Positions 1-64,000 of a stretch of 64,000 nucleotides of DNA are shown one piece after another (the stretch's first letter is position 1; each line of letters opens with the position of its first letter). This stretch comes from Enterococcus rotai (GTDB lineage Bacteria; Bacillota; Bacilli; Lactobacillales; Enterococcaceae). Location of the stretch: NCBI RefSeq assembly GCF_001465345.1, contig NZ_CP013655.1:1662673-1726672 (forward strand). The letters run 5' to 3'. The notes beneath the pieces were generated by a model. That model did not search any database, had not been told where the DNA came from, and saw only the letters and a program-made list of their open reading frames with translations. Both the position numbers and the translations under genes were made by a program.

Positions 1-7
1 TTATTTC

Positions 8-97
8 GGAGGATTACCCAAGTCCGGCTGAAGGGAACGGTCTTGAAAACCGTCAGGCGGGTAAAACCGTGCAAGGGTTCGAATCCCTTATCCTCCT
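8..97 (+). tRNA. tRNA-Ser (UGA)
   Basis: Cloverleaf with a 7-bp acceptor stem (ggaggat/atcctcc), anticodon loop cttgaaa giving TGA, a long variable arm typical of class II serine tRNAs and the T-loop ggttcgaatcc. First gene of a seven-tRNA array. Confidence 0.95.
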
Positions 98-99
98 TT

Positions 100-184
100 G
101 TTGACAACCACAGTGCTTTAGCACTGATGCTTATCAATACTTGGCGAACGAAGTGAGCGAAGTATCCTTACTAGAAATCACCAA
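100..184 (+). repeat. Terminator-associated intergenic repeat, copy 1
   Basis: Sits between tRNA-Ser and tRNA-fMet. It contains the family core acttggcg, then gagcgaagt, ttactag and tcaccaag, also found near 27070, 41040, 51280 and 61720. The start tttgttgacaaccac resembles the tttttgttgtgaatcac start of the other copies. A short palindrome, gtgctttagcac, lies at 112-123. Confidence 0.7.
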
Positions 185-223
185 GAATAACACCTTTCTA
201 TAGTCAATAAAGACTATAATTAT

Positions 224-297
<74 letters not shown>

Positions 298-356
298 TTG
301 CTTTTGAATAGTATTTAAGAGCAAGGCAATAAAGTAGTGACGCAATACTTACTATT

Positions 357-430
357 GGTTTGGTAGTTCAGCTGGTTAGAATGCCTGCCTGTCACGCAGG
401 AGGTCGCGGGTTCGAGTCCCGTCCAGACCG
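357..430 (+). tRNA. tRNA-Asp (GUC)
   Basis: Acceptor stem ggtttgg/ccagacc with one G-U pair, anticodon GTC in the loop cctgtcacg, T-loop ggttcgagtcc and discriminator G. Confidence 0.95.
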
Positions 431-446
431 TTATCATTATATTTTT

Positions 447-519
447 GGCGCAGTAGCTCAGTTGGTAGAGCAACGGATTGAAGCTCCGTGTGTCGGCAGT
501 TCGATTCTGTCTTGCGCCA
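447..519 (+). tRNA. tRNA-Phe (GAA)
   Basis: Acceptor ggcgcag with ctgcgcc-like 3' strand, anticodon GAA in ttgaagc, T-loop gttcgattc and discriminator A. Confidence 0.93.
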
Positions 520-536
520 TTTCAAAGAAGAAGCAT

Positions 537-607
537 GCGGGTGTAGTTTAGTGGTAAAACCACAGCCTTCCAAGCTGCCGTCGCGAGTTCGATTCTCGTC
601 ACCCGCT
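537..607 (+). tRNA. tRNA-Gly (UCC)
   Basis: Short 71-nt tRNA with acceptor gcgggtg/cacccgc, anticodon TCC in cttccaa and T-loop gttcgattc. Confidence 0.94.
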
Positions 608-619
608 TTTTTTCTTTAA

Positions 620-693
<74 letters not shown>

Positions 694-704
694 TAATTTT
701 AAAA

Positions 705-776
705 GGCCCGTTGGTCAAGCGGTTAAGACACCGCCCTTTCACGGCGGTATCACGGGTTCGATTCCCGTACGGGTCA
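705..776 (+). tRNA. tRNA-Glu (UUC)
   Basis: Acceptor ggcccgt/acgggtc, anticodon TTC in ctttcac, T-loop gttcgattc and discriminator A. Last gene of the array. Confidence 0.95.
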
Positions 777-836
777 TGTTTACAAAACATTTTGCATATA
801 GCTTGATGTTTTTTTTGTTTTTTTAAACTATTTTTA

Positions 837-850
837 TGAAAACGTTGACA
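837..850 (+). promoter_or_regulatory. cre site (CcpA operator) over the bgl operon 1 promoter
   Basis: TGAAAACGTTGACA fits the consensus TGNAANCGNTNNCA at every fixed position and covers the -35 box. This suggests catabolite repression of the beta-glucoside operon by CcpA (inference). Confidence 0.8.
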
Positions 851-873
851 TTCCTATTGTAATGGGGTATTCT
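845..873 (+). promoter_or_regulatory. Promoter of beta-glucoside operon 1
   Basis: TTGACA, a 17-nt spacer, then TATTCT. It lies upstream of the RAT/terminator leader, and the overlapping cre site supports it as the regulated operon promoter. Confidence 0.8.
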
Positions 874-900
874 ATGCTTGTACACAACAAGTGAATAGAT

Positions 901-934
901 GGATAGTGATTGTTTAAATACAAGCTAAACCTAA
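901..934 (+). promoter_or_regulatory. RAT antiterminator element 1 (LicT/BglG target)
   Basis: ggatagtgattg...gctaaacct matches the layout of the ribonucleic antiterminator bound by BglG/LicT proteins (ggattgttactg...ggcaaaacct). Its 3' end overlaps the left arm of the terminator, as expected for mutually exclusive folding. The antiterminator encoded just downstream is the likely ligand. Confidence 0.8.
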
Positions 935-988
935 TTTTTCCAATGAAGAGGAAATCCTTCTTTTTTGGAAAGGTTGGGTTTTTCTTTT
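928..988 (+). terminator. Regulated leader terminator of bgl operon 1
   Basis: A 16-bp stem, allowing G-U pairs, between 928-943 (aacctaatttttccaa) and 965-980 (ttggaaaggttgggtt), followed by a T-rich tract. Its left arm overlaps the RAT. Confidence 0.82.
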
Positions 989-1030
989 TTTACAATTAAA
1001 GGAGTTAAGTGTGAAGAAGGGAGCGAAAAG

Positions 1031-1870
1031 ATGATTATTCAAAAAATTTTGAATAATAATGTTGTGATTACGTTGGATGACCATAAACAAGAGCAAATCG
1101 TGATGGGACGTGGTATAGCGTTCAAAAAAAAAGTTGGAGACTTTATTCCAGATACAATGGTGGATCAAGTATTTCGCTTAGCAAATCAAGATACGTCACT
1201 GAAGTTTCAAGAATTGCTAGGAGATCTTCCCTTGGAGGTAATGCAGCTTTCAGATGAAATCATCAAGTATGCTAAAACTAAGCTTGGAAGGAAGTTAAAT
1301 GATACAATCTTCATTTCTTTAACAGACCATCTTCATACAGCGTTAGAAAGAATGCGACAAGGAATCGAAGTGAAGAACTTTTTATTATGGGATATCAAAC
1401 GTTTTTTTTCAGATGAATATTTTATTGGTACTAAAGCAATTGAAATGGTCAAAAAGAAATTTAACGTTCAATTACCTGAAGATGAAGCCGGTTTTATTGC
1501 ATTACACATAGTTAATGCAGAGATGGATGAAGAAGTAGGAAACGTTTATGAGCTGACAAAAATTATGCAAGAGATCACAAATATCGTGAAGTATCATTTC
1601 AAAATTACCTTCAATGAAGATTCTGTTTATTTTTATCGTTTCAGTACTCATTTAAAATTTTTTGCTTATCGCTTATTAAATCATAAAGAATTTTATGATG
1701 AAGATGATGGAGAATTATACGAAGTAATCAAAAAAAAGTATCGCAATGCTTATACATGTGTAAATAAAATTGGTGATTTTTTGACAGAAACTTATGCTTA
1801 TACTATTTCTAAAGAAGAGAAAATGTATTTGATCATTCATATCGCACGAGTAGTACAGACAAATAGTTAG
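1031..1870 (+). CDS. licT: BglG/LicT family transcriptional antiterminator
   Basis: A 279-aa RNA-binding antiterminator. Residues 1-60 form the CAT RNA-binding domain (start MIIQKILNNNVV is typical). Two PRD domains follow, at about 65-170 and 171-279, with the regulatory histidines H100, H159, H207 and H270 at positions matching B. subtilis LicT. It should bind the RAT at 901 and prevent termination when beta-glucosides are transported, with activity set by PTS phosphorylation of the PRD histidines. I chose ATG 1031 over an upstream in-frame start because it is preceded by gggagcg and gives the family N-terminus. It is the first gene of an operon with the PTS permease and phospho-beta-glucosidase. 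Confidence 0.93.
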   Translation: MIIQKILNNNVVITLDDHKQEQIVMGRGIAFKKKVGDFIPDTMVDQVFRLANQDTSLKFQELLGDLPLEVMQLSDEIIKYAKTKLGRKLNDTIFISLTDHLHTALERMRQGIEVKNFLLWDIKRFFSDEYFIGTKAIEMVKKKFNVQLPEDEAGFIALHIVNAEMDEEVGNVYELTKIMQEITNIVKYHFKITFNEDSVYFYRFSTHLKFFAYRLLNHKEFYDEDDGELYEVIKKKYRNAYTCVNKIGDFLTETYAYTISKEEKMYLIIHIARVVQTNS

Positions 1871-1950
1871 CAAGATTGTTAAATCTTAGCATAGATCAAT
1901 CATAAGATGAAAGGTGGACAGAAGAGTTGAGAAACAGAGAAAGACCCCTT

Positions 1951-1975
1951 GGGTAGTGACATTAAGTTGGCTAAA

Positions 1976-1978
<3 letters not shown>
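1951..1978 (+). promoter_or_regulatory. RAT-like element between licT and bglP
   Basis: gggtagtgac...ggctaaacct keeps the RAT framework and resembles the RAT at 901, but no U-tract terminator follows it. Instead its last bases (cct, 1976-1978) belong to an 8-nt arm that can pair with the bglP Shine-Dalgarno. Confidence 0.5.
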
Positions 1979-3926
<1,948 letters not shown>

Positions 3927-3958
3927 AAAATAATGGAAAATAGCTTGCAGTGGAATAA

Positions 3959-5434
<1,476 letters not shown>

Positions 5435-5449
5435 ATAGGAGGAAATCAA

Positions 5450-6271
5450 ATGAAAAAAGCAGTAAAACTGTTAGGTGTTTTAATGTTAGGTTTATTAGTA
5501 GTTGCAGGATGCGGTAATGGCAATGCTAAAAAAGAGGATGCATCAGCTACTAAAAAGGCGCCAGAAGAATTAACATTGTATATTGTCCGTCATGGAAAAA
5601 CAATGCTAAATACAACAGATCGTGTTCAAGGTTGGTCAGATGCAGTCTTAACGAAAGCTGGTGAAGAAGTCGTCACAGCTGCAGGAGTTGGTCTAAAAGA
5701 TATTGAGTTTCAAAATGCATACAGTAGTGATAGCGGTCGAGCGATTCAAACAGCTAATTTGATTGTAAAAGAAAGTGAAAAATCATCAGATTTGAAAGTT
5801 ATTACGGATGAACGTTTAAGAGAATTTAACTTTGGTACTTATGAAGGTGATTTGAATCACACTATGTGGCAAGATATTGCAGACGATCAAGCCGTTACGC
5901 TAGAAGAATTCATGAAAAATATGACACCAGAATCATTTGCCAATAGTGTGGCAAAATTGGATGCTAAAAATGTAGAAGAAGCAAAAGTCAACTGGCCAGC
6001 GGAAGACTACAAAACGATCACTACACGATTGAAAGCTGGGCTAGATGATATTGTTGAAAAAGAAATGAAAAATGAAGGTTCAGGTAATGTACTGATTGCC
6101 TCACATGGACTAAGTATCTCAGCATTGTTAGCAACATTATTTGATGATTATAAAATTCCAGAAGGTGGTTTGAAGAACGCCAGTGTTTGTACTGTAAAAT
6201 ATAAAGATGGAAAATATACATTAGATAAAGTCAATGATTTAAGTTACGTGGAAGCAGGACAAACTAAATAG
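5450..6271 (+). CDS. Histidine phosphatase superfamily lipoprotein
   Basis: A 273-aa protein with a lipoprotein signal peptide (hydrophobic run then VVAGC, lipid-anchored at C21) and a phosphoglycerate-mutase/acid-phosphatase fold. The signature RHG lies at residues 47-49 (IVRHGKT) and a second catalytic histidine near H219 (SHGLS). It is therefore an extracellular, membrane-tethered phosphatase or phosphotransferase of unknown substrate. It begins 15 nt after the GH1 gene with its own AGGAGG, so it is the last gene of the beta-glucoside operon. Why such an operon encodes a surface phosphatase is not clear; dephosphorylating an exported or external sugar phosphate is one guess. Confidence 0.85.
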   Translation: MKKAVKLLGVLMLGLLVVAGCGNGNAKKEDASATKKAPEELTLYIVRHGKTMLNTTDRVQGWSDAVLTKAGEEVVTAAGVGLKDIEFQNAYSSDSGRAIQTANLIVKESEKSSDLKVITDERLREFNFGTYEGDLNHTMWQDIADDQAVTLEEFMKNMTPESFANSVAKLDAKNVEEAKVNWPAEDYKTITTRLKAGLDDIVEKEMKNEGSGNVLIASHGLSISALLATLFDDYKIPEGGLKNASVCTVKYKDGKYTLDKVNDLSYVEAGQTK

Positions 6272-6325
6272 TGAGAATGAACCGGAACCACTAAATCAAG
6301 CTTAGGTTCAATCTCATTTACATAA

Positions 6326-6360
6326 AATTCGATCAAAGAGACATTTTTGATCGGATTTTG
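6326..6360 (+). terminator. Likely terminator of bgl operon 1
   Basis: attcgatcaaa (6327-6337) pairs with tttgatcggat (6346-6356), followed by a short tttg run. The U-tract is weak, so this could also be only a spacer hairpin. Confidence 0.55.
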
Positions 6361-6399
6361 TGTATAATAAGAACAAAAAGAAGGAAAAGGGACAAAACT

Positions 6400-7161
6400 A
6401 TGGTAACTATTACAAATTTTCGTGATATCGGCGGCATTAAAAACAAAGAAGGAAAACAAGTTAAAAAAGATGTTTTTCTAAGATCAGGTGAATTATCTAA
6501 ACTTACAAAAGAAGATGAACAACGTTTAGAAACAACCTATCGTTTAAGCAAAATCATTGATTTAAGAAGTGAAGCAGAAGTAGAAGAAAGACCAGATATG
6601 TCTGTTCCAAAAACAGAGTATATTCATATCGACATTTTAGAAGATATCCAGGATGAAGGGGCTTCAATCAGTGACTTTGTCAAAATTGGTTCTCCAGAAA
6701 AATCAGCATCCTACATGGAAAAATTATACGCTGATATTGCATTGAACACGACTGCTCAAAAAGGATACAACAAGTTTTTTGAAGAGATCTTAGCGTTACA
6801 GCAACAAGAAAGTATTTTATTTCACTGTTTTGCTGGGAAAGACCGCACTGGGATTGCGGCATTATTAGTATTGGAGACGTTAGGCGTACCGAGAGCGGCG
6901 ATTTATCAAGATTATTTATTAACAAATGAGTTACGAAAAAAAGAAAATGCTGAAATCTTAGAACAAGCAAAAAAAGCTGACTTAGAAGAACAAAATTTAG
7001 AAGCTTTACATGTGGCTTTAAATGTAGATAGTCGTTATTTAGATAACTTTTATCAGACAGTGGAAGCGCAATATGGTGATATCTCAACCTATTTAAAACA
7101 AGCAATCAACATTGACAAAGTGACGAAAGATATGTTGAATCAACGCTTTCTTTTAGATTAA
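6400..7161 (+). CDS. Tyrosine-protein phosphatase (Y_phosphatase3 family)
   Basis: A 253-aa cytoplasmic protein. The P-loop HCFAGKDRTG with nucleophile C143 fits the CX5R phosphatase motif, and the N-terminal NFRDIGG is the hallmark of the family that includes Listeria LipA and mycobacterial PtpB-like enzymes. The length suits the family. No signal peptide is present. The start is ATG 6400 after aaggaaaaggg; upstream in-frame codons lack a ribosome site. It lies 25 nt before the deaminase gene and probably forms a two-gene unit with it. The substrate (phosphotyrosine or phosphoinositide) cannot be told from sequence. Confidence 0.88.
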   Translation: MVTITNFRDIGGIKNKEGKQVKKDVFLRSGELSKLTKEDEQRLETTYRLSKIIDLRSEAEVEERPDMSVPKTEYIHIDILEDIQDEGASISDFVKIGSPEKSASYMEKLYADIALNTTAQKGYNKFFEEILALQQQESILFHCFAGKDRTGIAALLVLETLGVPRAAIYQDYLLTNELRKKENAEILEQAKKADLEEQNLEALHVALNVDSRYLDNFYQTVEAQYGDISTYLKQAINIDKVTKDMLNQRFLLD

Positions 7162-7185
7162 ATTAACTAGTAAGAAGAGGGAATT

Positions 7186-7671
7186 ATGACGACAAAAAAT
7201 CAGCACATTGAATTATTGAACCGTTGTATTGACATTTCACAAAATGCTCGTGAACATGGAAATACGCCCTTTGGTGCATTATTAGCAGATAAAGAGGGGA
7301 ATATTCTTTTAGAGCAGGAAAATATCGAAATCACAGAAAAAATCTGTACAGGTCATGCTGAAACAACGCTAGCAGCAAAAGCTTCTCAACAATACAGCAA
7401 AGAATTTCTGTGGGAGTGTACTTTGTATACAACAGCAGAACCTTGTGCAATGTGTACAGGAGCGATCTACTGGGGAAATATCGGTTCGATCGTGTACGCA
7501 ATGACCGAAAAACGGTTGCTAGAATTAACGGGTGACAACGAACAAAACCCAACCTTTGATTTACCATCAAAAGAAATACTAAGTCACGGGCAAAAAAATA
7601 TTCAAATTATTGGGCCATTTCCAGAAGTCGAGCAAGCGGTCTCGGCTGTTCATCAAGGTTATTGGGATTGA
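7186..7671 (+). CDS. Nucleoside deaminase (guanine/cytidine deaminase-like)
   Basis: A 161-aa zinc-dependent deaminase of the CMP/dCMP deaminase superfamily. The zinc-binding HAE is at residues 57-59 and PCAMC gives C87 and C90. It resembles the guanine deaminase GuaD and the tRNA adenosine deaminase TadA. The C-terminal part without the typical TadA ending favours a free-base or nucleoside deaminase (inference). It shares a transcript with the phosphatase upstream and is closed by the strong terminator at 7678. Confidence 0.85.
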   Translation: MTTKNQHIELLNRCIDISQNAREHGNTPFGALLADKEGNILLEQENIEITEKICTGHAETTLAAKASQQYSKEFLWECTLYTTAEPCAMCTGAIYWGNIGSIVYAMTEKRLLELTGDNEQNPTFDLPSKEILSHGQKNIQIIGPFPEVEQAVSAVHQGYWD

Positions 7672-7677
7672 AATAGG

Positions 7678-7717
7678 GAGGAATCATTCATTTTGTTGAA
7701 TGATCCTCACTTTTTTT
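7678..7717 (+). terminator. Rho-independent terminator
   Basis: gaggaatcattca pairs with ttgaatgatcctc, followed by a seven-T run. Confidence 0.9.
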
Positions 7718-7767
7718 ATTTACAATACAATAAAAAAGATGAAATGTCAGAATTTTCAAAAATATCA

Positions 7768-7796
7768 TTGACATATCTTGTAGATAAGGCAATAAT
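7768..7796 (+). promoter_or_regulatory. Promoter of the cupin / peptide-binding lipoprotein genes
   Basis: TTGACA, a 17-nt spacer, then AATAAT, 46 nt upstream of the cupin start. Confidence 0.65.
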
Positions 7797-7841
7797 AGAT
7801 AAAATCACCTATAAAACCTAACAAAGGAGTGACTTTAACAA

Positions 7842-8159
7842 ATGATTATCAAACCCTCATTGCCTCAAGAAATGACTATTTTCTTTGATGCAGAAAATCA
7901 ACCAAATGAAAACGTCCAGATGGGTGTAGTAATCTTACAACCAGGAGAGAAAAGACCATTAGAAGGATTCGCTAGACACGATCAAGATGAATATTCGTAT
8001 GTGGTTTCAGGAGAAGCACATACCATTTTAGAAGACGGTCAGGATCTGGTCGGTAAACCTGGTGATGCCCAACTGATAGAAGCTGGAGAAGGACATATCA
8101 ACTATAATGACGGGGAACAAGCGGCAGTTGTCGTTTGGATGTTAGTTGAGCGCCTATAA
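7842..8159 (+). CDS. Cupin domain protein
   Basis: A 105-aa single-domain cupin. Motif 1 is around FARHDQDEYSYVVSGE (residues about 44-59) and motif 2 around PGDAQLIEAGEGH. The metal-binding pattern is partial: H-x5-Y instead of HxH in motif 1, but the His in motif 2 is kept. The start at ATG 7842 follows AAAGGAG. It lies 21 nt before the oligopeptide-binding lipoprotein gene, so the two are likely co-transcribed. The substrate is unknown. Confidence 0.8.
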   Translation: MIIKPSLPQEMTIFFDAENQPNENVQMGVVILQPGEKRPLEGFARHDQDEYSYVVSGEAHTILEDGQDLVGKPGDAQLIEAGEGHINYNDGEQAAVVVWMLVERL

Positions 8160-8180
8160 TAAAACATAAGGGAGAAGCGT

Positions 8181-9818
8181 ATGAAAAAAGTAATTAAACC
8201 GTTCATCGGACTAACCTTAGTCGTGATGTTCGTTTCGGGATGTTCAGGCAGTACAAAAACAAAAGAAACACAGGAAACAAAACCGTTAAATTTAATGTCA
8301 GCTTCAGAGCTGACGACATTAGATACATCCGTAATCCTAGATTTTCCAGATGCGATCGTGCAAACAGCAGCATTTGAAGGCTTGTACGCATTGGACGATA
8401 AAGATCAATTAATTTCAGCGGCCGCAAAAGCATTGCCAGAAATTTCTGAGGATGGTAAAACGTATACAATCAAATTAAGGGATGACGCCAAGTGGAGCAA
8501 TGATGATCCTGTGACAGCAGCCGATTTTGAATATGCTTGGAAAAAAATGATCGATCCTAAAAATGGGTTCGTTTATAGCTTTTTAGTCGTTGATACGATT
8601 TTAAATGCAGAAGAAATTTCCGCTGGTAACAAGCCGGTAGCTGAGCTCGGTGTAAAAGCTATTGATGATCACACGTTGGAAGTAAAATTAAAAGAAGCAA
8701 AACCATATTTCACTTCAGTTCTTGCTTTTCCAACTTTTTTCCCACAAAATCAAAAATTTGTTGAGAAAATGGGTGCAGACTACGGAACAACTAGTGAGAA
8801 CGTTGTTTATAATGGACCATTCGTTGTAGAAAATTGGAAACAAACTGACTTGAACTGGGATTTAAAGAAAAACGAAAAATATTGGGATCAGTCAAATGTG
8901 AAATCTGATAAAATTCATTATGAGGTAGTCAAAGAAGCATCGACTGCGTTGAATCTATTTGAAGATGGACAGCTAGATGTGGCAACAGTCACAGGTGAAC
9001 TTGCCAAACAAAATCAAAGCAATCCTGATTATCATTCTTATCCAACTGCAACGATGAACTATATTCGGTTAAATCAAAAACGCAAGGACAAAGATACGCC
9101 GCTAAAAAATGAAAACCTAAGAAAAGCTTTAGCTCTTGGAATCGATAAAGAAAACTTAGTCAACAACATTATCGCAGATGGTTCAAAACCATTATATGGT
9201 GCAGTGACTGAAGGTTTTGTCAGCAATCCTGAAACGGGTGTGGATTTCAGAAAAGAAGCTGGCGATTTGATGATGTACAATAAAGACGAAGCTCTAAAAT
9301 ATTGGGAATTAGCCAAAAAAGAATTAGGAGAGAACATTACTTTAGATTTAATGATCACAGATGATGGCTCGTATAAAAAAATGGGTGAAAGTCTTCAAGG
9401 AAGTCTAGAAAAACTATTTTCAGGATTAACGATCAATGTTACAGCTTTACCTACTGAGACAGCATTGAATCTTAGTCGAGAGAGTGACTACGATATGTTC
9501 CTGATTTATTGGACACCAGATTATCAAGATCCAATTTCAACATTGAATATGTTGCGAACAGGAAATGATCGTAATTATTCTAATGCGAAATATGATGAGT
9601 TATTGGACGATGCTTCACAAAAATACGCTACGGATTTAGAAAAACGTTGGGAAACACTAATTGCGGCTGAAAAAGAAGGCATTGAAAATACGGCGGGAAT
9701 GATAATCATCAGCCAAAATCAGCAATCTGTTTTACAGGGCGAACAAGTCAAAGGGGTGAACTATCACACCTTTGCAGCACCGCTGACACTAAAAAATGTT
9801 TATAAAGAAACAAAATAA
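8181..9818 (+). CDS. Oligopeptide ABC transporter substrate-binding lipoprotein (OppA-like)
   Basis: A 545-aa SBP_bac_5 family lipoprotein. The signal peptide ends in VSGC with lipid-anchored C21, followed by the family motif region around residues 60-110 and the C-terminal dipeptide/oligopeptide-binding lobe. It should capture peptides outside the membrane. No permease or ATPase genes are adjacent, so it must work with an Opp system encoded elsewhere, or act as a peptide (pheromone) receptor; both are inference. A second, related lipoprotein starts at 63102. The gene is closed by the terminator at 9822. Confidence 0.92.
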   Translation: MKKVIKPFIGLTLVVMFVSGCSGSTKTKETQETKPLNLMSASELTTLDTSVILDFPDAIVQTAAFEGLYALDDKDQLISAAAKALPEISEDGKTYTIKLRDDAKWSNDDPVTAADFEYAWKKMIDPKNGFVYSFLVVDTILNAEEISAGNKPVAELGVKAIDDHTLEVKLKEAKPYFTSVLAFPTFFPQNQKFVEKMGADYGTTSENVVYNGPFVVENWKQTDLNWDLKKNEKYWDQSNVKSDKIHYEVVKEASTALNLFEDGQLDVATVTGELAKQNQSNPDYHSYPTATMNYIRLNQKRKDKDTPLKNENLRKALALGIDKENLVNNIIADGSKPLYGAVTEGFVSNPETGVDFRKEAGDLMMYNKDEALKYWELAKKELGENITLDLMITDDGSYKKMGESLQGSLEKLFSGLTINVTALPTETALNLSRESDYDMFLIYWTPDYQDPISTLNMLRTGNDRNYSNAKYDELLDDASQKYATDLEKRWETLIAAEKEGIENTAGMIIISQNQQSVLQGEQVKGVNYHTFAAPLTLKNVYKETK

Positions 9819-9821
9819 TCT

Positions 9822-9862
9822 AACCAAAAAAAGTCTTTCAAAAAGAAAGGCTTTTTTTGGTC
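9822..9862 (+). terminator. Rho-independent terminator
   Basis: aaccaaaaaaagtctttc pairs with gaaaggctttttttggt. The stem itself includes the A and T tracts. Confidence 0.88.
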
Positions 9863-9932
9863 AAATCAATGTATGGAATCGACAGAACAAGGTATGATAG
9901 GTTTATAAGTAAATATAAAGGAGTAGAGACAG

Positions 9933-10614
9933 ATGACAAAGCAAAATCATAACAACACAATACTACTAAAAAATGTAGAAGAAGAAATTCGTTTTTTTAT
10001 TCTCAAGATACATCCAGATCTAACTGTCAATTCAAAAGTTACTTTTCCTGAGCTACTAAACTATCGATTAGATTACATAAAACAGATGATATCCACTGAT
10101 TCAGGAAAAATGGAAGAACTAAATGAAACAATCGTTAAAAGTATTAAAGAAAACACTACGATTACCGATAAACTAAATCCCCCAGCCGAAAAAAAGCTGA
10201 CAACTGGGCAAAAAACGGCAGATGGTATTGCGAAGTTTGGCGGAAGCTGGCCATTTATTTTTATTTTTATCATAGTGTTAGCTACCTGGATCATTATGAA
10301 TTCCACGATGATTTTTTTAAACCATTTGATCCGTATCCCTATATTTTACTTAATTTAGCGTTATCTTGCTTAGTTGCAATCCAAGCACCGATTATCATGA
10401 TGAGTCAAAATAGGCAAGAACAAAGAGATCGGGCCGAAGCAAATAACGATTATCAAATCAATTGAAATCAGAAATAGAAGTCAATTTACTACATGAAAAA
10501 ATGGATTATTTGATCAATAGTCAATGGCAACACTTAATGCAAATGCAGAACATGCAGATTGAGCTATTAGGAGAACTACAGGAACAAATCAATGAATTAA
10601 ATGATAAGAAATGA
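9933..10614 (+). pseudogene. DUF1003 membrane protein gene with two -1 frame breaks
   Basis: The first frame (9933-10358) encodes the N-terminus and the TM region of a DUF1003 protein, then shifts. The family's continuation (PFDPYPYILLNL, then an Ala-Pro-rich TM with APIIMMSQNRQEQ) reads in the -1 frame from about 10319. A second -1 step near 10462 is needed to read the conserved tail (LKSEIEVNLLHEKMDYL to the stop at 10612-10614). The first break is at t-tta-aac (10316-10322) in the proper phase for -1 slippage. Two breaks, both explained by a missing T, make a pseudogene or sequencing errors the simplest reading. Confidence 0.75.
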
Positions 10615-10624
10615 GTTGATAGGA

Positions 10625-11155
10625 ATGACTAGAAAAATTGAGGTGATACCACCTCAGAAAATTTGGTTAAAGCAATTTGAACAAGAAAAAAGCCTCTTAG
10701 AAGAAATTTTTACGAAGCAAATAATCGCCATCCATCATATTGGCAGTACAGCAATCAAAAATATCAAAGCAAAACCTGTCATCGACATCTTATTAGTTGT
10801 GAAAAAGATTCAAATCATCGACAATTACAATCAGGTGATGACCAAAAACGGATATGAATGTCTAGGTGAAAATGGTCTTTTGGGCCGACGATTTTTCAGT
10901 AAAGGTGGAGATAATAGAAGTCACCATCTCCACGTTTTTCAAGATGGAAATCCAGAAATTTTAAGGCATTTGTTATTTAGAGACTTTATGAATAGCCATG
11001 TAGAGGCTGCTGAAGCCTATAGTCAATTAAAAATAGAATTAGCCAATAAGTTTCCAGAGGATGCTGAATCATATAGTGCTGGCAAAGACGAATTTATTAA
11101 AAATATCGATCAACAAGCAGAAAAATGGGATGCTGCCCGGAGTGAACAGCTTTAG
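10625..11155 (+). CDS. GrpB family protein
   Basis: A 176-aa protein of the GrpB (UPF0157) nucleotidyltransferase-like family. The motif HHIGSTAIKNIKAKPVIDILL (about residues 38-58, an active-site-like GST then DI pair) and the tail SHHLHVF are typical. Its function in Enterococcus is unknown; related proteins are linked to coenzyme A or glutamate metabolism only by annotation. The start is ambiguous: ATG 10625 gives the usual MTRKIEV start, while ATG 10601 would add eight residues and overlap the DUF1003 tail. Neither has a strong ribosome site, so it may be translated by coupling. Confidence 0.82.
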   Translation: MTRKIEVIPPQKIWLKQFEQEKSLLEEIFTKQIIAIHHIGSTAIKNIKAKPVIDILLVVKKIQIIDNYNQVMTKNGYECLGENGLLGRRFFSKGGDNRSHHLHVFQDGNPEILRHLLFRDFMNSHVEAAEAYSQLKIELANKFPEDAESYSAGKDEFIKNIDQQAEKWDAARSEQL

Positions 11156-11436
11156 ATGCTATGGGAATAGAATGATCAGCAAAAGTATTTTTCAAGTCAT
11201 GATATTTGAGAAATAAAGATTAGCCATCTTTTAGTAACACTTTAAACAAAAATAAACGATAATGACTATTTTTTGAGCATTATTGTTTTATCTAGATGGG
11301 TTACTGTGTATAATTACTTCTAGTAAGGCACTTCGTGTAAAAAAATATGAACTAACTATTTTTAGGTAATAATAATAAATCAAGTATATAAAATAATATA
11401 AAAAATAATCTTGTACAAATGATGATAAAAAATAAA

Positions 11437-11483
11437 AACAGCGTAAATCCCTTGTAAACACTGGGGGATGGGCTGTTTTTTTT
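11437..11483 (+). terminator. Rho-independent terminator with no gene directly upstream
   Basis: aacagc with an inner atccc pairs with ggatgggctgtt, followed by eight Ts. The nearest gene ends 280 nt upstream, so it could end a small RNA. Confidence 0.7.
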
Positions 11484-11555
11484 GTTTAAAGTCGAAAAAA
11501 AATTGATATAGGAATGAAAAAAATGACAAAAAAATTCGTTTTAATAGCATATTAC

Positions 11556-11585
11556 TTGATATAAGAGATTGAGAGATACTATAAT
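11556..11585 (+). promoter_or_regulatory. Promoter of the 143-aa unknown gene
   Basis: TTGATA, an 18-nt spacer, then TATAAT. It lies 51 nt upstream of ATG 11636. Confidence 0.6.
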
Positions 11586-11635
11586 GAATATAAGTCAGCG
11601 GTTTTAGCTGCTTAGTTATGGGAGGAGAGAGCATT

Positions 11636-12067
11636 ATGTTCAGTTATACAGATATGATTTTGTCAGTAATGCAACGAGTTGAAGTCTACAATGAGATTTT
11701 TAATGCCATTTCTAAGGAAGTACAAGAGAACAGCTGTAGCCAAGCCATTAACAGAAGAGGGAAAGATACGTATTTATTTTGCCGCAGTAATGTTAATCGG
11801 TTCTTTGTAGAAGAAGAAATTTTTAGAAAAAATTTAGTATTTTATGGCGAAAAAGAAGCAACAAAAATTTTGTTGGAAGGTTTAGATACCTATAAAGAAG
11901 GAATCTACTTTTGGCTAGAAGCTTTAAATGACAAATGTGAAGTGATCGATGAAATTAAATACAAACGCGGATTGAATAGTACGGAGAGTTCGTTTAGATT
12001 GATCAATCAAGCATGTAAAGAGGCATGCGGTGGTATTCAAAGTGCACATAGTGTACATAAAATGTAG
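11636..12067 (+). CDS. Hypothetical protein, 143 aa
   Basis: A soluble, mostly helical 143-aa protein without a recognised domain, signal peptide or membrane segment. Cysteines cluster near the C-terminus (NQACKEACGG). The ATG at 11636 has a strong GGAGGAGA ribosome site; an upstream in-frame ATG at 11618 lies in front of that site and is rejected. It has its own promoter (11556) and a terminator at 12212 and stands alone. Function unknown. Confidence 0.75.
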   Translation: MFSYTDMILSVMQRVEVYNEIFNAISKEVQENSCSQAINRRGKDTYLFCRSNVNRFFVEEEIFRKNLVFYGEKEATKILLEGLDTYKEGIYFWLEALNDKCEVIDEIKYKRGLNSTESSFRLINQACKEACGGIQSAHSVHKM

Positions 12068-12211
12068 ATAGAAACGGTTATTGAATAAGCTCTATTTTTT
12101 TGAAATAAAATAGTTTAGTCGAAATAATTAGCACAAAAAATAGCTGGTAAGTAATTTTTATTGTATTCATATTGTAATTTTTTGATTATTTATTTGAGAT
12201 TATATTAAATG

Positions 12212-12248
12212 CCAAGATGATTATTTAGTTCATCTTGGTATTTTTTTG
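12212..12248. terminator. Terminator between convergent genes
   Basis: ccaagatga pairs with tcatcttgg, followed by a seven-T run on the + strand. It lies between two convergent genes and may serve both. Confidence 0.8.
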
Positions 12249-12251
12249 TTT

Positions 12252-12569
12252 CTAGAGTGAGCACTCGAATTTTTCAATTAGAGTATCTAAAGATAGGTCT
12301 ATTTCATCGATATTATCATCATTTCTTGTTAAAAATAGTGGTGGAGAAGAATACATATCAATCAATTTTGTTCCAATTGGCGCCGATTTCATGAAAGATA
12401 CTGTAATCTGAGGGTGAGAAATTGAGTCACCACAAGGGCCAGCAACCAAATAGGCTAACTCTATTGTATCGTCATCAATCGTTTTAAGGCGATAATAACC
12501 ATCTATAATAAATTTTTTTTCCTCACAAAAAACAGTCATAAGTTTATCAAGCTTCTTTTTTCTATTCAT
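12252..12569 (-). CDS. Hypothetical protein, 105 aa
   Basis: A 105-aa soluble protein with no recognised family. The first 15 residues are basic (MNRKKKLDK), the rest acidic with beta-rich spacing. The start is supported by AAAGGAGCG on the minus strand seven bases before the ATG. It converges with the previous gene and lies next to the WxL-locus regulator, which is transcribed away from it. Function unknown. Confidence 0.65.
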   Translation of the reverse strand: MNRKKKLDKLMTVFCEEKKFIIDGYYRLKTIDDDTIELAYLVAGPCGDSISHPQITVSFMKSAPIGTKLIDMYSSPPLFLTRNDDNIDEIDLSLDTLIEKFECSL

Positions 12570-12928
12570 TTTCTCGCTCCTTTTTAATTATTGTACCATA
12601 TCCATTTAAATAGAAAGTAATCATTAAGCGATGTTATAAATAGCTATTTTACTTAATACGTATCCAAAATAAATACTATAAAATAAATAGCAAACCAAAA
12701 TGGATTCACAGAATTCTCAAATATTTGTGTTATTTATCAAAAAAATGATAAATAAATGATGTGAATTGTATAGACTTGGTAAATGAAATAGATTAAACTT
12801 ATTTTAGTTTTGAAATATATCAAATTTATATCACGTTTATAACTTTTTTTAAAATTGTTTTCACATGAAATGACAAATGATAGTAAGGATGGCTGATTAG
12901 CCAACAAAATGATAAAGGGGAACACCAT
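12570..12928. other. AT-rich divergent intergenic region with a 10-bp inverted repeat
   Basis: A 359-bp region between divergent genes. ttatttatca (12730-12739) is perfectly inverted as tgataaataa (12746-12755) around six A residues. A weak promoter candidate for the regulator gene (TTGTTT at about 12858, then TGATAG) lies near its 3' end. No coding sequence was recognised. Confidence 0.5.
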
Positions 12929-13618
12929 ATGTACAACATAGGATTTGTGATACTAGATAATGCAGATGAACAAAAATACATAGATTCATTGAAAAGTACT
13001 CAGCTGCATATGCATCCAATCAACAAAGAAGAAGTAGCTGAAACAATAGCGAATTACGATGGTGTTGTTATTAATGAGCAACATATACACAATATTGGTG
13101 CGATTTGTGAATTGATTATTCTATTAAAGAAAAAATCTAATACGTTTATCTGGGTGATTTCAGAACGTATGAATAAAATGAATCATATTGTTTATTTGCA
13201 GCTTGGTGTTGATGGGATCCTAGATAACGAATCTGATCCGGAAGAACATAAACTTCTAATGATAAATGCATGTAATAGATATAATCAAACATATCCAACT
13301 ATGGAAAAAACGGTAAAAAGTGAAAGTGATGCTACGGAGCTTCAATTACGTCCATGTAATTTTAGTGTCTTATTAAATGGGAAAGAAATCAGCTTAACAA
13401 AATTAGAGTTCAAAACGATTGAGTTTTTACAAACGCAGCAAGGGATTGCAGTTTCTTATGAAGATATTTACAAAAATGTTTGGGAAAACGAAGGGGCCGA
13501 CAAACAGTATCGCGTGTCCAATTTGATTTTTCACCTAAGACAAAAAATTGAAACCGATGCGGCACATCCCAAATATATTAAAACAGTACGTTCCAAAGGC
13601 TACAAGTTAGCTTTATAA
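12929..13618 (+). CDS. Winged-helix (OmpR/PhoB-type) transcriptional regulator of the WxL locus
   Basis: A 229-aa protein. The C-terminal half (about residues 130-229) is a clear OmpR-type winged helix (ISLTKLEFKTIEFL to YIKTVRSKGYKL). The N-terminal half has the length of a receiver domain, but I cannot find the acidic pocket, phospho-Asp and Lys of a normal receiver, so it may respond without phosphorylation. No histidine kinase is nearby. Its place directly upstream of and in line with the WxL operon suggests it controls that locus, as similar regulators do in other enterococcal WxL clusters. Start ATG 12929 after aaagggg. Confidence 0.8.
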   Translation: MYNIGFVILDNADEQKYIDSLKSTQLHMHPINKEEVAETIANYDGVVINEQHIHNIGAICELIILLKKKSNTFIWVISERMNKMNHIVYLQLGVDGILDNESDPEEHKLLMINACNRYNQTYPTMEKTVKSESDATELQLRPCNFSVLLNGKEISLTKLEFKTIEFLQTQQGIAVSYEDIYKNVWENEGADKQYRVSNLIFHLRQKIETDAAHPKYIKTVRSKGYKLAL

Positions 13619-13949
13619 AAAAAGATTCATAGAATGAGTTTTAAGTGAGATCTGTCATGGCGGTTGCCCTTGAGGCAATGACGGTGGCAAAAACAAGTGA
13701 ATGACGTTTTCTCTTTTTCAAGCCAACTGTTGAGCATAAACAAAATAGAGAAAATCAGTGTTCTTTTGCAAAATCCAGATAGAGAACAGCCATTCTCAGT
13801 GGAATAATAAACAAAAGGTAAACACTAATTTTCCCCTGCATTGTGAATGTATCAAAAAAGTAAACAATTGGCAAGGAAAATAGAAATAGATTGTGCGTTC
13901 TCTTAAGACAGACGTACAAAAAATTGTTTTGGGGAGGAGTTGAGAATAG
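13619..13949 (+). promoter_or_regulatory. Upstream region of WxL locus 1
   Basis: A 331-bp non-coding region before the large adhesin. A bulged hairpin (gtcat/atgac with ttgcc/ggcaa) lies at 13657-13683, and a partial palindrome, gagaacagccattctc, at 13782-13797. The long distance suggests a regulated promoter with an operator for the regulator just upstream, but no convincing -35/-10 pair is visible. Confidence 0.4.
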
Positions 13950-16900
13950 ATGAAAATCGGAAAAAAGTCTTATTTTATTGGACTACTGGTTATTTTGTTC
14001 AGTATTCTAGGTGTGATTTTACTTAAAAGTACAACACAAATCAAAGCGTCGGAGGAACCTATGTCTGAGCAGGCGCAAGATCTTGAGCAAAATTCATTAA
14101 GTTTACCTAAAACTAAAGCGGACCTGCATAATCAAGATATAATTACGATTCCTCAAATGGAGTCATATATGGATGGAACGAATTATTTATCACCTCAAGA
14201 AAGAACAGGTGATAAGATTACTGGGGCAATGACTGCTGACGAGTATAAACTAAGATATGAAATGTTAAATGCTCAGCAGAATGAAGCTTGGAATACAAAA
14301 TACAATTTTCGTCCAGAACTCAATGTAAAAAGAGTGGGTACACTTGAGGAGTTCAGAGTTGCATATAATGATAATGCTGTATCGAAAATTGAGCTGACGG
14401 CTAATATCAGTACCTCCGGAACAACGAATGCCCCAACTCTAAGTAGAACTGAATCTATCGAGATTGATGGAAAAGGAAACAGCTTGTATTTGAGAAATGG
14501 TTCTCTGAATGTAGATGACTTAGCTAGCTTAGCCAGCTTTAAAGGAGCTTTTTCAGATGCTCCTGTATTCCATATGCATGATATTGAGCCTAGTAATGCA
14601 ACTTCGGCAGGTGCAGCAGAAGCTGCGCCTCATTGGGCATTTGTGAATGGATCAGGTAGCCTAGCTGCCAATACTGGTAGACGTTTTTGGCAGTACCGAA
14701 TAGGGAACATCCATACGCCGACAGGAGCTATGACCACCAATGGGAATAGTTTGATTGCTGGTCGTTTAATTGGTGGAAATCAGGCCAATATTAGTTTGTG
14801 GGGACATAATGAAATTGTTTCTGCGGCTGAAAACTTCTATACAGGTGGTCTTGATGTTGAGCCATATACCTATTATAAGGGAGCAATTGCTCGTTATAAC
14901 TATTCAACGGTTTGGTTTATTCGCGATCCAAAGACAAGTGTAGATAGTACAGGAACTGGAAAGTTTCTCATTGGTGAAGGTGCATTTGTCTATTTAAATA
15001 ATACAGGTTCAGGTACTACTTATCCTGGTACGTATGAATGGTATGATGAGATTAACGTAGGCAAAAACGCAACTTATAATGTAAATGTACCTGGTGTCGC
15101 TGTAGAATTTAACGTGGACAATGGGAAATTTATTGCCAATGAGGGATCAACAGTAAATCTTCTGAGTCGAGCGGGCAGCCGTCCAACATTAAGTGCAGGG
15201 TCCTTTATTTCTACACATGGTTCTACTCAGAATCCAAGTAATGTCAGCTATGAATTCAAACCAAAATCAAACTTATTTGTTATTGGAAGTAATAGTGGAG
15301 GAGTTGTTGGGTATAACTCAACAAATGGTGGTCATAAGATAGAGTTAAACGGGCTTGAATCTTTTGATATCCGAAACACATATGGTGGCACTAGTACAAA
15401 CAATGCGTTTCTTCAAGATCAAACTACTGCAAGTACTCGAGGGACAAATAGTTTTGTGATCCGTAACTCGGATATTTCAACTTGGAATAATGCTGCTGAT
15501 ATTGACGGAGCACCTACCTATGATTATAGTAATGTTGTTGATTTTACTGTTACAACAGCTGTTGCTAATGGAGCAGTAACCAGTAGTGATAATGATTTAC
15601 AAAATCAGTACAATCGACCAGGATTTAAGCGTATTTCCGGAATGAATAGTATACCAGAACTTACTTGGACACCAGTAACTGATGCGGATCTCAATCAGCG
15701 CACACAAGTGTTGATTGGTTATACTGCTGTAGGGGGAACTGAACCATTTGATGAAAATGGTGATGCAAAAGTAAAACCAGTTTATGCTGACAGTGTACGT
15801 AAAGCTTATGTGGATTATATAGATACATTAGGTAATACTTATGTTGGAATAAGTTCAAATGATACGTATGTTAATTGGAAAAGTGTTGACCACGCAATAG
15901 CTGGCTTTCAAATTGCTAAGCAAGATATGTTTGGAACACCATATCGAGCATCAATAGTTAATAATGTATTAACACCTTATAATACAGGTGAAAAAATCGC
16001 AACTACAGTAATCGATATAACCCCACCTGAACCAGCAATTGTCACAGGTGATAAAGTAACGAATGGCACAAAACAATTGATTGGTAAAGACGCTGAACCA
16101 AAAGCTAAAATTTATGTTGACATCAACGGAGTCCGCCAAACGACTGTTGGGACAGTGAATGACGATGGTACGTGGTCCTATAATTTACCTCGCTATTTAA
16201 ATACAGGTGAAATAGTCCAAATCTTCCTAGAAGATAATGCGGATGAAATTACTGAGAAGCTAGACCCCGCAGTACCAGTAACCAACAGCGCTAACGGAAA
16301 CATCAATCCAGCAACGGAATTGAAGTACCGTGATGCAACGTTTAAGGCGGCTACCAAATATACAGTAGAAGACGGAATTCCAGATAAGCCATTGATGGAA
16401 AAAACAGTTATTTCTACTGGCGATAAAACAACGCAAGTCGGTGATATTCTAACGTATACACTGAAAGCTACAAATGGTAAAAACGCTAGTCTTGATGCTG
16501 TTTGGCACACGGTTACGATAAAGGACACGATTCCAGACGGGTTAAAATTTGATCCTGCAACAGCAGCTGTAACAATCAATGGAGTAGCTGCTGCAGAGAC
16601 CGATTTTACTTATGATGTAGATTCTCGTTTGTTGACAGTGAATGTTGGGAACCTGAAAGCAGGTGCATCCGCTACAGTAACCTTTAAAACCGAAGTTGAA
16701 CAATCAGCAGTGGGTAAGGTAATCAATAACGTAGGGACTGCAACTGGTTTTTCTCCAAGAGAATCTGGTGAATTCATAGAAGGTCCTGATGATCCAAATA
16801 GAGCTCATGATGTATTTGCTAAAGATGCTAATGTAGACAATCCAGGAGGAAGTATTTTTGGAATTCTGGAGCTTGTTTCAGCGCCTAAAAATATCAATTT

Positions 16901-17300
16901 TGGAACAACCAAGTTTAGTCCTAAAGGAACAAACATCAATAATCCTTCTTATGAGGGTGGCGATTTAGTTGTTAAGGATGGTCGAGCAGTGCAAGAAACA
17001 TGGACATTGAACGCCCGCTTAGACAAAGAATTAGCTAAAGTTGGAGAGCCTCAAACGTTTATCCCTAGAGCGATTCGTTATGTTCATCAAAATGACGAAA
17101 TTACTTTGATGGGGGCATCCCAACCGATTGTTTCACGAAAAAATGCAAATAATGATCCTTACAACATCAGTGGTACATGGTCGCCTGATGGTGATGGTTT
17201 TAAATTAAAAGTAGAATCCGGTCAATCCATAGATGCTGGAAAATACGAAGCAACCATCGTTTGGGAATTAGTAGCAGGACCACCACCGGCAAATCCATAG
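13950..17300 (+). CDS. Large WxL-domain surface adhesin
   Basis: A 1116-aa secreted protein. An N-terminal signal peptide (hydrophobic at 8-27) is followed by a beta-helix/pectate-lyase-like adhesin region (about 110-540), an Ig-like segment (about 690-760) and a DUF11/isopeptide-type repeat (about 811-950). The C-terminal WxL domain (about 970-1116) has both motifs, WTL at W1018 and WEL at W1105. WxL domains bind peptidoglycan non-covalently, so it should coat the cell wall. It has the same general plan as the 885-aa protein at 46911. First gene of a co-directional operon reaching 21979; start ATG after GGGGAGGAG. Confidence 0.9.
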   Translation: MKIGKKSYFIGLLVILFSILGVILLKSTTQIKASEEPMSEQAQDLEQNSLSLPKTKADLHNQDIITIPQMESYMDGTNYLSPQERTGDKITGAMTADEYKLRYEMLNAQQNEAWNTKYNFRPELNVKRVGTLEEFRVAYNDNAVSKIELTANISTSGTTNAPTLSRTESIEIDGKGNSLYLRNGSLNVDDLASLASFKGAFSDAPVFHMHDIEPSNATSAGAAEAAPHWAFVNGSGSLAANTGRRFWQYRIGNIHTPTGAMTTNGNSLIAGRLIGGNQANISLWGHNEIVSAAENFYTGGLDVEPYTYYKGAIARYNYSTVWFIRDPKTSVDSTGTGKFLIGEGAFVYLNNTGSGTTYPGTYEWYDEINVGKNATYNVNVPGVAVEFNVDNGKFIANEGSTVNLLSRAGSRPTLSAGSFISTHGSTQNPSNVSYEFKPKSNLFVIGSNSGGVVGYNSTNGGHKIELNGLESFDIRNTYGGTSTNNAFLQDQTTASTRGTNSFVIRNSDISTWNNAADIDGAPTYDYSNVVDFTVTTAVANGAVTSSDNDLQNQYNRPGFKRISGMNSIPELTWTPVTDADLNQRTQVLIGYTAVGGTEPFDENGDAKVKPVYADSVRKAYVDYIDTLGNTYVGISSNDTYVNWKSVDHAIAGFQIAKQDMFGTPYRASIVNNVLTPYNTGEKIATTVIDITPPEPAIVTGDKVTNGTKQLIGKDAEPKAKIYVDINGVRQTTVGTVNDDGTWSYNLPRYLNTGEIVQIFLEDNADEITEKLDPAVPVTNSANGNINPATELKYRDATFKAATKYTVEDGIPDKPLMEKTVISTGDKTTQVGDILTYTLKATNGKNASLDAVWHTVTIKDTIPDGLKFDPATAAVTINGVAAAETDFTYDVDSRLLTVNVGNLKAGASATVTFKTEVEQSAVGKVINNVGTATGFSPRESGEFIEGPDDPNRAHDVFAKDANVDNPGGSIFGILELVSAPKNINFGTTKFSPKGTNINNPSYEGGDLVVKDGRAVQETWTLNARLDKELAKVGEPQTFIPRAIRYVHQNDEITLMGASQPIVSRKNANNDPYNISGTWSPDGDGFKLKVESGQSIDAGKYEATIVWELVAGPPPANP

Positions 17301-17316
17301 GAATAGAGGAGAAAGT

Positions 17317-17673
17317 ATGAATAAAAAATTATTATCTATCTTATTATCTTCTATTCTGGGGTTGGTGATAGTTACGCAGTTTTCATCAACTGTGAGTGCT
17401 GCTGAAAACCAAAATGGGGGACAAGTAACGACTGAAGGAATCATTACGTTCTATGAAGACGCAACAGAGCCGACAACGGAACCGACAACAGAGCCTTCAG
17501 AGCCAACACCGACTAGTCCTTCCGAACCCAAGGTCATAAAACCTGTTGGAAGATATCCTTCTACTGGGGAAATCATCAAAGGTTCTATTGGGATTAGCGG
17601 AATTGCTTTAGTTAGCATCGCACTTTTCCTTTTCTTTAAGAAACGAAAAAAAGAACAGGAGGCAGATAAATGA
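17317..17673 (+). CDS. Small sortase-anchored protein of the WxL locus
   Basis: A 118-aa surface protein with a signal peptide (about 1-28), then a short strand motif EGIITFYED (about 41-49), a Thr/Glu/Pro-rich linker and a C-terminal sorting signal YPSTGE with a hydrophobic segment and a KKRKKE tail. The sorting motif has Y in place of the L of LPXTG. Small LPXTG proteins of this kind are regular members of WxL clusters. The strand motif resembles those in the two following WxL-type proteins. Its stop overlaps the start of the next gene (ATGA). Confidence 0.88.
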   Translation: MNKKLLSILLSSILGLVIVTQFSSTVSAAENQNGGQVTTEGIITFYEDATEPTTEPTTEPSEPTPTSPSEPKVIKPVGRYPSTGEIIKGSIGISGIALVSIALFLFFKKRKKEQEADK

Positions 17674-18476
17674 AAAAAAGATTATTGATCATTGCTGCCA
17701 GCATGCTGCTTTTAGCGACAGTGGGAACAAAAAATCCAGTGTTTGCTGAAAAAAATAATGTGATAGGGCACGGAACAGTTGAATATACTGGGGAACATCC
17801 AAAAGAACCAGTCGATCCTGAAAATCCAGTCAAACCAGTTGACCCAGGTCCAGGCCCTTCAACCGATGGAGATCTTAGATTTGAGTTTGCCCCAACGTTA
17901 AACTTTGGCAGAAGTAAAATTACTGAAACAGACCGTAATTTCTACGTAAATGCGCAACTATTTCATGATGGAACAGCAGCTAGAGGAAACTTTTTGCAAA
18001 TCACTGATTCTAGGCCCGAAGGTTCAGGTTGGACGCTTCAAGTTAGGCAAGAATATCAATTTAAAAATGATGTCATTCAGGATGATAAAGAGAAAGAATT
18101 GAGAGGGGCAGTCTTATCCTTTGATAAAGCGTGGGCAAACTCTGCGTATACTCAAGAAAAATCGCCCCAACTCAGTAAAGATATCATCCAATTGAATGCA
18201 CCTGGAACAACGTTTCCGGTAGCTTCTGCTGATCAAGGTCAAGGGAAAGGAACTTGGATCATTTCGTTTGGTGCGTCCGCAGATAATAGCCAAGACCAAC
18301 CAAATACTCTTTTCCCTAAAGTGGATGAAAAAAATCAACCGATCTTAGACGAAAATTTTGAAAATCAGCAAGTCTATGGAAACAAAGCAATTTTTTTATC
18401 TGTGCCGGATACAGTAAAAATTCATCCAGTACAATATCAAACCGAGTTAACTTGGATATTAGCCGAGTTACCATAA
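17670..18476 (+). CDS. WxL-domain surface protein
   Basis: A 268-aa secreted protein with a signal peptide ending near FAEK, strand motif GHGTVEYTG, a Pro-rich linker (VDPENPVKPVDPGPGP) and a WxL domain with WTL at W121 and WIL at W262. It should attach non-covalently to peptidoglycan. It overlaps the previous gene by four bases and is followed 32 nt later by another WxL-type gene, which supports coordinated amounts of the proteins. Confidence 0.9.
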   Translation: MKKRLLIIAASMLLLATVGTKNPVFAEKNNVIGHGTVEYTGEHPKEPVDPENPVKPVDPGPGPSTDGDLRFEFAPTLNFGRSKITETDRNFYVNAQLFHDGTAARGNFLQITDSRPEGSGWTLQVRQEYQFKNDVIQDDKEKELRGAVLSFDKAWANSAYTQEKSPQLSKDIIQLNAPGTTFPVASADQGQGKGTWIISFGASADNSQDQPNTLFPKVDEKNQPILDENFENQQVYGNKAIFLSVPDTVKIHPVQYQTELTWILAELP

Positions 18477-18508
18477 AACACACACATAAAAACTAGGAGG
18501 AAACACAC

Positions 18509-19360
18509 ATGAAATTCAAATCACTATGTACACTAGCAGTAGTAGCTGCAATCACAACAGGAGCTTTAGCACCAATGGCAGCAAATGCAGCAAACAAAAC
18601 ATTACCTGGTAAAGGTGAAGTAACATACGAAGAAGACAGCACTACAAACAAGCCAGGAGATCCAGAAATTCCTGGTGGAACAGATCTTGATCCAGATAAA
18701 GACAAAAACCCTGATATTAACATCAATGAAGATGGCGGACCAATCACAATCGATGTTGTGTCGAATTTAACGTTCCCTAACCAAAAAATTGGTGTATCAC
18801 CAGAAGCAACAAAAGCATTTGCGAATCCAGTTACTTTAACTTTGAATGATGCAGCAGAAGGAAAAGAAGCAACTAAAGTGACTCGTGGTAACTATGTACA
18901 ATGGACTGACAAGCGCGCAGGAAATGACCACAAATACGAAATCAAAGCAGCATTGACTCAACAATTTACTAATGGTTCAAACAAATTAAACAATGCAACC
19001 ATCACTTACTCTAATGGGTTTTTAAACTCTGATATGCCAGCAGCTAACTGGTCAGACAAACGTCCAGAATCTAACATCGTGTTAGCACAAGGTGCTGATG
19101 GTGGTGCAGGAGAGTCACAGCTAGTCTATGATAATAACAGCACTTCAACTGGAGCTCAAGGGTTGGGTACATTCTATACTGAATTTGGAACATCAACGCT
19201 TGATGTGAAAAACACTCTTGGTGAATCTTCAACTGGTACAGCAGACAAATCTGTTGAATTAATGGTTCCAGCTGGTCAAAACATTGTTAAAGGAACTTAT
19301 GTTGCGGCTATTACTTGGTCAATCGAGTACACTCCAGCACCAGTAACTCCAGCACCATAA
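18509..19360 (+). CDS. WxL-like surface protein with degenerate motifs
   Basis: A 283-aa secreted protein with the same layout as the WxL protein before it: signal peptide (about 1-28), strand motif GKGEVTYEED, acidic Pro-rich linker, and a beta-rich domain. The domain aligns in plan with WxL domains but lacks a clear first WxL motif, and the second reads WSI near the C-terminus. It may therefore bind differently or depend on partners. The ribosome site AGGAGG is strong and codon use is highly optimised, suggesting abundant expression. Confidence 0.82.
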   Translation: MKFKSLCTLAVVAAITTGALAPMAANAANKTLPGKGEVTYEEDSTTNKPGDPEIPGGTDLDPDKDKNPDININEDGGPITIDVVSNLTFPNQKIGVSPEATKAFANPVTLTLNDAAEGKEATKVTRGNYVQWTDKRAGNDHKYEIKAALTQQFTNGSNKLNNATITYSNGFLNSDMPAANWSDKRPESNIVLAQGADGGAGESQLVYDNNSTSTGAQGLGTFYTEFGTSTLDVKNTLGESSTGTADKSVELMVPAGQNIVKGTYVAAITWSIEYTPAPVTPAP

Positions 19361-19396
19361 TTAAAAGTAAAACATAATTTAAACGAAAATAGTCAA

Positions 19397-19446
19397 TACT
19401 CGAGGCACTGGTTCCTTCACTGGAATCAGTGACCTTGTTTTGAGTA
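19397..19446 (+). terminator. Imperfect hairpin between WxL and DUF916 genes
   Basis: aggcactggttcc pairs with ggaatcagtgacct, with outer arms tactc/gagta. A ttgtttt run lies inside the 3' arm. It could be a partial terminator or an mRNA stabilising or processing hairpin that lowers expression of downstream genes relative to the WxL genes. Confidence 0.5.
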
Positions 19447-19468
19447 AAGAATGGAAGAAGGAAATTTT

Positions 19469-20539
19469 ATGAAAAATAAACTAACATACATAGTAACAAC
19501 AATTCTTATTTCAATTATTACACTTGCCGCATGGTCAACCCACTCTTTTGCACAAGAAGCCGGTGGTGCTACAGGATTTGTTTATGAAATAAAATTTCCT
19601 GAAAACCAACAAAAAGAGGCCGGTTACTTTGATTTGAAAATGAAACCAGACCAAAAACAAACTGTGCAAATAGTACTTAAAAATCCCTCCGATAAAGAAA
19701 TAGCAGTAGAAACAAGCATCAATGGTGCCAAAACGAACATGAACGGTGTTTTAGAATATGGTCCAATCAAACTAAAAAAAGATGAGTCCTTAAAATATGA
19801 TTTCGTTGATATTGTGGAGGCACCAGAAAAGATTGTTTTAGCGCCAAACTCTGAAAAAACATTAGACATAGACATTACAATGCCGAAAGTTTCATTTGAC
19901 GGTTTGATCGTTGGAGGAATTCAACTAAAAAAAGCCGATGATGATAAACAAAAAACACAAAACGGTGCAAATGTTATTAACAAATATGCCTATGTAATTG
20001 CAATGGTTTTACAAGAAACCGACACTGAAGTAGTGCCAGAGCTGAATCTAAATAAAGTCAATGCAGGACAAGCAAACGCTCGTAACGTTGTTTACGTAGA
20101 TGTTTCTAATGTAGAAGCTAACTTTCTAGATAACTTGTCGATGGAAGCTCAAATCATGTCGGATAAAAGTGATGAAGTTTTATATGAAACAAAAAAATCT
20201 TCTATGCGGATGGCACCAAATTCTAATATGACATTTCCCGTAAGTATGCAAGGGGAAGAAATGGTTGCTGGAAAGTATCGTGCTCATGTACTAGCAACAT
20301 CGGGTTCTAGAAAATGGGAGTGGACAGAAGAGTTTGAAATTACCAAAGAAGAAGCGGATAAATTTAACCGAGAAGATGTTGGATTGGTGCAAGAAAAAGG
20401 CGTAAATTGGTTGTTGATCATCGGAGCAGCAATAGGCTTATTCGTGATAATATTAGTGATTTTCTTTATTATCCGTACAATCCGTAAAAAAAGAGAAGCG
20501 ACAAAAAAAGCAGAACGCCGTAAAAAGAAAAAGGAATAA
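19469..20539 (+). CDS. DUF916/DUF3324 WxL-interacting membrane protein
   Basis: A 356-aa protein with an N-terminal signal peptide, a DUF916 domain (about 30-150), a DUF3324 domain (about 155-300), one C-terminal transmembrane helix (about 311-334) and a very basic cytoplasmic tail (KKKKE). Proteins of this family (WxIP) are membrane-bound partners of WxL proteins. Start ATG 19469 after GAAGAAGG. The gene follows the WxL genes in the same direction and is part of the classical WxL cluster set. Confidence 0.9.
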   Translation: MKNKLTYIVTTILISIITLAAWSTHSFAQEAGGATGFVYEIKFPENQQKEAGYFDLKMKPDQKQTVQIVLKNPSDKEIAVETSINGAKTNMNGVLEYGPIKLKKDESLKYDFVDIVEAPEKIVLAPNSEKTLDIDITMPKVSFDGLIVGGIQLKKADDDKQKTQNGANVINKYAYVIAMVLQETDTEVVPELNLNKVNAGQANARNVVYVDVSNVEANFLDNLSMEAQIMSDKSDEVLYETKKSSMRMAPNSNMTFPVSMQGEEMVAGKYRAHVLATSGSRKWEWTEEFEITKEEADKFNREDVGLVQEKGVNWLLIIGAAIGLFVIILVIFFIIRTIRKKREATKKAERRKKKKE

Positions 20540-20574
20540 AAAGTGATACAGACAAATAAATGGGAGGAAGGATC

Positions 20575-21243
20575 ATGACAACATTAGATTGGTTTTTTAT
20601 TATAGGATTAGTGTTGGCGGTCCTTGCCGGCCTATTCTTTATCCTTTTTCTAATTTTAACAATCAGAACTGGGACTCAAGTAAAACATTTAAATAGGAAA
20701 AAAGCGAAAACAAAGAAGAAAAAGAAAAGACTCCGCATAGCAAGAAAGAAACTGATAAAGCGGAAAAAAAGACAACGCTCTGGTGCAATCCTATCATTGA
20801 TTTTTAGTTTATTATTGGGAGCAGGGGCTTTCTACGCTTCTTATTATCAAGCGATGAACTTAACTACAGATGATTCAGATTCGATTTCTAAAGGGTATTA
20901 TCTGTTAAGCGATTTTGAACAGGAATTGACAAAAGCTGGCAGTGCCTCTGAGTCACAAGAAAAAACGGTAACGAATTTACGCTATCTTGCCAACAGTATT
21001 GCTAGCTATGGAACGAAAAAGGCCAGTACGGTCAATACCCAAGAAGGACAACTAACACTAAATCGTTATTACAACGCCATGAAAGAGTTAGGCACAAATG
21101 TTATGAGAAACTATACTCAGATTTACAACAATCCTGATTTGGCAGAGAACTACCAAGAAGATGTTAAAAAAGTGAAAAAGTATGAACAAAAAGTATTTAA
21201 GCTGTACAATGTCAATGAAGCTGCTTTAGATCAGAAAAAGTAA
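20575..21243 (+). CDS. Two-TM membrane protein of the WxL locus
   Basis: A 222-aa protein not recognised as a known family. A hydrophobic helix at about 6-31 is followed by a strikingly Lys/Arg-rich cytoplasmic loop (about 40-68), a second helix at about 72-92, and an extracellular, mainly helical region (about 93-222). Start ATG 20575 after GGGAGG. Lying between the WxIP gene and the signal-peptidase-like gene, it is probably a structural or export helper of the locus (inference from position only). Confidence 0.75.
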   Translation: MTTLDWFFIIGLVLAVLAGLFFILFLILTIRTGTQVKHLNRKKAKTKKKKKRLRIARKKLIKRKKRQRSGAILSLIFSLLLGAGAFYASYYQAMNLTTDDSDSISKGYYLLSDFEQELTKAGSASESQEKTVTNLRYLANSIASYGTKKASTVNTQEGQLTLNRYYNAMKELGTNVMRNYTQIYNNPDLAENYQEDVKKVKKYEQKVFKLYNVNEAALDQKK

Positions 21244-21262
21244 ACAATTGAGGTGATTTATC

Positions 21263-21979
21263 ATGGAATCACAAAAACGTGCAGTCAAAAAAATTAAAAT
21301 GAATGAAAAAAAGAAGTCGCAAAGTTCCCAAAAAAGCGCTTATCCTAGTAAGAAATCGAACAAACCTAAAATGAAAGGAAAGCGCTCGGGAAAATCCAAA
21401 AAAGCCTTGTTGGAAGCGAAGAAACGACGACAGAAGCATAAACGCAAAATGATGCTCTTCGAACTTTTGGGTGCAGTATTGATTACAAGTGCCATAGTGT
21501 TTATTCTTTCAATATTTTTATTTGCTTTACCTAAAGTAGAAGGTTATTCAATGGTTCCCACGCTTAGAGATGGTGATCGAGTATATGTGAATAAACGAGG
21601 GAAACTCAAAAATTTTGAGCTGGTTTATGTAAAAATACCTGGTACAAAAGAAAAAGAAATTCGCCGAATAATCGGAATGCCAGGTCAAAAAATAACATTT
21701 AAAAATGATCAGTTACAAATTGATGGGCAAGATAAGGAAGAAAAGTTTATTTTTGACGAACAACAAAAATCACAAGAAAATGGAAGATTGTACACAGATG
21801 ACTTTTCAACCTTTACCTTGACTGGGAAATCTGATATTCCAGAAGGAAAGTATTTGCTGATGGGAGATAATCGTCCATACTCAGTGGATAGTCGGAATCG
21901 GGGACTTGTAGATCAAAAAGATATTATAGGTGTCGTGGAAATGAGAGTACTACCTTTGCATTTACTGCAAAGCTTTTAA
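21263..21979 (+). CDS. Signal peptidase I-like protein with Lys-to-Arg change
   Basis: A 238-aa S26 family protein. A long basic cytoplasmic extension (about 1-66) precedes one TM helix (about 68-90). The nucleophile Ser is kept (S96 in GYSMVPTL) and the box E motif GDNRPYSVDSRN is intact. In the box that normally reads K-R-I-I-G and supplies the general-base lysine, the sequence is EIRRIIG, so R134 stands where Lys is expected. It may be slow, altered or non-catalytic, like accessory signal peptidases of pilus loci. Last gene of the WxL locus. Confidence 0.85.
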   Translation: MESQKRAVKKIKMNEKKKSQSSQKSAYPSKKSNKPKMKGKRSGKSKKALLEAKKRRQKHKRKMMLFELLGAVLITSAIVFILSIFLFALPKVEGYSMVPTLRDGDRVYVNKRGKLKNFELVYVKIPGTKEKEIRRIIGMPGQKITFKNDQLQIDGQDKEEKFIFDEQQKSQENGRLYTDDFSTFTLTGKSDIPEGKYLLMGDNRPYSVDSRNRGLVDQKDIIGVVEMRVLPLHLLQSF

Positions 21980-22055
21980 TTTTAATTTCATAAAGAATGT
22001 AGTAAGGACGAAGAGACTTCCACAAAATAGCGTAAAGAATGTAAGAAAATCAATA

Positions 22056-22091
22056 TGAAAAATTGTTTGTATTAAATTAAACAATTTTTCA
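22056..22091 (+). terminator. Terminator of WxL locus 1
   Basis: tgaaaaattgttt pairs perfectly with aaacaatttttca, followed by a T-rich run. Confidence 0.75.
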
Positions 22092-22156
22092 TATTTTATT
22101 TTATAAAATTGAGAATGCTTCCAGGCTTTTCTAAAAAATAATTAGGGGGATTAAAA

Positions 22157-25100
22157 ATGAAAAAAATGGGAAGAAAATTGTTGGGAATTATTGTTGTACT
22201 ATTTTTCGTACATATGAGTAGTATAGAAAGTGAAGCAGTTCCGTCAGATCCTGAAATAGGGAGTTACAAACAGCCATCAGGACAAACCTTTGAAGCGCAA
22301 AATATAGGAGATGAAAATTTTCACTATACTCTCGCAAATGGAACAGGAGATTTGATTGAACTAGGAGAAGATGACTATTGGTATTATACTCAGTTAGATG
22401 AATCAACAAAAGAGGTAATGGCTTCAAAAAGTAGATATTTAATTGACAGACGTCCTAGCTCAGCTTTAAATTTTAAAGATATTGACAAAATAAAGAAAAA
22501 AGAGAAGTCTAAACAGAAAGTTGAAATGTCCCGATCTGAAAAAAAATGGAATAAAGAACAGAATCTTTTAGTAGTTTTAGTAGAATTCAATGATGTTCAG
22601 TTAAACTATTCAGAAGCTGAATGGGAAAAACGTATTTTCTCTCAAACAGAAAAAAGTTTGACTTCATACTATAAAGAAGCCACAAATAATGCGATCAATA
22701 TTTTACCTGCAAAAGAAATGGATGGAAAACAAGATGGAATTGTACGTGTAAAACTAAATCAAAATCATCCTAATGCTGCTAACAGTTTTGACAAGGTGTT
22801 ACCTAGTTTGAAGTTAGCCTTGGAAAATAGTCAAACTTTGGTTGATATTTCTGAGTACGATACAAACAAAAATGGTATTTTAGAGCAAGATGAACTTCAT
22901 ATCATGAGTATTTTTGCTGGATATGAAGCGTCAAGTATCAATCTAAATCCAAGTGTTTGGGGACATCATTGGGCTTATCAAGGACAAGCAACAGGCTATC
23001 CTATTGTCAATGGTGTAAAAATAAATCATTACACTGCTTTTGGTGAACGGATGTTACACAAAGATACTGATCCTACAAAACAGTATGAGTATCAATCTGA
23101 ATTAGGTATCGTAGCACATGAGTTTGGTCATGATTTAGGACTGCCAGATCTTTATAATTCAGAAAAAACGATTATTCAGCAAGATGGAAAATACGTTAGT
23201 GTTTCAGATGGTGATGGACTTGGGAGATATAGTCTAATGGCTGGTGGATCATGGTTGAAAATGCCAGGGGAAGAAAATGGAGCTACTCCTCCACATTTAG
23301 ATGCCTACTGTAAAGTTGAGTTAGGGATTACTGAGCCTGAAATAATAAATGAACCTAAATCGTTGAATGTCAATCATATCAGTCAACCTGATTTTAATGT
23401 AGTTCAAGTAAATACAGCAAATCCCAAAGAATATTTTTTAATCGAAAATCGCCAACTCACAGGCTATGATACTGCATTGAAAACAGTGACATATTCTAAC
23501 GAGGAAGGCTACAAACCAATTGTAGCACAAGGTGGAATTGCTATTTATCATATAAATAAAAATTATCGTAGAAATTTCTCTTCTACCAAACAACTTGTCA
23601 CATTAAAAGAATCTGATGAAGGTATTCTAGGTTATTCAAAATTAAAGCAGCCAAGATATTACGCGACAAATAATTATGATGGATTTTTCTATAAAGGAAT
23701 GGGGGGACATGGAAAGGAACAACTAGCTGAACTGACAAGAAATACTATTCCTTCAACTAAAATATCAGATGATACATTTAGCGAATTTGATATTTTTATA
23801 AATTCTGAATCGAAAGATAAAATGAATGTCACTTTCAAAGGGCAGCCAGTTCAGGTGGATAACATAAAAATTGAGCCTAAGGAAGCGACAGTCATTGTAG
23901 GTAACACTGTGCAATTAACTGCTAGTATTTTACCGGAAAATGCTGATAATCAAAAAATAAACTGGAAGAGCTCGGATGATTCTATAGCAAGTGTATCAAC
24001 AACTGGAATTATCACAGCAAAATCTGCTGGAAAAGCAATAATCACTGCAATGTCAGAAGATGGGGAAAAAATGGCGACCAGTACGATCACAGTTCCATCA
24101 GTTCCAGTATCAAGTATCAATGTTACTCCAGAAAATGTGGAATTAGGAATAGGTGGTAAACAGAAATTAGAAAGTAAAATTATACCAGAAAATGCTACGA
24201 ATAAAAAAGTGACATGGACTAGTTTGAATAAAGAGATTGTAACTGTTTCTTCTGATGGAGAAATAACAGGAAAAAAAGCAGGAAACACAACTATTACGGC
24301 TACAACAGATAATGGGGAAAAACAAGCAAAAGTAGCAGTAACAGTAACGAAATATGACGATCATGGGAACTCCGTATCAGAGGCAACTAAAATGACCGTA
24401 GGAACAGAATACACAATCAGCGTAGATTATGAAAATGATGATGATTATTTTGTATTTGAATTTCCAGATCCAAGTAAAAATTATGTGATTATTTCGGACT
24501 ATTCATTCACATCTTCATGGATGAAATACCGAGATCGAGAAATAGATTACACTACTTCTATAGACCGATCACGTGTTGTTTCAGAAAATGGATTAAACTA
24601 TTACGGTATCCGCGGAAGAGAAATCACTCATGTGAAGGACCCGAAACAATTTGAATTCTTTTCAAGAGGACGATCTGATCAAGTTGGAAAAACCTATACA
24701 GTCAAAGTAATAGAATATGAGCCAAAGCCAATTAAGGTGAATCAAGCAGAAATGAGTTGCCTAATCGGAGAGAATATTAAATTAGATATTGAGCTACAAA
24801 ATGGAATTGTAAATACAGCTAAGTACAGTGTTTTTGGTGATACGAAAGCACTGAAGATAGAAAAAGATGGAAGCATAACAGGAATAGAACCGGGAAGTGT
24901 GCGTGTATTTATTGAGGATCCACTTTCTGGATATAAAGCAGAAGTTAAAGTAGCCGTTTCGCAAAAACGTGACGATCATGGGAACTCCGTATCAAAGGCA
25001 ACTAAAATGACCGTAGGAACAGAATACACAATTAGCGTAGATTATGAAAATGATGATGATTATTTTGTATTTGAATTTCCAGATCCAAGTAAAAATTACG

Positions 25101-25579
25101 TAATTATTTCAGACTATTCATTCACATCTTCATGGATGAAATACCGAGATCGAGAAATAGATTACACTACTTATATAGATCGGTCACGTGTTGTTTCAGA
25201 AAATGGATTAAACTATTACGGTATCCGCGGAAGAGGAATCACTCATGTGAAGGACCCGAAACAATTTGAATTCTTTTCAAGAGGACGATCTGATCAAGTT
25301 GGAAAAACCTATACAGTCAAAGTAATAGAATATGAGCCAAAGCCAATTAAGGTGAATCAAGCAGAAATGAGTTGCCTAATCGGAGAAAATATTAAATTAG
25401 ATATTGAGCTACAAAATGGAATTGTAAATACAGCTAAGTACAGTGTTTTTGGTGATACGAAAGCACTGAAGATAGAAAAAGATGGAAGCATAACAGGAAT
25501 AGAACCAGGAAGTACACGCGTATTTATTGAGGATCCACTTTCCGGATATAAAGCAGAAGTTAAAGTCATAACCAAATAG
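22157..25579 (+). CDS. Secreted M6-type metalloprotease with Ig-like domains and duplicated C-terminal module
   Basis: A 1140-aa secreted enzyme: signal peptide (about 1-28), propeptide-like region (about 28-130), immune-inhibitor-A (M6) protease domain with zinc motif HEFGHDLGLPD starting at H321, and two BIG2 Ig-like domains (about 563-731). Two nearly identical 205-residue modules follow (about 734-938 and 939-1139). No sorting signal or WxL domain is seen, so it may be released or held by the modules. M6 enzymes degrade host or environmental proteins. It is separated from the WxL operon by a terminator, so any link to it is only positional. Confidence 0.9.
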   Translation: MKKMGRKLLGIIVVLFFVHMSSIESEAVPSDPEIGSYKQPSGQTFEAQNIGDENFHYTLANGTGDLIELGEDDYWYYTQLDESTKEVMASKSRYLIDRRPSSALNFKDIDKIKKKEKSKQKVEMSRSEKKWNKEQNLLVVLVEFNDVQLNYSEAEWEKRIFSQTEKSLTSYYKEATNNAINILPAKEMDGKQDGIVRVKLNQNHPNAANSFDKVLPSLKLALENSQTLVDISEYDTNKNGILEQDELHIMSIFAGYEASSINLNPSVWGHHWAYQGQATGYPIVNGVKINHYTAFGERMLHKDTDPTKQYEYQSELGIVAHEFGHDLGLPDLYNSEKTIIQQDGKYVSVSDGDGLGRYSLMAGGSWLKMPGEENGATPPHLDAYCKVELGITEPEIINEPKSLNVNHISQPDFNVVQVNTANPKEYFLIENRQLTGYDTALKTVTYSNEEGYKPIVAQGGIAIYHINKNYRRNFSSTKQLVTLKESDEGILGYSKLKQPRYYATNNYDGFFYKGMGGHGKEQLAELTRNTIPSTKISDDTFSEFDIFINSESKDKMNVTFKGQPVQVDNIKIEPKEATVIVGNTVQLTASILPENADNQKINWKSSDDSIASVSTTGIITAKSAGKAIITAMSEDGEKMATSTITVPSVPVSSINVTPENVELGIGGKQKLESKIIPENATNKKVTWTSLNKEIVTVSSDGEITGKKAGNTTITATTDNGEKQAKVAVTVTKYDDHGNSVSEATKMTVGTEYTISVDYENDDDYFVFEFPDPSKNYVIISDYSFTSSWMKYRDREIDYTTSIDRSRVVSENGLNYYGIRGREITHVKDPKQFEFFSRGRSDQVGKTYTVKVIEYEPKPIKVNQAEMSCLIGENIKLDIELQNGIVNTAKYSVFGDTKALKIEKDGSITGIEPGSVRVFIEDPLSGYKAEVKVAVSQKRDDHGNSVSKATKMTVGTEYTISVDYENDDDYFVFEFPDPSKNYVIISDYSFTSSWMKYRDREIDYTTYIDRSRVVSENGLNYYGIRGRGITHVKDPKQFEFFSRGRSDQVGKTYTVKVIEYEPKPIKVNQAEMSCLIGENIKLDIELQNGIVNTAKYSVFGDTKALKIEKDGSITGIEPGSTRVFIEDPLSGYKAEVKVITK
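24356..25577 (+). repeat. 615-bp tandem duplication inside the M6 protease gene
   Basis: Unit 1 is 24356-24970 and unit 2 starts at 24971. Only scattered substitutions separate them (for example gaggca/aaggca near the start and cttcta/cttata in the middle), so the duplication is recent or kept similar by recombination. The period is an exact multiple of three (205 codons). Confidence 0.95.
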
Positions 25580-25712
25580 AAAAGAGAAGAGTCTAAGCGA
25601 ATTTTCAGTACCGAGAACAAAACGAATCTTGTCTTTTGTTAGGATAATTTTATAAAGTTAAGTAAAAAAAAGGTCTTTTGTTTTGATATCTGTTATACTA
25701 GAGGCGTTGCAA

Positions 25713-25788
25713 GTTCCCGAAAGGATTTGTTAGAATTTCTATTATTTTTAACAAAGATGCCTTGTAACCAAATAAAATTAGGGGGAAT
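25713..25788 (+). promoter_or_regulatory. SMK-box (SAM-III) riboswitch of metK
   Basis: The segments gttcccgaaaggat, agatgccttgtaacc and agggggaat match the E. faecalis metK SMK box in order. The last segment contains the metK Shine-Dalgarno, which pairs upstream when SAM is bound. The variable helix here is tttgtta/taacaaa with a long loop. An upstream TGTTATACT (25691-25699) is a likely extended -10. Confidence 0.92.
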
Positions 25789-25793
25789 ACATT

Positions 25794-26981
25794 ATGACAG
25801 AGAGACATTTATTTACATCAGAATCCGTTTCTGAAGGACATCCAGACAAAGTTGCCGATCAAGTGAGTGACGCAATACTAGATGCGATTTTAGAACAAGA
25901 TCCAAAAGCCCGTGTGGCATGTGAAACAAGCGTTACAACTGGTTTAGTTTTAGTTTTTGGAGAGATTTCTACTACAGCTTATGTAGATATTCAAAAAGTC
26001 GTTCGTCAAACACTGAAAGATATTGGCTATACTCGAGCTAAATATGGTTTTGATGGAGACACTGTTGCAGTTCTGGTTGCAATTGATGAGCAATCGCCAG
26101 ATATTGCACAAGGTGTAGATGATGCGCTAGAAACACGTGGTGACAAAGATACTAAAGATGATATTGGTGCTGGAGATCAAGGATTGATGTTTGGTTTTGC
26201 AGTAGATGAGACACCAGAACTAATGCCTTTACCGATTTCGTTAAGTCACAAACTTGTGCGCCGTTTAGCACAACTGCGTAAAGAAGAAAAACTTCCTTAT
26301 TTACGCCCAGATGCAAAATCTCAAGTAACGGTAGAATATGATGAAAATGGCAAACCACAACGTGTGGATACAGTCGTGATCAGTACACAACATGATGAAG
26401 AAGCTACGCTGGAGCAGATTCAAGCAGACGTAAAAAAATTCGTTATTGAAGAAGTGATCCCAGCAGATTTATTAGATGGAGAAACAAAATACTTTATTAA
26501 TCCGACAGGTCGCTTTGTTATTGGTGGACCACAAGGTGATGCTGGTTTGACCGGACGTAAAATAATTGTCGATACTTACGGAGGTTATGCTCGCCACGGT
26601 GGCGGTGCTTTTTCAGGTAAAGACGCGACAAAAGTCGATCGTTCTGCAAGCTATGCCGCTCGATATATTGCTAAAAATATCGTTGCAGCTGGTTTAGCTG
26701 AAAAAGTTGAAGTACAATTGGCTTATGCGATTGGTGTAGCACAACCCGTATCGATTTCAATCAATACTTTCGGGACAAGCAATGTGCCAGAAAGCAAATT
26801 GATTAAAGCCGTTAGAGAAAACTTTGACCTGCGTCCAGCAGGAATAATTGAAATGCTTGACCTACGCCGTCCAATCTACAAAAAAACGGCAGCATATGGT
26901 CATTTTGGTCGTACAGACATTGAACTACCTTGGGAGCAGACAGATAAAGTCGAAGCAATCAAGAAAAGCTTGATGGAGTAA
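25794..26981 (+). CDS. metK: S-adenosylmethionine synthetase
   Basis: A 395-aa cytoplasmic enzyme making SAM from methionine and ATP. Family signatures are plain: [13 protein letters not shown] at the N-terminus, [10 protein letters not shown] (about residues 121-130), [16 protein letters not shown] (about 267-282) and [11 protein letters not shown]. Length is typical. Translation is controlled by the SMK riboswitch that includes its ribosome site, giving feedback by SAM. It is monocistronic with a strong terminator 6 nt after the stop. Confidence 0.98.
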
Positions 26982-26986
26982 ACGAG

Positions 26987-27021
26987 GCGGCGCTACTAAT
27001 GAAAATTAGTGGCGCCGTTTT
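26987..27021 (+). terminator. Terminator of metK
   Basis: ggcggcgctactaat pairs with attagtggcgccg, tetraloop gaaa, then tttt. Confidence 0.93.
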
Positions 27022-27188
27022 GCTGTGAATCACCACGACTGGCTCCATCAGAGTGGATGATGAACAGTACTTGGCGACCAAAGGGAGCGAAGTTTCATTA
27101 CTAGTGAAACACCAAACGCTATAATGCTAATAACAAATAGAAGCCAGCGACCAAGGGAGCGTAGTTACCTTACTAGTGAAGCACCAAG
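27022..27188 (+). repeat. Terminator-associated repeat, copy 2 (full plus partial)
   Basis: Begins directly after the metK terminator with gctgtgaatcac. A full unit (27022-27115) contains gagtggatgatgaacagtac, ttggcgacc, gagcgaagt and actagtgaaacacc. A partial second unit (27141-27188) repeats gcgaccaagggagcg and actagtgaagcaccaag. The rest of the intergenic stretch to 27366 holds nothing recognised. Confidence 0.85.
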
Positions 27189-27366
27189 TATGTTAAACCA
27201 AACAACAAAATAAAAGCCAACAACCCACAAAATCAATCATCAAGTTAGTTACACTAAACTTAAAAACGCTCATATTCAATGTAAAGTCTCGCAACAGACG
27301 CAACAAAACTCTGTAAATGAATAAGTAACTATATCAAACAAAAAATAGCAAAAAGGATGGAGATAC

Positions 27367-28827
27367 ATGGAAAGAAAAACAAACGTCAAACTTGTAACGA
27401 TCAGTGTGTTCGTTGCAACGTTTATGACAGCAATCGAAGGAACGATCGTTTCAACAGCGATGCCAACGATCGTAGGATCACTGCACGGCATGGAAATTAT
27501 GAACTGGGTCTTTTCGATTTATTTATTAACAAATGCAATGTTAACACCGATATACGGAAAATTGGCAGATAAAGTCGGGCGCAAACCGATTTTTATGATT
27601 GGTATTATTATTTTTATTATAGGATCTTCATTATGTGGTTTGGCGCAAAATATGATCACCTTGATCATTGCTCGAGCAATTCAAGGAATTGGGGCAGGAG
27701 CGATTATGCCTGTTGCTTTGACGATTTTGGCCGATATTTATTCAATTGATAAACGTGCAAAAATGCTAGGATTAAATAGTGCAGCTTGGGGAATTGCCAG
27801 TATTTTCGGTCCTCTTGCTGGAGGGTTTATCGTAGATACTGTTGGTTGGCACTGGATTTTCTTTATTAACGTGCCAATTGGTATTGTCTTAATGGGCTTG
27901 ATTGCTTACTTTTTAGTTGAACCAAAACGAGAAAAAAGCAAGGTACCGATGGACATTTTGGGTAGTATTCAACTGATGTTAGTCCTATTGACCTTATTAT
28001 TAGGGTTTCAATTGATTGGCGATGGCGGTTTTGATTTAAAAGTATTTCTGTGCTTAGGAGCTTCTGTTCTATTTTTTATCATTTTCATTTTGGTGGAAAA
28101 AAGAGCCAAAGATCCTGTTATTGATTTGATGCTATTTAAAAACTCTACATTTGTGATCGTTAATATTGTAGCAGCGTTGATCAGTGGCTTTTTGATGGGA
28201 GTAGAAGTCTATATTCCAATGTGGATGCAAGGCGTACTAGGAAAAAGCGCTGGAATTGGTGGTTTAGTATTAGCACCAATGTCGATTTTATGGATGGTAG
28301 GGTCATTTATTGCCAGTAATTTGATGGAAAAATATACGACAAAACGAGTCTTGACAATTGGGTTAAGTATTACGTTGCTTGGAGGTATTTTCTTAGTATT
28401 AGTGCCAGCAACGATTTCATTTGTTTGGTTTTTTGCGATTTCCTCTGTTTTAGGGATTGGTTTTGGGATTACAATCACAACAACCACTGTGACAGCCCAG
28501 AGCAGCGTGGATCCTTCTGAAATGGGTGTTGCAACATCATTCAATACCTTAGCTAGAACGATTGGTCAAACGTTGATGGTGTCGATTTTTGGTGTGATCA
28601 TCAATGCCGTAACAACTTCAGAGTTAGCTAAAAGTACCTTGAAGGTTGACTCAGATGTTATGAACCAGTTGGTTAATCCGCATACAGCTAATACAATTCC
28701 AGCTGATTTACTTAAACCTTTGCGTGGCATGCTTTATGCTGGTCTGCATAATGTCTATGTAGTTGGTATTGGGCTAATCATCATTGCAATGATTTTGAAT
28801 ATCAGTGTCAAAAAGAAATTAGCGTAA
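27367..28827 (+). CDS. MFS drug/proton antiporter, DHA2 (14-TM) family
   Basis: A 486-aa inner-membrane exporter of the EmrB/QacA type. Motif C-like EGTIVSTAMPTIVGSL lies in TM1, motif A-like GKLADKVGRKP (about residues 59-69) between TM2 and TM3, and about 14 hydrophobic segments are seen. It is expected to export hydrophobic or cationic compounds using the proton gradient; the substrate is unknown. Start ATG 27367 after aaggatggag. It stands alone, with a terminator well downstream at 28973. Confidence 0.9.
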   Translation: MERKTNVKLVTISVFVATFMTAIEGTIVSTAMPTIVGSLHGMEIMNWVFSIYLLTNAMLTPIYGKLADKVGRKPIFMIGIIIFIIGSSLCGLAQNMITLIIARAIQGIGAGAIMPVALTILADIYSIDKRAKMLGLNSAAWGIASIFGPLAGGFIVDTVGWHWIFFINVPIGIVLMGLIAYFLVEPKREKSKVPMDILGSIQLMLVLLTLLLGFQLIGDGGFDLKVFLCLGASVLFFIIFILVEKRAKDPVIDLMLFKNSTFVIVNIVAALISGFLMGVEVYIPMWMQGVLGKSAGIGGLVLAPMSILWMVGSFIASNLMEKYTTKRVLTIGLSITLLGGIFLVLVPATISFVWFFAISSVLGIGFGITITTTTVTAQSSVDPSEMGVATSFNTLARTIGQTLMVSIFGVIINAVTTSELAKSTLKVDSDVMNQLVNPHTANTIPADLLKPLRGMLYAGLHNVYVVGIGLIIIAMILNISVKKKLA

Positions 28828-28972
28828 CAAAGGAGTTATGATTTTCTTAAAAAAAAAGGACCATATTATACGTAAATTTGGCACATAAAGTTCATATTTA
28901 CTTTGTATTATATAGATATACCAAAAGACAACAACTGAAGCAAAACGTTTTTCATTTTTAACTCCTCCTCCG

Positions 28973-29002
28973 CTCGTTCTTCTTAGAAGAACGAGTTTTT
29001 TT
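28973..29002 (+). terminator. Rho-independent terminator
   Basis: ctcgttcttc pairs with gaagaacgag, loop ttag-like, then seven Ts. It lies 145 nt after the MFS stop. Confidence 0.9.
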
Positions 29003-29075
29003 GTTATATAGATAGTTAATCAAAAAAAGTCGATTTAATGCTACAATAATAGAAAAAGAAAATGAGGGATGTTCG

Positions 29076-29864
29076 ATGGCTTTTTTACAAGCGAGTATTT
29101 ATTCAAATGTGTTAGAAATGGAAGTATCCGTGAACGTTATTTTGCCGCAAAAAACAGAGAAAAAAATTGGTACAGCAACGAAGGGCAATCTGACGGATGT
29201 CCCAGTAATGTATCTACTCCATGGAATGGGCGGCAATCATAGTGTCTGGGAACGACGAACATCGATAGAACGCTATGTCGCTGATTTAGGATTAGCGGTG
29301 ATCATGCCGTCTACTGATCTTGGCTGGTATACAGATACACGCTATGACATGAAGTACTGGACCTTTATATCAGAAGAATTGCCAACTATTTGTCATGAGT
29401 TATTTCCTCAATTAACAACAAATAGAGCCAAAACATTTGCAGTTGGCCTTTCGATGGGTGGTTATGGTGCGTTAAAACTCGGTTTAGCTAAGCCAGAAAG
29501 TTTTTGCGCTGTGGCTTCTTTGTCAGGAGCGGTAAATCTTGCTGACAGAATGGAAGACCTTTTGGCTGTTAGAGGAAAAGATTTCTGGGAAGGGATTTTT
29601 GGTCCTTTCGAGCAAGTTCAAGGATCAAACAACGATCCAATGTTTTTACTTGATCAGTTAGTTAAAAGCGGCAAAACACCGCCCAATATTTTTCTTTGCT
29701 GTGGTGAAGAGGATTTGCTTTTATATGGAAATAAAAAGATGGCATCGGCGCTGACTTCAAATAATATTGAACATACATTTGAAACAGGTCCAGGAAATCA
29801 TGATTGGATTTTTTGGGATGCATGGATTCAACGAGTATTGGCGTGGTTGCCAGTAGAAAAATAA
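29076..29864 (+). CDS. Esterase of the EstA/FrmB (esterase D-like) family
   Basis: A 262-aa alpha/beta hydrolase. The nucleophile elbow GLSMGGYGA places the Ser at 126, the oxyanion region is LLHGMGGNHSVW (about 48-59) and the catalytic His lies in GNHDWIFWD near the C-terminus. No signal peptide. It resembles lactococcal tributyrin esterase EstA and S-formylglutathione hydrolase-like proteins; short-chain ester hydrolysis is the likely activity. Start ATG after gagggatg. Convergent with the TetR gene, sharing the terminator at 29867. Confidence 0.88.
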   Translation: MAFLQASIYSNVLEMEVSVNVILPQKTEKKIGTATKGNLTDVPVMYLLHGMGGNHSVWERRTSIERYVADLGLAVIMPSTDLGWYTDTRYDMKYWTFISEELPTICHELFPQLTTNRAKTFAVGLSMGGYGALKLGLAKPESFCAVASLSGAVNLADRMEDLLAVRGKDFWEGIFGPFEQVQGSNNDPMFLLDQLVKSGKTPPNIFLCCGEEDLLLYGNKKMASALTSNNIEHTFETGPGNHDWIFWDAWIQRVLAWLPVEK

Positions 29865-29866
29865 AG

Positions 29867-29902
29867 AAAAAAGCTTGGATGAAAAAATCTCCAAGCTTTT
29901 TG
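29867..29902. terminator. Bidirectional terminator
   Basis: aaaaaagcttgga pairs with tccaagctttttt-like right arm. A and T tracts on both sides fit use by both convergent genes. Confidence 0.88.
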
Positions 29903-29912
29903 CGTATTTTAA

Positions 29913-30560
29913 TTAGAGGAACGTATCTAAACCATTTAGAAACACACGTAAGGTTTTCATAAAAAAATCCTTTTGCTTTTCTTTTTGTCGGTATTGAATA
30001 CTTTCACTGATATTGTTCAACTCTTGCTCTTGAACGTATTGTTTCATCAAAATAATTTGTTTTTTTAAATAGTCATCTCCAGCCATGACTTTATTGTATA
30101 ATTTTCTTTCCTCCGACGAATCCATTAGCATACCAAACAATAAATGTTGTAAAGAAGTAATCGTCATATAACTTAATTCTATAGAGAACCCAGCTTCGTT
30201 TAAAATTCCAAGGATCGCATCAAGATTTCGTAAGCGAGATGGATAAGAAGGGATCGTTTGGATTTCGATTTCGGTGGCACAAGGATACTGTTGATACAGC
30301 TCATAATAGTTTTCCATATAAGCATAAATCGTTTCTTTCCAGTTTGCTTGAGGTTTTGGTGGTATAAAATGGTCCTCTATCTCTTCAGCCATACTTTGAA
30401 GTAAGGCTTGTTTGTTTTCAACATGCCAATAAATCGCTGGTGCTTGTATGCCAAGTCTTTGAGCCACTTTTCGCATCGATAGTTTTTCCAAGTCAGGTTT
30501 TTCTGTCAGCAATTGGAATGCTGCTTGAACGATTTTTTCTTTTGATAATTTTGAGTCCAC
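29913..30560 (-). CDS. TetR/AcrR family regulator
   Basis: A 215-aa regulator. The N-terminal helix-turn-helix (about residues 8-55, with MRKVAQRLGIQAPAIYWHVENKQALL) is of the TetR class and the C-terminal part resembles TetR_C_1. It is divergent from the ABC exporter pair starting at 30776, and an inverted repeat (aggcaa-N7-ttgcct) lies in the shared upstream region. It probably represses the exporter and itself in response to a transported compound (inference). Confidence 0.85.
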   Translation of the reverse strand: MDSKLSKEKIVQAAFQLLTEKPDLEKLSMRKVAQRLGIQAPAIYWHVENKQALLQSMAEEIEDHFIPPKPQANWKETIYAYMENYYELYQQYPCATEIEIQTIPSYPSRLRNLDAILGILNEAGFSIELSYMTITSLQHLLFGMLMDSSEERKLYNKVMAGDDYLKKQIILMKQYVQEQELNNISESIQYRQKEKQKDFFMKTLRVFLNGLDTFL

Positions 30561-30672
30561 ATTTTCTCATCCTTTTATCTAAAAATAGAAACTAACTCCT
30601 TGAATTTCGCTGCTAAAAATGGTAAATTGTTATGCAGCCTAATTTTACAGTGTTAAGTTTGTGAATTGATAG

Positions 30673-30691
30673 AGGCAACCGTGTCTTGCCT
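30673..30691. promoter_or_regulatory. Candidate TetR operator
   Basis: aggcaa-N7-ttgcct, a perfect 6-bp inverted repeat in the divergent intergenic region between the TetR gene and the ABC exporter. Confidence 0.4.
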
Positions 30692-30775
30692 ACCTCACAT
30701 AATAACACTAAATGATCATTGAAAGTTGCACAATGAATCAGATTAAGCTAGATTTACAAAGAAAGTTGGGATTAA

Positions 30776-32497
30776 GTGAGTATTATTATGGAACATGTCA
30801 AAAAGTACAAGCTGGAAGTTTCCATAGCCTTGATTACTGTTGTTGTCATGGTCATGTCGGCTTTATGGCAGCCTAAACTATTACAAAAAGTGCTAGAAGC
30901 AATTATTAAAGATGATAAGAGTCAAATGAAGGAACTTGGATTGTATTTGATCGGGATCGCAGGTTTGGGATTGATTGCCGGTGTCTTCAATACGATTTAT
31001 TCTGCTAAAGTCGCACAAGGTGTGAGTGCTGATATTCGTGAAGCAACATTCCGCAAGATCCAAACATTTTCATTTGGCAATATTGAAGAATTTTCAGCAG
31101 GCAATTTAGTGGTTCGTCTGACCAATGATGTGACTCAAATTCAAAACGTGATCATGATCGCATTGCAGTCATTATTTAGAATCCCGATCCTATTTATCGG
31201 AAGTTTTATTTTAGCGATGATGACATTGCCGCAATTGTGGTGGGTGATCGTATTGCTTGTTGTAGCAGTATTTATTATCACAGCCTTATCCTTTTCTCAA
31301 ATGGGCAAGCACTTTATGATCATTCAAACATTGATCGATAAAGTCAATGGCTTAGCCAAAGAAAATCTTTTAGGGATTCGCGTGGTTAAATCTTTTGTCC
31401 AAGAAAAAAATGAATTAAATCGTTTCACTAAGGTCAGTGAAGAATTGACGAAACATAATTTGATTGTAGGGACACTATTTTCTGTGATGATCCCATCATT
31501 TATGTTGGCAGCTAATCTAGCGGTTGTAGGATCGATTTTCCTTGTTAGTAACTTAGTTAAAGATGATCCAACTGTTATCGGCAGTATTGCATCATTTATG
31601 AGCTATTTAATGCAAATCATGATGGCTATCATTATCGGTGGAATGATGATGATGATGACTTCTCGTGCAGCTGTTTCTATCAAACGAATCAAAGAGGTGA
31701 TGGACACTGTTCCAGCACTGACTTACAAAGATGTACCCGAACAAGAGTTAAATGGCAGTGTTGTTTTTGACCATGTTAGTTTCCGCTATCCAGGAGATGA
31801 GACTGATACATTGAAAGATATTTCATTTTCTATTAAACCTGGTGAGATGATTGGGATCGTAGGAGCTACAGGAGCTGGTAAATCCACGCTAGCACAATTG
31901 ATTCCACGGTTGTTCGATCCATCTGAGGGAAGTGTAAAAGTTGGTGGAGTTGATTTGAAGGATGTTAATGAACGTAGCCTACGTAAAGCTGTGTCATTTG
32001 TTCTACAAAAAGCGATTCTTTTCTCCGGTACAATTTCACAAAATCTACGCCAAGGGAAAAAAGATGCCAATGAAGCAGATATGAGCCGTGCAACTGAAAT
32101 TGCTCAGGCTAAAGAATTTATCGAGAAATTAGCCTTACAATATGAAGCGCCAGTAGCTGAAAGAAGTAACAACTTTTCTGGCGGACAAAAACAACGTCTA
32201 TCCATTTCACGTGGTGTGATCGGAGATCCTAAGATCTTGATTCTTGACGACAGTACTAGTGCTTTGGATGCTCGATCAGAGCGTTTAGTTAGAGAAGCGT
32301 TAGATAACGATCTAAAAGAAACAACGACGATCGTAATTGCACAAAAAATTTCTTCTGTTGTTCATGCTGACCGAATTTTGGTGTTAGACAAAGGGCAATT
32401 AGTGGGTGAGGGAACTCACGAGGAGTTAGCGAAAACAAACCCTATTTATCAAGAAATCTACGAAACACAAAAAGGAAAGGATGAAAATAATGACTGA
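30776..32497 (+). CDS. efrA: Heterodimeric ABC multidrug exporter, degenerate-site half (EfrA-like)
   Basis: A 573-aa half-transporter: six TM helices (about 1-310) then an ATPase domain. Walker A is GATGAGKST (about 362-370) and the signature is [10 protein letters not shown]. Walker B ends in [10 protein letters not shown], with Asp replacing the catalytic Glu, and the H-loop reads IVIAQKIS, with Gln replacing His. These are hallmarks of the degenerate half of a heterodimeric exporter. The start is uncertain: GTG 30776 (after ttggga) or ATG 30788. It overlaps its partner by eight bases. The name efrA rests on my recollection of the enterococcal EfrAB sequence. Confidence 0.88.
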
Positions 32498-34259
32498 TTT
32501 AATAAGAGCAAGTAAATTCTTTTTTCATTATTTAAAACGGTACAAACTTTCCTTCTTGTTTATTTTTGTAACAATTGTTATTGCAACCTATTTACAGGTG
32601 AAAGCACCGCAATTTGTTGGTGAAGCAATTCAAGAATTAGCCAACTATGTAGGAGCTTTGATGCAAGGCATAGATGATAAAAGCAAGTTTATCGACATTA
32701 TCTGGAAGCTATTGATTTTCTATGTATTAACAAGTGCAGCTAATTTTATTTATAGTATTCTATTTACCCAAGTTGTTGGAAAGTCAACAAATCGGATGCG
32801 GATTGGATTGTTTAATAAATTAGAAAAATTAACGATCCGATTCTTTGATTCACATCAAGATGGCGAAATTTTGAGTCGATTTACAAGTGATTTGGATAAT
32901 ATCCAAAATAGCTTGAATCAAGCGTTACTCCAAGTCTTGACGAATGCTGCATTATTTGTTGGAATTTTGATTATGATGTTCCGTCAAAATGTTCAGTTAG
33001 CCTGGGCAACGATTGCCTCCACTCCTGTAGCGATTTTGATTGCAGTTGTTGTGATCAGTAAAGCGCGAAAATATGTTGATATTCAGCAAGATGAAGTTGG
33101 TAAACTGAATGGCTATATGGATGAAAAAATTAGTGGTCAACGAGTGATTATTACCAATGGCCTGCAAGAAGAAACGATTGATGGTTTCTTGGAGCATAAT
33201 GAAACAGTACGTAAAGCAACCTTTAAAGGGCAAGTTTATTCTGGTCTACTATTCCCGATGATGCAAGGGATGTCACTTGTTAACACAGCAATCGTGATTT
33301 TCTTTGGTGGTTGGTTAGCGTTGAATGGTGATTTAGAAAAGACTGTTGCATTAGGTTTAGTTGTAACCTTCGTTCAGTATTCACAACAATATTATCAACC
33401 GCTGATGCAAATTTCTTCAGGCTACAGTATGATCCAACTGGCGATTACAGGAGCCCGTCGATTAAATGAAATGTTCGATGAACCAGATGAAATCAATCCA
33501 AAAGATGGCAAGCAAATCAATGGAATCAACGAATCAGTAGCATTGAATCATGTTGATTTTGGCTATGATCCAGAAGTACCGATTTTAAAAGATGTATCGA
33601 TCAATGTCAGCAAAGGCGAGATGGTTGCGTTAGTTGGTCCGACAGGTTCAGGAAAAACAACGATCATGAACTTGTTAAATCGTTTTTATGATGTAAATAA
33701 CGGTTCAGTTACCTTTGATGGAACAGATATTCGAGAAATCGAATTAAGCAGTTTACGTTCGCATGTCGGAATCGTATTGCAAGACTCTGTGTTATTTTCT
33801 GGCACGATCCGTGCCAACATTGCTTTTGGGAATCCAGAAGCGACTGAGGATGAGATCATTGCTGCAGCCAAACAAGCGAATATTCATGAGTTTATCATGG
33901 AATTAGAAAATGGCTACGATACAGAAATCACTGAAGAAAATAACGTTTTCAGTACAGGTCAAAAACAATTGATCAGTATTGCTAGAACCATCATTACGAA
34001 TCCGTCATTATTGATTTTAGATGAAGCGACAAGTAATGTAGATACCGTTACAGAAGCGAAGATTCAAAAAGCGATGGATGAAGCAATCAAAGGTAGAACA
34101 AGCTTTGTAATTGCCCATCGATTGAAGACGATTTTGAATGCAGATCGCATCGTTGTTTTGAGAAATGGTGAAGTGATCGAAGAAGGAAATCATCATGAAC
34201 TATTGGAGCAGGATGGTTTTTATTCAGAGCTTTATCATAATCAGTTTGTATTTGAATAA
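32490..34259 (+). CDS. efrB: Heterodimeric ABC multidrug exporter, catalytic half (EfrB-like)
   Basis: A 589-aa half-transporter. The TM domain (about 1-320) is followed by an ATPase with Walker [10 protein letters not shown], canonical Walker [13 protein letters not shown] and H-loop VIAHRL. Its signature is altered (FSTGQKQL instead of SGGQ). The altered signature would face the degenerate Walker site of the partner, completing the usual one-active-site arrangement. Start ATG 32490 after aaagga, overlapping the end of the partner gene, so translation is coupled. The stop is followed by a strong terminator. Confidence 0.9.
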
Positions 34260-34265
34260 ACGGCT

Positions 34266-34308
34266 AAAAAAACTTGAGCCTTGCGTAAAGCGAGACTCAA
34301 GTTTTTTA
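34266..34308. terminator. Terminator shared by the ABC exporter and the methyltransferase gene
   Basis: aaaaaaacttgag pairs with ctcaagtttttt, loop of about 17 nt. Lies between convergent genes. Confidence 0.88.
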
Positions 34309-34335
34309 TTTACATACTCTGTTTGTTAAGGCATC

Positions 34336-34899
34336 TTATTTTCTCTCAATACAAAACAAAATCGGCGGGTTATTCTTCTGATTAATAAATTGATAAGTCA
34401 GTACACTGTATTCTTCTTGTGGTAGTTGTTGACAATAGTCTTGTACCATAGCCAATTCAGCTTCACCACCAGTATGTCCATAATAAACAACTAAAACGAT
34501 CCGTCCTTTAGATTCTAATCTAGCAAGAAGGGCATCTAAAGCTTGTTTCGTTGTATCTGGTTTTGTGATGATCTGCTTATCACTTTTAGGCAGGTAGCCT
34601 AGGTTGAAAATAGCAGCTCGCAATGTTGTTTCTTTTGGGATAATCGTTGCGATTGTTTCATGACCTTGATGGACTAGACGTACTTGCTCTCTTACTCCTG
34701 ATTCCACAAGTTTTTTCTCAGTATTTTGCAGCGCTTGTTCTTGAACATCAAAAGCATAGACTAACCCATTCAAGCCGACAAGTTGCGCCAGAAACGCTGT
34801 ATCATGTCCATTACCCATTGTAGCATCCACAACCGTATCACCAGTTTGAATCACTTCTTTTAACAATGTATGGCTAAAACGCATCGCAGTTTGTAGCAT
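34336..34899 (-). CDS. mnmM: Class I SAM methyltransferase, YtqB/MnmM-like
   Basis: A 187-aa SAM-binding protein with motif I VVDATMGNGHDT (about residues 23-34) and the family motif FNLGYLPKSDK. It matches the YtqB (MnmM) family, which methylates the aminomethyl group of 5-aminomethyl-2-thiouridine at tRNA position 34 in Gram-positive bacteria. The gene follows the radical SAM gene with a one-base TGATG overlap, as in the ytqAB pair. ATG 34899 is chosen; a TTG one codon earlier is possible and is closer to the AGGGGG site. Confidence 0.88.
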   Translation of the reverse strand: MLQTAMRFSHTLLKEVIQTGDTVVDATMGNGHDTAFLAQLVGLNGLVYAFDVQEQALQNTEKKLVESGVREQVRLVHQGHETIATIIPKETTLRAAIFNLGYLPKSDKQIITKPDTTKQALDALLARLESKGRIVLVVYYGHTGGEAELAMVQDYCQQLPQEEYSVLTYQFINQKNNPPILFCIERK

Positions 34900-35867
34900 C
34901 AAATAAGAACCCCCTTTGTATCACGGACATTATAGATTCCTTGCATACTATTGCGCTGTTTCATTTCATCATCGATCGCATTTAATACTTCCCATTTTTT
35001 CAAGCTCCACATAGGACCAACTAAAGCATCAGTTGGAGCATCACCGGTCAGTCGATGAATCACGATCTCTGGCGGGATCATCTCTAACTGATCACAAATG
35101 ACATTGACGTAATTTTCTCGAGTCATCAATTGTAGTCGACCTTCATGGTAATCACGTAACATTCGTGTGTTTGTCATTAAATGTAGTAGATGCAGTTTGA
35201 TTCCTTGGATATCCGAATCAAGAATTGTTCGGCGTACATTTTCACGCATCATCTCTAAACTTTCACCAGGTAATCCGTTGATTAAATGTGTACAAACACG
35301 AATATTATGTTTGCGCAATTTTCCAACGCCCTCTAAATAGGTTTGATAGTTGTGAGCTCTGTTAATTGTATGACTAGTGGTTTCGTACGTCGTCTGTAGC
35401 CCTAACTCGACCCACAAATAAAAACGTTGATTCAGCTCAGCTAAATAATTGACGACATCATCAGGCAAACAATCTGGACGGGTACCAATCGAAATACCGA
35501 CAACACCTTTTTCATTCACAACTTGCTCAAATCGATGTCGAATTACTTCGACAGGTGCATGGGTATTAGTGAAATTTTGGAAATAAACGATATATTGATC
35601 GACCTGAGGCCATTTTTTATGCATCATGTGCACTTCTTTTTGAAATTGAATCGGCAAGGGATCTTGAGGTGCTACGATCATATCTCCTGATCCAGAAACA
35701 CTACAAAAAGTACACCCCCCTTTTGCAACTGTCCCATCACGGTTCGGGCAATCAAATCCGCCGTCTAAAGGTACTTTGAAGATTTTTCCGCCAAACTGTT
35801 GACGTAAAGCATAATTCCACGTGTGATAACGTTTGTTGGGATCTTCAGTATAATCAAAATCAGACAT
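34899..35867 (-). CDS. Radical SAM protein, YtqA/MnmL-like (TIGR01212)
   Basis: A 322-aa radical SAM enzyme with the distinctive cluster motif CPNRDGTVAKGGCTFC (cysteines about 40, 52 and 55). The family (YtqA) works with YtqB in an alternative route for modifying the tRNA wobble uridine; I recall it being named MnmL. Start choice: ATG 35867 is spaced correctly from AAGAAG; ATG 35873 would add two residues but crowds the ribosome site. Co-transcribed with the PAP2 gene upstream and the methyltransferase downstream. Confidence 0.9.
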   Translation of the reverse strand: MSDFDYTEDPNKRYHTWNYALRQQFGGKIFKVPLDGGFDCPNRDGTVAKGGCTFCSVSGSGDMIVAPQDPLPIQFQKEVHMMHKKWPQVDQYIVYFQNFTNTHAPVEVIRHRFEQVVNEKGVVGISIGTRPDCLPDDVVNYLAELNQRFYLWVELGLQTTYETTSHTINRAHNYQTYLEGVGKLRKHNIRVCTHLINGLPGESLEMMRENVRRTILDSDIQGIKLHLLHLMTNTRMLRDYHEGRLQLMTRENYVNVICDQLEMIPPEIVIHRLTGDAPTDALVGPMWSLKKWEVLNAIDDEMKQRNSMQGIYNVRDTKGVLI

Positions 35868-35881
35868 GTTCATTCTTCTTT

Positions 35882-36532
35882 CTATTGTTGTTTGCTTTTA
35901 AAACGCCAGATAAAGCGTTTTTCTAAATAAATCGGATAGGTCATTAATAGCCAAGCTAAACCAAAACAGAAGCCACCTAAAACGTCACTCGGGAAATGAA
36001 CCCCAGCATAAATACGGCTGATACCGATCAGTAAAATACCAAAACCTAAGATAATTTGTAAAAATAAACAAAGTTTTTTTTGTTTAATAAATTGCGGTAA
36101 AAGTAAAATAATCGTTCCATATAATAACACGCTTCCCGTAGAATGCCCGCTAGGAAAGCTGTAACTATGTTCTGTGACCAAATGATCCAAGGTTGGACGC
36201 GGCCGCATAAATACTAACTTGATCAATGGATTCGCCACACCAGCAATCAAAGCTGTATTGATCAAAAGCCAAAACATTTCTGCATAGTATTTTCCTCTAT
36301 AGAAGATGAACGCAATCGCAAAAGTAAGTATTCCAACAGTCAAAGGATCTGCAAATTTTGTATACCAAATAAAAAACTGATTGGCAGAAGGATAAGGCGT
36401 CCGTACGAGTGTGGTGATGGTTTGGTCAAACCCTTTCAACCAGCCAGGATAAAAACGGACGACATAACCTAGGAACATAAAGACAACTAAAAAACAGCTG
36501 CCTGCAAATTGATAGTATAATTTATTTTTCAT
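35882..36532 (-). CDS. PAP2 family membrane phosphatase
   Basis: A 216-aa integral membrane protein with about six TM segments. The three phosphatase motifs are present: K-x6-RP as KLVFMRPRP, PSGH as SFPSGHS, and SR-x5-H-x3-D as SRIYAGVHFPSD. It probably dephosphorylates a lipid such as undecaprenyl pyrophosphate or phosphatidylglycerophosphate. First gene of the minus-strand unit with the tRNA modification pair, ending nine bases before it. Confidence 0.92.
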   Translation of the reverse strand: MKNKLYYQFAGSCFLVVFMFLGYVVRFYPGWLKGFDQTITTLVRTPYPSANQFFIWYTKFADPLTVGILTFAIAFIFYRGKYYAEMFWLLINTALIAGVANPLIKLVFMRPRPTLDHLVTEHSYSFPSGHSTGSVLLYGTIILLLPQFIKQKKLCLFLQIILGFGILLIGISRIYAGVHFPSDVLGGFCFGLAWLLMTYPIYLEKRFIWRFKSKQQ

Positions 36533-36602
36533 AAAAGATCCTTTCCAAATTAGCTAAAATTCATTATAACATCAAATAAATAAGAACACATCTGAGAATA
36601 TC

Positions 36603-36651
36603 GAAAAAAAGAAGCCTATACAAAAACTTTAAAAGTTCCAGTATAGGCTCT
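36603..36651 (-). terminator. Terminator of the DUF4097/HAAS operon
   Basis: On the minus strand agcctatac pairs with gtataggct, with inner aactttt/aaagttt pairing possible, followed by a T-rich run (ttcttttttt). Confidence 0.88.
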
Positions 36652-36666
36652 AAAAGCGATAGAAAA

Positions 36667-37698
36667 TTAATCATCTTCTCCATCTTCATACTCTGATGGT
36701 CCCTCAACCGAAATATCACCAGAATTTGTTTGCAATGTAAATGTTTTCGTTCCTTTTCCTCGTGTATAAGAAGTTCTCTCTTTACCAAAAATCATACTGT
36801 CACCTAGCTTAGTTTTAGTTTTGATCGTTACGTCATATAAAACTTCTTCTGTATGCAAATCAATACTACCTTGTTGTGTTTCGACAAACAATTCTTTAGG
36901 AATCTCAGTTCCATATAATGAAAAATCACCATTGATGCTTTTGACTTTCGCTTGACCTTTAAGATCAGTTACTTGGATTTCACCATTGGTTGATTCGATT
37001 GTAGAAATTCCTTTGGCAGTATTTATATAGATATCGCCAGACGTACTAGTAGCAGACCAAGTAGAAGCAGCAAAATCATTTACTTGAAGCTTACCGTTTG
37101 TTGTTTTAAGTGTTGCTTTGTCGGCTCGAACCTCACTATAAATATTAAGGTCACCATCAGCTGTTTCTATCGCTAATTTTTCTGCATTGATATCATTCAC
37201 ATTAATATCTGGATTATTCAGAGTGATGTTTAATTCTTTTGTTTGAACCGTTGAAAGATTGATTGTTCCAGTTGCTTTACCATCAATGATTAAACGCTCA
37301 GTATCATCTGGAATCGTTAAGGTTACGGCTGAACCTCTATCAAAAAGATCAAATTTTAATCCGTCAAATTCCAGTTTTTTCTTGTCACTGTTTGCTGAAA
37401 TAGCTAATTGATTGTCTTTTTCTTTAACATCTAGTGAGCTTTCAAGTGAAACTGGTACAGAACTTCGAGTCTGCATCGTTACCTTATTTGTATTTTCGGT
37501 CAAAATATAAAATTCAGCATTCCCTGAAAGATCAAGATGAATTTCTTTTGTACTTTGTTTATTTTTTATTTCGTAATTTTGCGTTTTCATGTCTGTCATA
37601 GAATGTTCAGCGCGTCTAAAATAAACGGCACTGCCTATTCCGCCGATGATCATAGCTAAAACTCCGATGGTTAGAAAAAAAGCAGTTGTCTTCTTCAT
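36667..37698 (-). CDS. DUF4097 beta-strand repeat membrane protein
   Basis: A 343-aa protein with one N-terminal TM helix (about 5-27) and a long extracytoplasmic beta-repeat region of the DUF4097 type, visible as recurring short strands with T/N-G-D-I turns (for example TADGDLNIYS, TTNGKLQV, TSGDIYI, TNGEIQV). Related domains occur in LiaX, the daptomycin-response protein of enterococci, and in YvlB-like proteins. It ends with an acidic EDGEDD tail. It starts two bases after the stop of the HAAS gene, so the two are translated in series. Confidence 0.87.
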   Translation of the reverse strand: MKKTTAFFLTIGVLAMIIGGIGSAVYFRRAEHSMTDMKTQNYEIKNKQSTKEIHLDLSGNAEFYILTENTNKVTMQTRSSVPVSLESSLDVKEKDNQLAISANSDKKKLEFDGLKFDLFDRGSAVTLTIPDDTERLIIDGKATGTINLSTVQTKELNITLNNPDINVNDINAEKLAIETADGDLNIYSEVRADKATLKTTNGKLQVNDFAASTWSATSTSGDIYINTAKGISTIESTNGEIQVTDLKGQAKVKSINGDFSLYGTEIPKELFVETQQGSIDLHTEEVLYDVTIKTKTKLGDSMIFGKERTSYTRGKGTKTFTLQTNSGDISVEGPSEYEDGEDD

Positions 37699-37699
37699 A

Positions 37700-38356
37700 C
37701 TAAATCTCTCCTCTTAAAACGCGAATATTCCACTGTAGATAGTGTCTTAGCACTTTTCCAAAGAATTTCGTTAAAGGTGTCAGAATCAACAATCCGATAA
37801 CTCCGGCACCAGAAAGAAAAATACTAAAGAAGAGCTGGAACATAGTGCCATCATTAAAGCCAGCAAAAACGGAGATACCTCCTAAAATTGGTGAAAATAA
37901 GAAAAGAACAGCAACCAACCAACCAGAGAATACAACCATGATAGCAGCAAAAATCATCCAAAACATAAAAAGAAAATTAAATGCAAGGACACCTGCAACC
38001 TGACAGAACCGAACGAATCCGCTATGATGTGGACGTTCATAAGAGCGATATGTATCGTCATAAGGATGTTCCGATGCTTCTTCATAGTAATAGTCATCAT
38101 TTACAATTGGCTGAATTTCTTGCCAGCCATCTCGTTCCAATTTTTTCTCTGGAACATTGATATTAAATTCTTGTAAGATTTCTTCAGCGATTCCTCGTGG
38201 TTTTCCAAGGCTCTTGGCAATTTGTTCCTCTGTTTCTCCAGCCGCGGACCGTTCTTCAAAAATTGTTTCATATTTATTTAAAATAAACGATTGCTGTTGA
38301 GTTGTCAGAGGTTTTAAATAGATCTTCAATTCGATCAAAAAGTGTTCTTTATTCAT
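37700..38356 (-). CDS. HAAS-domain (DUF1700) membrane protein
   Basis: A 218-aa protein. The N-terminal helical HAAS/DUF1700 domain (about 1-75, FLIELKIYLKPL and SLGKPRGIAEEIL) is followed by an acidic linker and three or four TM helices (about 110-200). Start ATG 38356 after GGGGGA; an in-frame longer start lacks a ribosome site. In Firmicutes such proteins pair with DUF4097 proteins and often a PadR regulator. No PadR gene is adjacent here. A role in the envelope-stress response is inferred from this pairing. Confidence 0.85.
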   Translation of the reverse strand: MNKEHFLIELKIYLKPLTTQQQSFILNKYETIFEERSAAGETEEQIAKSLGKPRGIAEEILQEFNINVPEKKLERDGWQEIQPIVNDDYYYEEASEHPYDDTYRSYERPHHSGFVRFCQVAGVLAFNFLFMFWMIFAAIMVVFSGWLVAVLFLFSPILGGISVFAGFNDGTMFQLFFSIFLSGAGVIGLLILTPLTKFFGKVLRHYLQWNIRVLRGEI

Positions 38357-38648
38357 TTTTTTCCCCCATTTCATTTTACGATCCTGTAACTTCTTCTCCA
38401 CTATAATTTTTTTTTGAGGGAATAACAAGCCCTTAATCCAAAAATCAGCCTAAGGTAAAGAAGGGAATCAGTCTTGAGACCTAGTTGTTAAAAATGAAAA
38501 AGGATTTAAGTAAAATAATAATAAATAGAATAGGTTTTTATTTGCATTTTATAGGAAGAAAAGATTAAAAAATATTTCTATTTTCTTTGAAAAAAGGGTA
38601 TACTATAATTTAAAGAATACTTTTTTTAGAAAATTCGGAGGATATATT

Positions 38649-40733
38649 ATGGAGAAGTACAAATTGTCAAGAAAAGAGCGGAGGAAGGCCGAACAGAATA
38701 AGTTTGCTTATGGCCAGTTAAAAAAAGGGACAACTGTGCTTAGTTCCGCAATCGTGGTTTCATCGATTGCTGCACCGATTGTCGCACCCAAAATAGCTGA
38801 AGCCGCAGAAGATCAAGATGCTAGTGCACAAGTAAGTTACTCAGATACACCTACACATACAGAAGGCGTTCAAACACAAACGACGACTGACACAAACGAT
38901 TCGATGACACAAGAGACAGAAACGACAGCACCTGAGTCTTCAAGTGAAGAGACGTCTGGAACACAAGAATCATCTGAATTAAATACATCAGAAACAACCC
39001 AAAGTACTGAGCCTACTGAAACGACAGAAGCATCAACTGACTCTTCAACAACTGAAACCGAAGAACCAGAAGTACCAGAAACACCAAATCTTGCGATGCG
39101 TTCAGCATTTTCTGCACAATCTAGAAGTATCAGTCCAAGTACGTTTATTGCTGATATCGCTGGACATGCCCAATCTGTAGCCGCTGCAAATGATTTATAT
39201 GCTTCTGTAATGATGGCTCAAGCAATTCTTGAAAGTGACTGGGGAAGAAGTACTCTTTCTGCAGCACCAAACCATAATTTATTCGGGATCAAGGGGAGCT
39301 ACCAAGGACAATCAGTTACGATGAAAACTTGGGAAGTACTCAATGGTCAATGGGTTCAAGTCAATGCTGCGTTTAGAAAATATCCTTCCTATTCAGAATC
39401 ATTTAGTGATAATGCATACGTTTTGAGAAACACATCATTTCAAGCAGGCGTTTATTACTATTCTGGTGCTTGGAAAAGTAATACAAATTCATACCGAGAT
39501 GCAACTGCATGGTTAACGGGACGTTATGCAACAGACCCTAGCTATAATTCAAAACTAAATAATATTATTACAACGTATAATTTAACACAATATGATACTC
39601 CTTCATCAGGCGGTGGTAATACTGGTGGAAGTACAGGAGAAGGTAATACAGGCGGTAATGGCAATACAGGAGGCAACACAGGTGGCGAGACAAGCGGCCA
39701 AGATGTGACACATACAGTAAAAGCTGGTGATAGCCTTTGGGCATTGTCTGCTAAATACGGCACATCGATCGCAAACATCAAGAGCTGGAACAAGCTTTCT
39801 AGTGATGTCATTTATGTGGGTCAAAAACTGATTGTGAAAAAAGGCTCTGGCAATACAGGGGGCAACAATAACGGTAATACTGGCGGTAATACAGGAGGCT
39901 CTGGCAACACGGGTGGTTCTGGTAATGCTGGAACAACAAACACGTACTACACAGTAAAATCAGGTGACTCATTATGGGCGATTGCCAATGCAAATGGTAT
40001 TAGTCTTACTAATTTACGCCAATGGAACAATTTAAGTGGAGATATGATTTATCCTGGACAAAAACTAATTGTGAAAAAAGGTGCTGGTAACGCTGGTGGT
40101 GGTAGCACAGGCGGCAATACTGGCGGTTCTGGTAACACAGGTGGTTCCGGCAATACTGGAACAACAAATGCGAATTACACAGTAAAAGCAGGCGACTCAT
40201 TATGGGCGATTGCCAATGCGAATGGTGTTAGTATTGCTAATTTACGTCAATGGAACAATCTTAGCGGAGATATGATTTATCCTGGACAAAAATTGATCGT
40301 GAAAAAGGGTTCCGGCAGCACTGGTGGTAATACGAGTGGCGGCAATAGCGGCTCAACAGGTAGCACAGGTGGTTCAAATAATGCTGGAACAACAACAGGT
40401 TCGTACACAGTAAAAGCAGGTGATTCTCTTTGGGCAATTGCCAATGCGAATGGTGTAAGTATTGCTAATCTACGTCAATGGAATAATTTAAGCGGAGATA
40501 TGATTTATCCTGGTCAAAAATTAATCGTGAAAAAAGGAACTGGCGGCTCTGCTGGCTCATCGAATACTGGTAATCAAGGCGGCGGACAAACAACAGGTTC
40601 GCATTCTGTAAAAAGTGGCGACACTTTATGGGGACTTGCTCAAAAATATGGAACCAGCGTTCAAAGAATCAAACAACTAAACGGTTTATCTGGCGATATC
40701 ATTTATATTGGTCAAACGCTGAAAGTAAAATAA
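38649..40733 (+). CDS. AtlA-like autolysin, GH73 glucosaminidase with five LysM domains
   Basis: A 694-aa secreted cell-wall hydrolase. The long signal peptide has an unusual basic N-terminus (SRKERRKAEQ). A Ser/Thr/Glu-rich region (about 55-155) precedes a GH73 N-acetylglucosaminidase domain (about 160-315), with the likely catalytic Glu in QAILESDWG. Five LysM modules (from about residue 354) are separated by Gly/Asn/Thr-rich linkers. It cuts peptidoglycan to separate daughter cells. E. faecalis AtlA has six LysM modules as I recall, so one may be missing here. A TATAAT lies at 38604. Confidence 0.92.
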   Translation: MEKYKLSRKERRKAEQNKFAYGQLKKGTTVLSSAIVVSSIAAPIVAPKIAEAAEDQDASAQVSYSDTPTHTEGVQTQTTTDTNDSMTQETETTAPESSSEETSGTQESSELNTSETTQSTEPTETTEASTDSSTTETEEPEVPETPNLAMRSAFSAQSRSISPSTFIADIAGHAQSVAAANDLYASVMMAQAILESDWGRSTLSAAPNHNLFGIKGSYQGQSVTMKTWEVLNGQWVQVNAAFRKYPSYSESFSDNAYVLRNTSFQAGVYYYSGAWKSNTNSYRDATAWLTGRYATDPSYNSKLNNIITTYNLTQYDTPSSGGGNTGGSTGEGNTGGNGNTGGNTGGETSGQDVTHTVKAGDSLWALSAKYGTSIANIKSWNKLSSDVIYVGQKLIVKKGSGNTGGNNNGNTGGNTGGSGNTGGSGNAGTTNTYYTVKSGDSLWAIANANGISLTNLRQWNNLSGDMIYPGQKLIVKKGAGNAGGGSTGGNTGGSGNTGGSGNTGTTNANYTVKAGDSLWAIANANGVSIANLRQWNNLSGDMIYPGQKLIVKKGSGSTGGNTSGGNSGSTGSTGGSNNAGTTTGSYTVKAGDSLWAIANANGVSIANLRQWNNLSGDMIYPGQKLIVKKGTGGSAGSSNTGNQGGGQTTGSHSVKSGDTLWGLAQKYGTSVQRIKQLNGLSGDIIYIGQTLKVK
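39607..40602 (+). repeat. LysM and Gly-rich linker repeats in the autolysin gene
   Basis: Modules 2-4 (from about 39948, 40170 and 40401) are nearly identical in DNA, and the Gly/Asn/Ser linkers between them vary in length. Module number could change by unequal recombination. Confidence 0.85.
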
Positions 40734-40785
40734 AAGATTGAACTTGACTTGAATATTTGGTAGTATGATAGCATACAGAATATAG

Positions 40786-41034
40786 CGAAACAGTGAAAAG
40801 GAATAGTAGAAAGAACCATGTTTTAGAGAGCGTATGGTTGGTGAAAATACGCACAGAAGCTTTCGAACTCGCCTTTGAGTTATTTTACTGAACAAGTATA
40901 AAAAATCCACTTTACTAAGTAAAATCGGCGGCGGTCGTTACAACGCTGAGGCTTGTATCTATACAAGTGAATTTAGGTGGTACCACGTTGTCAATTATAC
41001 GTCCTATAGGAGTTTTTCCTGTAGGGCGTTTTTG
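40786..41034 (+). promoter_or_regulatory. T-box leader of leuS (specifier CTC, Leu)
   Basis: Conserved T-box core aggtggtaccacg at 40975-40987, stem I with agagagcg and ggttggtga, and specifier candidate CTC (Leu) at 40868-40870 after cgaa. It is followed by a terminator hairpin gtcctataggag/cctgtagggc plus Ts (40999-41034). Uncharged leucine tRNA should allow read-through into leuS. Confidence 0.92.
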
Positions 41035-41180
41035 TTGCAAATCACAGGGAGCGAAGTAACCATACTAGTGAATCACCAAAAGCCTAGATCTAAAAAAGTT
41101 AAGAGATGGTAAGTAAATCACCATTAAGGTCTTAAATGATCAAAGCTAGGCTACGCCAGAGTAGATGAGATGATGCACAA
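41034..41180 (+). repeat. Terminator-associated repeat, copy 3 (rearranged)
   Basis: Starts at the T-box terminator (tttttgttgcaaatcac) and holds gagcgaagt, actagtgaatcacc and, at 41150-41180, ccagagtagatga. The order and gaps differ from other copies. It lies between the T-box and the leuS start; to 41262 nothing else is recognised. Confidence 0.7.
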
Positions 41181-41262
41181 TACAAAACGTACAATGGCAG
41201 TAAAGTTAAATCGCCACTAAAACATACGAATAAAAAAGCTACTTAAACAGGAGGAGAAAAAC

Positions 41263-43776
41263 GTGAGTTACGACCACAAGCAAATCGAGAAAAAATGGCA
41301 AAAATATTGGGCAAAGCATAACAGCTTTACAACCCATGACGATCCTAGCAAGGAAAAATTCTACGCTCTAGATATGTTCCCCTATCCATCAGGACAAGGA
41401 CTTCATGTCGGACATCCAGAAGGGTATACAGCAACAGATATTTTATCTCGAATGAAAAGAAGTCAAGGATACAGCGTTTTACATCCAATGGGCTGGGATG
41501 CCTTTGGGTTGCCAGCAGAACAATATGCACTTGACACAGGAAATGATCCAGCTGAATTTACGAAAAAAAATATTGAAACATTTAAACGTCAAATCAACTC
41601 ATTAGGCTTCAGTTATGATTGGAATCGTGAAATCAATACAACTGATCCAGAATATTACAAATGGACACAATGGATCTTTACTAAATTATATGAACATGGT
41701 CTGGCTTATGAAGCAGAAGTTGCTGTTAACTGGGTGCCAGAACTTGGTACAGTGATATCAAATGAAGAAGTCATCGATGGAAAAAGTGAGCGCGGTGGCT
41801 ATGATGTTGTCAGAAAACCGATGCGCCAATGGATGTTGAAAATCACTGCTTACGCTGATCGTTTACTAGATGATTTAGAGTTAGTAGATTGGCCAGAAAG
41901 CATTAAAGACATGCAGCGTAATTGGATTGGACGTTCTGAAGGTGCGAATGTCACGTTTAAAGTAGCGAGGACAAACGAGGAGTTTACAGTATTTACGACT
42001 CGTCCAGATACATTATTTGGTGCGACGTATACTGTTTTGGCCCCTGAATTAGAATTGGTGAAAAAAATTACTACACCTGAACAAAAAGAAGCTGTAGAAG
42101 CTTATATTGATGCTGCTTCGAAAAAATCCGATTTAAATCGGACAGATTTAGCTAAAGAAAAAACTGGTGTCTTCACAGGTGCTTATGCAATCAATCCAGT
42201 TAATGGGGCTGAAATCCCAATCTGGATCGCAGATTATGTTTTAGCTTCTTATGGAACTGGGGCAATTATGGCTGTTCCTGCTCATGATGAGCGTGATTTT
42301 GAATTCGCAAAAGCATTCAATATCGATATCATTCCAGTATTAGCAGGAGGGAATATCGAAGAAGCACCATTCACAGGCGATGGAGTACACATCAATTCTG
42401 AATTTTTAGACGGTCTGAATAAAGAAGAAGCAATCACTAAAATGAACGAATGGTTAGAGGAAAAACACGTAGGGAAAAAAGAAGTTAGCTATCGCTTACG
42501 TGATTGGTTGTTTTCTCGTCAACGATACTGGGGTGAGCCAATTCCTGTAATCCATTGGGAAGATGGGACAACTACAACTGTTCCAGAATCTGAATTACCT
42601 TTAAAATTGCCAAAAACAGATGATATCAAACCAAGTGGAACAGGGGAATCACCACTTGCAAATATTACTGAATGGATCAATGTAGTTGATCCTGAGACAG
42701 GTAAAAAAGGCAAACGCGAAACCAATACAATGCCGCAATGGGCAGGAAGCTCGTGGTATCATTTACGCTATATCGATCCTCATAACAAAAAGGAACTTGC
42801 TAACTATGAAAAACTAGAACGCTGGTTGCCTGTCGATATTTATATTGGTGGAGCAGAACATGCAGTACTTCACTTATTGTATGCACGTTTCTGGCATAAA
42901 TTCTTATATGATATCGGTGTTGTACCAACAAAAGAACCTTACCAAAAATTGTATAATCAAGGAATGATTTTAGGACAGAGCTTCCGTGATAGCCGTGGTG
43001 TATTAGTTCCTACAACGATGGTGGAGAAACGTGATGGCGTTTGGGTCAATATCGAAACAGGCGAAGAACTTGAAGAAGCACCAGCTAAGATGAGCAAATC
43101 ATTGAAAAATGTTGTGAATCCTGACGATGTTGTGGAAAAATATGGAGCAGACACCCTTAGAATGTATGAAATGTTCATGGGGCCTCTAGATGCATCGATT
43201 GCTTGGAGTGAAAATGGACTAGAAGGCAGTCGTAAATTCTTAGACCGTGTGTGGCGCTTGATCGTGGATGAAAATAATAAAATGCGTGACCGTATCACAA
43301 CAATAAATGACGGGCGTTTGACTAAAGTCTACAATCAAACGGTCAAAAAAGTGACAGAAGATATGGAAAATCTACATTTTAACACGGCCATTTCTCAATT
43401 GATGGTCTTTGTTAATGAAGCAAATAAAGTAGATGTCTTACCGTATGAATATATTGAAGGCTTTGTTCAGTTACTAGCACCAATTGCACCTCACATCGGG
43501 GAAGAATTATGGGCTATTCTTGGAAATGAAGAAAGCTTAACCAGTGCTCCTTGGCCAGTTTATGACGAAGCCGCGTTGGTAGAAGATGAAGTGGAAGTCG
43601 TTTTCCAAGTGAACGGAAAAGTTCGTGCAAAACTAAATATTGCTCGAGGCTTAAGTAAAGAAGAACTGGAAGAAAAAGCGTTAACCGCTGAAGAAATCCA
43701 ATCATTTATTGAAGGGAAAACAGTTCGTAAAGTGATTGTTGTGCCAGATAAATTGGTAAATATCGTAGCAAATTAA
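41263..43776 (+). CDS. leuS: Leucyl-tRNA synthetase
   Basis: An 837-aa class I synthetase that charges leucine tRNA. HIGH motif region [16 protein letters not shown] is at the N-terminus, the CP1 editing domain follows ([26 protein letters not shown]), and the signature loop KMSKSLKN is near residue 610. The start is GTG 41263 with a strong AGGAGG. It is controlled by the T-box leader 229 nt upstream. The long gap between T-box terminator and start is filled by repeat sequence. Confidence 0.98.
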
Positions 43777-43785
43777 AGAGTAAAG

Positions 43786-43826
43786 AAACAGAGATGCTGA
43801 ATAAAACCAGTATCTCTGTTCTATTT
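43786..43826 (+). terminator. Terminator of leuS
   Basis: aacagagat pairs with atctctgtt, then a ctatttt run. Confidence 0.8.
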
Positions 43827-43854
43827 TACTATCAATTAAAAAAGGAGCAAGTAA

Positions 43855-44256
43855 ATGATTAGTCATGTAACCTTTATCGTTCAAGATTTAGAAAAAGCCA
43901 CACTATTTTTTGAAACAATATTTGATGCAAAAGAAGTGTATTCAAGTGGCGTAGACACGTTTTCGATAGCGCAAGAAAAATTTTTCTTAATCGATGATCT
44001 TTGGATAGCAGTCATGCAAGGAGAATCATTACCAACAAAAACATACAACCACATTGCCTTTAAAATCACTGAAAGTGACTATGAGACTTACTTAGATAAA
44101 ATCAATTCTTTAGGGTTAGAAATAAGAGCTGGTCGCCCGCGAATAGCTGGAGAAGCAAGCTCGATTTACTTCTATGATTTCGATAACCACTTATTTGAAC
44201 TACACACAGGTACACTAGCTGAACGCTTAAAAAGCTATCAATCAGTTTCAGAATAA
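43855..44256 (+). CDS. fosX: FosX-like fosfomycin epoxide hydrolase
   Basis: A 133-aa vicinal-oxygen-chelate enzyme. Metal ligands H4, H66 (TYNHIAF) and E115 (HLFELHTGT) are present. E41 in QEKFFL matches the Glu used as general base in Listeria FosX, distinguishing water-using FosX from glutathione- or bacillithiol-using FosA/FosB. It should open the fosfomycin epoxide with water, giving intrinsic resistance. It lies between leuS and the ABC-F gene. Confidence 0.92.
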   Translation: MISHVTFIVQDLEKATLFFETIFDAKEVYSSGVDTFSIAQEKFFLIDDLWIAVMQGESLPTKTYNHIAFKITESDYETYLDKINSLGLEIRAGRPRIAGEASSIYFYDFDNHLFELHTGTLAERLKSYQSVSE

Positions 44257-44263
44257 CCCTATT

Positions 44264-44292
44264 TTGCACAATCTATGGGATCATGCTACAAT
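44264..44292 (+). promoter_or_regulatory. Promoter of the ABC-F leader
   Basis: TTGCAC, a 17-nt spacer, then TACAAT, just after the fosX stop. Transcription would start near 44299 and run about 320 nt to the leader terminator. Confidence 0.82.
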
Positions 44293-44303
44293 ATAACTAA
44301 GAA

Positions 44304-44456
44304 ATGACGAAGGTGGTGAATAAGTACAATGGTCAACATGCCAAAAATAACAGCGGGTTTTTCATATATAATAACGTACCTAGCTTTTTGTCATGTTATT
44401 ATTTCCGATTTTTTATCTCAAGGGACAAGTGTGTCCAAAAAGGGATAAAAAATTAA
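44304..44456 (+). CDS. Possible leader ORF of the ABC-F gene
   Basis: A 50-codon frame from ATG 44304 (GTG 44316 is an alternative start) to TAA 44456, rich in Asn, Phe, Tyr and Ser, right after the predicted transcription start. A second overlapping frame (ATG 44329 to TAA 44448, 39 residues) is equally possible; the gaaggtgg at 44309-44316 could serve either. Drug-stalled translation of such leaders induces ABC-F resistance genes in other Firmicutes. Whether either is translated is unknown. Confidence 0.4.
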   Translation: MTKVVNKYNGQHAKNNSGFFIYNNVPSFLSCYYFRFFISRDKCVQKGIKN

Positions 44457-44704
44457 ATAAAACAGACCATTCAGACTTATTTACTTGAAAGTGACTAGTC
44501 ATAAAATAACGAAAAATCACTACATGTTAATTGCTTTGTGTGATGAACTAGGCAATAAATAGTATGAGCTACTAGTAGATAATGAAGGTTGAACGAAGAA
44601 CATTGTTCAGCCTTTTTGCGTATGCTAAAAGTTAATAAAAGCATTGCTAAAAAAAGAAAATGTCTATTTTTGTCGATCTGTCTGAATGGCAGAAAGAGGA
44701 GTAT
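44457..44704 (+). promoter_or_regulatory. ABC-F attenuator region
   Basis: A leader segment with several short inverted repeats (gactagtc at 44493-44502; ctactagtag near 44571) ending in the terminator hairpin at 44584. It fits a transcription attenuator controlled by leader translation. Confidence 0.55.
44584..44618 (+). terminator. Leader terminator of the ABC-F gene
   Basis: aaggttgaac pairs over all ten positions (one G-U) with gttcagcctt, followed by tttt. It lies 87 nt before the ABC-F start and about 290 nt after the promoter. Confidence 0.85.
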
Positions 44705-46312
44705 ATGTTAGTACAATTACAAAAAATAACTAAAAACTATGGAACAGTACCACTATTTGAAGCGTTGAATCTACAAATAAATAAAGGGGATAAAATCGGA
44801 CTGATTGGAGCAAATGGCTCCGGAAAATCAACTATTCTCAAAATCATTACAGGGCTTGAAACGGTTGATTCTGGAACAGTCAGCTGTAAAAAAAATAGTC
44901 ATATTGGTTATTTGGTTCAAATGCCAGAAGCGAGCGAGCAGCAGGTCAAAGAATATTTATTAGCAACTTTTACAGAGCTAAATTTGATTCAAAAACAATT
45001 AACGTATTTAGAAGAAGAAATGGCGATCTCGGGCTGTGATCTGGAAAAGGTACTTACTCGCTATGGTCAAAAGCAGGAAGAATTTCAACAAGCTGGCGGA
45101 TATGAAATAGAAAATAAGCTGGACATGATTACCAATGGATTAATGATCAAGCACTTAATGACGAAAAAACTTTCAGAATTAAGCGGTGGGGAACAAACGA
45201 TTGTTAATTTAGCTAGAATTTTATTGCAGGAAAATGATCTTGTCTTATTGGATGAACCAACGAATCATTTAGATACCAAACGAATTACTTGGCTGGAAGG
45301 CTATTTATCTCACGAAAAAACGGCTTATTTGATCGTTTCTCATGATCGCTTATTCTTAGATCATACAGTAGAAAAAATCGTTGAATTGGAAGATGGACGT
45401 ATACAAGAATACAAAGGAAACTATTCTACCTATAAAAAACAAAAAGAAGAACAATTGGAGAAATTGAGAAAAGACTTTGAACAACAACAAAAGGAAATTC
45501 AAAAGCTAAAACTAGCGATTCGACGCTTTCGCCAATGGGGACATGAAGGGGATAATGAAAAATTCTTCAAAAAAGCCAAACAATTGGAGAAGCGTTTAGA
45601 AAAAATTCAAAAAATTCCTAAGCCTAAAAATGACTCAAGTAAATTAGGAAAAACCTTTACAGAAATGAGCCGTTCTGGCAAAGAAGTTCTGCAATTTAAA
45701 GAACTTTCAAAGTCTTATGCTGGAAAAGTCTTATTTGATAAGATCGATTTCTCCTTGTTTTGGCAAGATCATGCGGCCATCATAGGGGAAAATGGCTCAG
45801 GAAAAAGTACATTATTGAAACTTGCTTTAAAGTTAGAGCATTTTGAAAGTGGAGAAATCAAGCAGGGAACGAACCTTCAAATTGGTTATTTGCCTCAAGT
45901 AATCGAATATGAAAGACCGAACCAAACGGTTTTACAGTCCTTCAGTGAAGCTTGCTCACTAGTCGAACAAAACAGCCGTCAAGCACTCGCAAAGTATTCT
46001 TTTTATAGTGAGGATGTAACGAAACAAGTACGATTTTTAAGTGGTGGTGAAAAAATTCGTTTAGAATTAGCTAAGCTAATGCATAAAGAGGTCAACTTTT
46101 TAGTGTTAGATGAGCCTACCAACCACTTAGATATCGAAACGAGAGAAGAAATCGAAGAGATTTTAGAAGAATTTAAAGGCACAATGTTAGTCGTTTCCCA
46201 TGATCGATTCTTTCTACAAAAAATGTTCGAGACTTTTTTAATGGTTGATCAACATAAAATTAGAAAAAAACTAGGAACGTATATGGACGTAATAGCAACA
46301 GCTGATGAGTAA
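44705..46312 (+). CDS. ABC-F family ATPase, probable ribosome-protection protein
   Basis: A 535-aa soluble protein with two ABC domains and no membrane part. Walker A motifs are GANGSGKST (first) and GENGSGKST (second); signatures are LSGGEQT and LSGGEK; both Walker B end in DEPTNHLD. A charged coiled-coil linker (about 245-310) lies between the domains. Start ATG 44705 has AGAGGAG; the longer in-frame start at 44660 lacks a ribosome site. The leader attenuator argues for an antibiotic-resistance ABC-F rather than a housekeeping one, but it is not Lsa(A). Confidence 0.88.
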   Translation: MLVQLQKITKNYGTVPLFEALNLQINKGDKIGLIGANGSGKSTILKIITGLETVDSGTVSCKKNSHIGYLVQMPEASEQQVKEYLLATFTELNLIQKQLTYLEEEMAISGCDLEKVLTRYGQKQEEFQQAGGYEIENKLDMITNGLMIKHLMTKKLSELSGGEQTIVNLARILLQENDLVLLDEPTNHLDTKRITWLEGYLSHEKTAYLIVSHDRLFLDHTVEKIVELEDGRIQEYKGNYSTYKKQKEEQLEKLRKDFEQQQKEIQKLKLAIRRFRQWGHEGDNEKFFKKAKQLEKRLEKIQKIPKPKNDSSKLGKTFTEMSRSGKEVLQFKELSKSYAGKVLFDKIDFSLFWQDHAAIIGENGSGKSTLLKLALKLEHFESGEIKQGTNLQIGYLPQVIEYERPNQTVLQSFSEACSLVEQNSRQALAKYSFYSEDVTKQVRFLSGGEKIRLELAKLMHKEVNFLVLDEPTNHLDIETREEIEEILEEFKGTMLVVSHDRFFLQKMFETFLMVDQHKIRKKLGTYMDVIATADE

Positions 46313-46523
46313 GAAAATTGGGTAGGAAGAAGGACGTTTCTGAAATATAACTTTGCGAGTCATATTCCAAATACGTGGAATCCGAATAAGCGGTTGATCA
46401 GAAGCAACTACTACGCTTTGCTTCGATCACATCAGCTAATGCATACACTTTCACAATTATTCAAAAAACAATGTGAAGCTAGCCAAATTCTAAGTGCTAA
46501 AGCACTAAGAGTTGAAGGCTTCG

Positions 46524-46584
46524 GAAATAAGCTGAAATTCACGAAAATTATTCTTCAAATTTTTTGTGAATTTTAGCTTATTTC
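46524..46584 (+). repeat. 24-bp stem hairpin
   Basis: gaaataagctgaaattcacg (from 46524) is inverted as gtgaattttagcttatttc (to 46584); mismatches are G-U compatible. No U-tract follows, so it is either an mRNA 3'-end structure of the ABC-F gene or a mobile-repeat remnant. Confidence 0.7.
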
Positions 46585-46822
46585 GTGAAGGTAAATACTC
46601 CTGTTCCACCCTCGTTTTCACATGGATCTTAACGTTGCTTTTTAAGACTATTCAAAAAAATATCAAAAAATAGAGATATTTTGAAGTACTTAAAAAAAAC
46701 TTAATATATGTAAAAAAGCCGAATAAGTACTTTTCAATAGCGTAAAAAGATATAAAGTTTAAAATTATTTACTAAGATGTATATATAAATTAAATGAATA
46801 ATAAAAAACTGATGTTATTAAA

Positions 46823-46851
46823 TTGAAATTATCTAAGATTTACAATACAAT
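46823..46851 (+). promoter_or_regulatory. Promoter of surface locus 2
   Basis: TTGAAA, a 17-nt spacer, then TACAAT, 60 nt upstream of the start of the large surface protein. Confidence 0.65.
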
Positions 46852-46910
46852 AATAAAGCAAGGGAATAAAATACCTGTTTTGGTTTCTAAAAAAGGAAGG
46901 GAGGACTGTC

Positions 46911-49568
46911 GTGAAAAAAAATAACCACTTGATATTTATCTGTTTTATCATTTTAACTCTTTTTCCATTTGATTGGTCCTACGCCATAGAAACCAGTCTA
47001 ACAGTCGAAGAAACTTCAGAAACAACGGAGATGACTGAGGGAACAGATACTGAGCAACTGTCAGATTCTGAAGAACTAGCGGCAGAGGAATCGTCAGTTA
47101 CGCAAAATTCTACTACTGAAGAGACAAATAGTGTAGAAAAAGAAAAAATAACAGATAATATCGATATGAATGCTATATCAAATGAAGATGAAACAGAAAA
47201 TGTTACACAAAGAGTTTTGAAGATCGCTTCCCAAGATGAAGATGGCTTTTGGTTAGTGGACTCGGCTGCTACGTTGACTGAGTATCTGAAGGATAGTCAG
47301 AAACTAAACTTTCGTTTAACCAATGATATCAATTTGGGTTCAACTGGCTATCAGCTTAGAGACAAGATGATCATTGATGGTGCCAATCACATTATTACAT
47401 ATAATAAAGGCGGTACAGCTGCCAGTGGTTTTTATGCAAACCAAGCAAATGCTGTTATCGAGATTCGCAATACACAATTTGGTAATAGCGATGGATCAGG
47501 TGCAGTTGGGTATTACGGGATTATAAGTGGGATATCAGCAGCTAATATGACATTTATCTTTGATAGTGTCGATTACTATTCCACCAATGGTCAAATGATT
47601 TATAACATAGATGGATCAGTCATTATGCGAGGACAGAATACGATTGACCAAAGAGGTACGAGTACATATTCCCAGGAATGGGCAGAGATCAATTACGTAG
47701 AGATTCAAAGCGGTCATACATCAATCAAACACTCAGGTACAACAGAAGCTTTCATCTGGTCATCAGGCACCTCTTCAGCTAATCCACATGCAAGAACTTC
47801 TCAAATCGTAGTGAGAGAAGATGCACAGCTTGATGTACAAACGAATGGAAATGTGATGTATGGTTCCCTCTCACCAAGTTATGTTGTTGAAAAAAATGGT
47901 GTGTTCAATTTGGACAAAGTTACGCTAGCGTCAACAAGTTCAAGAAACCGATTTTTCGCCGCCAACCTAACTCAACCAGTTACTTTTGATTTTAAAGAAA
48001 ATGCTCAAGTGAATTTTAAATTACCTTTACCGATTAACCTTTATACAGCTAAGGGAGGAATGACGATAGGAGAAAATGCTGACGTTTCAATAGATGTCGA
48101 AACTGGCAGTGTCTTCACGACGTCCTCATCTAGCACCTTTGCTCTCACTATGAATAGGGTAAAACAAGCTTCATTTGCAGGAACTAGTCTTGGAACTCTT
48201 GGACTAAATGGTGCGAATGGAGTAAATAATTTATCTTTTACAAGTAACTACTTACAAAAAATAGAAACATTCTCAAACAGAATAAGTAGCGCACCCGAAC
48301 AAGAGATATTGAAGAATGCTTCAGATTTGAGTGTGCAAGGAACGAATTTTACGAATATACAAGGTTCTATTGACCCATTTAATGCATCAGAACTACTTGC
48401 TTTAAAAAATTCACAGAAAATTGTATTTAGTGAATTTATAGATGTTCCAGATCAATTAGAATTATATGCTCTTGAGGCATCGGATACTTCTATTTCGTTA
48501 TCTGGAAGTTCGATGAATAATGGAAGTCCAGCAACTGAAGTAAAATTCTTCATTTTTTCTGATGAAGAGGATGCAAATGATTTGAGGAATGCAAGGCAAA
48601 TTGTTACGTTAAATTCATTTGATGGTCAGATAAACACAGCAGTAAAGTCACATTACAATGTCGTAGTGGATGGTCTAAATCCAAACACACTCTATTGGGC
48701 TCAAATGATGGTGATCAATCAAGCTGGAGAAAGCGCGTTTTCTGATACTGAATTATTTGCTACAAAACCGCAATTGAGTAACCTCACAGCGGATGTCACA
48801 ACGACTACTGCATTTATCAATGGTGAATTGGCAAGTGATACAGGGAAGTGGACGGACTATTCTAACGGGGAGGCCGCAGCAATACCTGGTCAACAGGCGG
48901 ACTTTGGAGCCAAGTATCGACAAGTCACAGTGGAGTATAGCAAAAATAAAGATTTTCCAAAAAATGAAACAAGCACTCAAATTGCGGATCTTTCTGGAGA
49001 TAAGAATCAAAAATTTAGTACGAAATTAAAAGGCCTTGATGGAGATGTTACGTATTATGTGCGTGTAAGAGTTGCAGGTGTTTACGGAGAAGAAGTCGTT
49101 TTATCAATGACACCTCTAACTGAATTTCAAACGGTAACGGAAGTCATCAAGGTGGAAGTACCGATTGAAATGGCTTTTCAGACAAAAAATAGTGATTTAG
49201 GTACTTTAAATGAAGGAGAAGTTACTTCAGCAGACTATCCAATTATCAATAAAGGAAACACACCTACTAAAATATCTATAACGAATCTGATCAAGGAAAA
49301 TACAGACGCAAACCAATTGTTGTTACTAGATAACCTTTCTGGAAACTCAGGGCAAAATGAACTTGCTTTACAAATGCTGATCAATAATGACCAAGCATCC
49401 CCACTTTTTTTAACGAGTGATTTAGCAAGCAATCCTTTATCGATCGGTACATTGAATGCCAATGAACAAAAAAATCTGACGCTTAGAGGAAAGTATTTCA
49501 ACCCAACGAAACAAGCGATCTTTCCATCGTATAAGATGACGTTTAAAGTTGAAAAAAATGAAGAATGA
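46911..49568 (+). CDS. Large secreted surface protein (adhesin-like), locus 2
   Basis: An 885-aa secreted protein. The signal peptide (about 1-26) precedes an acidic Thr/Glu/Ser-rich region (about 27-105), a beta-helix/pectate-lyase-like adhesin region (about 105-500), a fibronectin-like segment (about 530-640) and a beta-sandwich C-terminus (about 740-885) without a clear WxL pair or sorting signal. The plan parallels the 1116-aa adhesin at 13950. It overlaps nothing and is followed 10 nt later by the small membrane protein. Start is GTG after GGAGGACTGTC. Cell-wall attachment is unclear. Confidence 0.8.
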   Translation: MKKNNHLIFICFIILTLFPFDWSYAIETSLTVEETSETTEMTEGTDTEQLSDSEELAAEESSVTQNSTTEETNSVEKEKITDNIDMNAISNEDETENVTQRVLKIASQDEDGFWLVDSAATLTEYLKDSQKLNFRLTNDINLGSTGYQLRDKMIIDGANHIITYNKGGTAASGFYANQANAVIEIRNTQFGNSDGSGAVGYYGIISGISAANMTFIFDSVDYYSTNGQMIYNIDGSVIMRGQNTIDQRGTSTYSQEWAEINYVEIQSGHTSIKHSGTTEAFIWSSGTSSANPHARTSQIVVREDAQLDVQTNGNVMYGSLSPSYVVEKNGVFNLDKVTLASTSSRNRFFAANLTQPVTFDFKENAQVNFKLPLPINLYTAKGGMTIGENADVSIDVETGSVFTTSSSSTFALTMNRVKQASFAGTSLGTLGLNGANGVNNLSFTSNYLQKIETFSNRISSAPEQEILKNASDLSVQGTNFTNIQGSIDPFNASELLALKNSQKIVFSEFIDVPDQLELYALEASDTSISLSGSSMNNGSPATEVKFFIFSDEEDANDLRNARQIVTLNSFDGQINTAVKSHYNVVVDGLNPNTLYWAQMMVINQAGESAFSDTELFATKPQLSNLTADVTTTTAFINGELASDTGKWTDYSNGEAAAIPGQQADFGAKYRQVTVEYSKNKDFPKNETSTQIADLSGDKNQKFSTKLKGLDGDVTYYVRVRVAGVYGEEVVLSMTPLTEFQTVTEVIKVEVPIEMAFQTKNSDLGTLNEGEVTSADYPIINKGNTPTKISITNLIKENTDANQLLLLDNLSGNSGQNELALQMLINNDQASPLFLTSDLASNPLSIGTLNANEQKNLTLRGKYFNPTKQAIFPSYKMTFKVEKNEE

Positions 49569-49578
49569 GAGGGATTCT

Positions 49579-50118
49579 ATGGATAAAACAACTCAAACTG
49601 ATGAAGAAAAAAAGAAAAAGAAACGACTACTGCTCATACTCTTACTACTCTTGTTAGCCGTTTCAACAGGCGGCTTATACTATTATTTTTCAACTAAAAC
49701 CGAACCTGTCCAAGTTGTTTCAGGAGACTATTTGCCAGAGACAAAAGGTGCTAAGAAGATGAGTGATAAAGAAGTAAAAGAAGCAGAACAAAAAGCCGTT
49801 GATGCTAGTAAGTTTAATATGGTCATCAAATCAGAGGCCGTATTTGAAACAGGTGATAGTGAAGGCAGCTTATACATTCAAAACCCTGTCGAAAACGGGT
49901 ATCCAATCAATGTTGTGATTCGTTTAGATAGTAATGATGAACAAATTTATTCCTCTGGTGCAATTCAGCCAGGGTATGAAATAAACGGAGCCAAACTTGA
50001 TAAAACACTTGCTCAAGGAGATCATCCAGCAACCGCCACATTTGATATTTATGATTCGAAAACTAATAAGAAACGTGGACAGGTACAAGCTGGGATTACA
50101 ATTCGTGTCAACAACTAA
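49579..50118 (+). CDS. Membrane-anchored protein of surface locus 2
   Basis: A 179-aa protein with a very basic N-terminus (EEKKKKKRLL), one TM helix (about 15-33) and an extracytoplasmic beta-sandwich domain (about 80-175) containing repeated short strands. It resembles the membrane proximal domain of a WxIP in position only. Start ATG 49579 after gagaggg; the upstream in-frame ATG overlaps the previous gene and lacks a ribosome site. It probably holds or assembles the secreted proteins of the locus (inference). Confidence 0.75.
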   Translation: MDKTTQTDEEKKKKKRLLLILLLLLLAVSTGGLYYYFSTKTEPVQVVSGDYLPETKGAKKMSDKEVKEAEQKAVDASKFNMVIKSEAVFETGDSEGSLYIQNPVENGYPINVVIRLDSNDEQIYSSGAIQPGYEINGAKLDKTLAQGDHPATATFDIYDSKTNKKRGQVQAGITIRVNN

Positions 50119-50181
50119 TATCGTTATTTAGCAGGTTTTCTGTTAAAAATAAATCATCTAACACATAGAGGGAGAAATAAT

Positions 50182-50838
50182 ATGAAAAAAACGAACTTTT
50201 TACTTACTGCAATGATGCTAGGTCTAAGCGTATCAGGGTTAACACAACTAGCTTCAGCTGAAACGATCGATGGTGAAAACTCAGCAGATGTTATTATCAA
50301 TGGAACGATTGGTAAATTAGATAATACAGATCCAGATACAAACATTCCAGAAGGTTCTGATGAATGGATCAACGTTACGGTCGATACAGCAACAGCATTC
50401 CACACAACCACTGCAAGCGCACATAAAAACATTGAGTCCGCTGATTATAGCATTACAAATAATTCAGGTCGTGGTGTTGCTGTAACCTTGAATAAAATGG
50501 TGGGAACACCTAAATATGTCGACACACTAACAATCAATGCTAAAGGTGACGGTTTAGTGGCAGCTCCTGCAGCTACTAATTTAGTTGAAAGTAATGCATT
50601 AGCTGATTTGACAAGTGCACCTGTTTGGATGCGTTTGGCGAACAAAGATGGTCGTTTGAATATCGATACAGATGCAGCATCAGCATTTGCAAATTCTGCA
50701 AAATTCTACTATACAGGAACAACTGTTGCAGATTTACCAGCAAATGTTAATGAAAATACGACAGCAGAAAACTACACATTGACATTGAAATTCACATCGA
50801 TCCAAAAAGATGGGACAACACTTGGTGTAACACCATAA
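50182..50838 (+). CDS. Secreted WxL-like protein without WxL motifs
   Basis: A 218-aa secreted protein with a signal peptide ending near ASAET, the strand motif ADVIINGTIGK (about 35-45), an Asp/Pro linker and a beta-rich domain. No WxL motif is seen; a WMRL lies at about residue 150. Layout and gene position mirror the WxL genes of locus 1. A strong ribosome site (agggag) and optimised codons suggest high expression. It may be the main surface subunit of locus 2. Confidence 0.78.
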   Translation: MKKTNFLLTAMMLGLSVSGLTQLASAETIDGENSADVIINGTIGKLDNTDPDTNIPEGSDEWINVTVDTATAFHTTTASAHKNIESADYSITNNSGRGVAVTLNKMVGTPKYVDTLTINAKGDGLVAAPAATNLVESNALADLTSAPVWMRLANKDGRLNIDTDAASAFANSAKFYYTGTTVADLPANVNENTTAENYTLTLKFTSIQKDGTTLGVTP

Positions 50839-50862
50839 TTCAATAAAGGACTGTGATAAACA

Positions 50863-51183
50863 ATGAAGCAATTTAGTTGTCACATCATGATGATTATTCT
50901 TTTGGCTTGCAGCGTTGGTTCCCATCAAGAAATTGTCCAGGCTACTACTACTGAGGTAGAGGTGAACGGACAAATTGGTGGAACAAAAGCCAATGCGCAG
51001 CCGCCAAAAGAGTTAGAACCAGAAACAGATACCAAATTAGCACAACCAAAACAAACACACATAGAACTAAGAAAATTTCCAAACATGGGTAGTATTATAG
51101 AGAATGTTATCCCAATCGGATTGCTACTAATATTGATCTATTTAGTACTCAACAGATGGAAAGCACATAGAAAAACTATATAG
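50863..51183 (+). CDS. Small anchored protein of surface locus 2
   Basis: A 106-aa protein with a signal peptide (about 1-27), the strand motif TEVEVNGQIGG, a Pro/Glu/Lys linker, and a C-terminal hydrophobic helix with a KAHRKTI tail. Where the small proteins of WxL clusters have LPXTG, this one reads FPNMGS, so it is either a very degenerate sortase substrate or simply a membrane-anchored protein. Its strand motif matches that of the preceding gene product. Last gene of the locus. Confidence 0.75.
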   Translation: MKQFSCHIMMIILLACSVGSHQEIVQATTTEVEVNGQIGGTKANAQPPKELEPETDTKLAQPKQTHIELRKFPNMGSIIENVIPIGLLLILIYLVLNRWKAHRKTI

Positions 51184-51192
51184 GTGGTAAGG

Positions 51193-51229
51193 GATAGAAA
51201 CAAAACGATTCGCGTTTTGTTTCTATTTG
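51193..51229 (+). terminator. Terminator of surface locus 2
   Basis: gatagaaacaaaacg pairs with cgttttgtttctat, loop attcg, then ttt. Confidence 0.9.
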
Positions 51230-51435
51230 CTGTGAATCACTACGATTGTCTAGCCAGAGTAGATGATGAACAGTACTTGGCGCCCAAAGGAAGCGAAGTC
51301 ACCGTCCAAGGAATCACTACGATTGTCTAGCCAGAGTAGATGATGAACAGTACTTGGCGCCCAAAGGAAGCGAAGTCACCGTCCAAGGAATCACTACGAT
51401 TGTCTAGCCAGAGTAAATGATGAAGTACACGGCAA
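51229..51435 (+). repeat. Terminator-associated repeat, copy 4 (77-bp tandem array)
   Basis: Begins at the terminator with gctgtgaatcac. Exact 77-bp units start at 51235 and 51312, with a partial third from 51389. Each has ccagagtagatgatgaac, acttggcgccc and gcgaagtcacc. Confidence 0.95.
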
Positions 51436-51490
51436 CTAATGGAGGATACAAAAAACAAAGAATCACTATGAAAAACGAATGAAAAAGCAA

Positions 51491-51519
51491 TTGACAGCGT
51501 TTTCTTAGTATGTTATATT
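51491..51519 (+). promoter_or_regulatory. Promoter of beta-glucoside operon 2, with overlapping cre-like site
   Basis: TTGACA, a 17-nt spacer, then TATATT. TGACAGCGTTTTCT over the -35 resembles a cre site (TGNAANCGNTNNCA) with two deviations, suggesting CcpA control. Confidence 0.78.
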
Positions 51520-51532
51520 TAGTGTAGTTAAT

Positions 51533-51563
51533 GGAATTGTTACTGATTTTTTCAGGCATAACC
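51533..51563 (+). promoter_or_regulatory. RAT antiterminator element upstream of licT2
   Basis: ggaattgttactg...caggcataacc closely fits the BglG/LicT RAT consensus. The 3' end overlaps the following terminator arm. Confidence 0.88.
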
Positions 51564-51624
51564 ATAATATAGTAAAGATGATAAAATCGTTTTTTATCGT
51601 TCTTGCTATGTTATGGTTTTTCTT
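51558..51624 (+). terminator. Regulated leader terminator of operon 2
   Basis: ataaccataatatag pairs with ctatgttatggtt, with an inner gataaaatcg/ttttttatcg stem, then ttttctt. Confidence 0.85.
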
Positions 51625-51731
51625 ATTTTACGTTGTTACTGTTTCAATTGTCTGACTTCGTGGTTTAGCATTACGTTTTTAGAATTATCTAGCTTCACGA
51701 GCTCGTTCAGCTTTTAGAATGGAGGTGGAAC

Positions 51732-52565
51732 ATGCATATAAAAAAACGGATCAATAATAATGTGGTATTAGCGGTAGATGGAGAATTAGAGGTGATCGTT
51801 GTTGGTAAAGGCTTAGGCTTTCAGGTTTATCCTAATGATCCTGTAGATATAACGCTGATCCAGAAAGTCTATCTGCCTACTGAAAAAATGAGTGTTAAGC
51901 AAATGGCTGTTTTATTGAATGAAGCAAGTTTTGAAGAGATTTTATTGGTGGAGAAGATAGTTAAAATTGGTGAAGCTGAGCTAGGTAGAACAATCAATCC
52001 AGTTATTTTATTTAGTTTATTGGATCATCTATTATTTGCTTTTAAGCGGCATGAAGAAAACTTGAAAATTCGTAGTCCAATCGAATGGGAGATCAAACAA
52101 TTTTATCCAAAAGAAGTTGAAGTTGGTTTGCAGGCAATCAGCTTAATAAAGGAAGAAAAAGAGATTGTTTTAGCCGAATCAGAAGCTATCTTTATTGCGA
52201 TGCATTTTGTGAATTATCAATTTGATCAAGAGTCAATGGAGACAACCATGGATTATATGGAAGCGATGGGGGATATTACACAGCTCGTTCGGTACTACTT
52301 TCAAGTAGAGTTAGACGAAACTTCAATCAACTATCAGCGTTTCTTAAATCATTTACGTTACTATTTAATGCGTTTGAATACGCAAGAAACGATGAATCCA
52401 CTTGATAATGAGGAAATCGTTTTGACTGTTAAAAAGAAATACCCAAAAGAATTCAAATGCAGTTTGAAAATTAGCAATTATTTAGAAGAACGCTACAATA
52501 AACAAGCTACCTTCGATGAACAGTTGTACTTAACCTTGCATTTGGTTCGCTTGTTGCATTCGTAA
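51732..52565 (+). CDS. BglG/LicT family transcriptional antiterminator
   Basis: A 277-aa paralogue of the antiterminator at 1031: CAT RNA-binding domain (1-58), PRD1 and PRD2 with histidines H99, H158, H207 and H270. It should read the RATs at 51533 and 52578, so it controls its own expression and that of the PTS gene. Between its leader terminator and its start lies a remnant of the operon-internal hairpin repeat family (ttatctagctt near 51686). Start ATG after GGAGGTGG. Confidence 0.92.
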   Translation: MHIKKRINNNVVLAVDGELEVIVVGKGLGFQVYPNDPVDITLIQKVYLPTEKMSVKQMAVLLNEASFEEILLVEKIVKIGEAELGRTINPVILFSLLDHLLFAFKRHEENLKIRSPIEWEIKQFYPKEVEVGLQAISLIKEEKEIVLAESEAIFIAMHFVNYQFDQESMETTMDYMEAMGDITQLVRYYFQVELDETSINYQRFLNHLRYYLMRLNTQETMNPLDNEEIVLTVKKKYPKEFKCSLKISNYLEERYNKQATFDEQLYLTLHLVRLLHS

Positions 52566-52577
52566 ATATCAATACAA

Positions 52578-52607
52578 GGATTCGTTACAGTTTGGCTGGC
52601 AAAACCT
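52578..52607 (+). promoter_or_regulatory. RAT antiterminator element before the PTS gene of operon 2
   Basis: ggattcgttacag...ctggcaaaacc is an almost perfect RAT, overlapping the left arm of the next terminator. Confidence 0.92.
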
Positions 52608-52665
52608 GTTTGAAAAGGATTATTTTCTAAAGAAAATAGTTTTTTTGAACAGGTTTTGTTTTTTT
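52601..52665 (+). terminator. Regulated terminator before the PTS gene of operon 2
   Basis: aaaacctgttt pairs with gaacaggtttt, inner attattttct/agaaaatagt stem, then gttttttt. Confidence 0.92.
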
Positions 52666-52715
52666 ATGAAAGTGTTGGATATAAAGAAATTATTGAGTAG
52701 AAAAGAGGAGAAAAT

Positions 52716-54620
52716 ATGCAGGATTTAGCTAAGAAAATCATTACGCTTGTGGGTGGTGATGAGAATATCAACAGCTTGACGCATTGTGTTACAAGACTAC
52801 GGTTCAATTTAAAAAATGAATCTAAAGCACAAACAAAAGAGCTTGAAGAACTTGATGGAGTGATGGGGGTTCAAAGACAGGGGGGACAATACCAAGTAAT
52901 CATTGGTGGGAAAGTCGGAAAAGTCTACGCTGAAATTATCAAAATTTTGCCTCGTCTAGATGATTATGATGGGCAAGAGGAGACGAGTGGAGAAAAAGAT
53001 TCTTTATTAAACCGTTTGATCAATACCTTATCAGCGATTCTTGTTCCCAGTTTGGCGCCAATTGTAGGCGGAGGGATGCTAAAAGGATTCTTATTTATGC
53101 TGACTAGTCTAGAGTGGGCTGATCCAGAAAGTGGTACGATGTTTGTACTAAATATGACTGGGGATGCAATGTTTTATTTTTTCCCGTTTCTATTAGCGGT
53201 GAGCAGTGCACGCAGATTTAAAACGAATGAGTACATGGCGTTAAGTTTGGCGGGAGTTTTGATGTATCCAACATTGCTTAATGCGGCGCTTGCAGGTGAG
53301 ATGACCAATGTTCAGTTTTTTGGTTTTTTACCTGTTCCAGTTGTCAATTACAGTAGTTCGATTTTACCGATTATTTTAGCTGTTTGGCTGTTGAGTTATG
53401 TCTATCGTTTCTTTGAAAAAGTGATTCCAAGTATGATTACAGTGATTTTTACACCATTGCTTACGCTGCTCCTGATGGTTCCTGTGATGCTGGTCGTTTT
53501 AGCACCGATTGGTTTTTATGTCGGGGAATATATTGCCCAAGGAATTGAGGCGTTGATCAATTTTTCACCATTAGTATCCGGGTTTGTGATTGGTGCAAGT
53601 CGACCGTTACTAGTCTTAATGGGAATGCATCATGCGATTCGTCCAATCACCCAACAGCAAATTGCAACCTATGGCTATTCTACAATGGGGCCAATGAATT
53701 TTATGAGCACAATGGCTCAAGCTACGGCCGCTTTTGCCATATATTTCTTGATTTCAAATAAAAAAATGAAACAAGTGGCATTGTCTTCGACGGTTTCAGG
53801 TTATCTTGGAATTACAGAACCTGCTTTATATGGTGTTTTAGTAAAGTATAAAGCTGCTTTTGTCGGTGCGTCTTTAGGTGGTGGAATCGGTGGTGCTGTT
53901 GGGGCTCTTTTAGGGGCGAAATCAATGGCACCAGTAATGCCAAGTGTGTTGTCTATTCCAGTTTTTCTGAATGATGGGGCGGCAGGATTTATTATTGGGT
54001 TGTTTGTTACGTTGATTGCTACTTTCCTCATTACCTTTTTATTAGCCAAGAGTGTTCTTAAAATCGATGATCAACCTGAAACAAGTAAGGTGAAAGAAGG
54101 GCAAATTGAGAAGGGACAAAATGTTGTAACAATTGGGGCTCCGGTTTCAGGTACCGTTTATCCAATTAGTGATGTTGCAGATCAAACATTTTCAAAAGAA
54201 CTAGTTGGTAAAGGAATCGCAATTATGCCAGATGAAGATAGAATCATTTCACCGGTTGATGGCACAGTGACAATTGCGTTTAAGACAAAACATGCTATTG
54301 GTTTAACCACAAAAGAGGGAGTCGAACTATTGATCCATGTAGGATTAGACACGGTGGAGCTGGAAGGAGAGCACTTTGAGTTATTGTGTAAACAAGGACA
54401 AACAGTTCATGTAGGAACGCCGCTGATTCAATTTGATCGTAAGAAAATCAGTGAGTTTGGGTATGATATCAGTGTGATCGTTGTCGTGACGAACTCAGAT
54501 GAGTATTTATCTGTTTTGGCACTTGATGATCAAAGAAAGATAACGGAAGAAGAGACGTTGATCACGATTGTGCCTGGACTATCGCATGCTGAGGATGAAG
54601 TGGAGTTAGTTTTGGAGTAA
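52716..54620 (+). CDS. PTS beta-glucoside transporter subunit EIIBCA
   Basis: A 634-aa permease. EIIB phosphocysteine C24 (NSLTHCVTRLRF), an EIIC membrane domain (about 95-455) with LGITEPALYGV, and EIIA with active H541 (ELLIHVGLD). It is a divergent paralogue of the PTS protein at 2025 and is preceded by its own RAT/terminator. The downstream genes code for a sugar-phosphate isomerase-like protein and a GH1 enzyme, suggesting a different beta-glycoside, perhaps one containing an amino sugar (inference). Confidence 0.92.
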   Translation: MQDLAKKIITLVGGDENINSLTHCVTRLRFNLKNESKAQTKELEELDGVMGVQRQGGQYQVIIGGKVGKVYAEIIKILPRLDDYDGQEETSGEKDSLLNRLINTLSAILVPSLAPIVGGGMLKGFLFMLTSLEWADPESGTMFVLNMTGDAMFYFFPFLLAVSSARRFKTNEYMALSLAGVLMYPTLLNAALAGEMTNVQFFGFLPVPVVNYSSSILPIILAVWLLSYVYRFFEKVIPSMITVIFTPLLTLLLMVPVMLVVLAPIGFYVGEYIAQGIEALINFSPLVSGFVIGASRPLLVLMGMHHAIRPITQQQIATYGYSTMGPMNFMSTMAQATAAFAIYFLISNKKMKQVALSSTVSGYLGITEPALYGVLVKYKAAFVGASLGGGIGGAVGALLGAKSMAPVMPSVLSIPVFLNDGAAGFIIGLFVTLIATFLITFLLAKSVLKIDDQPETSKVKEGQIEKGQNVVTIGAPVSGTVYPISDVADQTFSKELVGKGIAIMPDEDRIISPVDGTVTIAFKTKHAIGLTTKEGVELLIHVGLDTVELEGEHFELLCKQGQTVHVGTPLIQFDRKKISEFGYDISVIVVVTNSDEYLSVLALDDQRKITEEETLITIVPGLSHAEDEVELVLE

Positions 54621-54630
54621 GTGGGAAAAA

Positions 54631-54672
54631 GATGTTGAAAAGTACAAGGTGAAGCAAAGCGGAATGTTGTTA
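54631..54672 (+). repeat. Short repeat C, copy 1
   Basis: gatgttgaaaagtacaaggt...gcaaagcggaa...gttgttac is repeated on the minus strand at 60287-60330, both times next to the hairpin units. Confidence 0.75.
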
Positions 54673-54679
54673 CCATGTG

Positions 54680-55160
54680 TTATCTGGCTGCACAAATCAA
54701 TCCTTAGGAAAATAGATAAATTGTCAGTGAAACAAAGAACGTTTCAATGTCAATTTCCTAATTTTCTACAGGATTAAACGATTTATTTCGCTTTTATAGT
54801 TATCTAGCTTCAAGAGCTAGCCTTTCGGGAAAAAGATAAAAATTGAATGTGACTAAGAGCGCCACAGTCAATTTTTCCTATTTTCCTGTCAAGGCTGGAC
54901 AAGCTCTTTCAGCTTTTAATGTTATCTAGCTGCACAAATCAATCCTTAGGAAAATAGATAAATTGTCAGTGAAATAAAGAGAATTTCAATGCCAATTTCC
55001 TAATTTTCTACAGAATTAAACGATTTGTTTCGCTTTTAATGTTATCTAGCTACGTGGGCTAGTCTCTCGGGAAAAAGATAAAAATAGTTTGTGTAAAAAG
55101 CACCACAATCGATTTTTCCTATTTTCCTGTCGAGACTAAACGAGCCCGCTACGCGTTTAA
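54680..55160 (+). repeat. Tandem long-hairpin repeat units (A-B-A-B)
   Basis: Four units of about 117 bp: A1 54680-54797, B1 54800-54917, A2 54922-55037, B2 55042-55160; A-to-A period about 242 bp. Each starts ttatct(a/g)gct and ends gcttttaa-like. Each folds on itself, for example ggaaaatagataaattg with caatttcctaattttc, or ggaaaaagataaaaattga with tcaatttttcctattttcc. Unit B recurs at 60421-60531 on the minus strand. Confidence 0.9.
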
Positions 55161-55177
55161 ATTTAGGAGGAAATCTA

Positions 55178-55900
55178 ATGAAAATTATTACAGTAAAAAA
55201 TTATGATGAATTAAGTAAAGTTGCAGCACAAATGTTGATAGGTGAAATGTTTCAACGTCATGAACGGGTAAATTTAGCCATTACAGCTGGGACTACACCG
55301 ATTGGGATGTATGAAAAAATGGTTGCGGAAGTGAAAAATAAAGATTATTTTTCTAATGTACACTACTATAATTTTGATGAAATCCCCTATAAATCAGGGA
55401 TACGTGAAGGAGTAACGATCGGAGATCTAAGAGAATTATACTTTGATCCTGCAGGGATTTCTGAGGATCAAATCCATATTTTAGATGGAGAAAATTATGA
55501 AAAGCAAGATGAACGAATTGAGGCTGCGGGAGGCTTAGATGCCATTTTATTAGGAATAGGTTCAGATGGACACTATTGTGGAAACTTGCCTGGAACAACT
55601 AAGTTTACTGATTTTACAACGAAAGTTATTTGTGATGAAGCGATGAAAGAACGGATTGCGCCGCATTTTGAAGATCGTGCTGAAACACCTGATTTTTATG
55701 TTACAATGGGACCTAGAAGTGTGATGGCTGCAAGACATTTGATTCTTTTTGCTAGTGGTACAAAAAAAGCGAAAATTATGAAAGCGTTTGTTGAAGGCGC
55801 AATCACCGATGAAATCCCTGCTTCTATTTTGAAAATGCATCCGCATTTGACAATTATTCTTGATGAGGAAGCAGCTAGTTTATTAGATAAGGAGAAATGA
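55178..55900 (+). CDS. Glucosamine-6-phosphate deaminase / 6-phosphogluconolactonase family protein
   Basis: A 240-aa cytoplasmic protein of the NagB/RpiA-like isomerase superfamily. Phosphate loop ITAGTTPIG (about 35-43), NFDEIP (D near 68) and GIGSDGH (about 127-133) match NagB. However, the segment after DGH reads YCGNLPG where NagB has IAFNEPG, so the ring-opening Glu is replaced by Leu. It may act on a different phospho-sugar or as a lactonase. It starts after the hairpin repeats with AGGAGG and is four bases from the GH1 gene. Confidence 0.85.
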   Translation: MKIITVKNYDELSKVAAQMLIGEMFQRHERVNLAITAGTTPIGMYEKMVAEVKNKDYFSNVHYYNFDEIPYKSGIREGVTIGDLRELYFDPAGISEDQIHILDGENYEKQDERIEAAGGLDAILLGIGSDGHYCGNLPGTTKFTDFTTKVICDEAMKERIAPHFEDRAETPDFYVTMGPRSVMAARHLILFASGTKKAKIMKAFVEGAITDEIPASILKMHPHLTIILDEEAASLLDKEK

Positions 55901-57370
<1,470 letters not shown>

Positions 57371-57380
57371 GCAAGATTGG

Positions 57381-57412
57381 ACTTACTTCAAGAAATTGAA
57401 GTAAGTTTTTTT
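57381..57412 (+). terminator. Terminator of beta-glucoside operon 2
   Basis: acttacttcaa pairs with ttgaagtaagt, then seven Ts. Confidence 0.93.
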
Positions 57413-57440
57413 ATAAATTTCAAAAAATGGACGTAAAATG

Positions 57441-57468
57441 TTGTAGTAGAAGTCAACCGTGGTATACT
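57441..57468 (+). promoter_or_regulatory. Promoter of the rhodanese gene
   Basis: TTGTAG, a 16-nt spacer, then TATACT. Confidence 0.55.
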
Positions 57469-57551
57469 GCTAATGAGGCGAATTTATTGATTACAGCATT
57501 GGATGCTAATAGTCAGATAATTGAAAAAGCTGCAGGGGGAATAATACTAGG

Positions 57552-57869
57552 ATGAAAAGAGTATCAATCAAGGAACTTAAAAAATTAATCGAATTAACGG
57601 TGAACGAACCAGTTTCGATCATTGATGTACGAGAAGTAGATGAATTTGCGGAAGGTCATATTATGACAGCCAAAAATTATCCACTGTCTACTTTACCAGA
57701 AGCAATGTCACAAATTGATCGGGAGCAACCTCATTATGTTATTTGTCAACATGGTGTGCGTTCTGAGCATGCCTGTTCATTTCTTGAAAATTATGGATAC
57801 AATGTTGTCTCAGTGTCAGAAGGTATGTCCGTTTGGGATGGAGAAAGTAAAGTCAATACTTATAGATAA
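57552..57869 (+). CDS. Rhodanese-like domain protein
   Basis: A 105-aa single-domain rhodanese. The CDC25-like active loop CQHGVRS holds the catalytic Cys (about residue 64), and the N-terminal IIDVREVDEFAEGHI is the second family signature. It can transfer sulfane sulfur between small thiols; the physiological partner is unknown. Monocistronic, between a terminator upstream and one at 57873. Start ATG after AGGGGGAA. Confidence 0.92.
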   Translation: MKRVSIKELKKLIELTVNEPVSIIDVREVDEFAEGHIMTAKNYPLSTLPEAMSQIDREQPHYVICQHGVRSEHACSFLENYGYNVVSVSEGMSVWDGESKVNTYR

Positions 57870-57872
57870 GAG

Positions 57873-57909
57873 AAGTCGTGATGAGTAAGCACTCATTACG
57901 GCTTTTTTG
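57873..57909 (+). terminator. Terminator of the rhodanese gene
   Basis: aagtcgtgatgagt pairs with actcattacggctt, then tttt. Confidence 0.92.
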
Positions 57910-57961
57910 TTGGTGAAATAAAGGGATTTGAAAGGAACTTATTTTTAGTAAGTAAAAATGC

Positions 57962-57990
57962 TTGTCAATCCACTTACTTTTTGTTAGTAT
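57962..57990 (+). promoter_or_regulatory. Promoter of wrbA
   Basis: TTGTCA, a 17-nt spacer, then TAGTAT, 44 nt before the wrbA start. Confidence 0.65.
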
Positions 57991-58033
57991 ATAAATGTAG
58001 ATAAGAAAACAATAGTTATTGGAGGAAAAAAAC

Positions 58034-58642
58034 ATGACAACAAAATTATTAATTGCATACTACAGTTCAACAGGAACAGGAACACAAATGGTAAACTGGG
58101 CGAAAGAAGCTGCTGAAGCAAATGGTGCTGAAGTTCGTTTGAGAAAAGTCCATGAATTAGCTCCCGATGTGGCAATCGATTCAAATCCAGCTTGGCGTAA
58201 AAATGTTGAAGCAAGTGCTGATATCCCAGAAGTAACAAGTGATGACTTATTATGGGCAGATGCTTATATCTTCTCTTCACCTTCACGTTTTGGTGTAATG
58301 GCTAGTCAGTTAAAACAATTCTTTGACTTACAAGGTGGTCTTTGGGCACAAGGGAAATTAGCAAATAAATTTGTAACAGCCTTTTCTTCTGCACAAAATC
58401 CAAATGGCGGACAAGAGCAAGTAATTCAAGGAATTTATACAGTTATGCAACACTGGGGTGCCATTATCGTACCAGCTGGATACGTAAATCCATCAACTTT
58501 TGCAGCAGGAGGTAATCCTTATGGAACAAGCGCATCTATTGATAGTGAGGGAAATATGTTGAAAGCTGCCGAAGTGAAAGCTGCTATTCAAGATCAAACA
58601 AAACGTTTGGTAGAAGTAACAAGCAAGTATCTTGGTGAATAA
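58034..58642 (+). CDS. wrbA: WrbA-type flavoprotein (NAD(P)H:quinone oxidoreductase)
   Basis: A 202-aa flavodoxin-like protein. FMN phosphate loop YYSSTGTGTQM (about 9-19), SPSRFGVMASQLKQF (about 80-94) and AFSSAQNPNGGQEQ (about 116-129) fit the WrbA family, which reduces quinones with two electrons to protect against redox cycling. Start ATG 58034 after GGAGG; an in-frame upstream start lies in the ribosome site. Monocistronic with its own promoter and the terminator at 58712. Confidence 0.9.
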   Translation: MTTKLLIAYYSSTGTGTQMVNWAKEAAEANGAEVRLRKVHELAPDVAIDSNPAWRKNVEASADIPEVTSDDLLWADAYIFSSPSRFGVMASQLKQFFDLQGGLWAQGKLANKFVTAFSSAQNPNGGQEQVIQGIYTVMQHWGAIIVPAGYVNPSTFAAGGNPYGTSASIDSEGNMLKAAEVKAAIQDQTKRLVEVTSKYLGE

Positions 58643-58711
58643 AATAGTCTCTTTTGATCGTTCAAAAAACTAATATATTTAGTGTACAGATAGTAATAGT
58701 GTGGAAACATT

Positions 58712-58746
58712 AACCCCCAAGAGAATGAGCTTCTCTTGGGGGTTTT
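58712..58746. terminator. Strong terminator between convergent genes
   Basis: aacccccaagagaa pairs with ttctcttgggggtt, then ttt; A-rich on the other side. Serves wrbA and probably the convergent ABC importer operon. Confidence 0.92.
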
Positions 58747-58795
58747 TCATTTTAGCATACGTAAACTAAAACTATTTTATCTGAAGAACATAATT

Positions 58796-59620
58796 TTATT
58801 TCGTTACATCTTCTCCAAACCATTCCTTAGAGATCTCCGCCAGTTTACCGGATTCTCTAAGCTTTGCAAAAGCAATATTGATTTTATCTGCTACTATTTT
58901 ATCTGACTTTCTCAAGCCCACAGCAAATGCTTCACTTTCAAATTGACCACTAACAATCGAAAAATCGGCTAAATTATCTTCATGAGAAAGGTAATAGTTC
59001 GCATAAACTCGATCGATCAGTAACCCATCGATTCGTCCAGATTTCAAATCCATGAACGCTTCATTAAAGCCATCATATAAAATAGCGGTTTGATCTTTGA
59101 CTAAATTTTTTAAAATTTCAGGTTGTTCTTCAAAGCTGTTATAACCAGAAGAACCATTTTGTGCGCCTAAAATTTTTCCTTTCATATCAGCGAAACGATT
59201 GATATTGTTCTTTTTTAGCGAAACGACAACTTGTTCATTTTTCATATATTCATCACTGAAAAGGACTTTTTCTTCTCGTTCAGCACTCTTCGAATAGCCA
59301 TTCCAAATCAAATCGATCGTTTGATTTTGTAATTCATTTTCTTTCATTGACCAATCAATTGGCTGGAAATCAACAGTGATACCGTACAAATCAAACACAG
59401 CTCGAGCTAAATCCACATCAAAACCAATGATTTCGCCCGCTTTATTTTGAAAGCCCATAGGGACAAAAGAATCATCTAAGCCAACGATCACTCGTTTTTC
59501 AGAACTGATTCGAGACCATTGATCTGTATCTGTTTTTTTTCTACCACAGCCAGCTATTACTAGGACAAAAAATAAAGTGGCTATAGTAAATAGTAGGTAT
59601 TTTCTTTTTTTCATAGTCAT
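58796..59620 (-). CDS. Amino-acid ABC transporter substrate-binding lipoprotein (predicted histidine)
   Basis: A 274-aa family 3 solute-binding protein. Lipoprotein signal ends in VIAGC with lipidated C25. The binding core is typical (VIVGLDDSFVPMGF, GFDVDLARAVF, and the C-terminal ISKEWFGED). With the ATPase and permease genes upstream it forms an importer. The tandem T-boxes with CAC specifiers suggest histidine as substrate (inference). Start ATG 59620 after AAAGGA; a second in-frame ATG six bases on is less well spaced. Confidence 0.88.
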   Translation of the reverse strand: MTMKKRKYLLFTIATLFFVLVIAGCGRKKTDTDQWSRISSEKRVIVGLDDSFVPMGFQNKAGEIIGFDVDLARAVFDLYGITVDFQPIDWSMKENELQNQTIDLIWNGYSKSAEREEKVLFSDEYMKNEQVVVSLKKNNINRFADMKGKILGAQNGSSGYNSFEEQPEILKNLVKDQTAILYDGFNEAFMDLKSGRIDGLLIDRVYANYYLSHEDNLADFSIVSGQFESEAFAVGLRKSDKIVADKINIAFAKLRESGKLAEISKEWFGEDVTK

Positions 59621-59629
59621 TTGTCCTTT

Positions 59630-60265
59630 CTACTGAACAGGTTTTACTGTTAGTAAGTTATCAGCAATATTTTCAGCGAATTTCATATCATGTGTGACCA
59701 CGATTTGGGTCATGCCTTGCGCTTTAAGTGTTAAGATCACTTCTTCGACTTGTTGACGCAATTCAGGATCAAGTGCACTAGTTGGTTCATCATAGCCCAA
59801 TACTTTTGGTTTCATGGCAAGAGCGCGAGCAAGAGCAACTCTTTGTTTTTGACCACCAGATAATTGATAAGGATACAAGGACTCTTTTTCGCTAAGCCCA
59901 AATTTTGTCAGCAAATCAAGTGCTTCTGTTTCACTTTCAGCTTTCGTTTGTTTGAGCGATAGAATCGGTGCCAAAGTGATATTATCTAATACAGAAAGGT
60001 GAGGGAATAATTGGAAATCCTGAAACACGATCCCGACTACTTGATCCGCATTGTCCATTTCAACAGGATTAAAGGCTACACCATCCATCGTCAACTCACC
60101 AGAATCAATCGTTTCTAAACCAGCTAAACAACGTAGCAAAGTTGTTTTTCCACCACCTGAAGGCCCAACGATAGTTAAAATTTCACCATCTTTAATTTCT
60201 AAATTTAATTGATCGATGATTCGCCGACCATCAAAGCTTTTCGTTAAGTTTTTTATTAATAACAT
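59630..60265 (-). CDS. Amino-acid ABC transporter ATPase
   Basis: A 211-aa ATPase of the GlnQ/polar-amino-acid class. Walker A GPSGGGKTT (about 35-43), Q-loop VFQDFQLFPHL, signature LSGGQKQRVALARA, Walker B LGYDEPTSALD and H-loop VTHD. Start ATG 60265 with AAGGAGG; longer in-frame starts extend into repeat sequence without a ribosome site. It starts about 300 nt downstream of the permease gene stop, and repeat units fill that gap, yet the three genes share direction and function. Confidence 0.93.
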   Translation of the reverse strand: MLLIKNLTKSFDGRRIIDQLNLEIKDGEILTIVGPSGGGKTTLLRCLAGLETIDSGELTMDGVAFNPVEMDNADQVVGIVFQDFQLFPHLSVLDNITLAPILSLKQTKAESETEALDLLTKFGLSEKESLYPYQLSGGQKQRVALARALAMKPKVLGYDEPTSALDPELRQQVEEVILTLKAQGMTQIVVTHDMKFAENIADNLLTVKPVQ

Positions 60266-60286
60266 GATTTTCCTCCTTATATATAA

Positions 60287-60330
60287 GTAACAACGTTCCG
60301 CTTTGCTAAACCTTGTACTTTTCAACATTA
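60287..60330 (-). repeat. Short repeat C, copy 2
   Basis: Minus-strand copy of the sequence at 54631-54672 (gttgaaaagtacaaggtt then gcaaagcggaacgttgttac), immediately upstream of the ATPase gene's ribosome site. Confidence 0.75.
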
Positions 60331-60420
60331 AATTAACGAATGGAAGCAACGTTCCTTTCAGTCATCTTGTACCAATCAACATCAACTCATCTCTTCGTTG
60401 TATTTCTTGGCATGTTTCAA

Positions 60421-60531
60421 AGCAAAAGCGTAGCGGGCTCGTTTAGTCTCAACAGGAAAAATCGATTGTGGTGCTTTTTACCACAAACTATTTTTATCTT
60501 TTTCACGAGAGACTAGCCCGAGAAGCTAGAT
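60421..60531 (-). repeat. Long-hairpin repeat unit B, copy 3
   Basis: Minus-strand copy close to the unit at 55042-55160 (gactagcc, gaaaaagataaaaatagttt, gcaccacaatcgattttt, gagcccgctacgc). It lies in the intercistronic gap of the ABC importer operon, in the same sense as the genes. Confidence 0.9.
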
Positions 60532-60563
60532 ATTATATAGTAACAACGTTTTCCATCCTCAAC

Positions 60564-61205
60564 TCATTTATAATACTGATAATGTTTTTCTAATTTTTTC
60601 GATGCTAAAGTCAGTATTGCGGTTAACAATAGATAAATAATCCCGACTAAAACTAATGGTAATAGATTAACATCACGGCTCATCGCAATTTTACCTGCTC
60701 GTAATAAATCTCCTAAACCAAGTACATAAATCAATGAAGTATCTTTCACTAAATTAATAACTTCATTGCCAATTGAAGGCAAGACGACTTTGATCACTTG
60801 AGGTAAGATAATCTTTTTAACTGTTTGAAAACGAGTCAAACGTAAAACCTTTGCTGCTTCATATTGTCCTTCTGGAATTGACTGAATTCCTCCTCTAAAA
60901 ATTTCAGCAAAATAAGCCGCATAGTTTAAGATAAACGCAAATAATGCTGCATCGTATCGTTCAAAAACGATTCCGATCAAGGGTAAACCATAAAAAACAA
61001 AAATAAGTTGTAATAGTAAAGGTGTTCCCCGCATTAGCCAAATATAAATATTGATCAAAAAGTTCAAGGGTTTAAAATTGGTTTGTAAAGCAAAGGCAAC
61101 GACGATCCCGAGTGGAATGGATCCCAGTAGTGTAAAAATAAAGACTTTCAATGTCATAAGTGCACCGTCTAATAATGCCGGCATGATTTCTAAAATGTAC
61201 TCCAT
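60564..61205 (-). CDS. Amino-acid ABC transporter permease
   Basis: A 213-aa permease of the HisM/GlnP family with five or so TM helices. The EAA loop region AAYFAEIFRGGIQSIPEGQYEAAKVL (about 88-113) and the family motif NEVINLVKDTSL (near 155) are clear. Start ATG 61205 follows GGAGGAG; a longer in-frame start runs back through the T-box terminator and is rejected. First gene of the importer operon, directly behind the proximal T-box. Confidence 0.92.
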   Translation of the reverse strand: MEYILEIMPALLDGALMTLKVFIFTLLGSIPLGIVVAFALQTNFKPLNFLINIYIWLMRGTPLLLQLIFVFYGLPLIGIVFERYDAALFAFILNYAAYFAEIFRGGIQSIPEGQYEAAKVLRLTRFQTVKKIILPQVIKVVLPSIGNEVINLVKDTSLIYVLGLGDLLRAGKIAMSRDVNLLPLVLVGIIYLLLTAILTLASKKLEKHYQYYK

Positions 61206-61256
61206 AATTTCTCCTCCATTTTTTGTTTCGTGTACTATTGTGTTGTAAGATAATGC

Positions 61257-61520
61257 AAAAAGTCCCCTTGGCAAGTATGCCAAGAGGACGAAAGAATCGT
61301 GGTTCCACCTCAATTTGTCAATATCTCGCGATAGTAACCTCATGGAATCTTTAGTGTTAGTAAAGATTCTTTTCTGATAACGGAGAAAGCCGCATCTTCT
61401 TACTTATTTCAGAAGATGACTGAATCAGATGTGTTCGTCAAAGGTTTCCAGCTTTTTTTCTCAGCGAATAAAAAAGTCTCTGTCAGGAAATGGTCTGTGA
61501 TTACTTGTTCTGATTGTGTG
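61257..61520 (-). promoter_or_regulatory. T-box leader, proximal copy (specifier candidate CAC, His)
   Basis: On the minus strand: T-box core aggtggaaccacg (61298-61310), terminator gtcctcttggc/gccaaggggac plus Ts (61257-61290), specifier candidate CAC at 61433-61431 in cgaacacatctg. The upper stem I looks weaker than in the distal copy, so its boundary is approximate. Confidence 0.82.
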
Positions 61521-61574
61521 TTCGTTTTATTAGAATGGTTAGTGGTTCGTTTCTGTTTGTTGTTAAGATGTATG

Positions 61575-61799
61575 GCATTTGGTGATACAGTTAAGCTTTT
61601 GGGTGGCCAAGTGTTATTCGTCATCAGCTCTGCAACACTCTATGATGATTAGCCGTTCAATTAGTAAAGTAGTTGATTTCTATTTGTTGTTTAGTTTAAC
61701 ATGCTTGGTGATTCACTAGTAAGGAAACTTCGCTCCCTTTGGTCGCCAAGTATTGTTCATCATCTGTTCTGTCCTTTGGCCAGTCACAGTGATTCACAA
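61575..61799 (-). repeat. Terminator-associated repeat, copy 5 (full plus partial)
   Basis: On the minus strand it starts right after the distal T-box terminator (tttttgttgtgaatcac), followed by acttggcgaccaaaggga, gcgaagttt, actagtgaatcacc (61696-61799), and a partial unit at 61575-61640. It lies between the two T-boxes. Confidence 0.88.
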
Positions 61800-62050
61800 C
61801 AAAAAGTCCTCTAGCAATTAAGCTAAAGGACGTAAAATCGTGGTTCCACCTTTTTTCATTATCGTCTCACAACGATAATCTCATGAAGTCATAGACTTCC
61901 ATGCGCTAACGGGCACTCCCGAACTTTCCTACTGACTACTTTCAAAAAGTTAACTCCCAGATGTGGTTCGCTTTATTTTCCTGTCTTTTTCCACCAGCCA
62001 AAGACTCTCTTGAACGAAATAATAAAGGTACTCTTCTGTTCTTTGTTTTT
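61797..62050 (-). promoter_or_regulatory. T-box leader, distal copy (specifier candidate CAC, His)
   Basis: On the minus strand: AGTA-type motif in gaagagtacc, loop ggctggtgg, core ggtggaaccacg (61839-61850), terminator gtcctttagctt/aattgctagaggac plus Ts (61797-61832). The specifier candidate is CAC at 61965-61963 within cgaaccacatctg, parallel to the proximal copy. Confidence 0.88.
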
Positions 62051-62054
62051 TATA

Positions 62055-62083
62055 ACTTTACCACCAGTTTTTCTGCCTGTCAA
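62055..62083 (-). promoter_or_regulatory. Promoter of the tandem T-box importer operon
   Basis: On the minus strand TTGACA, a 17-nt spacer, then TAAAGT, just upstream of the distal T-box. Confidence 0.75.
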
Positions 62084-62200
62084 CCATTGATTGTATAGAA
62101 TATTCAGAAAATATTTCTTTTAAGCATAAAAGTTACTGATTCAATGAATTTAGGGTAAAATAGTATTAGTTATTCACTTTTAAAAAGTAAGTAAACGGTG

Positions 62201-62218
62201 ATAGTTAAAAACTATCGC
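62201..62218. repeat. Short inverted repeat
   Basis: gatagtt-aaa-aactatc, a nearly perfect small palindrome between the divergent promoters; function unknown. Confidence 0.4.
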
Positions 62219-62224
62219 ACAGCC

Positions 62225-62253
62225 TTGATTTGTACTATCCTTTCACCTATATA
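62225..62253 (+). promoter_or_regulatory. Promoter of the glutamine-amidotransferase-like gene
   Basis: TTGATT, a 17-nt spacer, then TATATA. An inverted repeat begins within the -10. Confidence 0.6.
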
Positions 62254-62285
62254 TCTGATAAACTATGTACAATTATTATCAGATA
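62252..62285. promoter_or_regulatory. Candidate operator: 10-bp perfect inverted repeat
   Basis: tatctgataa (62252-62261) is inverted as ttatcagata (62276-62285). It spans the -10 end, the likely start of transcription and the region before AAGGAG, suitable for repressor binding or an mRNA hairpin. Confidence 0.5.
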
Positions 62286-62305
62286 GTAAAAAGGAGTGGT
62301 GTTGA

Positions 62306-63028
62306 TTGAGACGGTCAATTATAGGAATTGCAGCGAATGAGATTAATGATGCGGGAGCAAAGTTGTATCATTTACCGATCAGTTACACACCTTGCGGTTA
62401 TGTAAAAGCCGTTCAAAATGCTGGTGGATTGCCATTAGTTTTACCAGTTGGCTCTCCTGTTTTAGCCAGAGAGTATATAAATCAAATCGATAAGTTGATT
62501 TTAGCAGGTGGGCAAAATGTCTCACCCAGATTATATGGAGAAACGATTCAAGTTGAAGAAGCGTCGTTATCTGAAGAACGTGATCAATTTGAATTAGCTT
62601 TGATTGAAGAAGCTATCAAGCAAAAAAAACCTATTTTTGCAGTTTGTCGCGGGCTACAGTTAGTCAATGTAGCACTTGGGGGGAGTTTGCATCAAGATAT
62701 CAGTCATTTGAACAAGAGTACTATTGCGCACATGCAAGCACCAATAGCTAGAGAAATTCCCGCACATCAGATTCGGACAGAAGCTGGAAGTGTTTTACGT
62801 AAAATTTATGGGAAAGAAACAATTGTTAATTCATTTCATTTTCAAGCAGTAAAAGAGTTAGCGGAGGAATTAAGTGTTACAGCTCTTAGTGAAGATGGCA
62901 TTATCGAAGGTGTGGAAAGTAACGATCCTAGTTTAGCTTTTTTAGGCGTACAGTGGCATCCTGATTTTGCCTATGATCATTTAAAACAAGAGCAGGCGGT
63001 TTTTCGTTATGTTGTTGAAGAATTATAA
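62306..63028 (+). CDS. Class I glutamine amidotransferase-like hydrolase (PuuD-like)
   Basis: A 240-aa cytoplasmic hydrolase of the gamma-glutamyl-GABA hydrolase (peptidase C26) group. Nucleophile elbow FAVCRGLQ with C114, and a C-terminal QWHPDF with H218. The third triad residue, normally Glu in WHPE, is Asp (D220). The start appears to be TTG 62306, nine bases after AAGGAG. The neighbour downstream is a peptide-binding lipoprotein, so a role in using gamma-glutamyl compounds or peptides is possible (inference). Confidence 0.85.
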   Translation: MRRSIIGIAANEINDAGAKLYHLPISYTPCGYVKAVQNAGGLPLVLPVGSPVLAREYINQIDKLILAGGQNVSPRLYGETIQVEEASLSEERDQFELALIEEAIKQKKPIFAVCRGLQLVNVALGGSLHQDISHLNKSTIAHMQAPIAREIPAHQIRTEAGSVLRKIYGKETIVNSFHFQAVKELAEELSVTALSEDGIIEGVESNDPSLAFLGVQWHPDFAYDHLKQEQAVFRYVVEEL

Positions 63029-63101
63029 AGTATTTAGCTTGACAGAACCATTCAAGCATTAAGTGTTCTATTCAGCTTTAAAAAAGAGGAGGAATTAGAA
63101 A

Positions 63102-64000
63102 ATGAAGAAAAAATTTGGTGTTTTTGTTTTAGCAGCAGGATTGTTATTAACGGCTTGTGGCGGTGGTAATGGGGCAACGGATACGTCTGGTAAAAAAGAT
63201 GACGGAAAAACAGCAGAGACGCAAGTAATCAAAGTTGCTTCGGGCGGCGAATTGTCAACACTGGATAGTGCTCATTACACAGATGTTTATAGCTCAGATA
63301 TGATCGGTCAAGTGGTCGAAGGTCTTTATAGAATGGATAAAAATCATGATCCAGAGTTAGCAGTTGCAGCAAGTGAACCAACTGTTAGTGATGATGGACT
63401 TGTTTATACCTTCAAACTAAAAGAAACCAAATGGAGCAACGGCGATCCAGTTATCGCTGGCGATTTTGTATCTGCATTTAAAAATGTTGTTGACCCAAGT
63501 TTTGGTTCAAGTAGCAGTAATCAAATGGATATTTTTAAAAATGGTCGAAAAATTCGTGAAGGACAAGCAAAGTTGGATGAACTTGGTGTGAAAGCTGTCG
63601 ATGATCAAACCTTGGAAATGACATTGGAATACCCAATTCCTTATTTAGCTCAAGTCTTAGTTGGGACACCATTTATGCCTAAAAACGAAAAATTCGTCAA
63701 AGAAAAAGGCGATGCGTATGGTACCTCTACGGATAACTTTGTTGGAAATGGTCCATTTGTCATTTCTGGTTGGGACGGGAATACAGAAAATTGGACATTG
63801 ACAAAAAATAAAGATTATTGGGATCAAAAAAATGTCAAACTAGATACGATCGATGTTAATGTTGTGAAAGAAATCGGTACGGGTACAAATTTATTTGATG
63901 CAGGCGATTTGGATTATACTGTTTTAGCAGATACTTATGCATTGCAATATAAAGATTCACCTCAAGCACATTTTACGCCTAAAGCCATGGTTGGCTATTT
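63102..64000 (+). CDS. Oligopeptide ABC transporter substrate-binding lipoprotein (OppA-like), cut by the window end
   Basis: The first 299 codons of an SBP_bac_5 lipoprotein; the reading frame is open to the window edge. The signal peptide ends in LLTACG with lipidated Cys near residue 19. Family features follow: GELSTLDSAHYTD (about 49-61), TKWSNGDPV and PKNEKFVKEKG. Start ATG 63102 with AGGAGG. It is related in plan to the lipoprotein at 8181. Binding of peptides for an Opp importer is expected; permease genes, if any, lie beyond the window. Confidence 0.92.
   Translation, partial: MKKKFGVFVLAAGLLLTACGGGNGATDTSGKKDDGKTAETQVIKVASGGELSTLDSAHYTDVYSSDMIGQVVEGLYRMDKNHDPELAVAASEPTVSDDGLVYTFKLKETKWSNGDPVIAGDFVSAFKNVVDPSFGSSSSNQMDIFKNGRKIREGQAKLDELGVKAVDDQTLEMTLEYPIPYLAQVLVGTPFMPKNEKFVKEKGDAYGTSTDNFVGNGPFVISGWDGNTENWTLTKNKDYWDQKNVKLDTIDVNVVKEIGTGTNLFDAGDLDYTVLADTYALQYKDSPQAHFTPKAMVGY

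Follow-up and report, generated by a model that had tools for sequence, protein, structure and literature searches.

Small sortase-linked anchors and small WxL proteins share an N-terminal strand that may act as a donor strand in surface assembly

The window analyzed here, a 64,000-nucleotide stretch of the Enterococcus rotai contig NZ_CP013655.1, contains two loci that encode secreted proteins next to a small protein with a sorting motif (Table 1). Locus 1 fits the definition of the WxL (Csc) cluster, namely the joint presence of a WxLIP, a small WxL protein, a large WxL protein and an optional small LPXTG gene, and has all the parts of the CscA-D surface clusters. Its anchor scores 98.8 bits against the NCBIfam model NF053819 (EF2685/EF0750 sortase-dependent surface protein), above the cut-off of 47. 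The WxL domain of the large protein is C-terminal and the N-terminal strand motif is absent from this protein; in the small WxL proteins the Pfam match starts at residues 28-29, just ahead of the motif. The locus 2 anchor reaches 42 bits against NF053819, under the cut-off, and its sorting motif, FPNMG, is atypical, several relatives having FPNTG or FPSTG.

Table 1. Genes and strand motifs of the two loci (positions in the window)
Feature	Position	Strand	Evidence and remarks
Locus 1, large WxL protein, 1116 aa	13950..17300	+	PF13731 at residues 943-1111, Pectate_lyase_5, Big_6; proposed end (tip) piece
Locus 1, small sortase-anchored protein, 118 aa, CscD type, sorting motif YPSTG	17317..17673	+	Gram_pos_anchor
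Donor-strand-like motif of the anchor, VTTEGIITFYED, residues 37-48	17425..17460	+	Sequence, strand matrix
Locus 1, small WxL protein 1	17670..18476	+	PF13731, 159.1 bits; 4-base overlap with the anchor gene
N-terminal strand motif of small WxL protein 1, VIGHGTVEYTGE, residues 31-42	17760..17795	+	
Locus 1, small WxL protein 2	18509..19360	+	PF13731, 94.9 bits
N-terminal strand motif of small WxL protein 2, LPGKGEVTYEED, residues 32-43	18602..18637	+	
Locus 1, WxLIP (DUF916-DUF3324-TM)	19451..20539	+	PF06030, PF11797; proposed membrane-bound chaperone
Locus 2, large protein, 885 aa	46911..49568	+	C-terminal likeness to 50182-50838, by eye; proposed end piece
Locus 2, membrane-anchored protein, 189 aa, extracytoplasmic part	49549..50118	+	Gene order, N-terminal hydrophobic segment; proposed counterpart of WxLIP
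Locus 2, secreted subunit, 218 aa	50182..50838	+	No Pfam or NCBIfam match
N-terminal motif of the locus 2 subunit, DVIINGTIG, residues 36-44	50287..50313	+	
Locus 2, small sortase-anchor-like protein, 106 aa, sorting motif FPNMG	50863..51183	+	
Motif of the locus 2 anchor, EVEVNGQIG, residues 31-39	50953..50979	+	

The five motif strings to which a sequence-only reading of this DNA had drawn attention are all present in the respective open reading frames (ORFs) of the two loci and lie within about 10 residues of the end of the signal peptide as predicted by a simple script rather than SignalP. That the motif occurs above chance is seen with a strand matrix, which covers 12 positions and was trained on small WxL proteins only; its threshold of 9.36 bits is the 99th percentile of shuffled anchor regions. 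This score is exceeded by 192 of the 223 small WxL proteins, which are the training set itself, and by 58 of 99 small LPXTG anchors, the latter set having been reduced from 102 by removal of three ORFs judged by eye to be false anchors. By contrast, none of the 152 WxLIP proteins passes, and neither do most of the ORFs called large WxL (4/65 pass); that the motif is a general feature of secreted proteins is rejected by its occurrence in 3 of 452 other secreted-like ORFs. The possibility that large WxL proteins generally carry it was rejected as well, since the five scoring N-termini among 81 signal-peptide-bearing large WxL ORFs are all anchor-WxL fusions. Regions just upstream of the C-terminal WxL domain score in 7 of 89 cases, at least three of them fusions; of the six listed, half are fusions and the remaining three resemble chance matches inside other domains. 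Large subunits are mostly devoid of the strand, in the WxL and locus 2 systems alike. That anchors and small WxL proteins share the motif, and that WxLIP and large WxL proteins rarely carry it, are computational observations.

The locus 1 motif had been thought specific to its locus. This does not hold: judging by sequence, small WxL proteins carry this motif in general, as do their anchors, and one loose pattern fits 69 of the 80 non-redundant anchors of WxL loci. Locus 2, in turn, is not a second variant of the same code, a proposal rejected because the trimmed subunits are not detectably homologous. Specifically, the 50182-50838 protein has no Pfam match to a WxL domain and its trimmed profile compares to WxL with a probability of 0.03%; the untrimmed comparison (94%) was set aside because it includes the signal peptide and linker. 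The 49549-50118 protein likewise has no Pfam or NCBIfam match above cut-off, and comparison with the WxLIP profile gave no significant match (probability 14%). The locus 2 subunit falls in another family, which has a motif of its own, and the contrast between the two loci is mainly one between families. An anchor ORF is present in 33 of 39 loci of the locus 2 type (L152-L177, L190, L218-L229), several of which are short cuts. In three genomes (G005, G013 and G018), frames of 873-887 aa match the profile of the 50182-50838 subunit, starting at profile position 66-68; the large protein of the window itself is not among the matches listed.

Anchor and small WxL genes are closely coupled. The nearest downstream cluster gene is a small WxL gene for 111 of 128 anchors, and the gap between the two is exactly -4 in 30 of 115 measured cases (gaps were measured from the first possible start codon, which makes any other overlap length approximate). 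In ten further ORFs, the anchor is fused to a small WxL protein. This coupling and fusion, like the strand formation in the model of a natural fusion described below, are seen by computation. Anchors and fusions were also aligned jointly, but this alignment was dropped since MAFFT placed the anchors on the WxL part, and a plasmid DNA search with the locus led nowhere.

Conservation is confined largely to one strand face (S/T, G/A, I/V, F), which is the same in the anchors and the small WxL proteins, with entropies of 0.7-2.2 bits at positions 2, 4, 6 and 8 and 2.8-3.5 bits at positions 1, 3, 5, 7 and 9. Matching of anchor to WxL protein falls mostly on this same face: across 80 non-redundant clusters, similarity at even positions gives z 6.6 (p 5e-5) compared to z 1.3 (p 0.09) at odd positions, although positions 1, 3, 5 and 7 reach p 0.02 in a 72-cluster set. 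The test left out five false anchors and L018, in which the strand was mislocated, and the even/odd split was one among five position sets tried at first. In a partial Mantel test given WxLIP distance (79 clusters), r is 0.19 (p 0.0002) for even and 0.06 (p 0.0145) for odd positions; the raw r of 0.39 falls to the partial 0.19, so part of the matching reflects shared lineage. This one-faced conservation and matching is observed in the computed comparisons.

Within genomes the matching is weaker and comes mostly from position 0. The first such test, on 32 clusters and without the even set, was not significant (p 0.12-0.53), after which clusters from genomes rich in them were added; the enlarged set (47 clusters, 11 genomes) yields p 0.005 for even and p 0.12 for odd positions. 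At core positions 2, 4, 6 and 8, partners from one cluster match no better than those taken from different clusters of the same genome (z 0.4, p 0.33). At position 0, at least one small WxL protein of the aromatic type lies beside 18 of 26 anchors of that type, compared to 9 of 54 other anchors (p 5.9e-6). In the locus 2 family, from which 4 near-duplicate pairs of 22 were removed, an L-type anchor goes with an L-type subunit (8/10 vs 0/8, p 0.001) and P-type with P-type (4/5 vs 0/13, p 0.0016), with 2 of the 10 L-type subunits next to a non-L anchor; within genomes, the matching of 10 anchor-subunit pairs is not significant (p 0.19).

The earlier suggestion of a pairing code, with matching inside a locus and difference between loci, stands in part: it is borne out at position 0 and by covariation among locus 2 lineages, not for the core positions nor for locus 2 within genomes, and the difference between loci 1 and 2 is largely that between two subunit families. 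A true locus-specific code, by which a cell would avoid mixing its parallel surface complexes, would account for the aromatic pairing at position 0 and the L/L and P/P pairs, but the same core motif is common to many clusters of one genome, the WxL loci show no within-genome matching beyond position 0, and the locus 2 test inside genomes is not significant; we consider such a code unlikely, if still worth bearing in mind.

Structure models bear on whether the strand links the two proteins. In the AlphaFold2 model of the 17670-18476 monomer (mean pLDDT 89.0), the block of motif residues 31-40 has pLDDT 60 and forms no strand. The Pro/Glu-rich linker that had been noted after the motif looks disordered in the anchor, as judged from the fusion model, unlike that of the small WxL protein, which is predicted to be ordered (pLDDT 96 for the block of residues 51-60). 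In the AlphaFold2 model of a natural anchor-WxL fusion, anchor residues 3-15 form a beta strand (blocks with pLDDT 87 and 74), whereas the WxL protein's own motif, residues 128-139, is coil (blocks with pLDDT 51 and 83); because the second half of that motif is in the block with pLDDT 83, it does not appear plainly free. All 60 alignment rows cover the WxL protein's own motif and 10 cover the anchor strand. The fusion is a single chain, with another signal peptide as well as a membrane segment lying between its two parts. Judged by the strand assignment, the anchor strand probably pairs with the WxL part, since no other strand of at least three residues precedes residue 177. The proposed strand link between anchor and WxL-type subunit finds support in one-faced conservation and covariation, the natural fusions and this model; as a whole, the earlier interpretation is borne out in part. 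Foldseek searches of the PDB with the small WxL and fusion models gave no match at E 0.001 or better; in one search, FimG and FimA subunits appeared at ranks 4 and 8, which is not significant.

The reading that we favor, at a probability of roughly 0.57, is one of donor-strand assembly: a WxL domain receives the strand of the anchor and is thereby held on the wall, with the small WxL protein as a link and the large WxL protein as the strandless end. The mature anchor would be a single amphipathic beta strand joined by a flexible linker to the sorting signal. Its strand would enter the small WxL protein and complete the beta sandwich, so that this secreted protein would be held on peptidoglycan; the similar N-terminal strand of the small WxL protein would then pass to the next subunit, either another small WxL protein or the WxL domain of a strandless large adhesin. 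Membrane-bound WxLIP would hold the WxL subunits beforehand, as chaperones of the chaperone-usher type do, and locus 2 would work in the same way, though its subunit and its strand are both of another kind. In this scheme we infer the contact of anchor and WxL protein, the exchange, the order of the chain and the chaperone step. Strand insertion by WxLIP is taken from a published AlphaFold2 model, in which a WxLIP strand is placed in the gap of WxL and completes it (PMC10599100). A 2022 report stressed an N-terminal strand on a long linker and suggested that it rearranges; for small WxL proteins other than those studied here, it describes AlphaFold models with an N-terminal strand that covers the WxL platform (PMC9772566). 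If that strand is the present motif, the small WxL monomer may be self-completed.

The likeness of anchor and small WxL protein could alternatively reflect a tag recognized by a common partner, such as WxLIP, a dedicated signal peptidase or the secretion machinery, of which both proteins are clients. The motif closely follows the signal peptide in both families, the 21263-21979 frame in locus 1 reads by eye as a type I signal peptidase, and WxLIP lies within 8 kb of the anchor in 79 of 80 non-redundant clusters. Against such a tag, motif matching falls on one strand face, and the strand appears in the fusion model although no third protein is present there; we regard it as distinctly unlikely. 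The anchor might also be a truncated copy of the small WxL gene, comprising signal peptide and strand, with an inherited likeness and no present pairing function. NF053819 indeed also hits the small WxL protein at residues 1-55, signal peptide included (E 1.1e-5), the two genes adjoin and are sometimes fused, and cluster lineage accounts for much of the matching. The little extra within-cluster similarity at odd positions and the conservation of one face, even though anchors span many genera of the order, speak against this origin, and we give it a slim chance.

Strand donation by the anchor can be compared with chaperone-usher pili, which have strand-bearing subunits, a strandless tip and a two-domain Ig-like chaperone. 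The same division of parts is proposed here for WxL clusters. Gram-positive bacteria have no outer membrane and are not known to have an usher; the WxL system is anchored to the wall by sortase and is known here from sequences and models. Two features of donor-strand systems are found, namely a conserved N-terminal strand segment in the subunits, as seen in sequence, and a tip subunit without the strand, in the large WxL proteins and in the locus 2 type. Tentatively, and with the odds somewhat against it, WxL clusters and at least one family of the locus 2 type could represent Gram-positive donor-strand assembly with a membrane-bound two-domain chaperone, a strand-bearing linker, a strandless adhesive end and a sortase-linked donor peptide, whose only job would be to give the first strand from the wall. 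In Bacillus subtilis, as described in the available parts of two papers, the subunits of the TasA fibres are likewise Gram-positive beta sandwiches that an N-terminal strand links to one another, and the TapA chaperone donates a strand, but a sortase-anchored strand peptide is no part of that system as described there (PMC9674648, PMC10151520). Neither the WxL nor the locus 2 subunit family matches TasA in sequence: searches of solved structures in the PDB with profiles of both families gave no TasA chain, even at E up to 10.

Lactic acid bacteria and enterococci commonly carry WxL clusters, and the assembly of WxL proteins was left open in 2006 (PMC1534035). In the accessible text of the WxL-WxLIP model of Hassan and Williamson, the LPXTG protein serves for covalent wall attachment only and no exchange of strands among the subunits is put forward (PMC10599100, PMC9772566), and the parts of the WxL cluster literature consulted give this tiny protein no further role. 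In the Csc/WxL paper, CscD peptides are of very low homology and their alignment is "not informative"; the shared strand and the donor-strand role of the CscD-type anchor are the addition of the present analysis. Strand donation assigns a job to each part of the cluster and, if true, would explain why, in the available part of the elr study, the large protein ElrA is undetected without elrB-E despite its transcript being made; electron microscopy after elr overexpression saw no surface appendages (PMC4522977). If the two subunit families share their layout, a sortase-anchored donor strand would be a general design. Among the 295 sampled genomes of the order, WxLIP was found in 144 and relatives of the locus 2 subunit in 43.

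All of the motif strings named in the sequence-only reading are present in the window, and clusters from its own genome and from relatives were compared for the N-terminal strand. A 12-position matrix, trained only on 225 non-redundant N-termini of small WxL proteins, has the consensus S/T at position 2, G/A at 4, V/I at 6 and F at 8, with variable positions in between. With the 99th percentile of scores from shuffled anchor regions as threshold, this matrix recognizes 192 of the 223 small WxL proteins and 58 of the 99 small LPXTG proteins (hereafter anchors); the corresponding counts are 0/152 for WxLIP, 4/65 for ORFs called large WxL and 3/452 for other secreted-like ORFs. Within a later non-redundant set of 80 anchors, 40 pass the 99% level and 69 match a loose strand pattern. 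The anchors thus have a strand in common with the small WxL proteins; in the 2006 description (PMC1534035), they are presented without an informative alignment. Independently, NF053819, the NCBIfam model of the anchor family, matches the small WxL protein over residues 1-55 (E 1.1e-5), a span that includes the signal peptide.

The genes for anchor and small WxL protein are coupled. The nearest downstream cluster gene of 128 anchors encodes a small WxL protein in 111 cases and a large WxL protein in 4, with none within the limits in the remaining 13, and the distance to the next gene is exactly -4 in 30 of the 115 measured cases, as it is in locus 1. Ten further ORFs from seven genomes are single-frame fusions of an anchor and a small WxL protein that retain both the sorting signal and the membrane segment as well as the second signal peptide. 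The 3.75 Mb genome that carries the window yields 42 WxL and 25 WxLIP matches (39 WxLIP matches in the relative G019), and the small WxL protein's six named relatives are all from Enterococcus. According to the TapA paper, SipW, a signal peptidase, is co-expressed with TapA; a signal peptidase-like ORF lies at the end of locus 1.

Features of the two loci, fusions and locus-2-type anchors without a visible signal peptide
Locus	Feature	Coordinates	Remark
Locus 1	Large WxL	13950-17300	gene 1
Locus 1	Small LPXTG anchor	17317-17673	gene 2
Locus 1	Small WxL 1	17670-18476	downstream of anchor
Locus 1	Second small WxL, then WxLIP, then membrane protein		downstream of anchor
Locus 1	Type I signal peptidase-like ORF	21263-21979	cluster end; read by eye
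Window	Secreted protein, 1140 aa	22157-25579	M6-type metalloprotease-like, bacterial Ig-like repeats, long internal duplication; by eye
Locus 2	Large protein	46911-49568	gene 1
Locus 2	Membrane protein, 189 aa		next
Locus 2	Secreted protein, 218 aa		next
Locus 2	Small anchor	50863-51183	last
L099, L102, L110, L136, L138, L032, L034, L035, L196, L209	Anchor-small WxL fusions		
L220	Anchor	668-916	
L222	Anchor	748-981	
L223	Anchor	773-1024	
L226	Anchor	4110-4355	
L227	Anchor	4152-4424	
L229	Anchor	4097-4393	

An anchor occurs together with one or more small WxL proteins in 120 clusters, of which 80 are non-redundant. In these 80, the likeness of anchor and WxL strands from the same cluster exceeds that of permuted pairs at the even positions of the strand (z 6.6; p 5e-5, the lowest value that 20,000 permutations allow), with no clear excess at the odd positions (z 1.3, p 0.09). 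When WxLIP distance is controlled (79 clusters), the even correlation drops from a raw 0.39 to 0.19 (p 0.0002), so that lineage accounts for a large part of the matching; the odd correlation is 0.06 (p 0.0145). At position 0, at least one aromatic-type small WxL protein accompanies 18 of the 26 aromatic-type anchors vs 9 of the 54 others (p 5.9e-6). Under permutation within genomes only (47 clusters, 11 genomes; even p 0.005, odd p 0.12), the even signal is essentially that of position 0 (p 0.0005), and positions 2, 4, 6 and 8 alone show no excess (z 0.4, p 0.33). The 72 clusters non-redundant per genome (17 genomes) give p 0.00055 for even positions, p 0.054 for odd positions 1,3,5,7,9 and p 0.023 for 1,3,5,7; the 16 non-redundant clusters of the later loci alone give p 0.027 and 0.14 for even and odd positions, respectively. 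A sharp code separating the clusters of one cell does not emerge. Matching and conservation on one face are what a strand with one side buried would show.

The AlphaFold2 model of small WxL 1 (80 rows) has a mean pLDDT of 89.0, but the average is 60 over residues 31-40, where most of the motif lies and no strand is formed. In the model of a natural fusion (L209; 363 aa in one chain; 60 rows, 10 of them spanning the anchor strand), anchor residues 3-15 (KKSYDSNSGVGFY) are predicted as a strand (pLDDT 87 for block 1-10, 74 for block 11-20). Since no further strand of three or more residues precedes residue 177 in this model, we infer that the anchor strand most likely pairs with the WxL portion. 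In the same model, the own motif of the WxL protein (128-139), covered by all 60 rows, is coil. It spans two blocks with average pLDDT values of 51 and 83; its second half is therefore ordered, though not as a strand. Such an arrangement is expected if the anchor inserts as a donor strand. It is less certain that the subunit's own strand is truly free, because published models of other small WxL proteins place an N-terminal strand over the WxL platform (PMC9772566).

The computations show that anchors and small WxL proteins share a one-faced strand, that this strand is rare in WxLIP and large WxL proteins, that the genes are coupled and that a strand forms in the modelled fusion; these findings support a strand-donation mechanism. 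In the proposed mechanism, WxLIP would act as a chaperone, the anchor as the first strand donor, the small WxL protein as a linker and the large WxL protein as an end piece. In published AlphaFold2 complexes (PMC10599100), a WxLIP strand is inserted, in parallel, into a gap, completing WxL. The elr study (PMC4522977) reports that, without elrB-E, ElrA protein is undetected although the transcript persists; in the same study, elr overexpression yields no appendages, which counts against the mechanism, and therefore chains, if any, may be short. Donor-strand exchange itself is already known, Gram-positives included (TasA/TapA; PMC9674648, PMC10151520); the new part would be strand donation by the small LPXTG protein, a proposal that we did not find in the open-access papers searched, as listings and, for a few papers, as text passages.

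Neither Pfam nor NCBIfam gives a match for the 218-aa protein of locus 2, and profile comparison does not identify it as a WxL domain. Of 295 genomes of the order, 43 contain relatives, as do 11 plasmid records (Enterococcus, Melissococcus, Leuconostoc), and the same arrangement of four genes is seen again, in Melissococcus plutonius for one. Subunit and anchor motifs covary here as well (18 non-redundant pairs; p 0.0006 on the glycine face and p 0.034 on the other): L at position +2 from the conserved glycine is present in both partners for 8/10 L-type subunits vs 0/8 others (p 0.001), and proline at glycine -3 is common to both in 4/5 vs 0/13 (p 0.0016). Tested within genomes (10 pairs), the covariation does not reach significance (p 0.19). 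Matches of the subunit profile to large open frames (546-1959 aa) start only at profile position 37-69, so these frames lack most or all of the subunit N-terminal part. The locus 2 anchor carries the sorting motif FPNMG, where several relatives have FPNTG or FPSTG; FPNMG is thus a degenerate sortase site, and two relatives (L154 and L158) likewise have a degenerate site. Six locus-2-type anchors have no visible signal peptide, their ORFs starting almost at the strand motif (MDNQIEVNGWLG..., MNSTIPVTGVLN...), and still end in an LPXTG-like sorting signal with a membrane segment at the C-terminus.
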